From NCBI GenBank assembly GCA_033439295.1, contig JAVTLE010000015.1, positions 186,001 through 250,000 of the forward strand: 64,000 nt of DNA, read 5' to 3'. The notes below the pieces were generated by a model, which saw nothing but the letters and a program-made list of their open reading frames with translations, did not search any database and was not told the origin of the DNA. The translations under genes were made by a program, and so were the position numbers. Positions 1-64,000 of the stretch are shown here, piece by piece. Each line of letters starts with the position of its first letter. Position 1 is the first letter of the stretch. The stretch comes from Deuterostichococcus epilithicus. Its lineage: Eukaryota > Chlorophyta > Trebouxiophyceae > Prasiolales > Stichococcaceae.

Positions 1-546
1 CGGTGCACCTGCATCCAGCAGCAGGCATGCAACGGGTTGACTGTTCTGCGTGTCAAGTGGGGAGATGCCCCCAGTGCCCTTGGTCTTGTAGCTTTTCAAC
101 TTTTCACTGTGCATGCTGCAAAGTTTGGCTGGGTCAGCGGAGGCGAGCAGCAGCTACGCCTGCACCTTCCTGCCACATGAGACTGTAGCCCGGACGACGA
201 GACCCGCTTAAGATACGACTTAGAGGACACACATTGTCATTTGCAACAGCAGACCTGCAGGTGCCGCCATTGCCCGTCTCGCACCTGCAGAAATCGCAGA
301 TGAAGGAGCTTGCGACAGCGCCGCCGCTGTATTAGTCAGGAGCCCCGATGCTTGCGCAGCAGACGCAGCCTGCGCCACCTTCGGGGCAGTGCTGCTGGTG
401 ACGAGCAGCGCCAGCACCAGAATCAGCGGTGCAGTAGCGATGCGGAAAGCGCGCCGGCAGTTTTGCGGCATCCAAAAAGCAGGGCTGTTGCTGCCGCCAG
501 CAGCCGGAACGTGAGCTGACGATCCTGCCATGCTGCAGCGTCGCAT
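1..546 (-). CDS. First exon of a secreted or membrane protein, paralogue of the neighbouring receptor kinase; runs off the left edge
   Basis: Only the 5' end is present. The likely start is the ATG at 546, beginning MRRCSMAG. A basic stretch (QNCRRAFR) is followed by a hydrophobic core (LILVLALLVTSS) and a small-residue region ending in AQA, which fits a signal peptide or anchor. The exon probably ends at 285, where CAG is followed by GTGCGAGAC. The start and the end closely parallel the first exon of the kinase gene at 10451: both begin MRRC, both have a hydrophobic core then an Ala/Ser-rich segment, and both end CAG/GTGCGA. The DNA of the two segments is also alignable (about 320-390 against 10260-10330). 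By analogy this could be another receptor-like kinase, but no kinase sequence is visible inside the window. Confidence 0.5.
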
Positions 547-2078
547 CATCGCGATAGTCGCGCTGGCACAGCGACGCTCGGGCTGCTGCAAGCTCCAAAG
601 GCTCCCGCAAGAGCTGCAGCAGTTGCAGTGCATGCACTATGTTGCCGGGCAGTGAGAGGTGCTGTTGCTGTCAGGCTTCGGTGCTGGCAGTGTGCTGCGG
701 CAATGTCCAATCCGTGGGCTGTCGATGTCAGACTTCGACGGACTTGGGCTGAACTGGAGAAGGCAAATCGCAGTGGTGCAGGTTGCTAGGTTGCCGGACC
801 TGCGGTCGCGAAAATTATTCAGTGGCAAACGAAATTCGGGGAACGAGATCCAGATAGAGCATAATGCGCAGCTTTGTGCATCCGGTGTGTCAGGGCGCTT
901 AGCGTGCAAAGATGTTCAGCACTAGTGATGCACCATCAGTACACATCGTCTCAGCTATAATGCAGGTTGCAAGCCAGCCCCTGGCGAAGCGCCGACCTTG
1001 TTCTGCGCAGCCAGCCATGCAGACCGAACTGCTGGCGGGGGCTGCTGACGGCCGCCGATTATTCCGCTAACTTGCAAAAGCGTCTGCTCGCAGCAAGCGA
1101 AAAGCTGCCGAAGATGGTGAAGAGAAGAGAAGAGTGGGGAGGGAGCCAGCATGATGTGTGTGTGGCCTCCGAGACTCTATACTTCGAATTGGACTCTAAA
1201 GGGGCGCTAATGTCGCCATGCATGGCCACCAATGGTGGCCCACCATCATTGCTGCGGAGTGCGCGCGGCGGAAGCCGGGAGGGGCCAAAGCCACACAGTA
1301 GTGGGGCTGTCGTTAAGGTGCTCGAGATCGAGCGAGAGAAACCAGTCGAACACAATTTCGAAATAGAGAAATTTTCGTGAACATTCAACCTCACTCTGTC
1401 AAAACGACGTGATGAATGCATGACACTTCGTTCATCAAGCTGCTGATGGCAACAACACCCGCTGCGGAAGAAAGCGTCTGCAGAAGAGACTGTCCAAATG
1501 CACCTGCAGCGTGCCCGCCTTGTACAAGATGAGCCGATCACCCTTTATATCACATCAGCCTCGTTGTCACAGGTGTCATGCATGCTTCGCCACGCACTTT
1601 GTGCAGCTGTACCGCGGCCTATAATATAGCGCCGCCCTGCCGCCACTTCCTAAGCATTCGTCATGCCACCTGTCGACGTGCGAATCTCCCTTCAGTTTCA
1701 GTAGGCATTGATCGTGAGTTATGAAGCAGGCAGCCAGGAAGGAAGCCGGACCACGACACACCGTTGCGTCAGCACTCAGGCGCCGCTTTTCTGGTGGTAG
1801 GCCTCAATGTCATCGGTTGCAGCGCTTGCGGTGGCGTGAGCATCCTTTGCCTTCCATGCACTGGCCACGTCGAGTCCCGGCAGCGCCCTGGGGGCGAACA
1901 AGGCACACACCAGTGCTGAGTCACGGACTAATGGGGGACGGCACACTGGGCATCGCAGTGGACACCTTGCTCCCTACTAGACCGCTATATATCATTCCAC
2001 ATATCAGTCGCAAGATCAAAGTGGGCCTTCCCACGTTAGCCAGGTTTGCAAGGTGGCGCACAGAATGATGTGTGTGTC
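547..2078. other. Intergenic stretch between two minus-strand genes
   Basis: This holds the promoter side of the partial left gene and the 3' side of the kinase gene. I find no conserved protein motif, RNA gene or clear repeat. The ORFs here have no signature and no coherent splice context. Confidence 0.5.
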
Positions 2079-5000
2079 TCACTGGCACTCGCTGTTGAGA
2101 TCTGAAAGGTCCGCCGTTACAGCCGCCTCCTCATACGCTGCTGCCTCCGGCTCAGCGGCAGCGCCGCCCGACTCTGGCCTGCTGCTGGGTCCACCGCTGT
2201 TGATCACCGCATAGCCTTCGTCCATCTCAGCAGTCTCGTCAAACCACTGCCTGTGCCCAGGAAGATCAGCATCACCTGTCCAAAGCCAGTTCCTTCATTG
2301 CGGACCGGTGAAATACCTGCAGCTGCATCCTGACAGCGCCTGCTCACTGAAGTTCTACCCATGACTAGCTTATGCCACTACACCAGCGCACGTCTTTTGG
2401 CCAAGAATCGCAGCAGCGCTTTCAGCACTGCCGCAGTCGCTCGAAATATGGTATTGCACTGCCCCTACAGTCCTATATTCCCACAGCCCTCGCGAGTTCG
2501 AGCATGCTCTGGACATGCCAGCGCTCAGTGCACTCCCTGGACTCGTCGAGCTTGCTTGCCTGGCGCCCGAGAATGCACCAACATCTCTCTATGCAGCCCA
2601 TGTCGCCCTGACCATGCGAAGATTATACTGTCCTGAATGCGGCGCAAGCAACAGAGACGTTGGTGCCGATGTGCCAATGATCGTCGCACATGAGAGCACC
2701 GGCAACAAAGGGCGTGTCGGGCGACAGTGCTGCCGTCTCGCCTCCGCACTCGAAGCCCTCGATATGTGCGGCGCACGAGTGATGCAGGCGGCAGAAGCAC
2801 TCGCGGGCGGTCGGACGCTCCTCCTGGAACAGACAGCAGTTTTGTAGGATGCAACCGTGGCAGGGTGTCGATATAGCAGGAGAAAACATGTGGTTGTCAG
2901 CCCCTGGTCCACATTCCTGTTGCAAGCAGCATAGCACGTCGCAGTGCCTGCCATTGGCGCAAAGCAAATGCCCCTGCTCGGCGCAGCTGACATCTTGCGG
3001 ATCAGGCTTTGCAATGCTCAGCAGCACACATCGGAGTGGCAATGCGCCGCGTGTGCTCCGAACCAGAGAGCCTGCAGAGAAGCTCGTGAAAGGTCCGGAA
3101 CTCTCACTGGATCGAAGACGGTGCATTCGGCGATGAGCTCGATGATGTCGGCGGGGCAGTCGTCCGGCGCCGCTGGCGCCGGCAGCCGGCCGCGCGAGAC
3201 GGGCGGCTCACGTACCACCATCTATGTGCAGGGCAACGATCGCTGACCACCACAGACAGCCGATAGGTGGCTGCAGCGCAGACACTGCACGACGCGCATG
3301 CGTCTCTGCAGGTCAACAACCCGCTGCCTCGCGACCTGTCCCGCAGCGCCTGGCAAAGCTTCCGCCGGGGAGCAAGAGTGGGTGCAGCCTCGCGCTGGCC
3401 GCAGCCACTGCCGGTCGCCAGACACTGGATGCCAATGGCATGGATTCAGGAGGACGGCTTCTCGTGTTCACACAACAAGCCAGAGGATCACTGACAGTCG
3501 CACGAGAAAAGAAAGCTTGCCTCCTGCAACAGGACGCCCAGGCTGAAGATGTCGCTGGCGGGCGAGACGCGGTGCTTGAGGATCGTCTCCGGCGACTGCG
3601 GGGCCGGCCAAAAGGACGGCACCTGGCGGCTCTCGTCGGCACGTCAAGTGTCCTCAGACTCAGGCTCGTTGCACAGGCACTGCACCCGCGAGGAGCGACA
3701 CCACCTCATGCTGCGTGTGGGCCAGCCCATTGACCGACCATGAACGACTGACCGCGGGGTGTTGCAGGCCGGTTGTTTTTCGGATCGTGGGGTGCGTCAC
3801 CGCATAGGCAAACGTCCACGCCATGACGTCGGACAGGTGGGTCGCATTGTCCAGCGGGCGCGCCAGGCCCACGTCCGCCACCTGCACGTGATGTAGGTAG
3901 GGCAGGTGATCCACCAGCGCAACACGTGCAGAGACGGCGGCAGGCTCAATTGGGGGCGGGTGACCTGGCCCAGATACCAGACTGTTGCCTGCACACAGCA
4001 GCTGCCCCTGCGTGTGTCCAGACCCGCTGCCTGCTGGAGAGAAAGTCATTGCGGCGAGGCAGACGCCTGAGACTGCCTGCCGAGTCGTTGCTGCCGCTGC
4101 TGCTCAGCAGAGTGGGCTTGGAACCCCCAGCACGACAACGGAGTCTGGCATGCGCTCAACGAAGGGGCGCCGCAGGATGCATTTCCTGGGCCTCCTGCTG
4201 CGGCGCACCTTTGCGCAGTCGCGTTGCTTCGTGAGCAGTATGTTGGACGACTTGAGGTCGCTGTGCACCACCTGGTCGGATAATGGCTCGCAAAACTTTG
4301 CACAGAGCAATGCACTGCCGTCTGCCAGGAGAGCCAGTCACACACAGCAGCGAGCGAGCCGCTGCAGTGCCACTCTCAAGTTGCGGCGATGACAGTACTG
4401 TTGTGGGGTCACTGCTGGCACCTCAGATCCTTCATGCCATCGCCAAGCCCCCGTTGTTTCCCCCACCGCACCTCATGGGAGTGCAGGAAGTGGAGGGCGC
4501 GGGTCACATCGAGCGCCAGCTGGTGGCCGAGGCGGTACCACGAAAGGCGCTCGTCCTGCTGCAGCGCCGTGCACAGGTCCCCACCTGCGGCAGCCGAGGC
4601 CCAGAACGCAATACATGTCGACAGATACATGATGCGCAGCAGAGAGACCGGGTTCCCGCCTGCAGCGGCAGCCCTGTTGCGCATATGGCGGGACGATGCA
4701 TGGCAACCTGCAAGCACCGCAGGCCTCTGGACTTCTCTGCATCTGACTGCAAGAGACTGAGCCGCTGCCGTGCCGGGCTGGCACCACTCGGCCAGCTGGC
4801 AATGCGGCTGTGCAGCTAAATACACACAGCGCACAACGCACAGGACGGCTGACGCTGCAGGTATGAGCCTGTTGTGACACGGCGTGCAGAACCTTGGGAG
4901 CGGCCCGGACGGTTGCCACGACTGCTCAGGCTGCCCAAAGTTGCCAGGCAGCATCTAGTCCTCCGCTCGCACATGCATCCATGCCTGGTGGCATGCAACA

Positions 5001-8000
5001 CCATTGCAAATGAAACCGCAGACACCGCTGCTGCCCTGAGTATGCTGCGGCAGCGATTGCTGAGCGCTCGTCACTCTGCGCACCGGCCATGTACTCGAGG
5101 ACGAGCAGAGGGGCGCCGCCATCGGGCTGAGGGCACACGCCGTAGAACTGCACGATGTTGCGGTCGTAGCTCAGTCCCTTCAGGAGTGCCATCTCCTGCG
5201 ATGCTGACACACGACTGCTCAGTGCATGTCATCTTAGGCACCGCCTGTGTTCGAATCGAGTGAGAGAGGTGTGCCCTCGCCCTCACATGCCTCCCTCACT
5301 GTCAGGGAACAGACTTGAAGAGGGCGCGTCGTCATCGCACCACATTTGGGCCGCTCCAAAGACGCCAATGGTCGTGACCTGCGCTGGCCAGAACTTTGTC
5401 ATATAAGTCACGAAAGGTCATCACATGATTGCACCAGGTGCATGTAGTTTCAGCCACCATTCGACAGCCCAGATATTGCAGTCCCCCATTGCGGCAATGC
5501 GTGCGTCCCACACCGTCATCAAAAGCCATTCCTCAATCAGGCAGGTCAATCAGCCTGAGTAAGGCTTGAAAGGTGTAACCCCCCTCTCTAAGATTCCGAG
5601 GAATACACCTCAGGCCCTTCTCGAACCTGAGCGAGGAAGCCACACCGCCTTACCGGCTGTCTTGGGGAACACTCTTCTTTCCATACTGCAGCGCCATCCG
5701 CAACGAAATGCACACCAAATTACGATGCCATCGCCGGTCTTCGCACCTTGACGAAGCTGTCGAGGTCGGCGCCGCCGGCAGTCATCTGCTTGACCGCCAC
5801 CTCCTGCACGCCGCCGCGTATGCCCTTGTACACCTGCAGCCACACGTCTTTTCGGATATGTACGGCAGCAGACTGCACAGCGCAGCCAGAAATGAAATAT
5901 TTGACTTCCTGCCTCTTGACATGTCTCGCCGTTGCATGCACATGCGCATCTAGCGTTTTGGCAACGGCTTTCAGTGGTGCTTGACGAGTTACGGTGGGGA
6001 AAGCACGCCAGACGACAACGCACTTTTCCGAAACTACCAGCTCCCAGCAGCCAGGCGCTGCCGTCGGCGTGGGTGCAGATGTCCAGCTCCGCCGGGGAGA
6101 TGACCCATCCGCGCAGCCGCTGGTCCAGCATGGCCAGCGGCTCGAGGTTGGGGCGGGGTCCTGTTGGTACAGCAGGCACAAAGTGTACTATTTTCGGTAC
6201 AGCCTTGAGAAATGAAGTCGTGACACAAGTAACAGTCCCAAGAAGCACGTGTAGGTGCTTATGAAATAATTAGATTCAGTTCAACTATCCCAGCAACGTG
6301 CCACAGCGCCAAAAGCCGGCTTTTTTCCCGTTTGCAAGCACGTTGGTCTTGACAGTCAATGTCATGCAGGAGTTGCGGAGGGAACCCACCATTCTGACCA
6401 CTGGCAAGCACGCATATTGACCGCCGGTGGCGGCGCCACATTGTGAAAGCCACTACGGTGCCACAGCCGCACATTCAGCAAAGTGCCACCCGGTTGCATT
6501 TTGAGCAGCAGTGCATATGCCTGCGATGCGGTTTTACCTGCGTGGCAGTCTTCCTCGCCAAGCCGACTTGCAGACTCATGCACATCGACGCATGAGTTGT
6601 GCATGGTGATGTCTCTTATGTGGTCAGTCACAACAGGAAGCAAGCAGCAGCTCGCCCTACAGCATCATCGTTGCTGCTTCTATCGTGACCATTGCAGCGC
6701 AGCACCTGCGCTACAAGCCAGGGCGGCGCCCAGTGCCGCGAAACTGGCGCCCACGGCGACGCCGGCGATTGCGCCAGGGGACAGGCCGCCATGCTCAGTG
6801 GCGGTTGTACCACCTGTCGGAGGCGCATGCGGTGGCGGTGTGGACGGCGACGCAGGCCTGCCAACAGTGTAAAATGCAAAATGCAGCACCAACAAACAAG
6901 GGCCCACATCGCTGAGTTGCACGGGCTGGACGCCACTGCTGTCGAGTTGTCCGTCAGCGGAGGAGTCTGTCGGACACGAACTAGCATGTGCGCGAACAGG
7001 GTGCAATAAAGGGCACAACTGATACTGCATTGTGTAGGCGATTCTCATCTTCCTAGGAAAGGGGCCAAGCACCTGACGTAGGGGCGTATGGAGCGATCAG
7101 CCCATCCCGCGGCAGCAGCTCGAGGCAGCTGCACTCCAAAGCCACACTCCAGTCATTGGTCAGCAGCCAGGACTAACATGACCACGCTGCACATTTTCAG
7201 CCTGGTGTCTGTAACTTGACTCAATGGTAGGCGCACTGCAGAAGCTCGCACATCCTTGCGAGGAGCTCAAGCTCTCAAAAACCGATCTTGCATGCACGGC
7301 GACTGCTGTGACGCATCAGACAGCGAACACCCATCACCAGTGCAAAGGGCCCTAGCTCGGGCGCAAGGCGCGCCGAAGCCAGGCGGGCCGTTCCTGGGAG
7401 ACCAGAGGCCGCCAGCAGGACGGCCAGCGCGGGAGCCATCGCCACTGCCAGGTCCTGTCGGCAGCACGGAGTCCCTTTGCGGTTGGACGCAAAGCATCGT
7501 TCTGCATGATGCGGCAGCCGTGCGTGCGCAGCAGTGTCGAACAATCCCGTCCACACTGTGGCTTCGGGCCTGGCTGTACTGACCAGCGGTGACCCAGTTG
7601 CGGCCAGCACAGGCTTCTGGGGTCTTTGGTGGCTGTGTTGCGGGAGGCACGCGCAGACTGCAAGCCTGGACGGCAGCGGCACACTTGTGTCGGCACTCGA
7701 GAGCCTACCAGCTCCATCTCATCCAATGGCCAGCACGCGCCTGGGCGGTGAAGCTGCCGGGCGCGTGCCCTGTGGCGATCACCAGCGTGGCGTTCGATGA
7801 TGCGTCCGAGGCTGCACCGCCGCCGGCTGCTGTGACGCCCGTCACGTTGGCGGACACGAGTCGCGGCACTGAGGCCGACGCCGCCACCAGCAGCGCCGTC
7901 TGTGCCATCACTGGCGCCGGCGCCGGCATGCCGGTCAGCTGCGGCGCAGATCAACACTGACGGTCACTGTTGCGAGGCGGGGTGCGTCTGGGTTGAGACG

Positions 8001-10451
8001 CTGCACTTAGCAGATACCACAACGTTGAACAAGGTGCAGACTCTATCGCAGGTTTTGTAAATGTGTGCTGCCTATCCGGAGGCGACACAAGCAAGCAGAC
8101 GAAGCCCAGAGCGGCAGCAGCAGTCAGTCAAACACACATCTCAATGCAGGGAGTTCAAGCAGTCCACAATTTCAGAATTATCAACACACTGCCAGTCGAC
8201 CAAGCTATCACCTCCACAATGGCCACGAACCGGGTCGAGTTTGTGTCCAGGTGATTTGCCGGCTGGCGCAGAATCAGGATCAGGCCGGCCGGCTCTGGGA
8301 CCAACCCTGTCGGTACAAACTTGATCTGCACCAGGACGCATGGAACTGGGATCAGATCATTCCTAAGATCATTCCTGCTCTAGAGGCCTTTCCAAGCTAT
8401 GCTGCTGGGACGTGCACGCCGTGAAGCTGCGGGTCCAGCAAATGCAGGACTCTGTACAGATATCATAGATCTGTCGCAAAAGCACGTCTGGACAGCCAGC
8501 AAGGCGTGCTTGGTTTGCGGGCGGTGGCAAACCTTTCCTGCCCAGACGCGCAGCTTGCAAGTACAGACCTGGCCTCACTTGCTGGTGCTTCAAAGCACAA
8601 CACTTCAGCAGTGAGGCAGGACGGATGTGCGGGAAAGGAGGAGCCGACATTGAGAGAACGATTGAGACCACCAATGAGAAGGAAAGCCTGCACACTACCT
8701 GCTGGAAGCCCTGGGCAGCCATGGCGGTGGGCAGTGCCGCGCGCACCGCCACGAGGCTGCGCTGCCCGTTCAGGGTGTTGGAAGACTCCAGGCCCGCCAG
8801 CATCGTGAGGGTCCAGTCGAGTGCTTCGCCATAGGTGGCGGCGGCGGCGGCGCCCGGCGGCGGCATCGCGGCGGCGGCAGGCGGCGCGCCCTGCTGCAGC
8901 AGGCGCCGGGTCGGCGTCAATGCAGCGGGGAGAGCGGCACCGCCGGCAGTGCCAGCATGCACGATGGCTGGCCAGTGGGCGTCACCAGTGCAGAGGCCGC
9001 CGGCACCACTTGCTCGACAATCTGCTGGAGCAGCATAAGTGCCTGGTAGGCTTGTCACAACACAGTTTCATCAGGCAGCTCGCAGCTGCGATGTACTGAG
9101 CATCATGCGCCTGACTCTATGAGATCGGAGTCGATGCTGTCCCTGCTGCAAATGACGTACACCTGCTTGAAGCAGCGTCTGAGAAGGTTGTATCAAACAG
9201 ATTCGAGCAGCCAGCAGCGTCTACATTGTTCACGACTGCTTGGCCGAGCAAGTGCACTCCTCTGAACCACTGCCTGGGCTTCTCGTCCCTACTCCCTCTC
9301 AACATCTGCCAGAAGACGCTGATCAATAAAGTAGCAGTCCCCATCGCATCAGTAACATGCTCTGCAAAAGGCGCGCCTGCAGCCTGAGGACGCTGAATGC
9401 CTGGTTTGCGGCAGTCAGCAGCGCCTGCCGGACAGTGGGGGTGACGCTGCCCAGCTGCGGGCCAACCACGCGGTACGAGTCCTGTCCGAGAAGCCGAAAA
9501 TTCAAGATTTGATGTAAATGGGATCAGATCGTCAGGGAGGGGACCAGGTCAGATCTCCGCGATGCAGCTGCAAAAAGGCAGAGAGGCTAGATGAGTTTGC
9601 CCAGCTTGCCGGCCCAACAGAGCAGCTGCATCGCCCGCAAGAAGCATTGCACGCTGTGTCAGATAGCAGTACGACTCTGCTGTGTGGGCCATGCGATGCC
9701 CAGTGTCGTGACATGCCTCAGCGCAATTGCCGCATGCGCGATGTGTATGGCTGACGTAGTGCGCTCGAATCAGCGGGCGCAAGCGAAGGCACGCATCCTG
9801 CGGCAGAACTTGCAAAGCAATCCTCGAGTTGTATCATTGCACAGGGGCACGCCGTGAAGATGGGGACTCTCTCGCCGTCGACCAGCTCGCCCGGGCGCAG
9901 GAGGCTTGCCAGTGTCGAAATGTTCTGCTCAGCCGTAGTCGGTGCCGCAGCTGTGGTCGCTGCTGTTGGCGACCCTGCAGCAGAGATGCCAGAAATTCAG
10001 CACGTGATCAGCAGCTCACGGTACACGAGTGTAAGCCTTTTTGGTGCATGCTCTGTTGGGGACCCACCTCCCAACTGCTACAGGACACAGGATTGCAAAC
10101 TAAGCTGCTGCAATAGGCAGACAGGCACATAACATGAGAGTAAAATGGCGCCGCATGATAATGATTCGCAAATGCCGAACCAGCCACCAGTTCGGGTACA
10201 AGTGTGGTGTGGTTATTCACAGCAGCTGTCGCACCTGGCGGCAGCCCAGGTAGCTCGGACGGCGGCAGGGTTGCCAGCAGAAGCCCTGATGCTGATGCAG
10301 GCGCAGCTGCAGCCGCCACGCCCAGGTCAGCGTTGACCGCTGGTAACAGCATCAGCAGCGTCACTAGCAGGCTGCCCGGTCGGCCTGCTGTTTCGCAGCC
10401 CGGAATTTGCAGCAGCCGGCCACGTGACAGCGCTGCTGCACAGCGTCGCAT
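2079..10451 (-). CDS. Receptor-like protein kinase (TKL/RAF-like), multi-exon
   Basis: Predicted single-pass membrane kinase. Exon 1 (10451-10235) starts MRRCAAAL and has a signal-peptide core (LLVTLLMLLPAVNA). Ectodomain exons between about 9.5 and 7.3 kb are Ala/Val-rich and their borders are uncertain. A transmembrane segment (AIAGVAVGASFAALGAALAC) lies near 6.7-6.8 kb. The kinase domain follows in short exons: glycine loop GAGSFGK (about 6030-6165), VYKG...VAVKQM with the ATP lysine (5833-5747), VQFYGVCPQ...LVLEYMAG (about 5210-5087), a helix exon ending FLHSHE (4591-4475), the catalytic loop VVHSDLKSSNILL (about 4268-4205), ADVGLARPL (about 3889-3802), SPASDIFSLGVLLQE (about 3640-3530), CPADIIELIAECTVFDP (about 3240-3124) and RPTARECF (about 2829-2693). 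An acidic final exon (2250-2079) ends SDLNSECQ at TGA 2081-2079. HRD is HSD and DFG is DVG, but both catalytic aspartates remain. The kinase part is firm; the ectodomain is not. Confidence 0.75.
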
Positions 10452-12911
10452 TCTGGTGGCTTTTGATATGGGTCCGGGTGGCAGCTGCGTCTGGTCTGCT
10501 GGCTACTTTTTTTCAAAGGGGTTTGATTGCGCAAAGCAGCGAGGCACTGCAACGCGAGTTTGGCTTGCTGTCACCGCCGACCGGAAGTTTGGTGCTTGGC
10601 TTTCCGAAAGTCTCGGGCTTGAAGCTATTGAGGTGGCGGATCGGACGATCCTGCAGACAAGGTGTTTGAGCATCATGCGGCAAAGCTGTTTTGTCTCCAG
10701 GACTAGCCAACGCGCCTTCGTCGCAGCATTAGCAGCCTCACGATGCATGCGATTGCGCAACAACGCTTCTCACCTCCGTGACAGTCAGCAAAAAGCGCTG
10801 GGCCGTGCTACATCAAGACATCAGAGACGGCCAATTAGTTCCTGTGTCACGCTCTGTGTGTCGTGGGCTTCATGGTCATCTCTTACTGACCAGAAAGTGT
10901 TCTGAACGGAGGTGGGTTTGATGCCGCCGGGTATTCCAAATTTCTGCTGAAGGTTTGCTTTTGTCGCAGGAGCAAGTTGCTAGAATGCCACGAGCTCTTC
11001 AAGCGTGCGTTAGGATGGTGCCGAAGACTGGAAGTGAGTTGTCATAATGGAATTTGGCTCGTTGTGGATTCGTGAGTGACGAGCGATGCGATTTGAAGGA
11101 CCTCGCTGCTGCTGATGAAGTATAAGGTACCTTGCAGTATTTGCACTTCAGAGAGGGAAGCAATCTCACTCGTCTGTCACGGCCGAGCTGGCTTTGGTGT
11201 CGTTGCCGCCGCCGCCAATAATTTGTCAGTCTATTTGCGTGCAGCAAGGTCAAGCATCAGCAATGCCATGATGAACCACCCCACCTGCCTAGCGTATGCA
11301 CCCCCTCCTGCTTGGCTGTGCACGCCATGCATGTGCGCTCTCGGCCAGCGAGCAGCTAAGAGTTAAGCCCGAAAAATCCCGCACGTAGCAGCTGTCCACA
11401 GTTGTTGCAGGTTTGAGGCTCGTCCGTTGGCGCATGCTCGTTCTCCTCAATTCTGCAACGCAGGGTGGGTTCATGGGTTCGGTCCCACGCGGAGACGCCA
11501 GACCGAGCAGGGTTACTGTGAGGTGCAGCCACTGCCGTCTCCAGTGCAGAGCCGCACTTGGGACTTTCTATTCCAATCTTGAACTTCGCGAGCGACTGAG
11601 GTCAATTGCAATTAATGAGTTTAGGCAGGCGCACCGGCGGGGCGGCCTGGCAACGTGATGCAGCTCCAGCCGGCAGGCGAAGCAGTGCACCCAGTGCCCG
11701 TCCGGCTGTGATGCGAGGCGTGGGAAGTAGAACAACGGGTAGCTCGTGCCGCATCGCGTGCACGCCTTTTTCCCTGTCGATGCCGTTTCCTGCTCCTCGG
11801 CAGACGCGCGATGCGGGAGGGCTGTGCGTCCTCGGTAGCCTACACGAGAAATGCCAGCGCCAACTGGGTGCTGTGAATGGCAGAGTTCAGACTGCAGGTG
11901 ACCTCAGCCAGACGAAGCCTGAGCCGAGATAGTCAACAGTGCGTGTCGAAGAAGCGTACCACACAGGCGAAGGTGTGGAGGGTCGTTTGGCGCCAGTGGC
12001 GCTCCCGCAAGCTGCCATTTTTGGTGCCTGTGATCGACGCTAGATACGTTACTGCGCCTGAAAGTCCTGAAGGGTAGTGCCGATGCTGTGCCAGCTGAAC
12101 CTTTGTGGCATTGCAGGCTCTGCACGGGCCGGCAGCTAGCGACCAACAGGATCATGGCTTACATCCTGCGAACACCAGAGGTGGGGATTGCCTTTGCACA
12201 GGCCCTTGAAGGTCGGAAAAGGCAGCACGACTCTGGAGTTCTGCAACAGCTGATGCCGGTCGATGACCTCTGCACGCACAATACGCAATAATTTAGCAGC
12301 AGGAATAACCTGCCAACAAGCGCGGCGCCGAATAAACCCTGCCCTCTGGACCTGACAACAGCACCACCCAACCCCTCGCCCTTTGCAAATCTCAGTGGCG
12401 TTGCAAAATTTTGGCGGTAGGGTTGGCCTTGAAAGAAGGGGATCTGAGGTGAAACCGGCATGATGGTGCGCCTCCGCTGCTGCGGCAACGCCGCCCCCTC
12501 CATGCAGTACTGCAGTCTCGAAATGTTGATGCCGGCGAAAGGCTCTGACAAGCTCGCACAGGGTTACTCGCAAGTCCAGCGACATGTGTGTTGATTGTGA
12601 TCATGGAGAAGTCTGTTTCCACGAAGGCAACGAGTTTTGCACGTGGCAAACCAACAGCAACACAAGACCTTACACCGGAGGCACAGGTCGAACATTGGAA
12701 ACCAATATGTCCTACGAGATCTGAGCTGAGCTTCATTGCGTTGTACAGATACTGCAGGGCGAGTCAGCCGGGCCAGCCCCGGACCAATTGCCAGCGACGT
12801 AGCGACAGCAAACACTGATGGTACCTGTTGTACAGCTTGCTGGGTGCCTCGAGATGCGGCACCAGCCGCGCTGACCGCCGTCCAACTGGTCGACGATTGG
12901 CGGCGCAGTAC
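10452..12911. other. Intergenic stretch, kinase 5' side and helicase 3' side
   Basis: No coding exon with a recognisable motif. On the minus strand a TGTAA, the usual green-algal polyadenylation signal, lies near 12669, about 240 bases past the helicase stop; it is a candidate 3' end for that gene. The part next to 10451 should hold the kinase promoter, but I see no clear TATA box. Confidence 0.45.
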
Positions 12912-15900
12912 TCATGTCAGGTCTATGACGACTGCATCGTCAGACTCACGCCGCCGCTTGCGCGATACCTGCATTGCTTCCTGCCCTCCACCTGTCGACG
13001 CTATTGCAGCAACCCCGCCATGCTCGGCGTCGCCGCCCCCGCCGCCGCATCCACTGCCAGCGGGCCCTGCGCCGCCGTTCTGCACGCTGCGCTGGCTGCC
13101 TAGCCCGCCGTCATAGCCGCCAGACGCGCTGCCGGCGTTGCCGCCGCCGCTTGTCACGATAGAGTCCCCCGGTCGCACGTCGTCATCAGAATCCAGCAGC
13201 GGCGCCGCCAGATCCTCTGGTGAGAGTCCCGCCGGCAGGCCGGCAGCCACTTGCCGGCTGCCGCCGCCAAGGGTCCCTGCCGGCTGGCCGCCGACAAAGA
13301 GCTGCCGTCGTGCGCTGCTCGCGCCCCGCGGCTGACTGCTGCCGGCGCCTGTCCCGGCCTCGCCGCCTCCGCCAGCGTGCTGCGGTGTGCCCTGCGGGCG
13401 GCTGGGCCCGCCGGCGACGGCCAGCGTCTGCCGTTGCAAGGACGCTGCAGGGGACGATGGACCGACGGAGGCGCCAGGTCCGGGCAACGTGGCTGCACCG
13501 CTGAGCTGCCGCGGCGCCCACGTCGAGAACTGCGCCGCGCTGCCCATGTTGAGGCCTGCGTTGATCGGTGAAGGATGGTCGGCAGTGCGCTAGCGATGAC
13601 CCACACCGGTGCCAACACGCTGGCTCCATTCAACAGCAACTCGGCAGGGCCCTCGGGATTGAGGTCATCGTCCAGGACCTGTGCCGGTCCGTGTTTGAGG
13701 ACACCAGTGGCCAAGGCGCTGGGTGCACTCGAAACCAGCTCGGCAGGGCGTGCCCAGGACGCAGCTTCCATAGCTCATCGCAATCCACAGCCCTTCTGTT
13801 TCGAGGAGGTGTAGTCTCTGAGACAGCTGAACAGGTCGCTGCCGCCACCAGGCGCGGGTCCTGCAGACGTTGGAAAGTGTGACGCACCTGTGGCAGTGCC
13901 TGCGAGGTTGCCGTCCAGCATCGAGCCCACCACATTCAGCTTGGCCCTGCGAGCGCCGATGATGGAAAAGGTGGCTGTGAGGATGCAGTTTTGTGGTCCT
14001 AAGCTGAGGCAGACCACTCCCAAGCCGGAGGACCAAGCAAGGCACCCATGCCACCGAGCCTGCGGAGGGCTGCTCAGTCGGCCATGGACGCAGTTTCGCT
14101 CAATGAAACTGTAAAAGAGAACCTCCCAGGCAGGCACGGCAAAGCAGACTGAGTTGCACCAGCCACAGGCCACAGGTCGCGACTCGCACCTGACGACGGG
14201 CCAAATGATGTCGTCGATGGTGCCAGGCGCGTGGAGGTAGTGCACCTCGATGCTGCCAGCCTGGCCCAGCCGGTGCGCTCGATCCTCCGCCTGGATGAGC
14301 TGCGCCGGCGTCCACACCAGCTCTGCGAAAACCACTGCCTCCGCCCGCGTGAGCGTGATGCCCACCTGCAGCATCGCACAGCATGACATGCCTTCACAGG
14401 ACAGATGAAAGCGAGCTGCACCTGCCGAGCAGACCAGCTTTGCAAAAGCTGCCGCATCTTCCCGCAATGTCGTGAGGAACACCTGCAAACAGGGCATTGG
14501 CAACACAGTGTTTTGACGAATTAGCAGGGTGCCCAGCTTTGAGTAGGCTCGCAACTCTGCACTCATCCGTGTGACTGCTACCTGCAGCCTTGACACTGAC
14601 GACAGCAGGATATTGGTGCTGCAATGGAGAGCCACCTCGCCCGAGGTTCACGATCACGAGGTCCAGCAGTGAGGGCATGATTCGGCTGTCCACGTGCGCT
14701 GCATCTATCTGTCCAGCCCAGCCGCGCAGGGACCCGTCTAACCCCAGCTTGGCAGGCAGGAGAGCCAGCAAAGGCAGCGCAGGTCTGCCCTGCCTGGTTG
14801 CAATTCTGTCGCAGATCAGATGACATGAGGTCTGATCCAGTCAACACATGCCACTTGCCCCCGGACCATGGTGGACATCAGCGCCAGGCGGCAATCGGCG
14901 CTACACCGGAACTCATCCATAACAGGCTCTGCCGTCGCGGTGCCAAACGCAATCGCCCAAGATTCTTTGGGCAGGAGCAGCAGCAGCAGCTCCCACCCCG
15001 GCGGCAGTGATGGACAGCAGCGCCACGCGGCAGTCGGCGCTGTCCTGAAACTCGTCCACAGACCGCTTGCGGGCCACGTCGGGGGTGCCGCCATCGATAC
15101 GCACGCCGTGGCGCCCTGGCTGCCCCGTCATGCAGGCCGCCTGCAGCGCGTCCAGCACCGCAGTGTGGTGCGCAAACACTAGCAGCTTCACGCCTGCGGC
15201 AGATTTCAAAGTGTAAATCATTGCAGCCATTTCAGATGTTGAGCATTGCAGCCAGAACATTTGCATGGCGTCTTGTCACAGTGTGGTGTGCAAGCACAAG
15301 CATGACACCTGCACGAGAAACCGGAAAGAAGCTGATTCATTGCGGTGTCAAAAATGCTGTGCCCGAGCATCGGGTTCATCAAGCTGTCTGAATGACATCC
15401 ATTGCCATGGTAGGTGCCAACACCCGCAGTCTCACGCCGGCAGATGTCAGACAGCGTCAGACGTGGAGTGGCAAAGATGACGTGCGCATTGCGTGATTGG
15501 TGCGAGGGACTGATCAATTCAAGCGCTCTGGAGCGGCTGCCCGCCAGTGCAGACTTCTTCACCAATCATTGCGCATTCTTCACGCCAAATCAGCAGATCG
15601 GCCGATGCCCACAACCTGGACAGGCAGTTGACATCCCACCTCGGTCCAGCAGCTCGTTGACATGGTCCGCCGTCGGCGCCGCCTTGGCGTCGCCGCTGGC
15701 GCCGTAGAACTTGTTCAGCAGCACCTGCCGCCGCCGGTATGCCTCCTCAGGGCGCAGCGACGAGTTGTCGGCCACCGCCGCCATCTCCTTCTGAATTGCC
15801 ACCAGATCCTGCAGAAGGCAGAACCGGAATCTGTTGCCCTTCCCCTTCAGACACTGAGTTGCAGGCCACCGCCGCCATCTCCTTCGATTCTGGGTTACCA

Positions 15901-18900
15901 TCAGTTGTGCATAGACAATCAGGGAGCGATTTACGGGCGCAGTCCGACTCAGCCCACATCAACCCGTCAGCAGACAGCTCGGCGCGGGCAGCGGCGCTGT
16001 TTCAAGCTCCGCTCTGGATGTCGTGCGATGCTTGCAATGATGGGCGTCGGCACAACACCGGGGCTCCAGAGCTCGTCTCCTACATCAGATCTCTGCAACC
16101 ACTGTCCACAGACCATGGCAGACGGTTAGAGTCATGTCACACCTTGAAGTGCGAGGGATCCGGCAGGATGGGCACACGCATACGGCGCTTTGGGGGTAGC
16201 TCGGACAGTACCTCTTGCTTTAGACGTCGCACCATGCCTGCCGCCTGCAGATCACGCCACAAGTCATCATTCATGGGTGAAGCCAAGTTCCACAGCTGTA
16301 GCCCCAGGATTTAGACTGCAAAATAATGGCCTTAGGCTGCATTTATTGTTTCGGCGGCGAGCGCGGTGTTTGCTGACCTGTGCATGCCACCAGCTGCCAC
16401 ACTTAGCCCTGAAGCCAGATCAGACTATCGCGACCAGAAGCAGACCGTGGCTGCTGCAAGCACCGCCGAATTTTGTTGCACAGCATGGAAGGTGTTATTG
16501 CAGACGAGCTGGTTATGGCACCTTGCAAACAGCATACCGTCCCTCGCACACGAGACCGAAGCAGGCTCCAGCGCATGCCGCAGCAGCAGCGGAAGAGTCT
16601 ACGCACCTCGAGAACCGCGTGCAGCTCGGGGACGTTTGCCGAACCGCTGTACTGGGTGCCGTACCCAAAGCGCGCCGGCTGCGGGTCGCAGTAGCGGCCG
16701 CCAAAGGTGGACAGTGCCCCCAAGCCGCCCCTGGTCAGCATGTCCAGCTGCAGGGCAGGGGGCGTCGACAAGCAATAAGCCCGGCGAATGAGCTCGAGGC
16801 TCGGGCAGAGTGAAGCTAGCCACAGTGACTGAAAATTCTAGATGGCTCGTTGTAGGAGCAGAATGCCCTTCAAAAACAGTGCGATTCGTGACAACTCACA
16901 AAGGGTCGGGCACTTGCTTGAACTCAAAGCATGGGCACAGGGGCGACAGCTCGGTCGACTCAGTGGCCTGCGCAACTTCCCAGCCTGGCTGTACAATCCA
17001 CACAGCCAGGCTGAGCATGTGGCGCGTGAAGCCGCTGAGTGCCAGACTGCCCCTGCTGAAGGCCCGACTTCTAGCAGTTGATGGCAAACCATGGTAAACA
17101 TGCAGGAACCCGAAGGCCGCCTACACCCTACGGACCCCTGTTCGTACGCTGAGACTGACAGGATAGAGGATGTTCCGCCATGCATGTCCTCGGAGCACAA
17201 TGGTTCTGTGCACACCTGGGGATACAGCTCAATGGGACGAGACAGCGCAGGCGTGCCGGTGATGAGAATGGCACGTGTAGCGGCTTTCACGAGCGGTGCC
17301 ACTGCCTGCAAAGTAAGAAAGGGGACTCGCCATATGTTGCCGAATTATTTCTTCATAGATAGTTTACAACAGTGGAATGCTGCGCTGCTTGCTGCATCCG
17401 ACACTATTTGCAAGAGCGCTAAAGCAGTATTGTTGAGCAGGCCTCAAGACCACGAGAGAAGCCTGGACCGCTTCCAGAAGCGGTGCGAGTTGCAGGCAGC
17501 AGCAGAGCCGCCAGCTATTCAACCCAGATGTCTGCCCTGCTGAGATACTCGGCTGGTGAAATGCGGTGCCAGACCGGGGCTTGCCTGCGTGCGCTGGGCC
17601 GTGGGCGACTTGAGGGCATGGCTCTCGTCGGCGATGACGACCCCAAACTCCGCAGCAATGTCCTCAGGCAGCTTCTTGATGAGGTCATCTGAGCAGGGAG
17701 GGACAATTCCAATTCGAAGCGGGTGATGTTACAGCATGACATGGTCTGTTCTGCAACATCAAACACAGAACGATTGCCGGAAGGACAAGAGGCCTGCAAG
17801 GCTGAGCTTTGAGACAAGCAGGCGCTAGGACCGCACATGACACGATGAGCACGCGGCGTCGCTGGCGGCGCCATGCCGCCGTCAACTTCTTGCCAACGTC
17901 CTGGAGGGTCATGCCCACACACACAGTCCCAAGTTTTTTGCCGGCTTTCGCGGCGCCACAGTATCGGTGCAGACGCGACTGGAAATGCCAGGTGCAGACA
18001 GAGCGTAGCACCGCGGCCGCGGCATCGACGAGGACCAGCATCATTGCAGAACATGCGGCAGCCCAATGGCGGCACAATGGCATCGTGCAGTGGCACACCC
18101 AGTCATGGCCATTCCCATTTCTAGCTGGTGCAACGGTGGTGGCCGTGGCGTTTAGCCCCACTCAGAAGTCAACACGTCCAGCCAAAGCTGTGTGCCACAA
18201 GCAGCGGCGGAAAGGCCAACATAGAAGCGCCTCCCTGGAAACGACATGCAGAGAGTATGCTGGTGGAATGACAATACATAAAATGAGAAACTTTGCATTG
18301 GTCACACCAGGGTCGCACCTTGCCAGCGGCGACGATGGCGATCTGGTCTGGCGGCGGCAGCAGCGCGGGAGGCGCCCAGGTCAGCAGCGCGTCATACCAC
18401 TGCAGCCGCAGCGAGGAAGGGCACACGATGAGCAGCGGCCAGTCGTCCGGGAAGCACGCTGCGATGCAGATGGCCTGCGGCACAAGAGCATGCGAATCAG
18501 TGAAGTGTGCTCACTCACTTACTGCAGAAATCGGTAATGCTCCTCAATGCAAGAATTCATCGGCACTGTCCAGCTTGCATGCCAGGCGATGTTCCGTCCC
18601 CATCAACAGCTGCTACATCCTGACATCCCTACCTGCACCAATCTTGCCTGGTCACAAGTCGTCGGCCAGCACGCAGCGCTCGCATTGCTGCACTTCCCCT
18701 AAACCCTATAACTGGTTCGGGTGAATGAAGCCCCTTGAATCATCCCCCTCATACCTGCACCGTCTTGCCCAGGCCCATCTCGTCCGCCAGGAGGCAACGC
18801 CCGCCGTGCTGCACGCCCCTCTGCACGCCGGCGCGCTGGAAGGGGAACAGCCGGCCCCACACCTCCGCAGGGATGCCGCTCAGGCGCTGCTGCACGTCGC

Positions 18901-21900
18901 GCTGGTCGACTGCGAGCGCATCGTGGGAGCGTATCATCACGGCTGTCAGAACCAGGAAGCTGCAAACAGTGATGTTGGTTGTAAGGAATGCAGCGACGCG
19001 CTGCTTGCCGAGCGCTGGCGTACGACGACCACTGCATGCTTGCCAGGTTGACTGCATCCAAAGTGAAACGTTGAGACCCAACAAGAGAGGCCTTCACCTC
19101 ATAAACGGGGCAGTCCTAGACGCCACTGCCAATTTTGACCCTCAGGTTGTGACTGCCATGCAAATGCTCCAACAGCGGAGCAGCTGCCACTTGACCCAGG
19201 ATTCATGGGACAGCAGGAGGACAGCCATCGGTGTCACACAGCAGCCTTTGCCACCTTGGCGGTTAGCGGATGCTACTGCAAGAACATTGCTTTTTGCCCA
19301 ACGTCCTGCTGATGCGGGTCAGTCCGCAGGCATGGCGGTCCCAGCCAGCTGGCTGTCGCACATTGGTTCAGGTACAGCAGCAAACGATCACGGAAGGCAT
19401 CAGGTCCACGGATGGACGTGCAGAAGGGCACAACACACCGGGCAGCGCCAGACCCTACCTGCAGGCCCCGCCGCCAGCAGTTTCAGCACCTTCTGCGGCG
19501 GCTGCTTCACCTCCAGCTCCGGAAGGTTCGCTTTGATGGCCGCCACGACCGCTTTCGTCGCCGCCAGCGGAAACTCCCACAGCCGCTCGCCGGCGTTCCA
19601 GCGCAGGTCGGCCTGAGCCTCCGGGACAGACCTGCATGTGCGGGCGTGCGGCAGCAGCTCCTGCTCAGCAGCTGGCTTGTGTCAGCAGGGAGTTCCACGG
19701 CTGCTCGCCGACGTTGTGGTGCAGGTCGCCCTGAGACTCCGGCACCGAACCGCGGCGGCATCGGCAGCGATTTTCGAATCGTCAGCACACGTTCCTACAG
19801 GCGCTCGCCAAATTTCCAGCACATGTCCCCTGCGCCTCCAGCACGACCTGCAGGGCAGGCAGCGGCGGCCTTCGACTGCGGGAGGTACATGGACCCTGGG
19901 TGCAGAGTGCCCAGCCATGGTGCAGTCATGTTATGTAGGGTTCGACGGCTTGGCACAGGAGACCACCAACAGCCTGCCAGCAGGCGTCTCTGCCGGAACA
20001 AGCTTTCAAGGCTGCAGGTGGGAGCGGTGTCCTGCCAATATCGGCAGCAGCCCAAGTTCAGTGGGCCAGCCTGCTGAAGTGGCACTGCTTGTCATGTGAT
20101 GATGTCCTCAAATGCTGACCCACGTAGCCAACACGCTGCGCGGTGCGAAAGGTCACTAGACTGCTGCTCTCCGACTTGCATGCCCTGCCACAGGTGCCTA
20201 GCACCAGTAAGGTGTGGAGAGGAATGCCCGCAGAGGGCCGCCGCCGAGTCAGTTGCCAACCAGCAGTGTGTGACATGTGGGGCAGCAAATGCAGGCACGA
20301 CTTGCTTGGCGGCTAGACTTCTCTGTGCAACGAGCTGCCGGCATGACTGCTCAGGAAGAGCGCCTGCCCCGGCAGGGTACAAAGGGTGCCGTTGGTGAGC
20401 ACTGCGGGCATGGCCATACCGACAGTTGCTCCCAGCAATTGCAAATTTCAGTCGTAACAGCGCTCTAGGAAGGAAGCACACTTGACCAGGTCGATGAAGG
20501 CTTGGCTGAATGCCGTCTTGGCGCCGGCGCGCCCGTTGCCGAGCATCTGTATGGCCACTGTGCCAGCGCCTGCCCCGCCGCCGCGGCTGCCCTGCCCACC
20601 CTGTGCGCAAGATCAGACAATCAAGTGGCGAACAACCGAGACATGCGAGACCGCGAGCGACCATGTTGATCTCTGCGCTGCCTGCGCGGTAGCGCGAATA
20701 CCAGTCCCTGCCCCCGTCGCTGTGCCGCCGCCGCGACCCACTGCCCCAGCAAGGGGCGTGCACCACGCAACACATCCTGGTCCTGGCCCAGTCAAGGCCT
20801 CCGTGGCAGCGCGGCCCACACTGGCCGCCCAACTTCCATAATCAGGACAAAAAGCGCCACGACAGGTCATACTGGCGCCTTTCCGAGCGCGGCTGGTTCC
20901 ACTGCCTGCCCAAGCGCCTACCACAGCCTGCGACAGCGCTGCCCCGTCCTCCTGCAACTGCCTGGAGGCGCACAGGTGTTGAACCCACCTCCTGCGACCC
21001 ACGGGGCGGGCTGGAGAATGATGCCGGCAGCTGCCTGCCGCTGCCGGCGCTGCCGCCGGTGCCTGCACGCGGGTTGGGGCAGTCCTGCGACCAGTGCCCC
21101 TCCTGGCCGCACTTGAAGCACGCCCCCGGCGGCGAGCGCACGCCGCCGGCAGGCGATTGCCGCTGCTGCGCGGCCCCACCGCCCGGCGACCGCAAGCCAG
21201 ACGGCGTCCCAGCAGCGCCAGCGCCGCCGCCGAGGGACGCCGGCAGCGCCCTCGCGGGCGTGGCGGGGCTGCCCTGCTGCCGCGGCGGTGTCGCCGGTGT
21301 GTTCTGGTTCCCCATGGGCTGCTTCGTGTGGCGCCACTCCTGCTGCGCCGGCTGCGCCGCGGGCGTCATGCGGCCGCCAAAGTTCATTGCACGCCTGGCG
21401 CCAGAAGCGGCATCACTGCCCCCTTGCGAGCGACATGCAAAGAATATTTGTCAGCCACGAGCAGCACGACAGCAGTGTGTCGAGCACACTGGCTGTGTCG
21501 AGAGGAAATGCGGCGGCTGCATAGTGTGCATTGACACTTTCAGGCAGGGATGACTGCAGCGTGTGCCAGATGCGGCCTGCGCCGAGTGGGAGGCAGTACC
21601 TGGAGAGGGGCCAGGTGTGCCGGCGACGCCGGCATCGGCCCATGCGACAAAGCCGCAGCCGCCGGGCATCCCCAGCGAGCACATCCACGCAGGCCTGCAC
21701 AGCAGAGAGGGTAGGTCACCGCTGTCTCAAACAGCGAAGTTTGTTGAGCCCCAGGCACACTGACAACCTCCCGGGCATGGTCCTGCCGCATTTCGACAGC
21801 AGCGTGCGGGAAGGGTGGGCGAATGGAGCAGTGGTGCCTGCCTCAAGATCAACAGAGGGGAGATCAGCAGACATGGCATCCAGCGATGATCCCTCATCGT

Positions 21901-22098
21901 AGTGCAATGCTCACCTGCAGCCGCCGTATGTTCGTCATGGCATTTCACCTCAACAGTGCTGTAGGACGCCTGTGACATTCGGTGCCAGCCCTCTCACCTG
22001 CCCTCGTTCCTGCCCTTGGTGACGGTGCGCTTGACTGACGGCGAGCCGTGCGTCTTGCATGGCGGGCCCCGCCCGCCGGCGCCCGGAGGCGTCTGCAT
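12912..22098 (-). CDS. SMARCAL1: SMARCAL1-like annealing helicase with GRF and CCHC zinc fingers, HARP domain and C-terminal SIM
   Basis: SNF2-family ATPase of the fork-remodelling (annealing helicase) class, expected in the nucleus. The start at 22098 (MQTPPGAGG) is the first ATG after an in-frame TGA. The GRF finger is split: PPCKTHG...GRNEGR, then WMC...GGCGFVAWAD (about 21700-21620), with matching splice phase. A CCHC knuckle (CFKCGQEGHWSQDC) sits in the exon at about 21390-20960. HARP follows as AFSQAFIDLVK (about 20600-20480) and WNAGERLWEFPLA (about 19625-19450). Helicase motifs are LLADEMGLGKT (about 18780), LLIVCPSSLRLQW (about 18430), VVIADESHALKS (about 17600), RAILITGTPALSRP (about 17250), MVRRLKQEV (about 16230), LLVFAHHTAVLDAL (about 15170), and AEDRAHRLGQ (about 14270). 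The last exon is Gly/Ser-rich and ends ESDDAVVIDLT, a canonical SUMO-interacting motif, then TGA. Linking the GRF/CCHC exons to HARP is inference from order and strand: one splice-phase mismatch there is unresolved. Confidence 0.8.
14867..15095 (-). repeat. Exon and decayed copy (helicase C domain)
   Basis: The exon at about 15000-15095 encodes VDEFQDSADCRVALLS. A copy at about 14867-14945, just downstream on the coding strand, reads MDEFRCSADCRLALMS. The two can be aligned base by base over about 80 bases, with scattered substitutions. Confidence 0.65.
15757..15892 (-). repeat. Exon and decayed copy (helicase linker exon)
   Basis: The exon encodes QKEMAAVADNSS (about 15757-15805). A copy about 90 bases upstream on the coding strand (about 15846-15890) reads SKEMAAVACNSV. 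The core of roughly 20 bases is identical. Confidence 0.6.
19555..19860 (-). repeat. Three copies of part of a HARP exon in a row
   Basis: The functional-looking copy (about 19555-19630) reads ADLRWNAGERLWEFP on the minus strand. A second copy at about 19682-19750 gives GDLHHNVGEQPWNS, and a third at about 19797-19855 gives GDMCWKFGERL. Spacing is about 115-125 bases. The upstream copies lie in the preceding intron and look progressively decayed. Confidence 0.6.
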
Positions 22099-23160
22099 GC
22101 TGTGGCGTCTGCGATCCCTTGGGCGGCTGGCGACGATTCACTTGCCACGGTGCATTATGTAGGGCGGTGTGCGTAGCGACATCAGCCGGAAAGTTGCCGG
22201 CTGGTTGCTGGTTGCCATGCCGCCACAGGGGCGCGGCAGCTTGCTTCCGCCTGCGGCCTCGCGTCGCGTCAGCCGCCAACCGGAGCCTCTCAGCTGCAGC
22301 AAGCCGGTGCAGAAGCGCGCTCAGCAGCTCGCCCGCAAGCTTACTGCGAGAGGTCCTAGCAGGCGTCAGCGGGCATAGTGGGGACCTCTGCGTCGCGCCT
22401 CCGGGGACAAGCACGATGCTCAAGATGTTGACCTCGGCTGCAGGTGCAGGTCACTCCATGCATACGTTCAATCTCCTCCATGCATGCACTCACATCATGC
22501 ATCGAGCAATTGCACAAGGAGCACGGTTTCCTGAACACTCAGTTGGATTGAACACCTTGGACAATTCTCAACGCGCGTCCTGTCCCAGCGAAGCCTCGAA
22601 TGCACGGTCTCTCAGCGCAGGTGCGCAATTTTATCGTTGCTGCGGCTCAATCCTTGTTCAGCCGCGGTAACGAAACGCTTCAGTTGACAGATGATCACAA
22701 GCAAGAGCCTGATAACACTCAACGTGACAACAACCTGTCTTGCCAGCGACAACAGCAACTACAGTGGCGAGGTGGAGAGCCGAAACCTGGAAGGAAGGGC
22801 CGAAGGTGAGGAGGCATCACTGCATGCTGGCATGTTATGCATGCTGCGATTGGTAGCAGGACGAGTTTTTGTGCTTCATGATTTCAGTATTCTAGACCAA
22901 TTGCATCGTCGCACCAGGGAAACAACACAACATCGCTGAGATCACGAACAGTTAAGAATATTTCACGAGAACGTCTTCCAGCGCCAATGTGCAGCAAGCG
23001 CCATCTGCAGCTTCAGTCTTCAAGGCAGACTTGTTCAAGCCATGTCGTGGTTGCCAGATAAAATGTGGAAACACCCGAATCAATTCGACAGCACCCAGAA
23101 GCTACACATCATAGCACACGCCAGACATAATGTCAGATCGAGGCCGTGCGCCAAGCTTAC

Positions 23161-24532
23161 TCCTTGCGGAGGCGGTGGCGGGGGCAACAGCGGAGGCCCT
23201 GCCTCCCCTGCTGGTGCTGATGCCGCGCTGCCAGGCGCCAGGGCTCCGCCGGGCATGAAGTTCCCCGGATTGAACGGTCCCGGGGAAGTGCCGACTACTA
23301 GCGTCATGCGCGGCGGCGTGTTGATGACCGTGCCATTGAATTGCTGCGGCGGCCACGGCGCTGCGGGAGGGCGGCCCGGGCTGCTGGGCGTCTGCCCCGG
23401 CACGGCCGGCGGAGCATGCGCCAGAGTCGATATGCCGAGCGGTGTGGCCGGCGGTGCTGGCGGTTCTGTTGCTGGTGCCTGCAATGGGATTCATCATGCA
23501 TTCATCTGCTGTGGATCATGGTCATGCTTCCAAAAGACGACAGCCTGATGTTGAGCCAGATGCGGAACAGCCAGCCTCAGAGTGAGCCACCGGCAAGGTG
23601 CTCACCTGCCCTGTGCAGTTGACGTAATCACAGTTCTCATCAAAGAACAGTGCGCTGCACGGTCCACCAATGAGCTGACCGCGGTACTCGATCTTGCTCT
23701 GCAGCGTGTGCAGAGTGACATGAGTATGCATCGCCCCAGCATCCAGACGTTGAATCTGGCACGGACCGCTCCAGAGTCTGATGTCACACCAGTTTGCAGA
23801 CATGCTGTTGTGCGGTCACTGTGTGAGCAGTCCAGGGACAAGGTCAGTTCATGGGGTTCTCGGGATTCAGGGACAGTGCTTGTTCATGAGCGCGCCTGGC
23901 AGAAAAACGGCTCGCACGTGGCGTTGGGATTTGCCGCGCAGGTCACACCTGAGCAGAGGTTCCTGTGCCCAACGAGCCGCTTCCTCAATGACCCCGTAGC
24001 GAGGTGCTCAGCAGGATGCGCTGCAAACACGAAGGCGTGCTTGTGCCCGCACAGAGCGGCAATGTTTCAATACTTCAAAGGAAGCTTTGCACAGGTTGGT
24101 GCCACACTCTGGTTGTTCGAACTCACCCAGCGCAGCGCGCTCCGGGACGACCGTCCGGACACGGTTCACCGCCCGGCGCTGCAACCAGGAAAAGGCCTAC
24201 AGTTGATTTTTGCTCTGAAGACCGAATGCTGGTGTGCCCAGGGGTTGCTAACTTGCTGGCAAGCTGGTCTGCAGGTTGCCTTCTGACAGCAGGCCGCACT
24301 GTGCTGCGGTGTCTTTCGAGCCTATGATACAGGCTCAACACCGCCGAAGGTGGAGCTGTAGCAACTTTGAGTGCATTTGGATTTGGGAGGGTTGTCTCTC
24401 CATGCGGCATATTTGCACTGTGGCACAAGCCCGGCAGAAAGAGGCACCTATGCAGGTGGTTGATGGGGACTGGCAGTCCGCAACGGCCAGGAGACTCGCC
24501 AGCAGCGCCCACGCTGCAAGTGCGCCCCTCAT
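23161..24532 (-). CDS. Secreted Cys-rich and Pro-rich protein, unknown family; 3' end unresolved
   Basis: Exon 1 starts at 24532 with a clean signal peptide (MRGALAAWALLASLLAVADC) and reads on as QSPSTTC. Later exons fit in phase. One at about 24190-24132 ends in GTGAG; one at about 23955-23900 encodes TCAANPNATCEPFFCQ. The exon at 23698-23606 (31 codons, phase 0) has CSALFFDENCDYVNC, and the one at 23478-23161 (106 codons, phase 0) is Pro-rich (PATEPPAPPATPLG...PPLLPPPPPPQG). The cysteines suggest a small disulphide-bonded extracellular module followed by a wall-protein-like Pro-rich stretch. I do not recognise the family. The exon pair FFCQ/SKIEY appears joined by a GC donor (CAG/GCGCGC). 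No stop was found; one or more further exons may lie between 23160 and 22200. Confidence 0.5.
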
Positions 24533-26199
24533 GCCCAATTTCGAAACCTCTGAGTTTGCCCCACCACCTGCAATGCAGCACTGTGGCGCCGTGGCTGACG
24601 CATGGCGCCAAGTTGGCCGTACATAACAGCCTGCCCAAAAAGCGCCATCGTGTTGGAGCTGCAGCTCCACCAGCACGCCCCTATTCCGACCTGCTGCGCG
24701 CATGCAAGGCGAATGAGGCGTGGTGCTGCTGAACTCAGATCGAATCTATCAGCAGCACAGTTGACCGCAGCATCTGGCATCACAGCGTAAGCCCCGAAGG
24801 TATTGACACAATTCAACGGTGGTGACTGGCCCTGCGTGGCTTGACTTGGTCGCTGCCGGGGCAGCACGCTCTGCTGCACGGCTCGTGCGCCCCACAGACG
24901 ACGGAAGGGGCGCGGCAGGCGTCTCGCGCAGCATCATGATGGCAACGCGAGCAGTTTTGCGGCTGGGCAGGTTGCAATAGTTTGCCAGACGCACCAGGTT
25001 CAGCTGCGCTCGCGTGTTGCAGGAGGAGCTGGAACGGTAGCTTGCGGAACACGGCAGTAGCGCCGCCGAGGAGTGCTGCCGGTATGAGGCAAATTCTGAG
25101 TGGTATTCTCAGAGGTCGTCGCGAGCAGTAGTTGGTGCGGAAGGGCACTGGGAGGGAGGGCGCTGCTGCCAAATCTGCTCAATTGAGGGAGATCCACGTG
25201 ACTGTAGGGTTTGTCCGGGATCTTCGTTGAGACGTCTGCCATGTTCGTCAGCTTTTGGCAGACACTTTGTGCGCCTTCAGTTCACCTTGCAGTTCATGAT
25301 GGGCTGGTCTCAACGCGGGGCTCGTTGCAGGGCCGTATTGCGCCCCCTGGCTCTGAAAAATTCAGATCGGGTGCGGGGTTGGCCCTGCAACGGGTACAGA
25401 ATGCCTGGTGTTTCTCAGGCTTGTTCATTGCTGAATCAAGCCTGCGATCAAGCACAGTGAAGCACCTGCGCACCTGCAGCCCGGAACAACTTGCTTCGTT
25501 TATGGGACAAAGTCCATTGCTCACCGCTGGTGCAGCACTGCTAGATCTCAGGCTCAGGACATGAGCGGCACAGGTCTGGTCCGGCATCAACTGAGCTCTG
25601 GCTCGGCACTGACGCAGCTCAGGTCCAGCTCGTCATTTGTTCAATGTTGGCTCAGCAAATGAGTTCGGCTTTGGACCGGCTTCAGATCAGCACTGGTGCA
25701 GCATGCAGCCATGTCAGCATCAATCCAGCTCACAAATGGCTTTGAGCCAGCTTTGGGTCAGCACTGTCCAGCTTTGAGTCAGCTTTGAACCGGCTTTTGA
25801 TCCGGTCTGCACTGGCACAGCAGCGGCTCGGGTCTGCATTGGCACAGCACCGGCTCTTGGGGTCCAGATCGGCTGTGGGAAGATTTCATGTCGGCACTGG
25901 TCCATCTTTGATCAGTATCATTCGGCTTTGGAGCAGATGTGCTGCAGCTTGTAGTCAGATATGATTCAACCCGGCACCTTCATGGCATCGGGCTAGCACC
26001 GGATTGATATGATTCCGAGTCATCGGTCGTGTTTAGAAACACAGTCATTGTCTGGTTGAAGCGTCTTCATTGCCGCCTGCGATGTTGCCTTACCACAGCA
26101 GGCAGCGTGTGCGGCTACATGGAGACAATGAGACGACCTACCCATGTCACAACTCTCAATAGTTTGAATTGGAACTCCGTTTGCTGCAGCACACTCTGT
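24533..26199. other. Intergenic stretch with a degenerate direct-repeat patch
   Basis: No conserved coding motif. From about 25560 to 25900 the sequence is a degenerate array built on units such as GGCTCGGCACTGG and CAGCTTTG, listed separately. Confidence 0.45.
25560..25900. repeat. Degenerate minisatellite-like array
   Basis: Short imperfect units recur: CAGCTTTG(A/G)GTCAGC, CGGCTTTGGACCGG, and the pair GTCTGCACTGGCACAGCAGCG / GTCTGCATTGGCACAGCACCG at about 25807-25862. The units vary in length, so this is an old or degenerate array and not a young satellite. Confidence 0.55.
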
Positions 26200-29100
26200 T
26201 CATTTGTGTCCCCAATTGTTTCCGGGAGCGAACCAGTGCTTCGAGTGTGCGATGCTCGCGTCTGCCTGGACGTTGATATCTAATCCATCCTGCAAGTCCT
26301 TGCCGCCGTTGAAATACATCGTTGTTGCGGTAGACTCGCGTCTATGCGAGAACCTTGTCTTCGGTGTTGTCGCGTATGCGCAACATCAGGTTGCGCCACA
26401 ACTGGTTCGTCTCGTTGATCACGCCATCAGCCACCTGCTCATTGGACAGACTCGTGCGTTTGATCACTGACGAGGCCAGCGGCCCTGCTCAATAGTGCAA
26501 ACGATCATGGAGGCACTGCTTGCGACACTGTGTGTAATCGTTGCGTGATCAAACAGGCCAAGAACCTTCGTTCTGCGATATGTGACAAGCGTGATATAAT
26601 GCTCAGGAACGGGTTCAAGACGAGTCTCACCGTGCGATTCACAGGTCTGTTGCCATACGCAAAGGAGTTGATGATGGGCGCCTTGTAGTCTCTATACCAG
26701 ATGCGGATCCTTTCCAGCTGCCCCGGCATTACGCTGTGCACCAGCAGCCAATTATCATTGACACAGCCGCAAGGTTATGGTACAGGTTGTCTGTGTAACC
26801 CGAAATGCACATGCAGCAAAACTGGAATTCGTTGGGGGTCAGCGGGTGGTTGCTGGTACAGATCACGATCAATACATAAAGGAGCTGACGCCCTTCAACA
26901 TTGTTTGCATTGTGCCAAAAGATGCAACGGAACCTGCTGCACGTTGCTGATTGCCGCTGCTGAATACATGTTAGTAATAGTCTTACTCTGAGCGGCTTGT
27001 ATCTACGAGCAACCTCACGCATCAGCCAATCTGGCGCAGACTGACATCGTTACAATGTTGGGGATCAGATTATCCATGACGAGAATGATGTGGAATCCCA
27101 GCAGAGACTGGGATACAACGCACCGCTCAACGTCATTGATGTCGTCCAATTGCGGCGCCAGCGGGTCATCCGCCGTCACCGTGATGACCTGCGCACAGCA
27201 TTCACACAGCATTCATCGCAGGAGGGTTCTGAGTCCACGCACTAAGACACTGCAGTGTCCAATGTGCCATCCAGCTGCCGAACACGGTTCGTCGGTCACA
27301 TTCTGCGGGTGCTGATGGAGCTAGTGTTTGCATGCATTGCGCTACTTGATCCTTCGTAGGGTTGGGCCTTTTTTTCTTCGACATCATGCAGCAAACTTGT
27401 TCTATGTGTACTGGTAACCAGCATGAGGAGACAGCAGGCTGACCGGGTGCAACACAGCGTCACGTCCTTCAATCATCACCTCTCAGTGTACATACCTTCC
27501 AGTCAAGCTCGCCGGTGTCGATGAGGGCAAAAGCCCCCAACACCTTCGCGGCGTAGATCCCTCCACGGCGCAGCGTCCGACTGGAAAGGTCAATCACATC
27601 TGTGGGGTCGTTGTCGCCCTGCATCACACAGCCTGCCGTCTCGAGCCTTCTTAGTTCACGCAAGTGGGGTGAGGAAAAAGTGCCACAAGGTTCCCTGTTT
27701 GGCTGACTACAGACCAAGATAGCATGTCAGGCAGGCAGCGGCTGCAGGGATGTCATCCGCAATCGCCTCAAGCCTATTCAGATCTGCTGCATCTACACAA
27801 AATTGGAGTACTAGTGGTTGGCATATGCGAGCAAGCAGCTCGCCGTGTAGTTTCCCGCAATAGGGTCGCTGTATTCCGGATCCTCCCACGTCTGCGGGAA
27901 TGCGCCTGCAAATCGACGACATGACTGCGTCCAATGCGCATCGATGACAAGAGTGAAATATGATGCACTGAAGAGTGAAGTATGATGCACTGCCATGGTG
28001 TGCACCAGGTCATGATGGCGCACCATAGTTCCAGTTGTTGCGGATGACGCCGTGCACCTGCCGCCAGCAGGCAGGGCAGCACCTTGCTCTGGTAACATCT
28101 TGCGGGTTTTGAGAGACGGCATCTTCGCGCATGATGCCCGACCTATTGAGCTGCGCACCAGCAGTGCCTCGTACGACGCACTAGACGCGCAAGCAACTCT
28201 ACGGCCGAGCTCGGGGCATTGGAGGAAACATGTGTGAACATGGGTGGTTGGGCACCACGCAGATCCCCAGATACAAGCTGCTCGCCTGGGCCGGGTAGGA
28301 GCGCAGCGAGCCGTTGGCGAGGACGTCCTGAAACATGGGGTTGTGCCACTCCATGTCCTGCAACCAGTCCACGCCATCGCTCACGCCTGCTGCAGCCACT
28401 TGACGCCGGCAACATTGCTGTTGCTGCCGTGCGAGCAGCATCTGTGCGGGCAGCATCCCGGAGCAAGATCGACTTTGCTACTGCGCCGTCTGCATTCCTG
28501 TAGATGCAGGTGCACGCGCTACGTGTGCACACTGACAATGTGGCGATGGCAGCTCATCGGCAATGAGGAGAAGCAACTCGCCGTCGTGACCTCGATCTTG
28601 GGCCGAGTGAGCTTCGGAATCTCGATATAAATGTTGAAGAGCCCGTGACCGGCCACCAGCGGGATGTCATGCCACCAGCTGATGTTCCTCCCTGCACAAG
28701 CCATTTGTAGCATGTGTGGATTGACATCAGCTGAACGATAGCGTGCAGTAACTGACAGAGTCTATCATCAGTTCATTAATGGCCGTGTGCGGCAAACACA
28801 TGGGACTCAAACTCACCGTCCTTCTCCAGGTACAGTCTGTAAGCCAAGGTTCCTGGTGCACCCTATGTATAATTTCTGTTTGAGCGCCGTCATCTCTTTT
28901 AACAAAGGGTAGCAGGTACGCAACTGCACCTACCCTCCACACAATTTGATACAATATTATATGCATTGCATTCACCTCTACTCTAGTCGTGTAGTTCGCA
29001 TGAATGGCCGCTATCCGTCGACCCTGTGTCACATCGTGACTAGGTTCATCCTGAGTCTGGCAAACGTTGCATCAACCGTAATCGAGAAAATGTTTATGCA

Positions 29101-29274
29101 GCGCAATGATCATGCCGTGAGTTCAACTGCCAATTTTGTCGTGCCAATTCTTCTCTGACTGTGTGCCTGTGACAAGACAGCAGGTCGGCCAGCTGTTGCT
29201 GTCCTCAGAGCCGCCAGCAACACCACCAGCAGAAAAATCAGCGGCATCGCCATCCTGGAAGCCATAAGGATGTC
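26200..29274 (-). CDS. Soluble inorganic pyrophosphatase (family I) with N-terminal signal peptide
   Basis: Hydrolyses PPi to two phosphates with Mg2+. Exon 1 (start 29274, MASRMAMP) encodes a hydrophobic signal (LIFLLVVLLAALRTATA). Then come TLAYRLYLEKDG (about 28852-28818), ISWWHDIPL...FNIYIEIPKLTRPKIEVTT (about 28695-28585), HNPMFQDVLANGSLRSYPAQ (about 28345-28275), VHGVIRNNWNYG (about 28063-28027), FPQTWEDPEYSDP (about 27910-27848), GDNDPTDVIDL...LGAFALIDTGELDWK (about 27630-27498), VTADDPLAPQLDDINDVER (about 27190-27125), IRIWYRDYK...GNRPVNRT (about 26720-26632), LSNEQVADGVINETNQLW (about 26465-26355), and a last exon ending PGNNWGHK at TGA 26202-26200. The metal-binding signature GDNDPTDV is intact. 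The signal peptide suggests a secretory, vacuolar or acidocalcisome-like location (inference). Three of its introns appear to use GC donors. Confidence 0.85.
27941..27986. repeat. Short tandem duplication in a pyrophosphatase intron
   Basis: AGTGAA(A/G)TATGATGCACTG occurs twice in a row, about 20 bases each, with one difference. Confidence 0.6.
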
Positions 29275-30111
29275 GACGCAGCACCTAGTGCGCATCAGCA
29301 CCGGTAACGACTGAGACGAACTTTTGCGCTCAGGTTGGTCTGTTATCAGTTTCGGCGAATATTCGCTCCTGTTCTGGGACATTCAGGTGTCATACTACAT
29401 GTGCGGAATGTTTGGCGGGCTGTCATCCGGGCATGGAGGTTGTATGTCAATGCATATGCAGAAGCATTGCACCCGTTAAAACCAGCACAGCCAACATGAT
29501 ATCAAGAACTTGAACTTCCTCGTGGCAGCGCTCTTGCGGTGCTTGAATTAGGGTTGGACTGGGGCACGAATTATGAGCTGAACGAACCAGACAGCACCGT
29601 TAGTTCGTTGCAGACAAAATTGCTTAACACCAGCAGGGCCTGGCCTTGAGAAACCAGGTGCCATTAGCATGACCAGGGTTCCGTGCACTACCCTGCCTGA
29701 GGTGCCGTCTCATTAGCTGGCCCATCACGCTATGCACTGCGCACAGTCTAGGTACATGCACTCAGGGCGCAGCGGCAGGTGCGACGCTGGCTGCTCAAGA
29801 TCGCGCCCGGCACGACAGGCACTGCCTACAGTGCGTGGCTGCACGAGGGGCGGAACAGCCACCCCACCAATCAACCACCGTGACCGCTTCTGATCTGAGT
29901 AATGCGCCGGATTGCCAAGTGCACTTGGCTGGCCGCCAGCCTTGAGATGCCAACCGCCCGGCAGCCCTTGCTGCACCGACTCACTGCACGCACACGTGTG
30001 CCGTGCTCACTCGCCGGCCTGGTCCCGCTCGCTGGCTTCACTCCAGCCTCGTGCTGGCCTCAGCGCCGCCACGTCCCAAGCCGGCCAAGCTGCCCATCAG
30101 TGCCCGGTGTT
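29275..30111. other. Intergenic stretch between deacetylase stop and pyrophosphatase start
   Basis: It holds the 3' side of the deacetylase gene and the promoter side of the pyrophosphatase gene. I see no conserved motif, RNA gene or repeat. Confidence 0.45.
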
Positions 30112-33100
30112 TCACTCGCCCAGCTGGTCCCGTTCGTCGGCGAAAAACTCGTTGTCTCGCACCACCATGTGGTCCCGCGCGTACTGGCTCAGTCGCACAT
30201 CTGGGTCCCCCTCCTCCTCTATATCGTACTCCGGGATGTACGCCGGCGGCGGCACCTCCCGCATCTGCACGCCTGCGGATTCGGGTGCGGGGCGTCAACA
30301 CATGTGACGTCTCGCAACTTGCTGGCAGCGTCCATGTCTGGCGCGATGAGGGGTGTGCCCTCGGGCGACACCTGCCGCGCGTGCACGTCTGCAGGCGCAA
30401 CGTGCCAACTGGATGACAAGCGTGCACCCAGGGGCACCCCTGTGCATTTGGAGTCCTGTGGAATCGGATGTGCGACAGTCTGAGGTGGGATGACAGCAGG
30501 CCTGCAGCCTGTGCCAACAACAAGGTGGAACCTCAGGTGCCCTTCCAGCCGTCCGCAATCGTGTTCGCACTCCCGCCTGCCTGGCCTGGCAGCAGCGCTG
30601 TGCAAGGGTGCGGGCCCAACGGACTCTGCGGTGCAGCTCTGCAGCAGAAAAGGGCTGCAATGCATGTGGTGCACTAAGGTGCCACGCACCGGGTGCAGAG
30701 GAGCAAGCAGCGCAGGTTATCCAGCACCGCCTGGTAAATGTAGCTCGAAAGGCAATGGAATGCCTTTCGAACTGTTTCAGACGTGCTGCTTGTGCAAGTG
30801 CTGAAAGGGATTCGCACCGGGCGCGAAGGACAGCTGGCGCAGGTTTTCCAGCACGTCCCGCCGGATGCGCTCCACGTCCTGCTTCGTGTTCAGGTTGTCC
30901 ATCGACTTCTGCAGACGCACCTGCGGCAGAACGGCGGCATTCAGTGGCAGAGGTGTAGCGAGCGTTTGCATGAGGGGCGGCATCTCAGAGTCACCGGCTT
31001 TCAGGTTGTCCGCCGGCCCTGCGACCGCGCCTGCGGCAAGCGGGCAGCTCAGCGGCCGCTTTGTCTGGCTTGCGGGAGCGGCCCCAGGACAGAAATAGCT
31101 GTGCGCATGGCACACCATCCTTTTTCATTCACTATAAGCATAAACGGGAGCGCAGCTTTCACGCAGTGCCGGTGGTCGGGTGCAACGGCACCAGACAGCG
31201 TGCAAAGACCACTTGAAGCAAGCTTCGCAGCCTGCCTGTTGGAAAATACACAAGTTGAAACAAAACATGTAATCCTCGGACCGAAGCGCTCACATTGAGC
31301 CGGTGATCGGGAGCAAAGTAGTCGTAGTACTCGTGCGTGATGTCGGAGCGCGGAATTTCGTCCGGCAGCGCCGCATCGGCGTCCACCAACACCGCCGTCT
31401 CGTAGGTCCAGCAGCGCGCCACGTTGTTTTTCGTGTAGCCGCCGCCTGTGGCAGGTTGGCGACAAGCCTGTGAGGCAGCCTACGGTTGGTCTGCATCTGC
31501 ACCCACCAGCGTCACGGTTGATAAGTCCAGCAGCGCGCTGTGTCCTTGCAGCCGTCGCTTTGGTTAAGTACAGCCTAAGTGCCACAAATTCGGGCCCTCC
31601 AGCCATCGCTGCCGCAAAGTGGCGCCTCCACTTCTCTGCATGACAGTGGTGCCGCCGCTGACCCGCCAGCATCACAAATCGCCACCGCACGCCAAACCAG
31701 GCGCTCGGCACAGGGCGATCTTCTCGCAAACTTACAGCGTTTCTTATAACTGCGGCCGATGCCCGGCACCAGACGCATGCAAGTTTCGACAGCCGCGACT
31801 GCACTGCCAGCAATGAGCAGGGGTGGAGGGTGGGTGCCTTCATGGAGCGCACCTCCCCTCCCTCCACCAAGAGACTCAAGAGGCTGGCAAGAGAGACATG
31901 CAACCCAGATGGGAGCTCAAGGAGCCTGGGGAGCGCACCGCCGGTGACGAGCAGGGGCAGGTTGAAGCCCTTCACGAAGCGCACTGCCTCCGCATGGCCC
32001 GCGATCGACAGGTTGAAGCAGCCCAGCCGGTCGTTTGCCAGCGAGTCCGCGCCTGTTGTAGTTGAGGATCGCGCTGAGCAAATGCAGCATCGGCAGGCTC
32101 GTAGAGTGCTTCCGCCTTTGACGGGTCTGCACTCCTCGTGCAGTGATGCGTGAGGCAGTGCCGCGCTAGTTTAAATGCCTACCAATCATGGCAGCAGCTG
32201 TTGTACGCAGTCGCAACTGGCAGTCGCAACCTTGTTAATCTTCGACGAGGATTTCCTATGTCTATGTCTCAAAGCTCACGCAGTTGCCAACCCTACATCG
32301 ACAACCATGTGAAAAGTGCAGCGCCTGAAACATCGAAGAACATGGTGTACGCACCACACTGCAGCACCACGGCACCGGGCTGGAAGGTGTCGATGATAGC
32401 CTGCATGATGGGCTTGAACAGGCGGTGGAAGGTGGCGTCGTCGGTGCCGTCCCGCAGCGGCACATTGACGCTGTAGTACTTACCGTGCTTCTGCGACACG
32501 CAGCGTGGAGGAGCGTCGGCAACAGGGATGGTTCGACGAGGAAGGATCGAGCGTCTGTTCCGAGCACCCAGATGTGTGAGCATGCTGCGCAAGATGATGC
32601 ATGTGCAGGACACAGGTGGCCGCCGCGGCCGCCGCTGCTGCAGCAGCAGCAGGCGCAGCAGGCATCAGCTTTCGGGACCATGTGGTCGGACTACCAGGCT
32701 GCTGATAGGGGTATTTAAGGGTCTTTTAGAAACCCCTACTGCTGAGCCTTCGCTGCGGGCTGCCGGACTGCGATCTGTGGTGAAAGTATTACGGGCGCAC
32801 CTCGCCGACGTCCTTCAGGTCGCCGGTGCCGGGGAAGAAGAAGTCGCCGAATTTGTGGAAGCTCACCGTCAGCACCCTGGACGGCATGGCACACCTCTCA
32901 GATTGCCACATGCTCGCGGGGTCCTGTCGTTGTGCTGTGAGCGCATGGCAGAATCAGCTGCAGCGACGCCTCAGAGCCAGTGCACATGCCTCGAGCGCCA
33001 AGAGCGTTCGCCAGCCGCCGTGCAGCGCATCTGAGGCGCAACAGCCTGCACCTGTGGCGGCGGGTCTGCTCCTGCATGCTGGCGCTGTTGTTCTGTTCTA

Positions 33101-35219
33101 CTGCTGGTTGCTGGAACAGAGAGCAGCCCGTGGAGCACGGCTCTCTGTCCAGTAGGGGGCTCCCTCGGAGCCGTGGTGCGAGTCGACAAATCCCTCTCTT
33201 CTCTGGGCTGACTCGTCGATTCCAAGGCCACCACTGCCAATTGGTGGTGGAGAGGACGGCCTGTTCCACGCCGTTGCCGTGGCGCATATCCACGCAACTT
33301 CGATCTTTTTGCACTGCATTCTAGACCAAGTCAAACCTCTACAACAGCAGCGGCGCACCGGTCGGTGAGGTAGAAGGCTTCCTCCACGCCGTCGCCATGG
33401 TGCACGTCAATGTCGATGTACAGCACCCGCGCGTGCACCTTCAGCAGCTCCAATATGCCCAGCACCAGGTCATTGACGTAGCAGAAGCCGCTGGCCTGAC
33501 ACGCACACAAGCGCCACAGTTTCTTTGACAGCTTGCATCACAAAAAGATTTGCTTCCACCACCCTGTCGAGCAGCTCCAGTGCTTCCAGCACCAGGCTGT
33601 CGACACAACGAAAAGCCGCTTGTCTGCAATGAACAGGAGAAGGTGAGCATCAGCTCCAGGCATTTGATTCTTTGTAGACTAGCAGCAGGTCCAGGGTATC
33701 CAGCACTAGGTCGTGTTGACATGGCAGCAGCCGCTTGATTGGGCGCACGTGAAGCCGGCGCTGGAAGCGAAGGTCGAAGTAAGAGCGCAGATGAAACAAA
33801 TAAATTGCTCGAGGAAGATTGAGAAGTCTGTAGGTCTTCGCACCCTGTGGAATACTACAGGCCCGCCAAAGGGCCCCTGAGCAGTTGTGGGGAAAGACAA
33901 TTCCAGATTATGGGCAAGCGAATGTGTTTTAGGTGTGGCAAACGGCAGTTGCAAGCCCCACCTCAGACTTCTTGGCGTGGTGCAGGCCGCCAGCCCAGTT
34001 GATGGCGATGTCGGCCAAGCCGTCATTCAACTTCACAGCGCCGTCGACGGAGCCGCCAGCGGTGATGCGGCAGAAATCGAAGAGGTGGGGGAACACGGGG
34101 CAGTCCTCACCCAGGTTGAAGTGCACCAGCTGGGCGTGGTGATCCTACGACGACAAGGGCGCCGGCGCGTGTTTTTCATTGGTTATGTGGTTGAGTTGAC
34201 GGTAGCGGCAGCGGCAACCATTCCAGACTCAGACATTGTTGGACAGTTCGTTATGTACATTGCTCTTATCAACAGACAACGCCGAACTCTCTTGACCTGC
34301 TGGGTGCGCCTCGGCCATCAGATGCGCTCAGCCTTTCGGGCATTCTTGGGAAGGTACCCTTCGGTCGGCCCACAGTTGCAAGAGCAGGCATGCCAGTTCA
34401 GGTCCCTATTCCCCTGCAACCCTGATAGTCCACGCCGCTCCCACGCGTCCAGGGTGCTGCACCACAGAAAACTCCAGGTACTCGGTGCCGAATGGAAGCG
34501 TTAAACCCTGAAAACCTTCTGGGCGCACCTCTTGAGCCTCCGGAGATATTCGCTGCAGGAAGTCGAGGTACTCGGGGCTGTGGAACTGCGCCAGCTCCAC
34601 CAGGTAGCTCCGCCGCGGCCGCTGCAGGAGGGGGCAGCAGCACCAGGGTGGGCCTCCGCGGCCAAGCAGGCTGGCTGGCGCTGGGTGCGTCGCAAGGTGC
34701 ACTCACTTCAGGCGGGAGTGGGTGTTGCGACGGAGCAACGCGGATGTGTCATGTGTTATGACTACAGAGGCTACTGATAACTGCGGAGGCTACTATGTGA
34801 CAGGAACAGCTTCACGGCCGCCCAGTACTGCACTGGACGGAACAGAGCGGGGTGCCCCGGGAGGAACGCACATAGACCTCCATCTTGTCGTGCAGCCCGT
34901 AGCCCAGCACCAGCGAGTGCGTCATGCTCAGCCGGTGCGGCTTCATCGGGTGGTTGGGCCCGTAGTACATGGACCCCACCTCGCCTGCACAGGAGGTGTC
35001 CTCATTGGCGACTGCCAGTGTTCCACATGAACCCTGTGCCGCAGCATGCTACAGTGGTTTTGGCGTCAAGGTCACACAGCCAAGCACTGCAGACGGTCCG
35101 AAGAGCTGCTAGCCGCCGCAATGCATACCCATGGGAAAACCGCAGCAGTGCCTCCCGGGCCTGGACAGCAGCAGAGACTCACTGTCATAGAAGTACGCGA
35201 CCTTCTCCTTGCGGGGCAT
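30112..35219 (-). CDS. HDA9: Class I (RPD3/HDA9-like) histone deacetylase
   Basis: Zn-dependent lysine deacetylase, nuclear. Start at 35219 ([13 protein letters not shown]). Exons in order: [21 protein letters not shown] (about 34985-34880), [22 protein letters not shown] (about 34626-34530), [20 protein letters not shown]...[12 protein letters not shown] (about 34125-33965), [19 protein letters not shown] and [16 protein letters not shown] (about 33500-33365), [16 protein letters not shown] (about 32880-32800), [13 protein letters not shown]...VVLQCG (about 32480-32355), [13 protein letters not shown]...NLPLLVTGG (about 32055-31942), [15 protein letters not shown] (about 31450-31310), [10 protein letters not shown] (about 30925-30805), [14 protein letters not shown] (about 30265-30112). 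The charge-relay HH, the zinc ligands DxDxHHG and the later Asp are present. The N-terminus and the QM(R/Q)EVPP...YIP tail match plant HDA9 better than HDA6/19. It ends ERDQLGE at TGA. It lies divergent to the PWR-like gene. Confidence 0.9.
33252..33423 (-). repeat. Deacetylase active-site exon and decayed copy
   Basis: The exon segment at about 33370-33423 encodes [14 protein letters not shown]. About 120 bases downstream on the coding strand, at 33252-33305, lies a copy whose frame reads [12 protein letters not shown]. The alignment runs over about 50 bases with conservative changes. Confidence 0.65.
33437..33735 (-). repeat. Three tandem copies of a deacetylase exon segment
   Basis: The real exon segment at about 33437-33500 encodes [18 protein letters not shown]. 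Two copies follow in the upstream intron, at about 33565-33628 and 33677-33738, spaced about 112-128 bases. Each keeps the CAGCACCAGG/CAGCACTAGG core and the AGCCGCT block on the plus strand. Both copies are decayed. Confidence 0.65.
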
Positions 35220-36133
35220 GGCGGCGCGGCTGCAGCGGCGCCGGCCGGCGGGGGCAGCTGGCGGCCGTCGTCTCGCCGGTGCGTGCGGGCGGGGCTGCGC
35301 ACAGCCCTGGGGCGTGGAATCACCGCATGCCGGCCTGGCGCCGCCCTCCGCACCCCGGCCACGACTGTGCTGCGCTGTCAGCGACGCGGCGGGTACCGGG
35401 AGTCTTGGGCACCGCTTTCAGCGGTGCGCCTGGAGCGCCGGCGGTCTGGCCCTTGCAGCCTGCAGAGCAGCTGCTCCCGGGAACTCCGGCAAAGACGGGA
35501 GTCAGGCGGGGCACGGCGCTGCCGCGCTGCCAAGCAGTCAATGACGAGTAGCGATGGGGATTCGGGACGGTCGCATGTGTGGGACTGGCTACGGCAGCGC
35601 AACACGAGAGCAGGAGACGGCAGCTATGGTTGAGTTGTAGGCCTGCAAGGGTGGGGCACGTGACTGGCACTACCTCGCGTGAAATATAAGCGCGAAGCTG
35701 CTCGCCGCGACCCTAAGCTCCAGGACTTCTGCAGCCAGTACGGCGTCGCAGTGTGTAATCGGCAGAATAAGTGCTGGTTGCTAAATCTGTTGCTGGTACG
35801 GCAGGTTCAAAAACCCTGGAAGCAGGAAACAGCAGCGCCTTAACACGCTTAGATGGCCGGACAGAAAGCGCAGTCGTGGGCCGTCATACGGCCTCTGTAG
35901 TCATACAGACAAGCTGCTGGAAGAGCATATGTCAGCCGCACGCCCCCGAGCGGCGCCTGCGTGCCGCATGGCTTAGCCTTAGTGACGGGTCCAGCCGGGC
36001 TTCACCGGCGCTGCAGATGTCGGACAGGCAGCCTGACCGCTGGGCCGGCCAGGTGTGAGCTCCTACAGCTTTAAATGCCGCTAATGATGTTCGAAAACCG
36101 CTGCATCGGCGCCTGTGTTCACAGTACTACACG
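35220..36133. promoter_or_regulatory. Divergent promoter region between the HDA9-like and PWR-like genes
   Basis: Head-to-head starts (minus 35219, plus about 36134) leave about 0.9 kb. I see no TATA box or obvious operator. A shared promoter is inferred from layout alone. Confidence 0.4.
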
Positions 36134-39100
36134 GATGTCAGCCTGGGATGACCGCCTCCCGAGTGATCCGACACGCTTTGCCGCTCTGGCGTAGGACCGA
36201 GGCGCAGAGCACGGCGCGCGCCCGCATCGTGGCGGACACGAGGCGCGCCCCTTTGGCAAGGTGAGGGCCGCTGCTTGCCGTGCCCGTCAGGTCACGTGAC
36301 AGTTTTGGCGCCCCGCACGGCCCGTCCACAGGCTCCGACACGAATGTTCACCTGCGCAGTGGGAGCGGGGTGGCCCTGGACCCCGTAACTGGTTCCCTGG
36401 CGGTGACGGCGCCTTCCCGCCCGGATTTGGCAGCCCCCAGTCACCCGCGGATGGCGCCGGCCCGCCGGGCTTCGGGGGACAGTCGGGCTTTGAGCCGCGG
36501 TACAACGGGGCCTTGGAAGGTGACAGTCGCCCACCAGGCTTTCAGGGCCGCCAGGGCGGCGGCCACGCTGCCGGCAACGGAGGTGAGCTGGAAGTGGATG
36601 TCTCGAGCTGACCGCTGCCGAAGCTCGCTCCGACACGCAACGACCTTTTCGAATTGCTTTCACTCTTGCTCACATGCAAACAACATGCGTCTGACCTCCA
36701 GGCCGGCGGTTCACGCTGCCGACTTTAAGCCCTTGCTTTCAAACCTGCCTGGCACAATGTTTGGCCTTGCTTGTTCGGTCGATGTGGTGCAGCCTAGATA
36801 TTCTCAACGCATCATCACATCCAAAACCGCGACTCGCAACGGCTGTGCAGGGTTTGCACCGCCACGCAGCCGCAGCTTCCCTGGCCCTCGGGCCCACGAG
36901 CGCGAGCCGCCAGGTTGGGTGCGCCGGCAACATGGCGAGGGCTTTGCTTACCGCAGTTCGCCGGACCTGCCGCCGCCGCCGCCCGCCGTCGACACCAGCC
37001 GCAGCTCTGACCCCACACTGCTGCGCCGCATTGGCGGCAGCAGCAACGGTGCGCCGGAGGCGGGCGAGCTGCTGCCGCCAGGCCGCGCATGCGACGACGG
37101 CGGAAAGCACGAACGCTCCAGGCGCTCCAGCTGGGACAGCGAAGGAGGCCTGCAGCGCTCCATCTCGGCGCCGCACGCATACGGCGCAGGGCCAGGCAGC
37201 CCGCGGCTGCAGCCCAGCGGCGGCAGCTTGCTCGGCGGCCATGACGGCGACGATGTCAGGCAGCAGNCGCTGCCGCCGCCGCCGCCGCGGCGGGCATTGC
37301 CCATGGCTGCGGTCGACCCCGGCAGCCGGCTGCCGACGCTGCCAGAGCACTCACCGGTCAAGTCCCTAGAGTCAGGGCAGCTACCTGGCGATGGCGGCGC
37401 ACCAGAAGCTGCGCCCTCCGCAGCCACGCCCAACTCTAAAGCGCCGCCCTTTTCTACAGCGATGCTGCCGCCGCCACCGTCAGTGAAGTCCGAACCGGAT
37501 GCTGCTGCCGAGGGAGACCTCCCGCCAGGCTTCGTCAGCCCGGAGCGGCAGCACAGCGATGCAGATCTGGCGTCGCCGCCGTCGGCGTCTCAGCAGGGCG
37601 ACGGCCAGGATGGCGCCGCGGCAAGCGATACAATGGACAGCGGTGCTGCCGTGCCAAAGCGCCGCCGCCTTGGCTGGGGCCAGGGCCTGGCGCGGCTGCG
37701 CGGCAGCCCGAACAGTGTGCAGCGCGCACGGCGGCAGAAGCAGGACAGCGGAGCTGACATGCCGCAAGGGGCTAGTGCGGCCATGGTGGCGCCGGCAGGG
37801 GCGCCGCAGGACGAGGCTATGCCGGATGCGGACGCGCCGATGATGAATGGGGTGGCGGAGGCGGTGGCAGCGGCGTCCACAGCTGCTGTGCAGCAGGCGC
37901 CTCCGCAGCCACCACAGCCACCGCTGCCGTCAAAGCTGGAGCTGATGACCACCATCGAGCAGGTGGCTGTGCAATGCCAGAATCTGCTGTGCTCCGTCAG
38001 AAGCCTCGTCACCTGTGTCGCCTGGGAGGCTTGATTGGTGTTGGTGACACAGGCTGACTGTCATGCTTCCTGTGCCTGCAGCTGCTCATTGACGCCAGCG
38101 CCTTGGAAGCGCAGGATGAGCCTCCAATGTTTGCCAACCCCCAGCCCCAACCTTGTACGGATTTCGCCCTCTGCAGGTGGATGCGGACCTTTCGAGCATC
38201 GAGACGGAGCTGGCGGCGCTAGCGCTGCAGGAGCAGGAAGCAGCAAAAGCAGCGGCTGCAGCCGCCGCAGCCGCCGNGGCCACCGCCGCCGNNTCGCAGC
38301 CGGCGCCGCCGCCGCCGCCAGCGCCGGCCTCGCTGCCATCGCCGGCGCACTCGTCAGACGTCGAGGAGTCGGGGGCCGAGGGCCTGGCTGCGGGGCTCTC
38401 ACAGCTGGCGGCGCAGGACGGCGGTTCGCCCAACACCAGTGCCGTTGCCGCCGCTGCTGCGGGTGCCACTGCCGACGATGGCCCGGACGACGGCGGAGAC
38501 GCTGACGCCACGCCCATGCGCAAGCGGCTGCTGCTGCGGCACCGGGCAGACTCTGGCAGCCTGCTGTTGCCTCCGGCGGCGTGTACGGGCCCGGCGGCCG
38601 AGGGAGCCGTGGCGGCAGGGGACGAGGCCGAACACATGGTCACGGAGGCAGCCTCAGACGGGCCCGCAGCCGAGCTGGCGGCGGCGGCAGCCCGGACTAC
38701 CGAGGCAGCCGCCGCCGCAGAGGCAGTCCTGGAGGACATCTTGGCGCCCAACCTGACGGAGGTTTGTGTTCATCGTTCCAAACATCTGTTCTCAGTAATA
38801 CCTGCGCCGCGGGGTACGCTGACCACATGGGCTCATGTCGCTCACGAGCTTCATCTGCAGTGTCTCGCACCAACAGTGCGAGTGGGCCCGCATCTGGCCC
38901 AGCGCTGCAGGCGACTGCGATGTGCAGCCCCTGCTGAGGTTGTGGGGAAGGTCGCGCCACAGGCATTGCACACCGTCAGCGGCGCCCCCAGCGACTTCCT
39001 GCTTCCTACTCTTTGGTCACCCCGCCGCGCTCCCGTTGCTGCAGGTTCGCACGGAGCAGCTGGCCGAGACGGCGGGCATACTGCGTGGCCGCGCCGGCGA

Positions 39101-42100
39101 CCGCAAAGCCTGGGTGTCTGCCGTGCTGGCCGCCAACTGGGGGGCGGCGGCGCGCGCGCGTCAGGCGCTGGCGGCGGCGCTGCCGGAGGCGCTGCGGGGG
39201 CGTGCCGACGCTGACGCTGCGCTGTACGCCGAGCCCCAGGTGCGCGCTTCGACGTCTTTGCTCTGCAGTTCCGTTCGTCCTGGCTTGTTTGAGCGCTGAG
39301 GTCCAGGTGCGCGCTTTGACATCTCTGTTCTACAGTTCCATCGTTACCCTGGCGTATCCGAACCACTGGACAGTGCATTTTCAATGTATAGTAGCAACGC
39401 AAACCAGGTTCGCTGTTTTTGTTGGTTGTCTGAGAGCTGTTTTTGTTGGTGTCTGAGAGCCACAAACAGCGCTGCGGTTCTCAAACGCCACGACAGCAGC
39501 GATCTTGGCGTCTGTCAGAACAGACTCGGGGTGTGAGCCACGGGACGACGGCGCCGCTCCGGAGCCTGAGTGCGTGCGGGCGTCGGGCTGCCAGCCGCTG
39601 GGCAGGCACACGCGCAGGCCGGACCAGCTCGTTCATGGCCCCGCCTCGCAGGGCGTCGACATCCTGGGTTCACCGCTCAGCGATCTCCTTCTTTTGAAGG
39701 ATTTCAAGAAGATTTCACCAAAAATGACATAACTTCCGCCGCAGGACCTAAAGGTGTTCCATGCCAACCTGGCGAGCCACGCCGCGGCAGAGCCGGCGAT
39801 GCGGGCGGTGCTGGCGGCGCGGCGGGCGACCGGCCGCGCCCGCGAGGCGGAGCTCGGCCTCGAGTACCGCTGGCACTTCGAGCGCTTGCGCCAGCGCGTG
39901 GACGGTGAGCGGGTCCAGGGTCCAGGGCGTCCAGAAACATCGTTGACTTGACTTGACCTGACCTGACGCTGCTCGTCAGGCTTTTCGAGGGGGGGCTGCT
40001 GTGTCATCGCAACTCCCTCCCTCCTCCTCGGCTCGCCGCACCGGAAGGGTGCCCCCACGTAAGCGAGCCCAGAGTGTAGCGGCTCCCGCTTCTGGTGCAG
40101 CTCTGGTTGCCGTTTTCAGAGAAACACCGCGTGCTGACCGCCGCCTGTGCCCCCGGCCCGCAGCGGCGAAGCGGGCGGCCATCGCGGCGCGCGGCGGCCT
40201 CTTCCGCACCTCGTCCAGCCGCTCCGGTCTGGGAGGCGCGGGCTTCGCACGCTCCCTGTACGAGGAGGCACAGATCATGCAGCGGCTGCAGGCCCTGGAG
40301 CGCATGCACACCATGTGCCAGGTGGGGCTTTTTTAGGGTTTCGGGCTTGTTTCGTCGAACCTCGGGCATCCCGTTCCTTGTCCCGCAGCTCCACCCATGG
40401 CGCCGCCTTCCACACTGTCGCAGATGGTTCACGCGGCGGCACCAGGCGCTGCAGGCGACACAGAGTCCAGTTTGGATCCGTGGTTCACCTCTGGGCGCTG
40501 CATCGCATGGACTGCCATGGTCAGCCTGCCAGGGGCTCAATGCACAGATCAGTGCCGGGGCCGTAGCCACTGCAGCTGTCATCCCCCGCGCAGTGCCCGG
40601 CAATGCACCTGGACGCGCGGGAGCGCGCGGCGCAGCGCTTTGCCAACCGCAACGCGCTGGTGGCCGACCCGGTGGCGGCGCTCCAGGCGGAGCGGGACAC
40701 CGCCGCGTGGACGCCCGCGGAAAAGCGCATCTTCCTGGACAAGTTCCTGCAGTTCCCCAAGGCAAGGAATCGGATTTCCTACATGAATTCCATCTGAATT
40801 TGCTTGTAAAGAGGTCGTGTGGTCAGCCTCGAAAGGCCAAGCGAGCATGCACCTCATGCTGTCCCCCAAATGCGGGCTTCCATCCCCCTTGCCGGAGGCT
40901 GCGAGCCGGCGCCGCGGCATGTGCAGCCCCACCTCACTGAGGTCAAGAGCGGCTGTTCGCTGGTGATACGCATCTGCTGTGAGGGCCGCCGCTGCATGTG
41001 CAGCCCACCGTCGAAACGCGATGCTTTCAAGTGGTGGGTTGGCCGCCAGCCTCGGTCATCTCTGGCTGTGCAGCGCAGAACTCAATCGCTACGCATGCAG
41101 CATGCCTTGGGATCCAGGGTCAACTCTGGTCGGCTCTGCGGCCGCAGGACTTTGTGCGCATTGCGCAGCACCTGGACCGGCGCACGCCCGGCGACTGCGT
41201 GCAGTTCTACTATCGCACCCAAAAGCTGGACGAGTTTGCCGCCGTGCGGCGCAAGCTACAGCTCAAGAAGCGGCGCACACAGGTGCGACAGGGTCTCGCC
41301 TACCAGTGTTTCATCTCCTGTGCGCACCCTGCTCGCTCTGCAGACCTGACGCTGAGCGTCATGTCTGACGCTGAGCAACTTTATTGCTGTTTGTTGTCTC
41401 CTTCCCGCAGCCCGCAGCATGATACACATGTGGACTCTGCATTGCGGAATAATGCGGCTTTGTCTGTGTGTGCAATACGCCACGGCTAGCTCCGACAAAA
41501 ACAAACTTGTAACACCCCTGCCATGTGCGCTGCGCAGACAGAGTCCCGGGCGAGGCTACCGGCGTACCTGGGCGCCAATTGGGGAGNGCCGCCGGCGACA
41601 CGCCTGGCGCTGCCTGCGCAGGCGGCCGCCGCGCCCGCCGCAGCAGGTGACGCTTGTGCACGACCTCGTCTGCGCCAAGGACAATTGCGCTGACAAGCTG
41701 CCGGTGAAGCAGATCATTGCAGCCAGTCTGCCGAGCTCTGCTCCCCCACAGCTGCCCGGCACCGTCGCCTCCGCAGTGTGCTCACGCCTCACCTAAAAGT
41801 CACCTCACCCCCCCCCCAGCCTTCGTCCAGGTCCTGCCGAGCACCGTCTCGTCTGCTCACAGCTTCACCCCTCCGCCGCAGGCCGCAGCGACGCGGCACC
41901 GCGCGCGGCACACCGCTCNGGCGGCGGCGTCCGCGTGGCTGCGCCGCCCCAGNGTGGCTCCGCCGNCAAGGGCTTTAGATCGGCGCGCGCGCCGGCCTGG
42001 CGGGCCGCCGGCCTACAGCGACGCCGCGCGGCGGCGGCGGCCGGCGGGCTGGGGATGCATAGCGGCCTCGCCGCCGGCGCGTGCGGCTCCGCGGGCGACC

Positions 42101-44701
42101 TGACGCTGCAGCAGCGGCCCTCAGAGGATGGCAGCCAGTTTGGCGAGTTGGCGTCCGGGGCCTGGACCGAGGTGCGTCTGGATGATGATGATTCGAGCAG
42201 TGCCCTCTTTGATGCCGGCTCCACTGCCTGAGACCGGCAGGTGTTGCATTTCGACGAATAGCACCTGGCGGCTGGACTGCGGAGCAGATGCTGCAGCTGC
42301 ATGCATGCTTGGCTGGTTTTGTTGTAGGTCTGAATGTTTCCCACCTCGAGCGCTTTGCTTGTCCACCAAGCTTGGACACGGGTTGACGCAGTGCATCTAC
42401 GCAAGCGCTCTGCCATCGATCGGTTCGACAGCTTTCCAAATTCTCTTCTAGTGGCAGGGCGGCGCCGCCCTTCGCGGCGCCACCCACCTGATCGCCTTGC
42501 AACACCAGTCTGAGTGCAATGCCTGTCGGCCGGGACCTGAACACCAGGGCTCTGCACCCAGCAGCGGGAAGGCGTCGCGGCGGTTCCCATCGACGGCGTG
42601 CGGCGCACCTGTCACCTGTCCAGGTCAATTTCAGGGTTTAACCGTTTCTCCCCTCTTTTTGAAGTTCGTCCTGGCGCTTCTCCTTTTAGGCCGACGAGGC
42701 GGCGTTTCTAGAGGGGGTGCGTGTGCACGGGCGGGACGCAAAGCTCATCGCGCGTGACATGGGCACCCGCACCATTGGCGCCGTCAAAAAGTTCTACCAG
42801 AAGAACCGCAAGTGAGCGCGCACCCGTCTGTCGTGCAGGCGTTGCAGTCTGCGCTCTGACCATCTGCCTTTGCCCAGCCTGTGCGGCCGAGCTGCGCAGG
42901 TCCAGCCTGCGCCCGGTATGGTTGTGCGAACTGTCAAGTCGGAAGGCCTCCAAGCTGCTGTCCCGCTGGCTTGATTCACTTGCTTCCAATTCCTCTTCCC
43001 GGGTCGTCACTGTTCTCTGCTGCTGCTCAACTTGAACTCATGGCGCCCACATCGGCGGCAGGCTGCTGCGACTGACATCCGGTATCACGGTTGGGACTCA
43101 CCACCCCTGTCTTGGTGCGCAGGCGGCTGGGGCTGGACGAGATGGTGGAGGAGCGGTCGATTGCGCGCCGCGCCGCCACGCTGGCGGCGGCCGCCGGCGG
43201 TCGCTCTTCCGTNNNGCNNNNGCAGCAGCNGCAGACGCTGCACGGCTCGCGGCTGCCGCCGCAGGCCGGCACCGGAGCGGCGGAGCCGCACCAGCAGCAG
43301 CCACAGCAGCAGCCGCCACACTTCGGCGAGCAGTATGCAGACCCGCGGTGCGTCCCTCTCTCGGGTTTGAGGCTTCTAGGCCAGCGCTGGAGGAGCTCCT
43401 CGAGGTGCTGGCCAGGCCTTCGACCGCTGGAGTTCGTCCCTGATCCCGACTGGCTGACCTGAAGCCACGTACAGTCCTGTGAAAGCGAATAGCAGCACGA
43501 ACACCGAAGCGACTGTCCTCACGTAAATCGCCTCCGATGCATCTCCTTTGATGACGCAGGGCGATGGATGCGCTGTTGACGGGGCTGGCGCAGGGCGGCG
43601 GTGGCCACGACCTCGCGGCTGCGCTCGCGGCGGCCGGCATGCCGCCGCAGCAGCAGAACCCGCACTTTGCAGGCGGGCTGCACGGCCAGGGCGACTTTCA
43701 GGTACCTCGCAAACGCCGACTCCACCAGCCCGTCCGCGACAGCCTGCCTGTTGCACAACAACATGAGCCGTCAGCGCCTTCCAGCAACAGGGTTTAGGGT
43801 TCACACGCAGTGGACCCACCGCCGCCTCCCGAGGCGTGGCCTGACCGTCTCAACATACGGAGCCGGAGCTGCGACCCTGAAGTCTGACCCTGGAAACCCC
43901 TCCCCTCCCCTCGCAGGCGCAGCTGCTGGCCCAGCTGGCGGCGGGCGGCGGCGGCTGCCCGGGCGGCCCGGGCGGCGACCCCTACGCCGGGCTCGCGGGG
44001 CTGCTGGCGCCGGAGCATGCCGCGGCGCTCGCGGCGCAGCACCACCAGCAGCAGCAGCAGCAGGCGGTGCATGCGGCCATGCTGCAGGTGCGGCCGTGCG
44101 GGATGCGAGAGCTGTGCAGTCGTGCAATTTTCTTTTCATCTTTGCTTGGCACCAGTCGGCATCGCCTCGGCTTGTGAGGACTCGTCGTCGGATCACTGTC
44201 TTGTTCTCACCTGCAGCCGCATGTGCTGTCGTGAGGAGCCCAGCAGAGCATCCCAGGACGCTTGCCCGTCAGATCACTTGAAGAGTGTTCCAGCAGGCTG
44301 CAATCTGATCAGTGCTGTGGCGCTCGTCAGATCACGTAAAGGGTGTTCTGGCAGGCTGCAATCTGGTCAGTACTGTGGCGCAGGCGCACATGGCGGGGCT
44401 GCTGTCGCCGCAGCAGCAGCAGCTGCTGATGATGGGACTGTATGCCGGCGGTGGCGCTGCGGTCCCTCACTCCGCCGGGCTGCCGACTGGGGGGGGCTAT
44501 TGCCCGCCAGGCGGCTTCCCGCCGGCCGCCGGCAGCATGCCGAACGGCCTGGGCGGCTTTGGCGGCGGCGGCCTGCCTCTGCAGCAGCAGCACCAGCAGC
44601 AGCAGCACCAGCTGCAGCTGCAGCAGCAGCGGCAGCAGGAAGCGGAAGCGGAGCACCAGGCGCTCATGGCGGTGCTTGCGGCGGCGGGCGGCGGCGGGCA
44701 T

Positions 44702-44757
<56 letters not shown>

Positions 44758-46040
44758 CACCGACGAGCAGCCGGACATCGGTGCCACCGGCGATGCGCCG
44801 CAGCCGGGCGGCGGCGGCGGCGGCGGCGACGTCATGCAGCGGCGCCCACTGTCCTACTGGTCGATCGAGGAGAAGGAGTCCTTTCTGGACATCTTCAAGG
44901 CGCGCCGCAGCCCTGATACTTTTTGCAAGCTTGGGGTCTGGCTGATACTCGACTGATGCTCGACACATGCTCTGCTGTCGAGATGCCCACGCAGTGCGAG
45001 AGCATTGGCCCGATTGCGTCATCGCCTTGCGGTCGTGAGTGCACCCAGCTGACAGCCGTGATCACGGCCTCCTCTCCATGTGGCCGTACGATCATGGCTC
45101 GAGCGGCGGTTCACACTGGCCCATGGTCATGACACAACTACGAGCTGCTGCATTGCTGACAGCAGGCGCATGGGCGGGACTGGGACCGGCTGGCGGCGGC
45201 GGTGCCGGGAAAGACGCGCACGCAGATCAAGAACTACTACCAAAACTACAAGAACAAGCTGGGGCTGGAGGGGCTGCGGCCTGACTGCGCCGCTACAGGG
45301 CCGGCCGCCAAGCGGCTGCGCGCCGACAGCGGCGGCGGCGACAGCGGCACGCCGCCTGGCGCCGGTCACGGCGCAGGCGCGCAGTGCTCCGCTGACCGAT
45401 CTTGCATTGCAGGGGTGTTTTAAGCACCTGGTTCGACATGCCTGACGGCATTTCGGACTGCTACTAATCATGGCTTAGGATGGCATGATGCCTTGCTTCG
45501 GATGCAACACCCGCAGGTGAGTCCGGCAGCCTGGCGGGCGGCGGCAGACTGCGGCACGCGGGCAGCAACGCGGAGCACGCCTGGCAGACCTCCACTGGCG
45601 CCGGCGGCGCGCAGCAGCAGAGGCAAGCGCCAGCAGAACGCCGCGGCAGCCCAGTGCAGCAGCCGGACTTGGCAACGCGGCCAACAGACGCTGACGTGCT
45701 CTTGGCGCTGCGTGAGTGCTGCTCCACAAGTCTGCCACTTGACGTACCTGTCATCCCATCTCTTCAAACTGCTGTAGGGTCGCACATGCGGCTGCCTTGG
45801 CTGCGCTATCGAAAGCAACCTGTGGTCAGGTGCCCATGTGAGGCGCCGCTGTCTCTTGGCAAGTTCGCATTGCCAAAGCGCGCCGCCGGAGCCTTAGGTT
45901 GTTTGACGCCTCGTGCTACTGTTTGACGGCCCGCAGGCCAGCTGAATGGGCAGCAGCTGACGGCGGAGGCTCTGAACGCAATCCTGTCCGGCAGGCAGCC
46001 CGGCAGCGCAGACGCGGCGGCGCTACAGGCCCAGCACCAC

Positions 46041-46122
<82 letters not shown>

Positions 46123-49100
46123 CTGCGTATGCAGCGCAGCAGCAGCACCTGCAGCACATGCCGCATCTGCAGCATGCGCCGGATCTGGCTCTTAGCCTGT
46201 GGGGGCGCTCTACGCCGCCGGCCGCGCCGCCGCTGCAGCCGCCCAACTCCTTCCAGGTACCCGGCATCTGCCTCTTGCAAAAGGGTTTCTGCAGCTTATC
46301 ACGCCGGCGCCTCTGCCGCTCGCTCCCTCACTCTGGCGTGCCAACTGCCGCTCGCATGTTCGGCGGTGCCCTGTCGCAGCTCAGCCGACTTGGGCAAATA
46401 TGTCCCAACAACTGCTCGGTTGACTTCACGCCAGACGATACAGAGACATGTACATGTGCCAAATCGTGTTGGGCGACAGCAGGATCCCCATTCTAAGCCC
46501 TTCAGTCCCGGAGGGCGACACCATTTGCTGCTCGCAGCCGCCGGACCAGCCGCTGTCTGGCTTCGATTTTGGGCGACCCAGCTGGGCGGGTGCGGTGGCA
46601 GCAGGAAGCAGCGGCCTCCAACACCACCAGCACCAGCAGCTGCCGCGGCCGTCGCTTCAGACGCAGAGCCTGCGCGATCTACTGGCGGGCATGCCCGGGT
46701 GCGCGCCGCCTTGTTCACACCCCCCATTGCCAGGCAAACCGGGCAAGGCACCGTCACAACCTGACACCCTCGTCGTGCCGCAACATCTGGCCTGTCTTCG
46801 CCACCGCCGCGTGTCGCGCACCTGGGCGGTGGTGCAGCACGCTGACAGGCACCTGCATGAGCCAAGTCGGACGGTGCAGCGGTGCAAGCCGCAAAAAGAC
46901 ATTGGCGGCTCATCATGAACGCCATAGTTTGGTGCGATGGCGCAGGGCGCAGCCGGGCGGCGGGCCCGGGCAGGGCGCGTCCTGGGAGCGGTCGGCGACG
47001 GCGCCGCCCGAGGCCCAGCCGCCGCAGGGCGGCTCCACAGGGGAGCAGCCTGGCAGCCGCCCAGTACACGCCACCTTCCAGGTGCCCCTGACCCCCAAAC
47101 CGTGCTGCCGGGGCGGCTTGACGTTCAATGCGCTGACTACTGGCATGGCCTACGGGCGTGGCCGACGGGAGGCGCATGGCGTCAGCTGCAGGTCGTGCTG
47201 CAGAGGGCCTCCAGCGCGCACAAGGCCGATGCATTCCTGGTGCTTCAGCAGCCCCGGCTGCAGAGCCTGCGACGTCTGCGGGCTGCCCCGCTTTCCCGCG
47301 CGGGTGCACGCTGGTCAGCAGCGATCGCAGGTCCTCACTGGAGGGCGTCGGGCGACACTGTCCCTGTTTCACTCACTTCAATCGAAATGTTGCCCATGTG
47401 GGTACGTGGCTCGAGTACGGCCCCTGAAACCCTGAACCATATCGCAGGAGCTGTTGGAGGCACATACCGCGCAGCGGTCGTGGTCCGACCCGCTGGCGGC
47501 GGCCACCCTGCAGCGGCGTGGCTCGGCCAGCGCGGCGGCGCAGCCGCGCCGCGCCGCCGCCGGGATGCGCTCTGCGGCATCGGAGCCCATGGCAAACGGC
47601 GGCGTTTGCGCCGCCGTGAGTGAAGCACCCTAGAGCCGGCTGCATCCTGCCGCCTCCCATTCCCACCTCAGCAACTCGTTTGCAGTGACCTGCCTGCGTT
47701 TTCTGGTGGCACCTGGGCCCGACGCTGAGCGTTTGACAAGGCTGGTCCACCACCGCCGTGTCGACCCGCCATCCGGCAGGGGCTCCGCCCTCCGTTGGCA
47801 GGCTTCGAACGCACGGTCCCGGCCGCGCACTGATAACTGTTTCCTGCTGGACTTGAGACAAAAACGCTGACAGCACGGTTGCTGCCATGCAGGACGCCCA
47901 GTCGCCGGCGCGCCCCACCAGCACCCTGGCGCGGCCGCAGCCATCGGTTGGCGGCTTCCTGCGTCCACCTGCAGCTTCCGCCCCCGCACCGGCGGCCCCG
48001 GCCCCGGCCGGCGCCGCGCAGCCGGCGCTGCAGGCTGACGCAGGAAGCTGCCAGGCGCGACCGCCCGCAAAGCGCAACCGCGAGGATGTAGGCGGCGCTG
48101 GCGGCGCAGGAGGCCAGGCCGGAAGCGGCCCCTCCGGCCCGGCCCGCGTGGCGNGGTCCGCGACCGGCGCGGACTTCGCCGCGGCAGGCGGCGGCACGCC
48201 ACGAGCAGCGCGCAGCCGCCGAGGCGGGCGCCGTCTCAGAGGCCGCGCCGGCGCCAGCAGATGAGGACGCTGTCCCAAAGGCCGATGTTGCTGTCCCAGA
48301 CAGCGAGCCAGCCAGCAGGCCAGGGGATGGGGCCAGTGTCGCCGACGATGCCGCCGCGAACGCGCAGCAGCAGCAGCAGGAACCGGCCGAGGCAGCGCCA
48401 CCGCCAGCGGCACCAGCCGTCGGCGATGTCCAGTCGCCGGTCTCCCGTGAGTTAGGCACGCCAGCTGATGGCACCGACACAACAGCTATGGCGGCCGCCG
48501 CCGCGGCGGCCCCTGCGGGCAGCGGCGCTGATGCAGCCGCGCAGCGCCCTCTCAGCTTCATGGAGCAACTGGTGGCAGAGGAGCCGACACCCATGGAGCT
48601 TGACAGGGCGGTGCGCGCACAGGGAACCGCCGGCACAATGGCGCAGGCGCCATTCGCCGCAGCGCCTGCCGCTGTTGAGCAGGCACCCACCCCACTGGCA
48701 GATGCGCCTCCAGCGCTGTTGCCGGGCGCAGGCGCTGCTGAGGACACTGCAGCCAAAAGCACTGCAGACGTGCCGTCTGAATGTGCCGCCGCCGCCCCAG
48801 CAGCTGCCGCGATGCCGGAACCCTCACCGGCGCAGGCGGCTGCTGCAGATGCGTTGCCGGCTGCCCAGGCGGCAGACCGCGCAGGGCAGGTCGAGGAGGC
48901 TGTAGGCGTGCCTGCAGCGGAGGTCGAGGCGTTGCGTGCTGCAGCGGAGGTGCCAGAGGCTGTGCGGCCAGAGGCGGCAGCGCCTGCGCCAGCGCCAGCG
49001 CCGTCTACAGGCACAGCGCCTGCCTTGCAGGCGGCGGCGGCGGCAGCGGCGGCACCGCAGCAACCTGCTGCCGCAGCCAATGTGACCGCGGCTGCTGCCT

Positions 49101-49171
49101 CGTGTGGAGTCGAAGCTCCAGCTGCGCCAGGCAAGGCGGGTGAAGGCCCACAGCCATCCGCGCAGTCGTGA
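36134..49171 (+). CDS. PWR: POWERDRESS/NCoR-like SANT-domain corepressor
   Basis: Large chromatin scaffold that in plants partners HDA9 and in animals (NCoR/SMRT) HDAC3. At least 20 exons, several with matching phase: 36360-36582 (WERGGPGPRNWFPGG), 36851-37962 (Pro/Ser-rich with KRRRLGWGQGLARLR, the plant PWR signature, then KLELMTTIEQ), 38177-38761 (VDADLSSIETELAAL), 39045-39239, 39745-39904, 40164-40321, and 40594-40761 plus 41148-41282. The last pair forms SANT1: NRNALVADP...WTPAEKRIFLDKFLQFPK, then DFVRIAQHLDRRTPGDCVQFYY. SANT2 is 42690-42812 (EAAFLEGVRVHGRDAKLIARD). SANT3 is split between 44384-44899 (SYWSIEEKESFLDIFK) and 45166 on (GRDWDRLAAAVPGKT...KNYYQNYK). Gln-rich tracts occur in exons near 44.7 and 46.1 kb. 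The last exon (47888-49171) is Ala/Pro-rich and ends AQS. Exon 1 and the region 45.4-47.6 kb are less certain. Confidence 0.85.
39234..39352 (+). repeat. Tandem duplication at an exon-intron border in the PWR-like gene
   Basis: The exon end CCAG plus donor GTGCGCGC and the next ~45 bases occur twice (39236 and 39303), about 66 bases apart, with several substitutions. Both copies keep an AG/GTGCGCGC junction. Confidence 0.65.
39412..39466 (+). repeat. Short intronic tandem repeat
   Basis: GCTGTTTTTGTTGG followed by TGTCTGAGA occurs twice in a row with one small length difference. Confidence 0.6.
44268..44383 (+). repeat. Tandem duplication ending at a splice acceptor in the PWR-like gene
   Basis: Two units of about 57 bases (GTCAGATCAC...AGGCTGCAATCTG...CTGTGGCGC) run up to the acceptor of the exon at 44384. 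Only the second ends in a CAG acceptor; the first ends GCTC. Confidence 0.65.
44702..44755 (+). repeat. (CAG)n microsatellite encoding poly-Gln
   Basis: About 18 uninterrupted CAG units in frame inside the PWR-like coding exon. The tract sits between a Gly-rich segment and the third SANT domain. Confidence 0.9.
46046..46122 (+). repeat. (CAG)n microsatellite encoding poly-Gln
   Basis: About 25 CAG units in an exon of the PWR-like gene, flanked by HHH and AAYAAQQQ. Purity suggests that length may vary between strains. Confidence 0.9.
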
Positions 49172-50666
49172 TCCAGGAATGCCTGAGCCCGGCAGATGAT
49201 GTGGGCCTGGGGTCGACCGCTAGCATTACTGCCGGAGCGTTGTCGAGTGCATGTGGCTGATTGGCAGGCGGCGCCTGATGTGCATGTCTCCGTTGGCCAA
49301 CAAGGTTGCCCTTACGTGTGGCGCATCCTTGTGACCAACCGCTGAGATTTGTCAGGCTCACAGAAAGCAGGCTTCAGAGCTGAACGTGACCTCTCAACTG
49401 CTGCATCCCGGCTAGATAGGTGTTCTGCATCGACCTGGCTGCGGTTGATGACGGCAGTCCACCCGTGCCATAGCTGCACCACCTGGCCGTCCAGCACTGC
49501 GTGCGCGTCCGTGCCAGGGTCCGGGATGTCCAGCTTCGTGAGCACACCTGCACGGCAAAGTAGAGGTTCCGTGATCGGCCTGCATCAAGGCCAAACGGCC
49601 CAGTGTCGGCAGTGCTCCTGCGGTGCACGCGTAGTAGCCAGGCCGCTGCAGCCTGCCGGTCGACAATAAAGCTCAGTCACCGAGAGTCATGCCGGATATG
49701 TGGCCAAGCGCGCTTTCTCCTATACGAAGCATTTGCTCTCTGGAACCAGCAGCATGGCAGGGTCCACAAGCGACATTGCACGCAGGGTGCAACATCCGCT
49801 GGCTATCAATGCCTCTCGCTGGCTTACCGATGTCCGACTGCGTCAAGGCCGACGGCCCTGGGCCGCCCTGAGTGCTGTCTTCTTCGTACCTTCAGTGCGA
49901 GCAGCGTGTTCGAATCATCTGTATTGCCGAAAAAGACGGCAGCAGGGACGATATGCTTGCTGCAGAAATGGCGGGAAAAGCTGCGGGCAATCTGCCCAAG
50001 ACTGCCAACTACAGTCCTCGATAGAGGCGAACTCAGAGCGCGAGCGGGTGGATTGCACTCAAGCGGGGTCAGCCAGGCTTGGGACATATTCACAGAAAGC
50101 ATCTCAGCCAAGCAGGGTCGGGCTAACAGAAGGTGGGCTCTGTGCGAAAGGACAGCGGTCCACAGAAACCCGAGACACGGGCAGGGGGGTCACATCGAGG
50201 CGAACTCGAGCAGGCAATTGTATGCCGGCACCTATTGGCCATAAATCGTGACTTGAGAATGGGGAGTGCGATGAGCCGTGGCCGACAGCTCGGGCTTTGC
50301 GGTCTACCGCAATACAGGGTATTAGCAGAAGCGGCTGGGTGTGGTTGTTTCGAGGATGGCATAGGTGTTGTCACAATAAGGTCCCTAAGAAGCAATCTCA
50401 AACGTGCGCAATGTGCGACTTTGCAAGGAAATCATGTCCTGACCATGCGAGGGGCAAACGTTTGAGGTTGATATGATGGCAGCAGGCATGCCGACCGGCC
50501 ACACACAGCACTCGAAAGCCCCCGTGCCCAATACCGTCAGCTGCGAGGGACGCATCCCGCCGCAGCACGCACTGGGAGCTATGCGCTGGCGCCAAGCATG
50601 CTGACTGCACAGTCGTCAAATTGCGGCGCCGGCCAGCTTCCCACAGTCGGCGGGCCTCTCACCGCG
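49172..50666. other. Interval between convergent PWR-like and dynamin genes
   Basis: It holds the 3' ends of both genes and a stray dynamin exon copy (listed separately). Nothing else with a coding signature is visible. Confidence 0.5.
49400..49560 (-). pseudogene. Stray copy of a dynamin GTPase exon
   Basis: On the minus strand this reads VLTKLDIPDPGTDAHAVLDG followed by WHGWTAVINRSQVD, closely matching the dynamin exon at about 54712-54850 ([20 protein letters not shown], then [14 protein letters not shown]). It retains the G4 motif TKLD. Similarity seems to extend into the upstream intron flank, which points to a copy of genomic DNA and not of a spliced transcript. No neighbouring dynamin exon is seen beside it. 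It lies downstream of the dynamin stop, on the same strand. Confidence 0.7.
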
Positions 50667-53600
50667 TCAGTAGTTGGCCTCCGAGAGCTCCGCCTTGGCC
50701 TTCTCCAGCATCTGCAGTCGCGCAAACAGCTCCTCCCTGTGACGCAGAGGCACACGAGAGCGTCAGCTCCTGCTCTTGGACGTACACACGCTGACTGCGA
50801 CAGCTCTCGTTGCTGCCCGTTTCAACGCCTCGCGCAGCGCCAGCCGCGCTGTCATGCACCAAGGTGCGACCTGGTGACATGGTGCAACCATGATTACGCA
50901 AACAAAAGACGGCGAAGCAAGCCGGGAGGCGCTGCAGCGCGCAGCAGGAGGAGGCACAGCAGAGCGAGGCAGGACTGTATGTCCACCCCAAACTTAAGAA
51001 TTTGAAGACGGATGCTCCCTGAGACAAGACAAGGCGTCGCACCGCTTCTTGGCGACGGACTCGTCCTCGCCGAGCATGCGCTTCAGGCCGCCGTCCTCCT
51101 TGGCCGCCACCTCCTCGTGCAGCTTGTCCAGCAGCTTCTTCTTGGACTGCATCACCTGTCACGGGCGGCGGACGACGGCACGAGTCTCAGGCACGGGGGT
51201 CGAGACCCGCGATCACTGCTGTGCGCTGTTGCCAGCCACCACTGCATCACAGGCCCTTGACGGGGACGTGCACCGGCGGCAGAAGCAGCGGTACATGCGC
51301 GACTTGAATGTGCAAGGCAAGGCAGGGGGGTTGAGGCCCTCCAAAGAGGGGTAAGAGGGGGGTGGNAGGGACGGGCCAGGGGCGCGCGCACCAGGCAGTG
51401 CACGATGGCCTTTGGCAGCGTGTGCTTGAGCTGCCGCCGGACGTGCGTGATGTAGGCCGATGTGTGCGCCGCGATGGTACGCAGGTGCCTGTCCTCTTCG
51501 GGCCCATCGTTGATCATGTCCGCCATCGACCGCCCGTCCAGCGTCAGCGCCAGCCCCGTCTGTTCACGGGACGACAGCAGGAGTCAGGTGAGCAGCCGCT
51601 CGGACTGGCGGAGCATGCCAGTGGCAGAAGGTGCTTGCGAGATGCAGTGCCCGCACGCCGTCGCTGGCGCATTGCACAGAGGCGAAGACAGCATCGGGGC
51701 CTGCATACGACGCTGCTGCTGCCGCTGCAGCTAGAATGGGGTCTCACAGATCGAGGTGGTGCCTGCCAGGTGGTTGACTGCCAAGGATGATTGCTGCCAG
51801 CGGGTGTGGCCGAGGAAGGGTCGCAGGCACCACAGCGCAGGAGGAAGAGGCAATTGAAGGTACAGCTTGCTTCCCCTGGAGGACTCGGAGACTGCAGAGG
51901 GGGACTCACGTGGACCTCCTGCGACATCTCGTCGACGGCGTGCGTGGAGGCCAGGATCTCGCGGAACACCTCTGCCGTCAGGTAGGACCGCTCCATCTCC
52001 ACCATCTGGCCCACCATGTCGCGCGCCTCCTCCTTCATCTGTGACGTCAGGACCGAGCAGTTCATACTTGCACTTCACATGCCTGAGGCACAAGTTTCTG
52101 GCGACATCATGTGGGGTGCCGCCTCCTTCAGTTGTTCAGGCGGCGATGCTGCACACCTCGCGTCAGCCAGTGCGGTCCGCAGACAGGGATAGCTGCCTGG
52201 GACAGCCGTGCGGTGCAGTTTCGAACTGGGTAGTGGCTCCTGTTGCAGCTGCCATGCTGGGTGTTGTCGAGCAGGCCCCTGCTGCCGCCGCCTGAATAGG
52301 CGCAACCCCGCATTCGCAGCCTCAGACCCCAGCACGCCGCAGCTGCCCCCCCCGGCCGCCCTTATCCCTTCGTCCGCCCGTATCGCCGTGCGGGTCGGGC
52401 GGCGCGAGCGGCCAGCAGTGCACCTTCTCGAGGGAGGCGGCGGCCACAGTGGCAATCTCCCGCTTCAGCACGATGTACCGCTGCAGCTGGGAGCACTCCT
52501 GCCCGTTGAGCACCATGCCTACGATCTGGCGCAGGATCGCGTGCACCTCCTCCACTGCCTGGTCGCCGGGGCCCTGCAGTGCGATGTTTTCAAGGTTTAG
52601 CACCAAAACTTGTGTGGTCTGAGATGTTGTACAGAGGGCGGTGCACCTCCTCCAACGCCTGGTGTCAGGGTTTAGAGCTGGCGGGGTCGGCCTTTTTGGC
52701 CCTGCAGTGGCACACTCCATTGTGAAGGAAGACGGAATTTGTGGAGGAAAGGCGAATCATCATGAAGTAGCGCTGCGCGGCCGGGCGCTGCAGGTAGCCG
52801 GCGGCGGGGCCGAGTGTTATGAGACCGGAGTTGAGTGCCCTGCAAGATGCGGGAGAGGGACGGCGCGCTGACAACATGAAACCGCCGCTTGAGGCGCACG
52901 CGCGAGCAGGCGCAAGGTGGGTCAAGCTCGCAAGGCAGGCGGGTGACAGGCAGCCGCGGCTGAATCTGGTACCGTGATACATATCCAGCAATCCCAGAGC
53001 GCGATTTATCCTGACGTCTGGGCATAATACCCTGGTGTGCGCATTGGTGGCATTGGCAGCATCTTCGACGGCTAAGGGCTGCAGTCCAAGCCCTCGGACT
53101 GCGGCCCTTACCCTCAGACCCAGCAGCCAAAGCCCGCAATGCGCAGCTGCAGCAGCGCATGTCCAGCTGCTGATCGTGCAGAGGAGGCTCTCAGAGCACA
53201 GGACCGGAGCATCTGATCAGGGTCGGTTCGAAAGCAGACCCAGAATATCCGGTGCCGACCACATTTCCTATGCTGCGCACCTTGAACAGGATGAGGCACT
53301 CCTGCAGCAGGCGGCGGTAACCCATCTCGGGCGCCACCAAGTGCGGCTGGTAGCCGTCCGCCTCGCTGATCACGCGGTCCACCTGCCAGGAGAGTGGAGT
53401 CGTCAGTGAACCCCTTCTCCTGGTGCTGACCGCCACTGGCTAAGTTACAGGCGCGCAGACAAAGCAACTTCATGAGCACGCCCTCACGATTTAGCAGGGC
53501 ACACAACAGCGCGAGGCATTATTGTAAGGAGCATGTCAGCCCTCCCTTGAGTACAGCACAACCATGAAGCAGGAGCAGGGAGCTGGCGGGACGCGCTCAC

Positions 53601-56432
53601 GTTGGAGCTCTCCAGCAGCTGCGCAAAGCTGAGGGCCTTGATGGACTGAGTCAGGCGTGTCTCAAACACCTGCAGTATCCGCTCGCCGCCTGCGCGCAGC
53701 ACAGTGTCGAAGCTCGAGCCGGGAAAATCTCGTGCAGCTGTGCGGCTCAAGGCGCAGAACGAGCGCAGCCTCCCGGTCGACACAGCAGCCGGGCGTGGAG
53801 CTTTGCAAGTGCTGCGCACAGTCACTCGTCGCGGCCCAGGCAAGCTGGCCGGAGGCCTGCCACGCACACATGCCCAGACTCAGCCGCAGAACTCACCGCC
53901 CTTGCCGCCGTCGATGGCCTTTGTGAAGGCGTCCTCGAACTGGCGGCACAGCTGGAGGATGAGGTGGATCATGCCGCCGCGCGTCGCGATGACCTGGCCG
54001 CCCATCGCATCCACCTCCTTCCGCACCGAGATGATGCTGCAGGGTGGGAGGGACAAGTATTGTGCCGTCAGCTGCGCAGAGACGGCAGGGGGGCAGGCCG
54101 GCACGAGAGGCCGGGCGCATGGGCAGGGGGCGGCACAGGGGTGGCAGTGGCGGTGATATGGCAGTCTGACAGGACGTGACGCAGCGACGGCAAGAGGTGG
54201 TCCTTCGAGCGCCGTCCAGCTGGATGCGCCCTGCCATACATGGCGCGTGACCGTGGAGGCGCAGATAAGCATTTCTTTGTCTTTTGGCATTTTTCACAAG
54301 AGGCGCACCCATTGTCGATGGAGGAGGTGATGACGGGCAGCTGCTGCTGGATGGCCCGCACCAGCTGCGTGCTGAGCTTGTTGGAAAGGAAGTCCGTGCC
54401 GATGTTGCGGCAGCCCGCGTACGCCGGGTTGGACTGGAAGAACTGCATCTCGTTGGACCGGGCCGCCTGCGTTTGAAACGACACTTTCAGAGATGCCATG
54501 TTCGAGGTGGACGTAGTCGCTGGAAGAAGTTGCTGCTGCACATCACGTCTGGCCTACGTCTGGCCTATGTGTTCTGCATCAACGGCGCGTGTCGAGAGGA
54601 GCCACATCGCGCTGGAGCGGCACCGGCCTTTGGAAGGAGGCCATTGCGCGGCCTGAAATCCACGCCGCCAGCGGCCGCAGCCACACTAAACTCTAAACCC
54701 ACCCACCTCCATGGACAGGTTGTCGTTGATGTCCTTCTGGCCGCGGTTGACGACGGCGATCCAGCCGTGCTTGAGCCGCACGGACTGGCCGTCCAGCACC
54801 GCGCGCGCGTCCGTGCCCTTGTCCATGATGTCCAGCTTCGTCAGCACGCCTGCGCCGTGGTTGAGAGTAGTAGTTCAAGAGGATGTTTTGGTCCATGGTG
54901 TTTCATCAACTCCCGGATGCAGCGGGAAGGGATTGATCGAGGCTGCTCTGCGGTGCTGCTGCTCAGGTGTCTGCCAAGGCCTCGGGGTGCACCTGCCTTG
55001 CGGCCATGGGCTTGCATTTTCGCAGAGAGTCAGTGCTGATCAAGGACCCATGGTGACCTATGGTGACGGCCTTGCTAGATGGCGCAGCAAACCAGACACC
55101 CTGCAGCAGGGGACGCTCTGAAGCTCACCGATTGTGCGCTCGCCAGCAGGGTCCACCTCCCGCGCCAGGTGCAGCGCGTCCGACGTCGCCAAATCGGCGT
55201 TCGCCGGGGTGACCGCAAGAATGATGGCGTTGTCGCCCTGTTGGAACAACGTGGCAGCTACTCATGGCAGCCTGAGGCGCACAGGCAGGCAACAGGCCGC
55301 AGCGCCAGCAGTAGTGCCCTCCATCATCACTGGAACAGCAATGAGTCGGCTCGGCGAGTGCAGGCTCTCTGGTCGCTTGCTGGCATGCATGCTAGCCCAC
55401 CTTGATGTAGGTGCGCGCCATGTTTTCGAGGTCCTGCACGATGGACTTCGGCTGCCCGTCGATGGGCACCTTCGTCAGCCCTGCCGCAGACATCAGCTAA
55501 CACTTACTCGTCTGGGTAAGGCTGGCGCCTGCAAGCTGCTGCATTGGTCGACGGATCCGCCATGCAACATGGCGTCAAGGGTGGCGGCCTACCTGGCATA
55601 TCCACCATCGTCAGGTTGGGGACCTTCGGTGAGTAGATCGCCAGCTGGATGGGATCCGGCGACACCGGCTTCCGCACCTTGGACAGGTGCCGAATGGTCT
55701 CCTCCTCAATCTCCTTGCGGATTGCCGCTGCAAGTAGCGACAGTGTTGAACTTTCTAAACCAGCTTGCGACCTGCAGCAATGGCCTCTGCAGGAGCATGG
55801 ACCTCGCAAGTGTGGAGCGTCAATAACGACAGAAACAGAGCAGGGTGCCCACAAACACGCACTCACCGAACTCGACAAACTTCCGTGGTCCCGCGTGCAG
55901 GAACTCGCCGTACGGCACTGCATCAGGGTCCTCGACATGCACCAGCTGCAGCACCAGCGGCCGCTTGGTCACGATGCCCGTGCCTCGGGGCAGGAAGTCG
56001 GTGCCCACCACCGCCTCCAGCACCGAGGATTTGCCAGAACTCTGCATACAGAGGAGGTAGAAGCATCAGGCACTGGAGACCGGTCAATCTCGGCCTGTCG
56101 AGTGCAACGTCTGGTGATGAGAACAGTCATACCAGACAGATATCGCAATGCCTTCAGCCGGGGGCCCCACGGTGCCGGCAGTCAAGCAGTCTCCGTGATG
56201 CTGCTGCAGAGAACTTGACTAATGAAAGCAGTCACGGCCGTCAGAACGCATGGGACCACTGGCTCACCTGCCCTCCAATAACCACGATGGATGGCAGCAA
56301 GTTCCACAGCGAGGGCATCCCTCCTGAACCATCTGAAGCGGCATTGTCTCCGATGTTTCCAGCTGCTCTCTGGAGTCTGTTGACCAGCTGCACAACACCC
56401 CCGAACGTGTTTTCTGTCCGCGTGGTGGCCAT
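50667..56432 (-). CDS. DRP1: Dynamin-related GTPase, DRP1 (phragmoplastin) type
   Basis: Large membrane-remodelling GTPase; plant DRP1 acts at the cell plate and in endocytosis. Start at 56432 ([14 protein letters not shown]). N-terminal helix [15 protein letters not shown]-loop GGQ/SSGKSS across an intron; switch [16 protein letters not shown] (about 55990); G3 is DMPG (usually DLPG, about 55600); [12 protein letters not shown] (about 55460); [14 protein letters not shown] (about 55200); G4 [12 protein letters not shown] (about 54830); NRGQKDI (about 54740). Stalk exons: [19 protein letters not shown] (about 54420), [12 protein letters not shown] (about 54020), [17 protein letters not shown] (about 53670), [13 protein letters not shown] (about 53300), [20 protein letters not shown] (about 52540), [14 protein letters not shown] (about 51990). 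GED exons: [12 protein letters not shown] (about 51500), [18 protein letters not shown] (about 51130), and a last exon ending KAELSEANY at TGA 50669-50667. No PH or Pro-rich domain, as in DRP1. Confidence 0.9.
52538..52712 (-). repeat. Dynamin exon end and decayed copy
   Basis: GTGCACCTCCTCCACTGCCTGG and the following GGCCCTGCAG (about 52539-52582, plus strand) recur at about 52640-52712 as GTGCACCTCCTCCAACGCCTGG ... GGCCCTGCAG, with an insertion containing AGGGTTTAG. The copy lies in the upstream intron. Confidence 0.6.
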
Positions 56433-57834
56433 GGCGGCCGCTGCCCGCCGGCCTTGGCAGCGACTGGTGCCTCCTGAGCTGCTGCAACCAAGTCAACACA
56501 AGACGATCGCAGATCTAGTTGAAAGTGACTGGCTGACAACTCGCAGACGGTGGCCGGTCAGGCCTGCAGCTCCTTGAGGCGATGTCACAAAGCTGGGTTG
56601 TTACTGTCACCGCACTCGTTTCTTGCAGACATCCGGCGCGCATCAGCTCATTCTCTGCGACCGTGTGTTGCGGGGGGCTGCGAAGTGATGGACGCAGCAG
56701 TGAATTGCCATCCACCTTCCATCTGCTTCCAGTGCTGCCATGTAGCCTGGAGTCCTCCAGCAAACCTCCTGGAGTGCCTCTCCGCATTTGCAGCTCCCTT
56801 GTCACTGTGCACATTGCTGCAGGTGTCGCCCACATCGCCTCTCTCACAGCTACGCCTGATCCAGCGACAAGCAGCCTGCCGGAATCGACTCGAGCCATGA
56901 TGTGAGTTCGGCAAACTTGCGGCTGTTCTGACTTTTGTTCCAGGTGCATATCATCTGTGATTTGCTGGAATTGCTTTTGATCCTGACCATGTGTGCTCGT
57001 CGCAGCTACGACGTAAACTCGGTGCTGTTCCGGTCATTCCTTGCGGCTGGCGGCGCCGGCGGCAATGCACCTGCTCCCAAGTGAGTGAGCTGAGTGCCTG
57101 CAATTTTTACAGGCATCTCGCTCTGCATGTAGTCCGACTGATACTGTGGCACCAGTCTGTGTGAGTTGGTGCGCTAGTGTGAGCAGCGTGTTGAACAACT
57201 TGGCGATGGCTGGGTGCAGGAACTCCAACAGGAAGGGTGCCGGCGAGAAGGCATCGGCAAACAAGCCGACCATGGTGGATTGAGCGGAGAGCGCCAGCGG
57301 CAGCCAAGGACTTTTCATGAGTGCCGCTGCAGCCACTGCGCGATGGTTGCAGCCAGCGGCAGCGGCAGCCGGGGTTGCCTCTTGCTGTCCGAACGTCCAT
57401 CTTATCCACACCTGGGTTTTGGGTTGCGCTTCAGCTTGCTACACATGGTTTTGATGCATTGGTCGAGAGTGAGCCCTTGAAACCTGCTGACACAGGAGGG
57501 GGTGCTGATCTAAGCCGCGCCCACCGCATTGTCACTATCACAGGCAGCAGCAGCAGCAGCAGCACAAGGGCGATCTGCCTTCCCTGCCTCGGCGAGACTC
57601 GTTCAGGAAAAGAAAACGGCAAAGGCGGCTGCCATGCACGCTCGCTGGGCAATGCGTCAAGTCATTGCGGGCGGTGGCAAGGACTAGTGGAGCCGACAGC
57701 TAGATACGATAAGGGTCTGCCTCAGCTTACAGCAGGAGAAACCATCGGGCAGCAGAAGCTGAAACGAACCACAGGCCACACAGCATGATGCACCCTGCCG
57801 ATCATGCTTTCCAGCGCCTCCAGCGTCGAGCCTC
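56433..57834. other. Interval between dynamin start and eL21 stop
   Basis: The promoter side of the dynamin gene. A TGTAA on the minus strand near 57724, about 110 bases past the eL21 stop, is a candidate polyadenylation signal. One possible plus-strand exon is listed separately. Confidence 0.45.
57006..57083 (+). other. Possible orphan terminal exon on the plus strand
   Basis: After CGTCGCAG the plus strand reads YDVNSVLFRSFLAAGG then AGGNAPAPK and TGA. Composition is protein-like and an acceptor precedes it, but I cannot find partner exons upstream and do not recognise a family. It could be a remnant or chance. Confidence 0.2.
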
Positions 57835-59344
57835 TCAGTTCTTGAGGCCCTCCTGCGGCAGAAGGACAAGGGACCGTCAGCTTCGAGTTCACAAGCAAAG
57901 CAAGCACGCTACTGCGGACAGCAGCACGGACAGACAGACTCGGATGCAATACCAGTGATGCTGCAGAGGGCAGGTGGCAAGGGAAGGCCTGCAGGAGGAG
58001 GCACGGGAGCAGGCGGACGGTTCGTGTCTGCAACTCGCCTTGAGGATATCGTATGGGATGGGCGTGATGGTCTCCAGCTTTGCGTTGCTGAGCGTGAAGC
58101 CGTTGCGCGGGCCAGCGACCGGCCGCTTCTGGGGGCCCGCAGACTCTGCACGATAAATTCGTCAAGTCACGACCAGTACATGCCACCCCTAGACTTCAAA
58201 CTCGAAAAGCAACTTAGCGTTCAACACTGCTTTGCATACAACACATCTGCCAACAAACCAACCGCCGCATAGCTCACAGCCACCATGAGCGGCATGGGTC
58301 ATGCAGAACATCTGCGGCGGGACACTCACCGCCCTTGACCTTGGCCTCGTGCTTGAACTCGTCGTTGGCCTTCACGCGGCGCAGGAACTCCTCCTTGCAG
58401 CGCGACGGGTGCACGTGCTCAATGCGCACGTGGATGCGCTTGGGGATGATGCGGCCGTTCACCTGTGCCACAGCCAGCGTGCCACGGTCGACATAGAAGA
58501 CTAGCAGAGATGCGCCAAGTGGCAGGTAGTTGCGGGCAGCGGTATGACATGCCGGCTGCTGATTCTGCAGCGGCCTCAGCTCAGGCGGCCCCAGCCTGGG
58601 CGGCCCCTCACGAGCAGTGCATTGGGAACACATATCTTGCGCCGGCGCGCTGTCGACCTCAATGACCTCTTGCCCAGCGGGAAAATAAAGCAACTGCAGC
58701 CATTGCAAAACCTCCTGTCCCCCCCCACCTGCTTGTTGACCTCGACGCCGATGGACCGCTTCGTCACGTTCCACACCACGCCGGTCTTGCCGTGGTAGTA
58801 CTTGTGCGGCATGCCCTGCAGTGAAACCATGGCCACGTTGACGCTCCACGCCCACAGGCTCACTGCCGCAAGGGGTCGCCGTCTTGCTGCGCGTTTCGCG
58901 GCGCGGCGCTCCCATGCATTCAGCCAACCCTGCCGCGCCGCAAGTCGAAGGGCATCGCCGCAGCGGGGAGCCGCGTCGAGGTCCGTATCGCGTGCCCCAG
59001 GCTCGCGAAACAGCCAGCTGTGTAATGTTCGCTTTGACTGCAGCGAGCCGCTGCTGCCGTGGCGCCCGGTGGCCCCCTGGTGCAGCTTCACCAAGCGTCG
59101 TCCTCGGCAACGCTGTCCTGCCACCGCATCAGCCCCGCAGCAGCCCAGCAGGAGCAAGGCTCACCACTCACGGGTCAAAACGCCAGTCGCCCACCTTGTG
59201 CACGGCACCGTTGACCTTGATGTCAACATAGTCGCCGAGGCGGAAAGAGCGCAGGTAGGTGGTGAGGTTGATGTATCCCTTCTGGCGGAAGCCCCGCGAG
59301 AAGGTGTCACGCGTGCGGGACCGCAGTCCGTGGCCGGCCGGCAT
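57835..59344 (-). CDS. RPL21: 60S ribosomal protein L21 (eL21)
   Basis: Structural protein of the large cytosolic ribosomal subunit. Five exons splice cleanly: 59344-59195 ([19 protein letters not shown] ... [11 protein letters not shown], 50 codons), about 58815-58726 ([19 protein letters not shown]...EVNKQ), about 58465-58333 ([20 protein letters not shown]...VKANDEF), about 58144-58038 ([11 protein letters not shown]...[13 protein letters not shown]) and 57852-57835 (EGLKN, TGA). Total is about 166 residues, close to the usual 160. The donor of intron 4 is GC (AAG/GCGAGT): joining to the last exon with its stop requires it. Confidence 0.93.
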
Positions 59345-60833
59345 CCTGACGGGCCGCTGCTACACACACCTGCAGGGCTACCAAAAGAGTGGGTGATGGT
59401 AAACTCTGCCCTGGTCTGCTCCCGAGACATATGACTCCCTCTAAACCAGCACCGGCGGCCTGCTCTACAGCTTCGTGAGTAGCACAGGCCACTGGCACCG
59501 GCTGACCCGGCCAAGAGCAGCAGTGCAGGTTTGCTAAAAAAGCAGCAGATGGCTCGCCAGGCTGCCCTCCTGGCGCAGCTGTCCTGACAGCAGCTGGTTG
59601 ACAGTACGGCTGACAATGGCAGAGTCCTCACCTGTCAGCCACGCCCCGTGCAGTGGCAAAGAGGGCTCGCCAGGCGCTGCTGCACTGCTGAAGCGTGCCG
59701 GCTGCTAGCGAATTCAGTCGTAGAAATCGAGTCCCGAAAGGGTTTGCTCGGGGGCCTGTCTCCGGTGGCGTCGACACTCACAAGAGAGCTGACTAAGGAA
59801 AGTGCACCGCAGTCGCTTTCCAGCCATCGGTTGTGGCACTCGCGCCCCAATCTTTTGCAGATCAAAGGCAAGTCCAAAGGTGAGAGTACTGACAGTCGTG
59901 AGCGTGGGAGGCGAGGCGGAACCTGTACTTGTGTGCTCGCACGGGAGGCAGGCGCCAGGGAGCAGGTGCCGCTGGGATCGAAGCAGAGGACGTGAGCGAC
60001 CCGCCTGGCTGGAGCGCACGCCTGAGGTGTAGGCGCTGCGCGACAGGTGAGCTGGCAGCTTCTGCCGTGGGGTGGTCCAGATTTGCGGCAGCGGGTCCAT
60101 CCGACGAGCTGGGCGCGGAGCAAGGCGGTCTTGCTGGCTGTGCCACTCGGCACGCTCAGCTCCTCAGTCGCGCGAGCGTGCTCCTGTGAGTGGGAACCGA
60201 CAGACGTAGTGCAGGCCGTGGTACACATGGGGAGACAGGCTGCCTTATCGGGCTCTGACGGTTTCGAACCAGGGGTTACCCTGTCCTGCACACGGTAAAC
60301 AGACTCTGCATACAAGCTCTCAGGGCGACAGGCATGCGCACAGGCGTCTGGTGCGGTGTCATGCCTGTGCAGCGGTTCGCAGCGGCGCTGCTCACGAAGC
60401 CGTTGACAAAAGGTCTCATCTGCGGGGTGAAGGTCATGGGTAGTGGCGGTCGCCCTGGGCACCACTCACGCGCTGCATGCGCGACTGCCTTTAGATCTGG
60501 CATATCATCACCGAGGTCAAGCGAGGCCATCACGCACGCTGCTGCAAGCAGCACCCCTGCTGACACAGATCGCGATGTATCGGCTCCACTGTCCGGGCAT
60601 TCTGGCGTACGAGCCTCACACTATCTACGGTGTCCCATGCTGAGCATCTGACGATGATGGCATCTGCCGGTCATCGCACCAGCTAAAGGGCAGCTGTGCC
60701 ATAGCTTGCGCGAGTGGTTATATGCGCACCGTGGTGCCACTGCGCAGTCACAGTCGTGGTTTCGACACACAACGAGGAGGAGGGGACTCAGTGGCCTGGG
60801 CCCTCGCCCTGAGCAGAATTACGTAGCCACGGC
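59345..60833. promoter_or_regulatory. Divergent upstream region of eL21 and REF/SRPP genes
   Basis: About 1.5 kb between a minus-strand and a plus-strand start. It contains no recognisable exon; promoter role is inferred from position. Confidence 0.4.
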
Positions 60834-60863
60834 ATGTTTACTGGTGCACAGGCGTTCGGCGCC

Positions 60864-63800
60864 ATGGGCAAAACAAAGCGCTCCAGCAAGCGCAACCACA
60901 CGGTGGCGATCCACGGGACCAGCGCCTACCCGTACTCGCCCAAGGCGGTGCAGCCCCGCAGCAAGCCGCTGCCACGCACGTGAGTGCCGCCGGCGCAGCC
61001 CTTCCCTTGGCCATGGTCCACAGCAAGGGCTTGTGGACTGACCCGCTGCTTGCCGGGCACTTGCTTGAGGTGTGCTGTCAGACCGAGCGAGCTCAGTCCC
61101 GTGCCTGAGCGCTCCTGACCTTCGAATCGACCGTGCAGGGCATATTCCGCCAGCGACCTGCGGCGCCTGTTCACAAGCGTGAAGGGGCCCAATGGCATCA
61201 CCAAAAGCCGCGCCGGTGCTGCCAGCCCCTCGCTGGCGCACCGCGCCGCCAGCGGCCTGGAGCGCCTCATTGCCCGCATCATGCGCAGCCCGGCGGCGGG
61301 CAGCGGCGCGCACGGCCGGCGCAGCAGCGGCGGCGGCGGCGGTCTGTCGCCGGACACCTCGGCAGCGCGGGCGTCATACCTATCAGCCGTGGAGGGCAGG
61401 TGAGAGGACCGAGCAGATGTGCTGAAGCGGCGCTGAAACGGACATGGGGGATGCTACGGACTGTGGACTGGAGCCCTGTTGGCGGGGCTGCACCAGGACG
61501 GATGCATGGACTGAAGGAGGAACTCTACCGCCGAAGTTCCAGAGGTAGAGAACGTCTGCGAGCATGCGTGAACGAGTGCGTCACCATGTCTGCGCGTGCC
61601 TGCGCCCGCAGCTCGCTGGAGGAGTGGCAGATGACGGCGTCAGACAACCAGCTCAAGCGCCTGGGCTTTGTTTTGGCATACGCAGACTATTACTTCCACT
61701 GGGTGAGCTGAGCTTCAGCTGCATGTTTCAAAAAATGCGTGCAGTCTTCCTCTCCATGGCTGGTCAGCAAGGCGTTGGGGGCGCAGCCGCAGCGTCCATG
61801 CCTGCATGGCTGCACAGCTCATCGACACCGGCAGGGCTGAACCCTGTCACCCTGCTGCATGTTGGCGCGCGCCCCTGTGCATGGCCGTGAGCAACACATG
61901 CGCACCCGAGCGCCGGCCGCCTGTGCTGGTGCCGCAGGGCTTCGGGCTGGCGGCCTCAGTGTACAGCGCTGACAGTTTTGTTCTGCATTTATTTCAACCA
62001 TTTACTTATCCACTAGGGCTTTGGGCTGGCGGCCTCAGTGTACAGCACGGGGCGGTCGCTGGTGCCTGGCCCGCTCGCGGGCGTCGCCGGCTCCCTGGAG
62101 TCGACGGTGACAAACATCAGCATGCCGGTCATCAATGCGGTGACGGACCAGAGTGGCCGGGTGCGGGGCTCCTGCACCCTTGAACTGCCCTGCTGTCGAG
62201 CTTCCCGCAAGTGCACATGTACCGCATTGTAGCCGCTGAGGCGGATTGCTGCCATCTACTGTGCCAAGCATGATGTTATGAGGCTGCAAGGCCTGGCGTC
62301 TAGCTCAGCTGAAGGTTGAAGCTTACTTCCTTGGCTTCCAAAATCTGCTGCAGGTGCTCCAGTACCCCTGTTCGCAAAGGTGGATTGCGTCGGCAACGCC
62401 GCCAGCGGTCTTTGTGCAGCCAGACCTTGAAATCCTGGACTCCCGACTCTGCCGCAGGTGCTCAAGGGCCTGGACGCAAAAGTGGACAACGTCATCAACG
62501 CCGCCAGCGGCCTGTACGCCAGCAATGCCAGCGCGCTCAACAGCGCGGTGGCCAGCTCCGAGAAGGGGCTGGCGGTGTGCGCCGACGCCAAGGACGCGTA
62601 CCTCCACAAGATCGAGGACGCGCTCGCCCTGCTCAAGGTGGGTGTAGGGGTTACGGAGCCCAGCGACAGCCCATCCTCACTCTCCTGCCGCTGGAGTTTG
62701 GGAACCGCTTGGTGGGGACACTCAGTCGGTTGCACAGGCTGCGGCGCCAGGCACAGGCATCGAGGCCCTGCACCCGGTTGTAGTTCGTGGCCTCGTTATG
62801 GCTTGTGGCGCGCCCGGCCTGGCAAGTCGGGGACTGCAAGCCGTGGGGAGCCCCTAGCAGAGCTGGTCGCATGCCCCGCACCCTGCAGCAGAGGGTGTTG
62901 CTGTCGGACAAGCAATCAGCGCGACAGTGTCCAGAGCCGCTGGAGAGTGTGGAAAGATGGAAGGAACCTGTGGCGACCAGGGCGCATGCCATGTATCCGT
63001 GGGCGGAAGCTGACAGACAAGGCGGCGGTCATCGGCACATAGGAGCGCGGCGCCGCTGGCGGTAAATCACACACTCGCCACCGGGGACGGCGCAGCATCC
63101 TGTACTGTCCCACTCGCATTCTCCTCCGTCGCCTGGCCCGGCAGTCGTCGTGTCAGGCTGTGGGAGCGGGGCATGGGATGGTCGCCATCGCGGGCAGCGC
63201 AGCACCCCCTTCTGTTCAACTTGCATCTTCCATTGTTGACCGACTCCCTGAACCCTAAACGTGTCTGCTGCAGGAGCGGGGCATCGGCGGGGCGGCTGCG
63301 CTCGCGGCAGACAGGGTGGTGGCCACCGTCGGCAGCGTCAAGGCCATCCCGCCGTACCTGGAGACGGAGGCGAAGGCGCTCATGCTCAAGGTGGGGGCCT
63401 CCGCACCTGTGCGTCGGCTCACCCACCCCCGGGCAGCGTTGCCGGGGGATCTGCGAGCACGTCGAACGTGGCACACGGACACGCGGCCCGACCTGCGGGC
63501 TGCGGCCGAGGGCAGCCGCACGCGGGCACCGCCGGCCGTCGCTCGACCCGTCCGAGCGCCCTGCGCTGTCTGGCTACCAGCAAACCCTAAACCCTAAACC
63601 ATAAACCCCACCATCACGTGCAGGTGGGCGACGCGTGGGCCAAGCTGGCGGCGCTGCCGCCGGTGTCACTGCTGGTGTCCACAGCGCAGCCGTCCATCGA
63701 CTTCGCCTGGACCAAGTACCTCGACGCGCATGACGCCGTTGTCACCGCGCCCTCGTACAACAAGTGCGCAGCCTGTCTGCAGCGACCCTTCTGCATGCCT

Positions 63801-64000
63801 CAGCAGGGTCTCCCTTCGTTCGTCTGCCCGGACCAAGCACCCTTGGAAGCGCACGACGCTGTAGTTGCCGCGTCCTCCTGTGCCAGGTGAGCGGGAATTT
63901 CTAGGGTTTTGAGGCCAGGGCCCGTCTGAGACGCCACCTCGCCCCCCTCCTGCGCTGCTTCAAATCCTTGCACCGCCGCGCTGGGCACGCCCTCTGTGCA
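60864..64000 (+). CDS. REF/SRPP family protein (lipid-droplet associated type), 3' end beyond window
   Basis: Rubber elongation factor/small rubber particle proteins coat lipid droplets or stress-related membranes in plants. Exons: 60864-60979 (MGKTKRSSKRNHTVAIHG; an in-frame ATG at 60834 is an alternative start), 61139-61399 (basic, Gly/Ser-rich), 61612-61702 (NQLKRLGFVLAYADYYFHW), 62017-62160 (GFGLAASVYSTGRSLVPGPL...SMPVINAVTDQSGR), 62458-62637 (VLKGLDAKVDNVINAASGL), 63274-63390 (VVATVGSVKAIPPYLETEAK), 63624 to about 63763 (GDAWAKLAALPPVSLLVSTA...WTKYLDAHDAVV). Phases match throughout. The core from LKRLGF to VDNVI follows the family pattern (conserved YL/RLGF, GPL, VDxxI). The first two exons add about 125 residues, basic and low-complexity, not typical of plant members. 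No stop is seen before the edge in the preferred splice form. Confidence 0.75.
61938..62046 (+). repeat. Near-identical duplicate of an exon start, each with its own acceptor
   Basis: GGCTTCGGGCTGGCGGCCTC and the next ten bases (61938-61967) recur at 62017-62046 with one C/T change. The first is preceded by CAG, the second by TAG. The 79-base offset puts the two in different frames; only the second continues into the conserved REF exon. Confidence 0.8.
62354..62528 (+). repeat. REF/SRPP exon and decayed copy
   Basis: The exon start at 62458 (GTGCTCAAGGGCC...CAACGCCGCCAGCGG) has a decayed copy at 62354-62425 (GTGCTCCAGTACC...CAACGCCGCCAGCGG). Both follow a GCAG acceptor-like end. Confidence 0.7.
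63582..63610 (+). repeat. Interstitial telomere-like repeat in an intron
   Basis: AACCCTAAACCCTAAACC followed by ATAAACCCC, about three to four units of CCCTAAA, lies just before an exon of the REF gene. Shorter seeds occur at about 18696, 43791, 52668, 54686, and 63251, most of them in introns. Confidence 0.8.
63705..63884 (+). repeat. REF/SRPP exon segment and decayed copy
   Basis: At 63705-63764 the exon encodes WTKYLDAHDAVVTAPS. About 120 bases later (63825-63884) a copy reads LEAHDAVVAASS. They share GGACCAAG(T/C)AC and the GCGCA(T/C)GACGC block. Confidence 0.7.

Follow-up and report, generated by a model that had tools for sequence, protein, structure and literature searches.

Introduction

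Can introns grow by taking up copies of the exon edges beside them, and do they keep a readable record of the event? A 64,000-nucleotide stretch of the Deuterostichococcus epilithicus genome (hereafter, the window) raises this question. A preliminary description of its sequence noted that introns of four genes, encoding a helicase, a deacetylase, a dynamin and a REF/SRPP protein, hold partial copies of the adjacent exon, which we call echoes, and proposed that local duplication gains or lengthens introns in this lineage, with tandem duplication of exon DNA containing AGGT as a model. Intron lengthening is rarely caught in the act, and such scars would make growth by duplication measurable against other routes in one genome and its relatives.

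Materials and methods

The genome is assembled in 21 contigs (46.8 Mb). The window occupies bases 186001-250000 of contig C13, and its GC content is about 62%. Contigs C1 and C3 carry terminal telomere repeats (CCCTAAA/TTTAGGG). The main survey covered 314 kb, made up of the window, the 10 kb that follow it and 24 further 10-kb stretches from elsewhere in the genome. The near-diagonal self-alignment, the offset classes and the counts of direct and inverted tiles were obtained from 234 kb (the window and 17 other 10-kb loci), and later counts from the full 314 kb.

Gene structures were predicted with a small, unsupervised hidden Markov model gene finder that was self-trained on the sequence rather than guided by RNA evidence. 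Over the 314 kb the model returned 644 exons, 577 introns and 67 genes, 65 of them intron-bearing, with a donor consensus of AG/GTGCG and an acceptor consensus of YGCAG/G (slash, splice junction) and a median intron length of about 240 nt. GC replaces GT in about 13% of the predicted donors. Six window proteins from the model match Pfam families (kinase, SNF2 with Helicase_C, Hist_deacetyl, three dynamin domains, L21e and REF); the window had no match in Rfam or tRNA scans.

Near-diagonal self-alignments were gapped, scored at 36 or more after simple repeats had been filtered out, and compared offsets of 30-400 with control offset bands. A second, junction-centred scan examined 554 introns of at least 60 nt and 1,040 splice junctions against two controls. 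The identities reported for echoes are biased upward by the detection threshold, and the echo counts are probably low because the gene model called some echoes exons (for example, 52641-52670).

Results

Echoes are a genuine and unevenly distributed feature of the genome

Self-alignment of the window yielded 14 near-diagonal pairs at offsets of 30-400, against 0, 0, 0, 0 and 1 in the five control bands, and the 17 other loci yielded 43 pairs against 2, 1, 5, 0 and 3. Repeat offsets in these 234 kb are most frequent between 100 and 140, and a lesser peak falls at 200-280. The copies lie on the same strand as their source, as first noted: local repeat tiles, which overlap and do not equal events, numbered 83 in direct and 2 in inverted orientation, with 3 in the far-distance control. 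Templated insertion of the polymerase-theta type leaves copies in both orientations, a feature not found here. We also sorted the pairs with offsets of 60-300 and scores of at least 32 in the 314 kb by the class of their members, and counted 44 exon-intron, 22 exon-exon (as called), 12 intron-intron and 0 intergenic pairs; random pairing, computed for the first 234 kb, predicts 33%, 10%, 34% and 20%, respectively. The lack of intergenic pairs is striking, with the proviso that pairs involving an exon stay recognisable for longer, an effect for which this comparison has no exact control.

The preliminary description had proposed aligning exons to their flanking introns against shuffled controls. 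At scores of at least 30, such matches were present in 39 of 1,058 exon-intron pairs, compared to 4 of 1,058 with the reverse complement, none of 1,058 with shuffled sequence, none of 1,058 with introns of another gene and 2 of 1,038 with non-adjacent introns of the same gene. The junction-centred scan identified 62 echoes at the 1,040 junctions (1 and 3 in its two controls), 36 on the acceptor side and 26 on the donor side, in 46 of the 577 introns and in 18 genes. In the window and its next 10 kb, 16 of 116 introns have echoes, and the expectation that echoes occur across the genome was borne out when this stretch was left out: they were still present in 30 of 461 introns and in 13 of the 54 genes with introns. 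Forty-seven of the 65 intron-bearing genes have no echo, among them, in the window, the kinase gene with 18 introns and the L21e gene with 6. Clustering by gene was evident as well in the exon-intron matches at score 28, a set separate from that of the junction scan, which fell in 46 introns of 19 genes; 30.4 genes were expected, and the lowest of 2,000 simulations gave 22. These results confirm that echoes are a genuine feature of this genome, distributed very unevenly between genes. The assembly of the window is imperfect, with 18 bases in single or short runs of N, yet we give almost no credence to chance or an assembly artefact as their source, given controls near zero, graded divergence accompanied by frameshifts and the occurrence of echoes on many contigs.

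Echoes in the window

All four genes named at the outset carry echoes in the junction-centred scan, and a fifth carries one. The predicted SNF2-type helicase gene (12912..22098, minus strand; Pfam SNF2-rel_dom, Helicase_C and zf-CCHC), which we take to be SMARCAL1/HARP-like, has seven echoes in five introns, all on the minus strand. Two stand in series on the acceptor side of one exon, whose start at 19577-19630 is echoed at 19695..19748 (offset 118, identity 80%) and, as 19575-19636, again at 19791..19852 (offset 216, 77%). The exon starts at 15762-15791 and 15161-15184 have single echoes at 15856..15885 (offset 94, 93%) and 15279..15302 (offset 118, 88%), and the exon start and acceptor at 14297-14370 recur at 14414..14487 (offset 117, 69%). 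Exon ends are echoed at 18630..18692 (from 18752-18814, including the donor; offset 122, 77%) and 14869..14919 (from 15008-15058; offset 139, 80%).

The predicted histone deacetylase gene (30112..35969, minus strand; Pfam Hist_deacetyl) contains six echoes in five introns, again on the minus strand. An exon start and its acceptor (33443-33498) are copied at 33571..33626 (offset 128, 72%), and the same exon start (33442-33492) is copied in series at 33685..33735 (offset 243, 75%). Other exon starts are echoed at 31492..31538 (from 31373-31419; offset 119, 74%) and, with the acceptor, at 30999..31038 (from 30889-30928; offset 110, 78%). The exon end at 33383-33404 has its echo at 33265..33286 (offset 118, 86%), and the exon end and donor at 30813-30854 have theirs at 30685..30726 (offset 128, 79%).

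The sole echo of the fifth gene, a large one at 36017-49278, lies at 39294..39320 on the plus strand and copies the exon end and donor at 39227-39253 (offset 67); the homology runs on into the intron for a total of 46 bp. This GC-rich gene also has long CAG (glutamine) repeats at 44559-44755 and 46006-46187. The dynamin gene (Pfam Dynamin_N, Dynamin_M and GED) contributes one of the 62 echoes, at 52098..52130 on the minus strand, from the exon start at 52005-52037 (offset 93, 79%). A further copy on that strand, of 52541-52570 at 52641..52670 (offset 100, 83%), falls outside the 62, part of it having been called a 12-nt exon.

In the REF/SRPP gene (Pfam REF), four introns hold one echo each, all on the plus strand. 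Three copy exon starts: the AG and exon start at 62015-62046 at 61936..61967 (offset 79, 97%), and the acceptors and exon starts at 62448-62513 and 63260-63287 at 62344..62409 (offset 104, 78%) and 63150..63177 (offset 110, 83%), respectively. In intron 6 the intron half of the module is doubled too, as 63075-63119 matches 63182-63226 at an offset of 107. The fourth echo, at 63828..63877, copies the exon end at 63705-63754 (offset 123, 77%); by our reading of the alignment it is frameshifted, and a donor-like GTGAG follows it.

Echoes are anchored at splice junctions and decay as non-coding DNA

First-order echoes (n = 46) lie at a mean offset of 115 (SD 20, range 67-162), in keeping with the distance of 80-130 bases first reported, and are separated from the real junction by a spacer of 46-102 nt. 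Serial echoes, also first noted in the preliminary description, occur in 10 of the 46 introns, at approximately one, two and three periods. The alignments span the splice junction in 38 of the 62 blocks, and 22 of the remaining 24 start within 26 nt of it. Identity begins at the junction and fades to background over about 40-50 nt of exon; into the intron, the splice motif apart, it is lost after about 10 nt at acceptors and 15-20 nt at donors. In exons of at least 120 nt we counted 36 junction-proximal and 3 weak distal matches, having searched 45 kb and 81 kb, respectively. Thus, the copied material is exon sequence, as the preliminary description held, yet not that of exons in general: the copies take in the junction and the stretch of exon that borders it.

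The degree of decay differs among echoes (identities of 0.69 to 0.97 in the window), and its pattern is that of dead copies decaying as non-coding DNA, fossils of exon sequence as first supposed. Mismatches occur at rates of.157,.171 and.230 at codon positions 1, 2 and 3, and 33 of 36 indels are not a multiple of three. The first-order offsets have no reading-frame bias (remainders 0/1/2 of 7/8/12 on the acceptor side and 5/8/6 on the donor side). The echoes are very unlikely to be functional exons of the alternative or tandem kind, even if in 22 pairs at offsets of 60-300 each copy was predicted as an exon by the gene model, some of these being echoes by inspection. In the 62 echoes neither frame nor coding constraint is kept, AG is retained in 55% of the 31 acceptor echoes, and GT or GC is left in 14 of 21 donor echoes (one of the 21 lies at the end of a stretch, beyond readable bases). 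Echo acceptors have also kept a pyrimidine tract: its content (0.645 versus 0.511, a value that no draw out of 5,000 reached) equals in strength that of real acceptors, and in this the echoes resemble former real acceptors. A search for older, hidden echoes in echo-free introns, with acceptors checked near -115, revealed no clear excess of acceptor- or donor-like sites.

The early loss of similarity on the intron side would also be expected of a splicing- or RNA-linked process that recognises junctions and copies exon ends beside splice-site-like positions of the intron. The flanks of echo acceptors fit this idea in being acceptor-like and, for the most part, not copies of the real flank. Two other observations, given below, weigh against it, and we consider it unlikely.

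Most spacers are unrelated to the flanks of the echo

Plain tandem copying would give each echo a flank similar to the spacer, and most spacers show no such similarity. We found relatedness in 8 of 44 pairs (2.2 expected) and, by a second measure, similarity extending significantly into the intron in 10 of 52 (2.6 expected). The latter count is the first of the two observations against RNA-linked copying of exon ends. High block identity does not restore the resemblance: among 11 listed pairs with block identities of 87-97%, one (intron 26 of L025) had a related spacer at p<0.05, the spacer of the pair 61936/62015 is unrelated at 97% block identity, and block identity and spacer relatedness are uncorrelated (rho -0.14, p 0.36), contrary to what simple tandem duplication with neutral decay predicts. 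Simple whole-unit tandem duplication followed by neutral decay was thus rejected as the account of all echoes, their flanks being mostly non-homologous.

We looked for the source of the spacers in the genome itself. For six echo regions there was no second spacer copy among the best-scoring candidates, and one second match was the echo's own exon. Spacers do not resemble one another either. An introner or transposon as their source was rejected on these grounds, no spacer being common to the echoes. Identity within blocks showed no patchiness (longest-run p<0.05 in 4.8% of the 62 echoes), which rules against patchy gene conversion and does not contradict renewal of whole blocks.

The main rival to the mechanism that we propose below is break repair with filler, in which a staggered break at the junction would be filled to leave a direct repeat of 20-75 bp around approximately 70 bp of unrelated DNA. 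It would produce spacers unrelated to their flanks, so that the anatomy of most echoes fits it, and the sharp edges of the blocks agree with it. The spacers are, however, unlike each other, no other copy of them appeared among the best-scoring genome candidates for five echo regions of 87-97% identity, and a new random spacer would have to compete at once with the original as an acceptor. We regard filler repair as improbable, if worth keeping in view.

The stretch L014 9128-9519 holds an array with a 133-bp unit that includes an exon start and its acceptor, and the middle copy appears, by reading, to be a chimera of the outer two. As aligned, L014 9178 would be a young array of whole 133-bp modules with a chimeric middle copy. 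At 44264-44381 of the window there is a clean intronic tandem duplication (58 bp, 86%) that ends 2 nt before an acceptor and, unlike most echoes, has no spacer. A repeat with a 123-bp offset in the stretch L002 5262-5441 lies within predicted coding sequence.

Introns with echoes are longer, probably by whole periods

Echo introns have a median length of 428 (n = 46), compared to 239 for the 508 others of at least 60 nt (p ~2e-11), and echo-free introns are of ordinary length in echo genes (242 versus 234). The medians rise with the number of periods, from 372 for one to 498, 541 and 803 for two, three and five (n = 31, 11, 3 and 1). The excess equals whole periods: their subtraction leaves a median of 246.5 (95% CI of the difference from 239, -18 to 54.5), and subtraction of the echo blocks only leaves 338.5 (CI of the difference, 64.5 to 178). 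This block-only residual also exceeds the 254.5 (range 220.5-290) of echo-free introns long enough to be hosts of the block, and lies just outside the range when hosts are drawn in proportion to length (289.5, range 249-336.5). The test favours whole modules without proving them, because length-biased insertion of blocks falls only just outside its range. On argument no length bias is expected, because long and short introns alike offer two targets to an event anchored at junctions. The units added to introns were, then, probably modules of a block with its spacer. Insertion of the exon block alone is disfavoured by the lengths and by the few copies from exon interiors, and would need long introns to be favoured as targets.

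The lengths bear on both rivals as well. Addition of the whole period is as filler repair predicts, and it is the second observation against RNA-linked copying of exon ends, since the tests favour an added spacer as well.

The proposal that local duplication lengthens introns was supported; as the main route to new introns it was not. Tandem duplication of AGGT-containing DNA as the intron source predicts an offset equal to intron length, and the two agree within 15 nt in 3 of the 62 echoes. The next echo differs by 53 nt, and in all others the intron is longer by at least 53. The three introns with new-intron geometry are those in which the span of the echo slightly exceeds the intron.

Telomere-type repeats in introns

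Telomere-type repeats occur in introns of the window (18697-18708, 43789-43801, 63251-63260 and 63582-63600) and in other introns. In the 314 kb, 11 matches reach 12 nt or more and every one is intronic; 19 permuted units had no match. At a cutoff of 10 nt there are 21 intronic sites. Twelve read CCCTAAA in sense, 8 of them no more than 60 nt from the acceptor, and nine read TTTAGGG in sense, 5 of them no more than 50 nt from the donor. Because they sit near splice sites, these repeats may be branch-site or G-rich splicing motifs rather than scars of repair. Their density in echo introns (4 in 20 kb) is not clearly different from that elsewhere (17 in 135 kb).

Discussion

A proposed mechanism for intron growth

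We lean towards the view that introns of this genome grew by repeated, in-place duplication of modules of approximately 115 bp that straddle splice junctions. Duplication of a module across a junction would generate two copies of the acceptor and exon start, or of the exon end and donor. Splicing would retain the copy joined to the rest of the exon, leaving the mRNA unchanged, and the other copy, together with its spacer, would become part of the intron and then decay. Later events between the copies would produce the series at two and three periods. Tandem duplication as the type of event is what we infer from these patterns. The excess of junction-proximal matches would arise because in-place events survive only where splicing hides them, duplications wholly within exons presumably having been removed by selection. 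Offsets below about 67 bp would be absent because the real splice site needs a spacer of its own.

Four observations sit poorly with this mechanism: most spacers are unrelated to the flank of the echo, 24 of the 62 blocks stop short of the junction in the alignment, echoes are spread very unevenly between genes, and echo-free introns have no clear acceptor-like excess near -115. The unrelated spacers require a further step. The exon halves of the modules may be renewed by recombination between copies or alleles, through contraction and re-expansion of the array, while the intron halves diverge freely. The apparently chimeric copy at L014 9178 looks like such a renewal, and the absence of patchiness argues against frequent partial conversion, not against the renewal of whole blocks. 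A broader reading, which we offer tentatively and hold to be rather improbable, is that modules of about 115 bp are added genome-wide by a process linked to junctions, making introns grow, and possibly also shrink, by quantised increments; the exon halves would be kept alike by recombination or junction-recognising copying, and the intron halves would be new each time.

Comparison with known systems

Echoes, present in about one of every 12-15 introns examined, are scars that can be ordered by divergence and account for the excess length of the introns that carry them. The closest precedent is the potato RdRp gene, in which a tandem duplication spans the 3' end of an intron and the start of the exon (PMC4974935). 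The two cases share an upstream exon copy that turned partly intronic and splice signals that were mostly inherited, and our echoes likewise include same-strand local copies that span the junction, the mark of a boundary-crossing tandem duplication. The potato event differs in affecting a single gene, in retaining a full and recognisable tandem copy and in creating a new, separate intron via a cryptic donor; here, existing introns were lengthened (46 of 577), with mostly unrelated spacers. A study cited in the same paper describes local intragenic duplications, some with introns, as we see here (PMC4974935).

Tandem genomic duplication is listed among seven routes of intron gain, next to a repair model for new introns in Daphnia that is similar to break repair with filler (PMC3443670). 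The AGGT form of this route (Rogers 1989; Hellsten 2011; via PMC3443670 and PMC4974935) shares with the echoes a direct local duplication handled by splicing, and differs in the equality of offset and intron length, which fits three of our 62. Direct repeats close to splice junctions have been reported as well (PMC11782384); they measure 4-30 bp, are compared across both intron borders and are read as marks of insertion, whereas ours measure about 20-75 bp, lie at one border and occur in series. Introners also alter intron content across a genome, as echoes do, and are copies of a spreading element (PMC9860276), in contrast to our spacers, for which no second copy was found among the best candidates for six regions. 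The titles and abstract openings returned by our literature search describe no genome with common, periodic, junction-limited scars, although an earlier description is possible, and the portion seen of the Coccomyxa genome paper makes no mention of such echoes. Single cases of such events are known; their prevalence here, their period and the restriction of similarity to the exon side look new.
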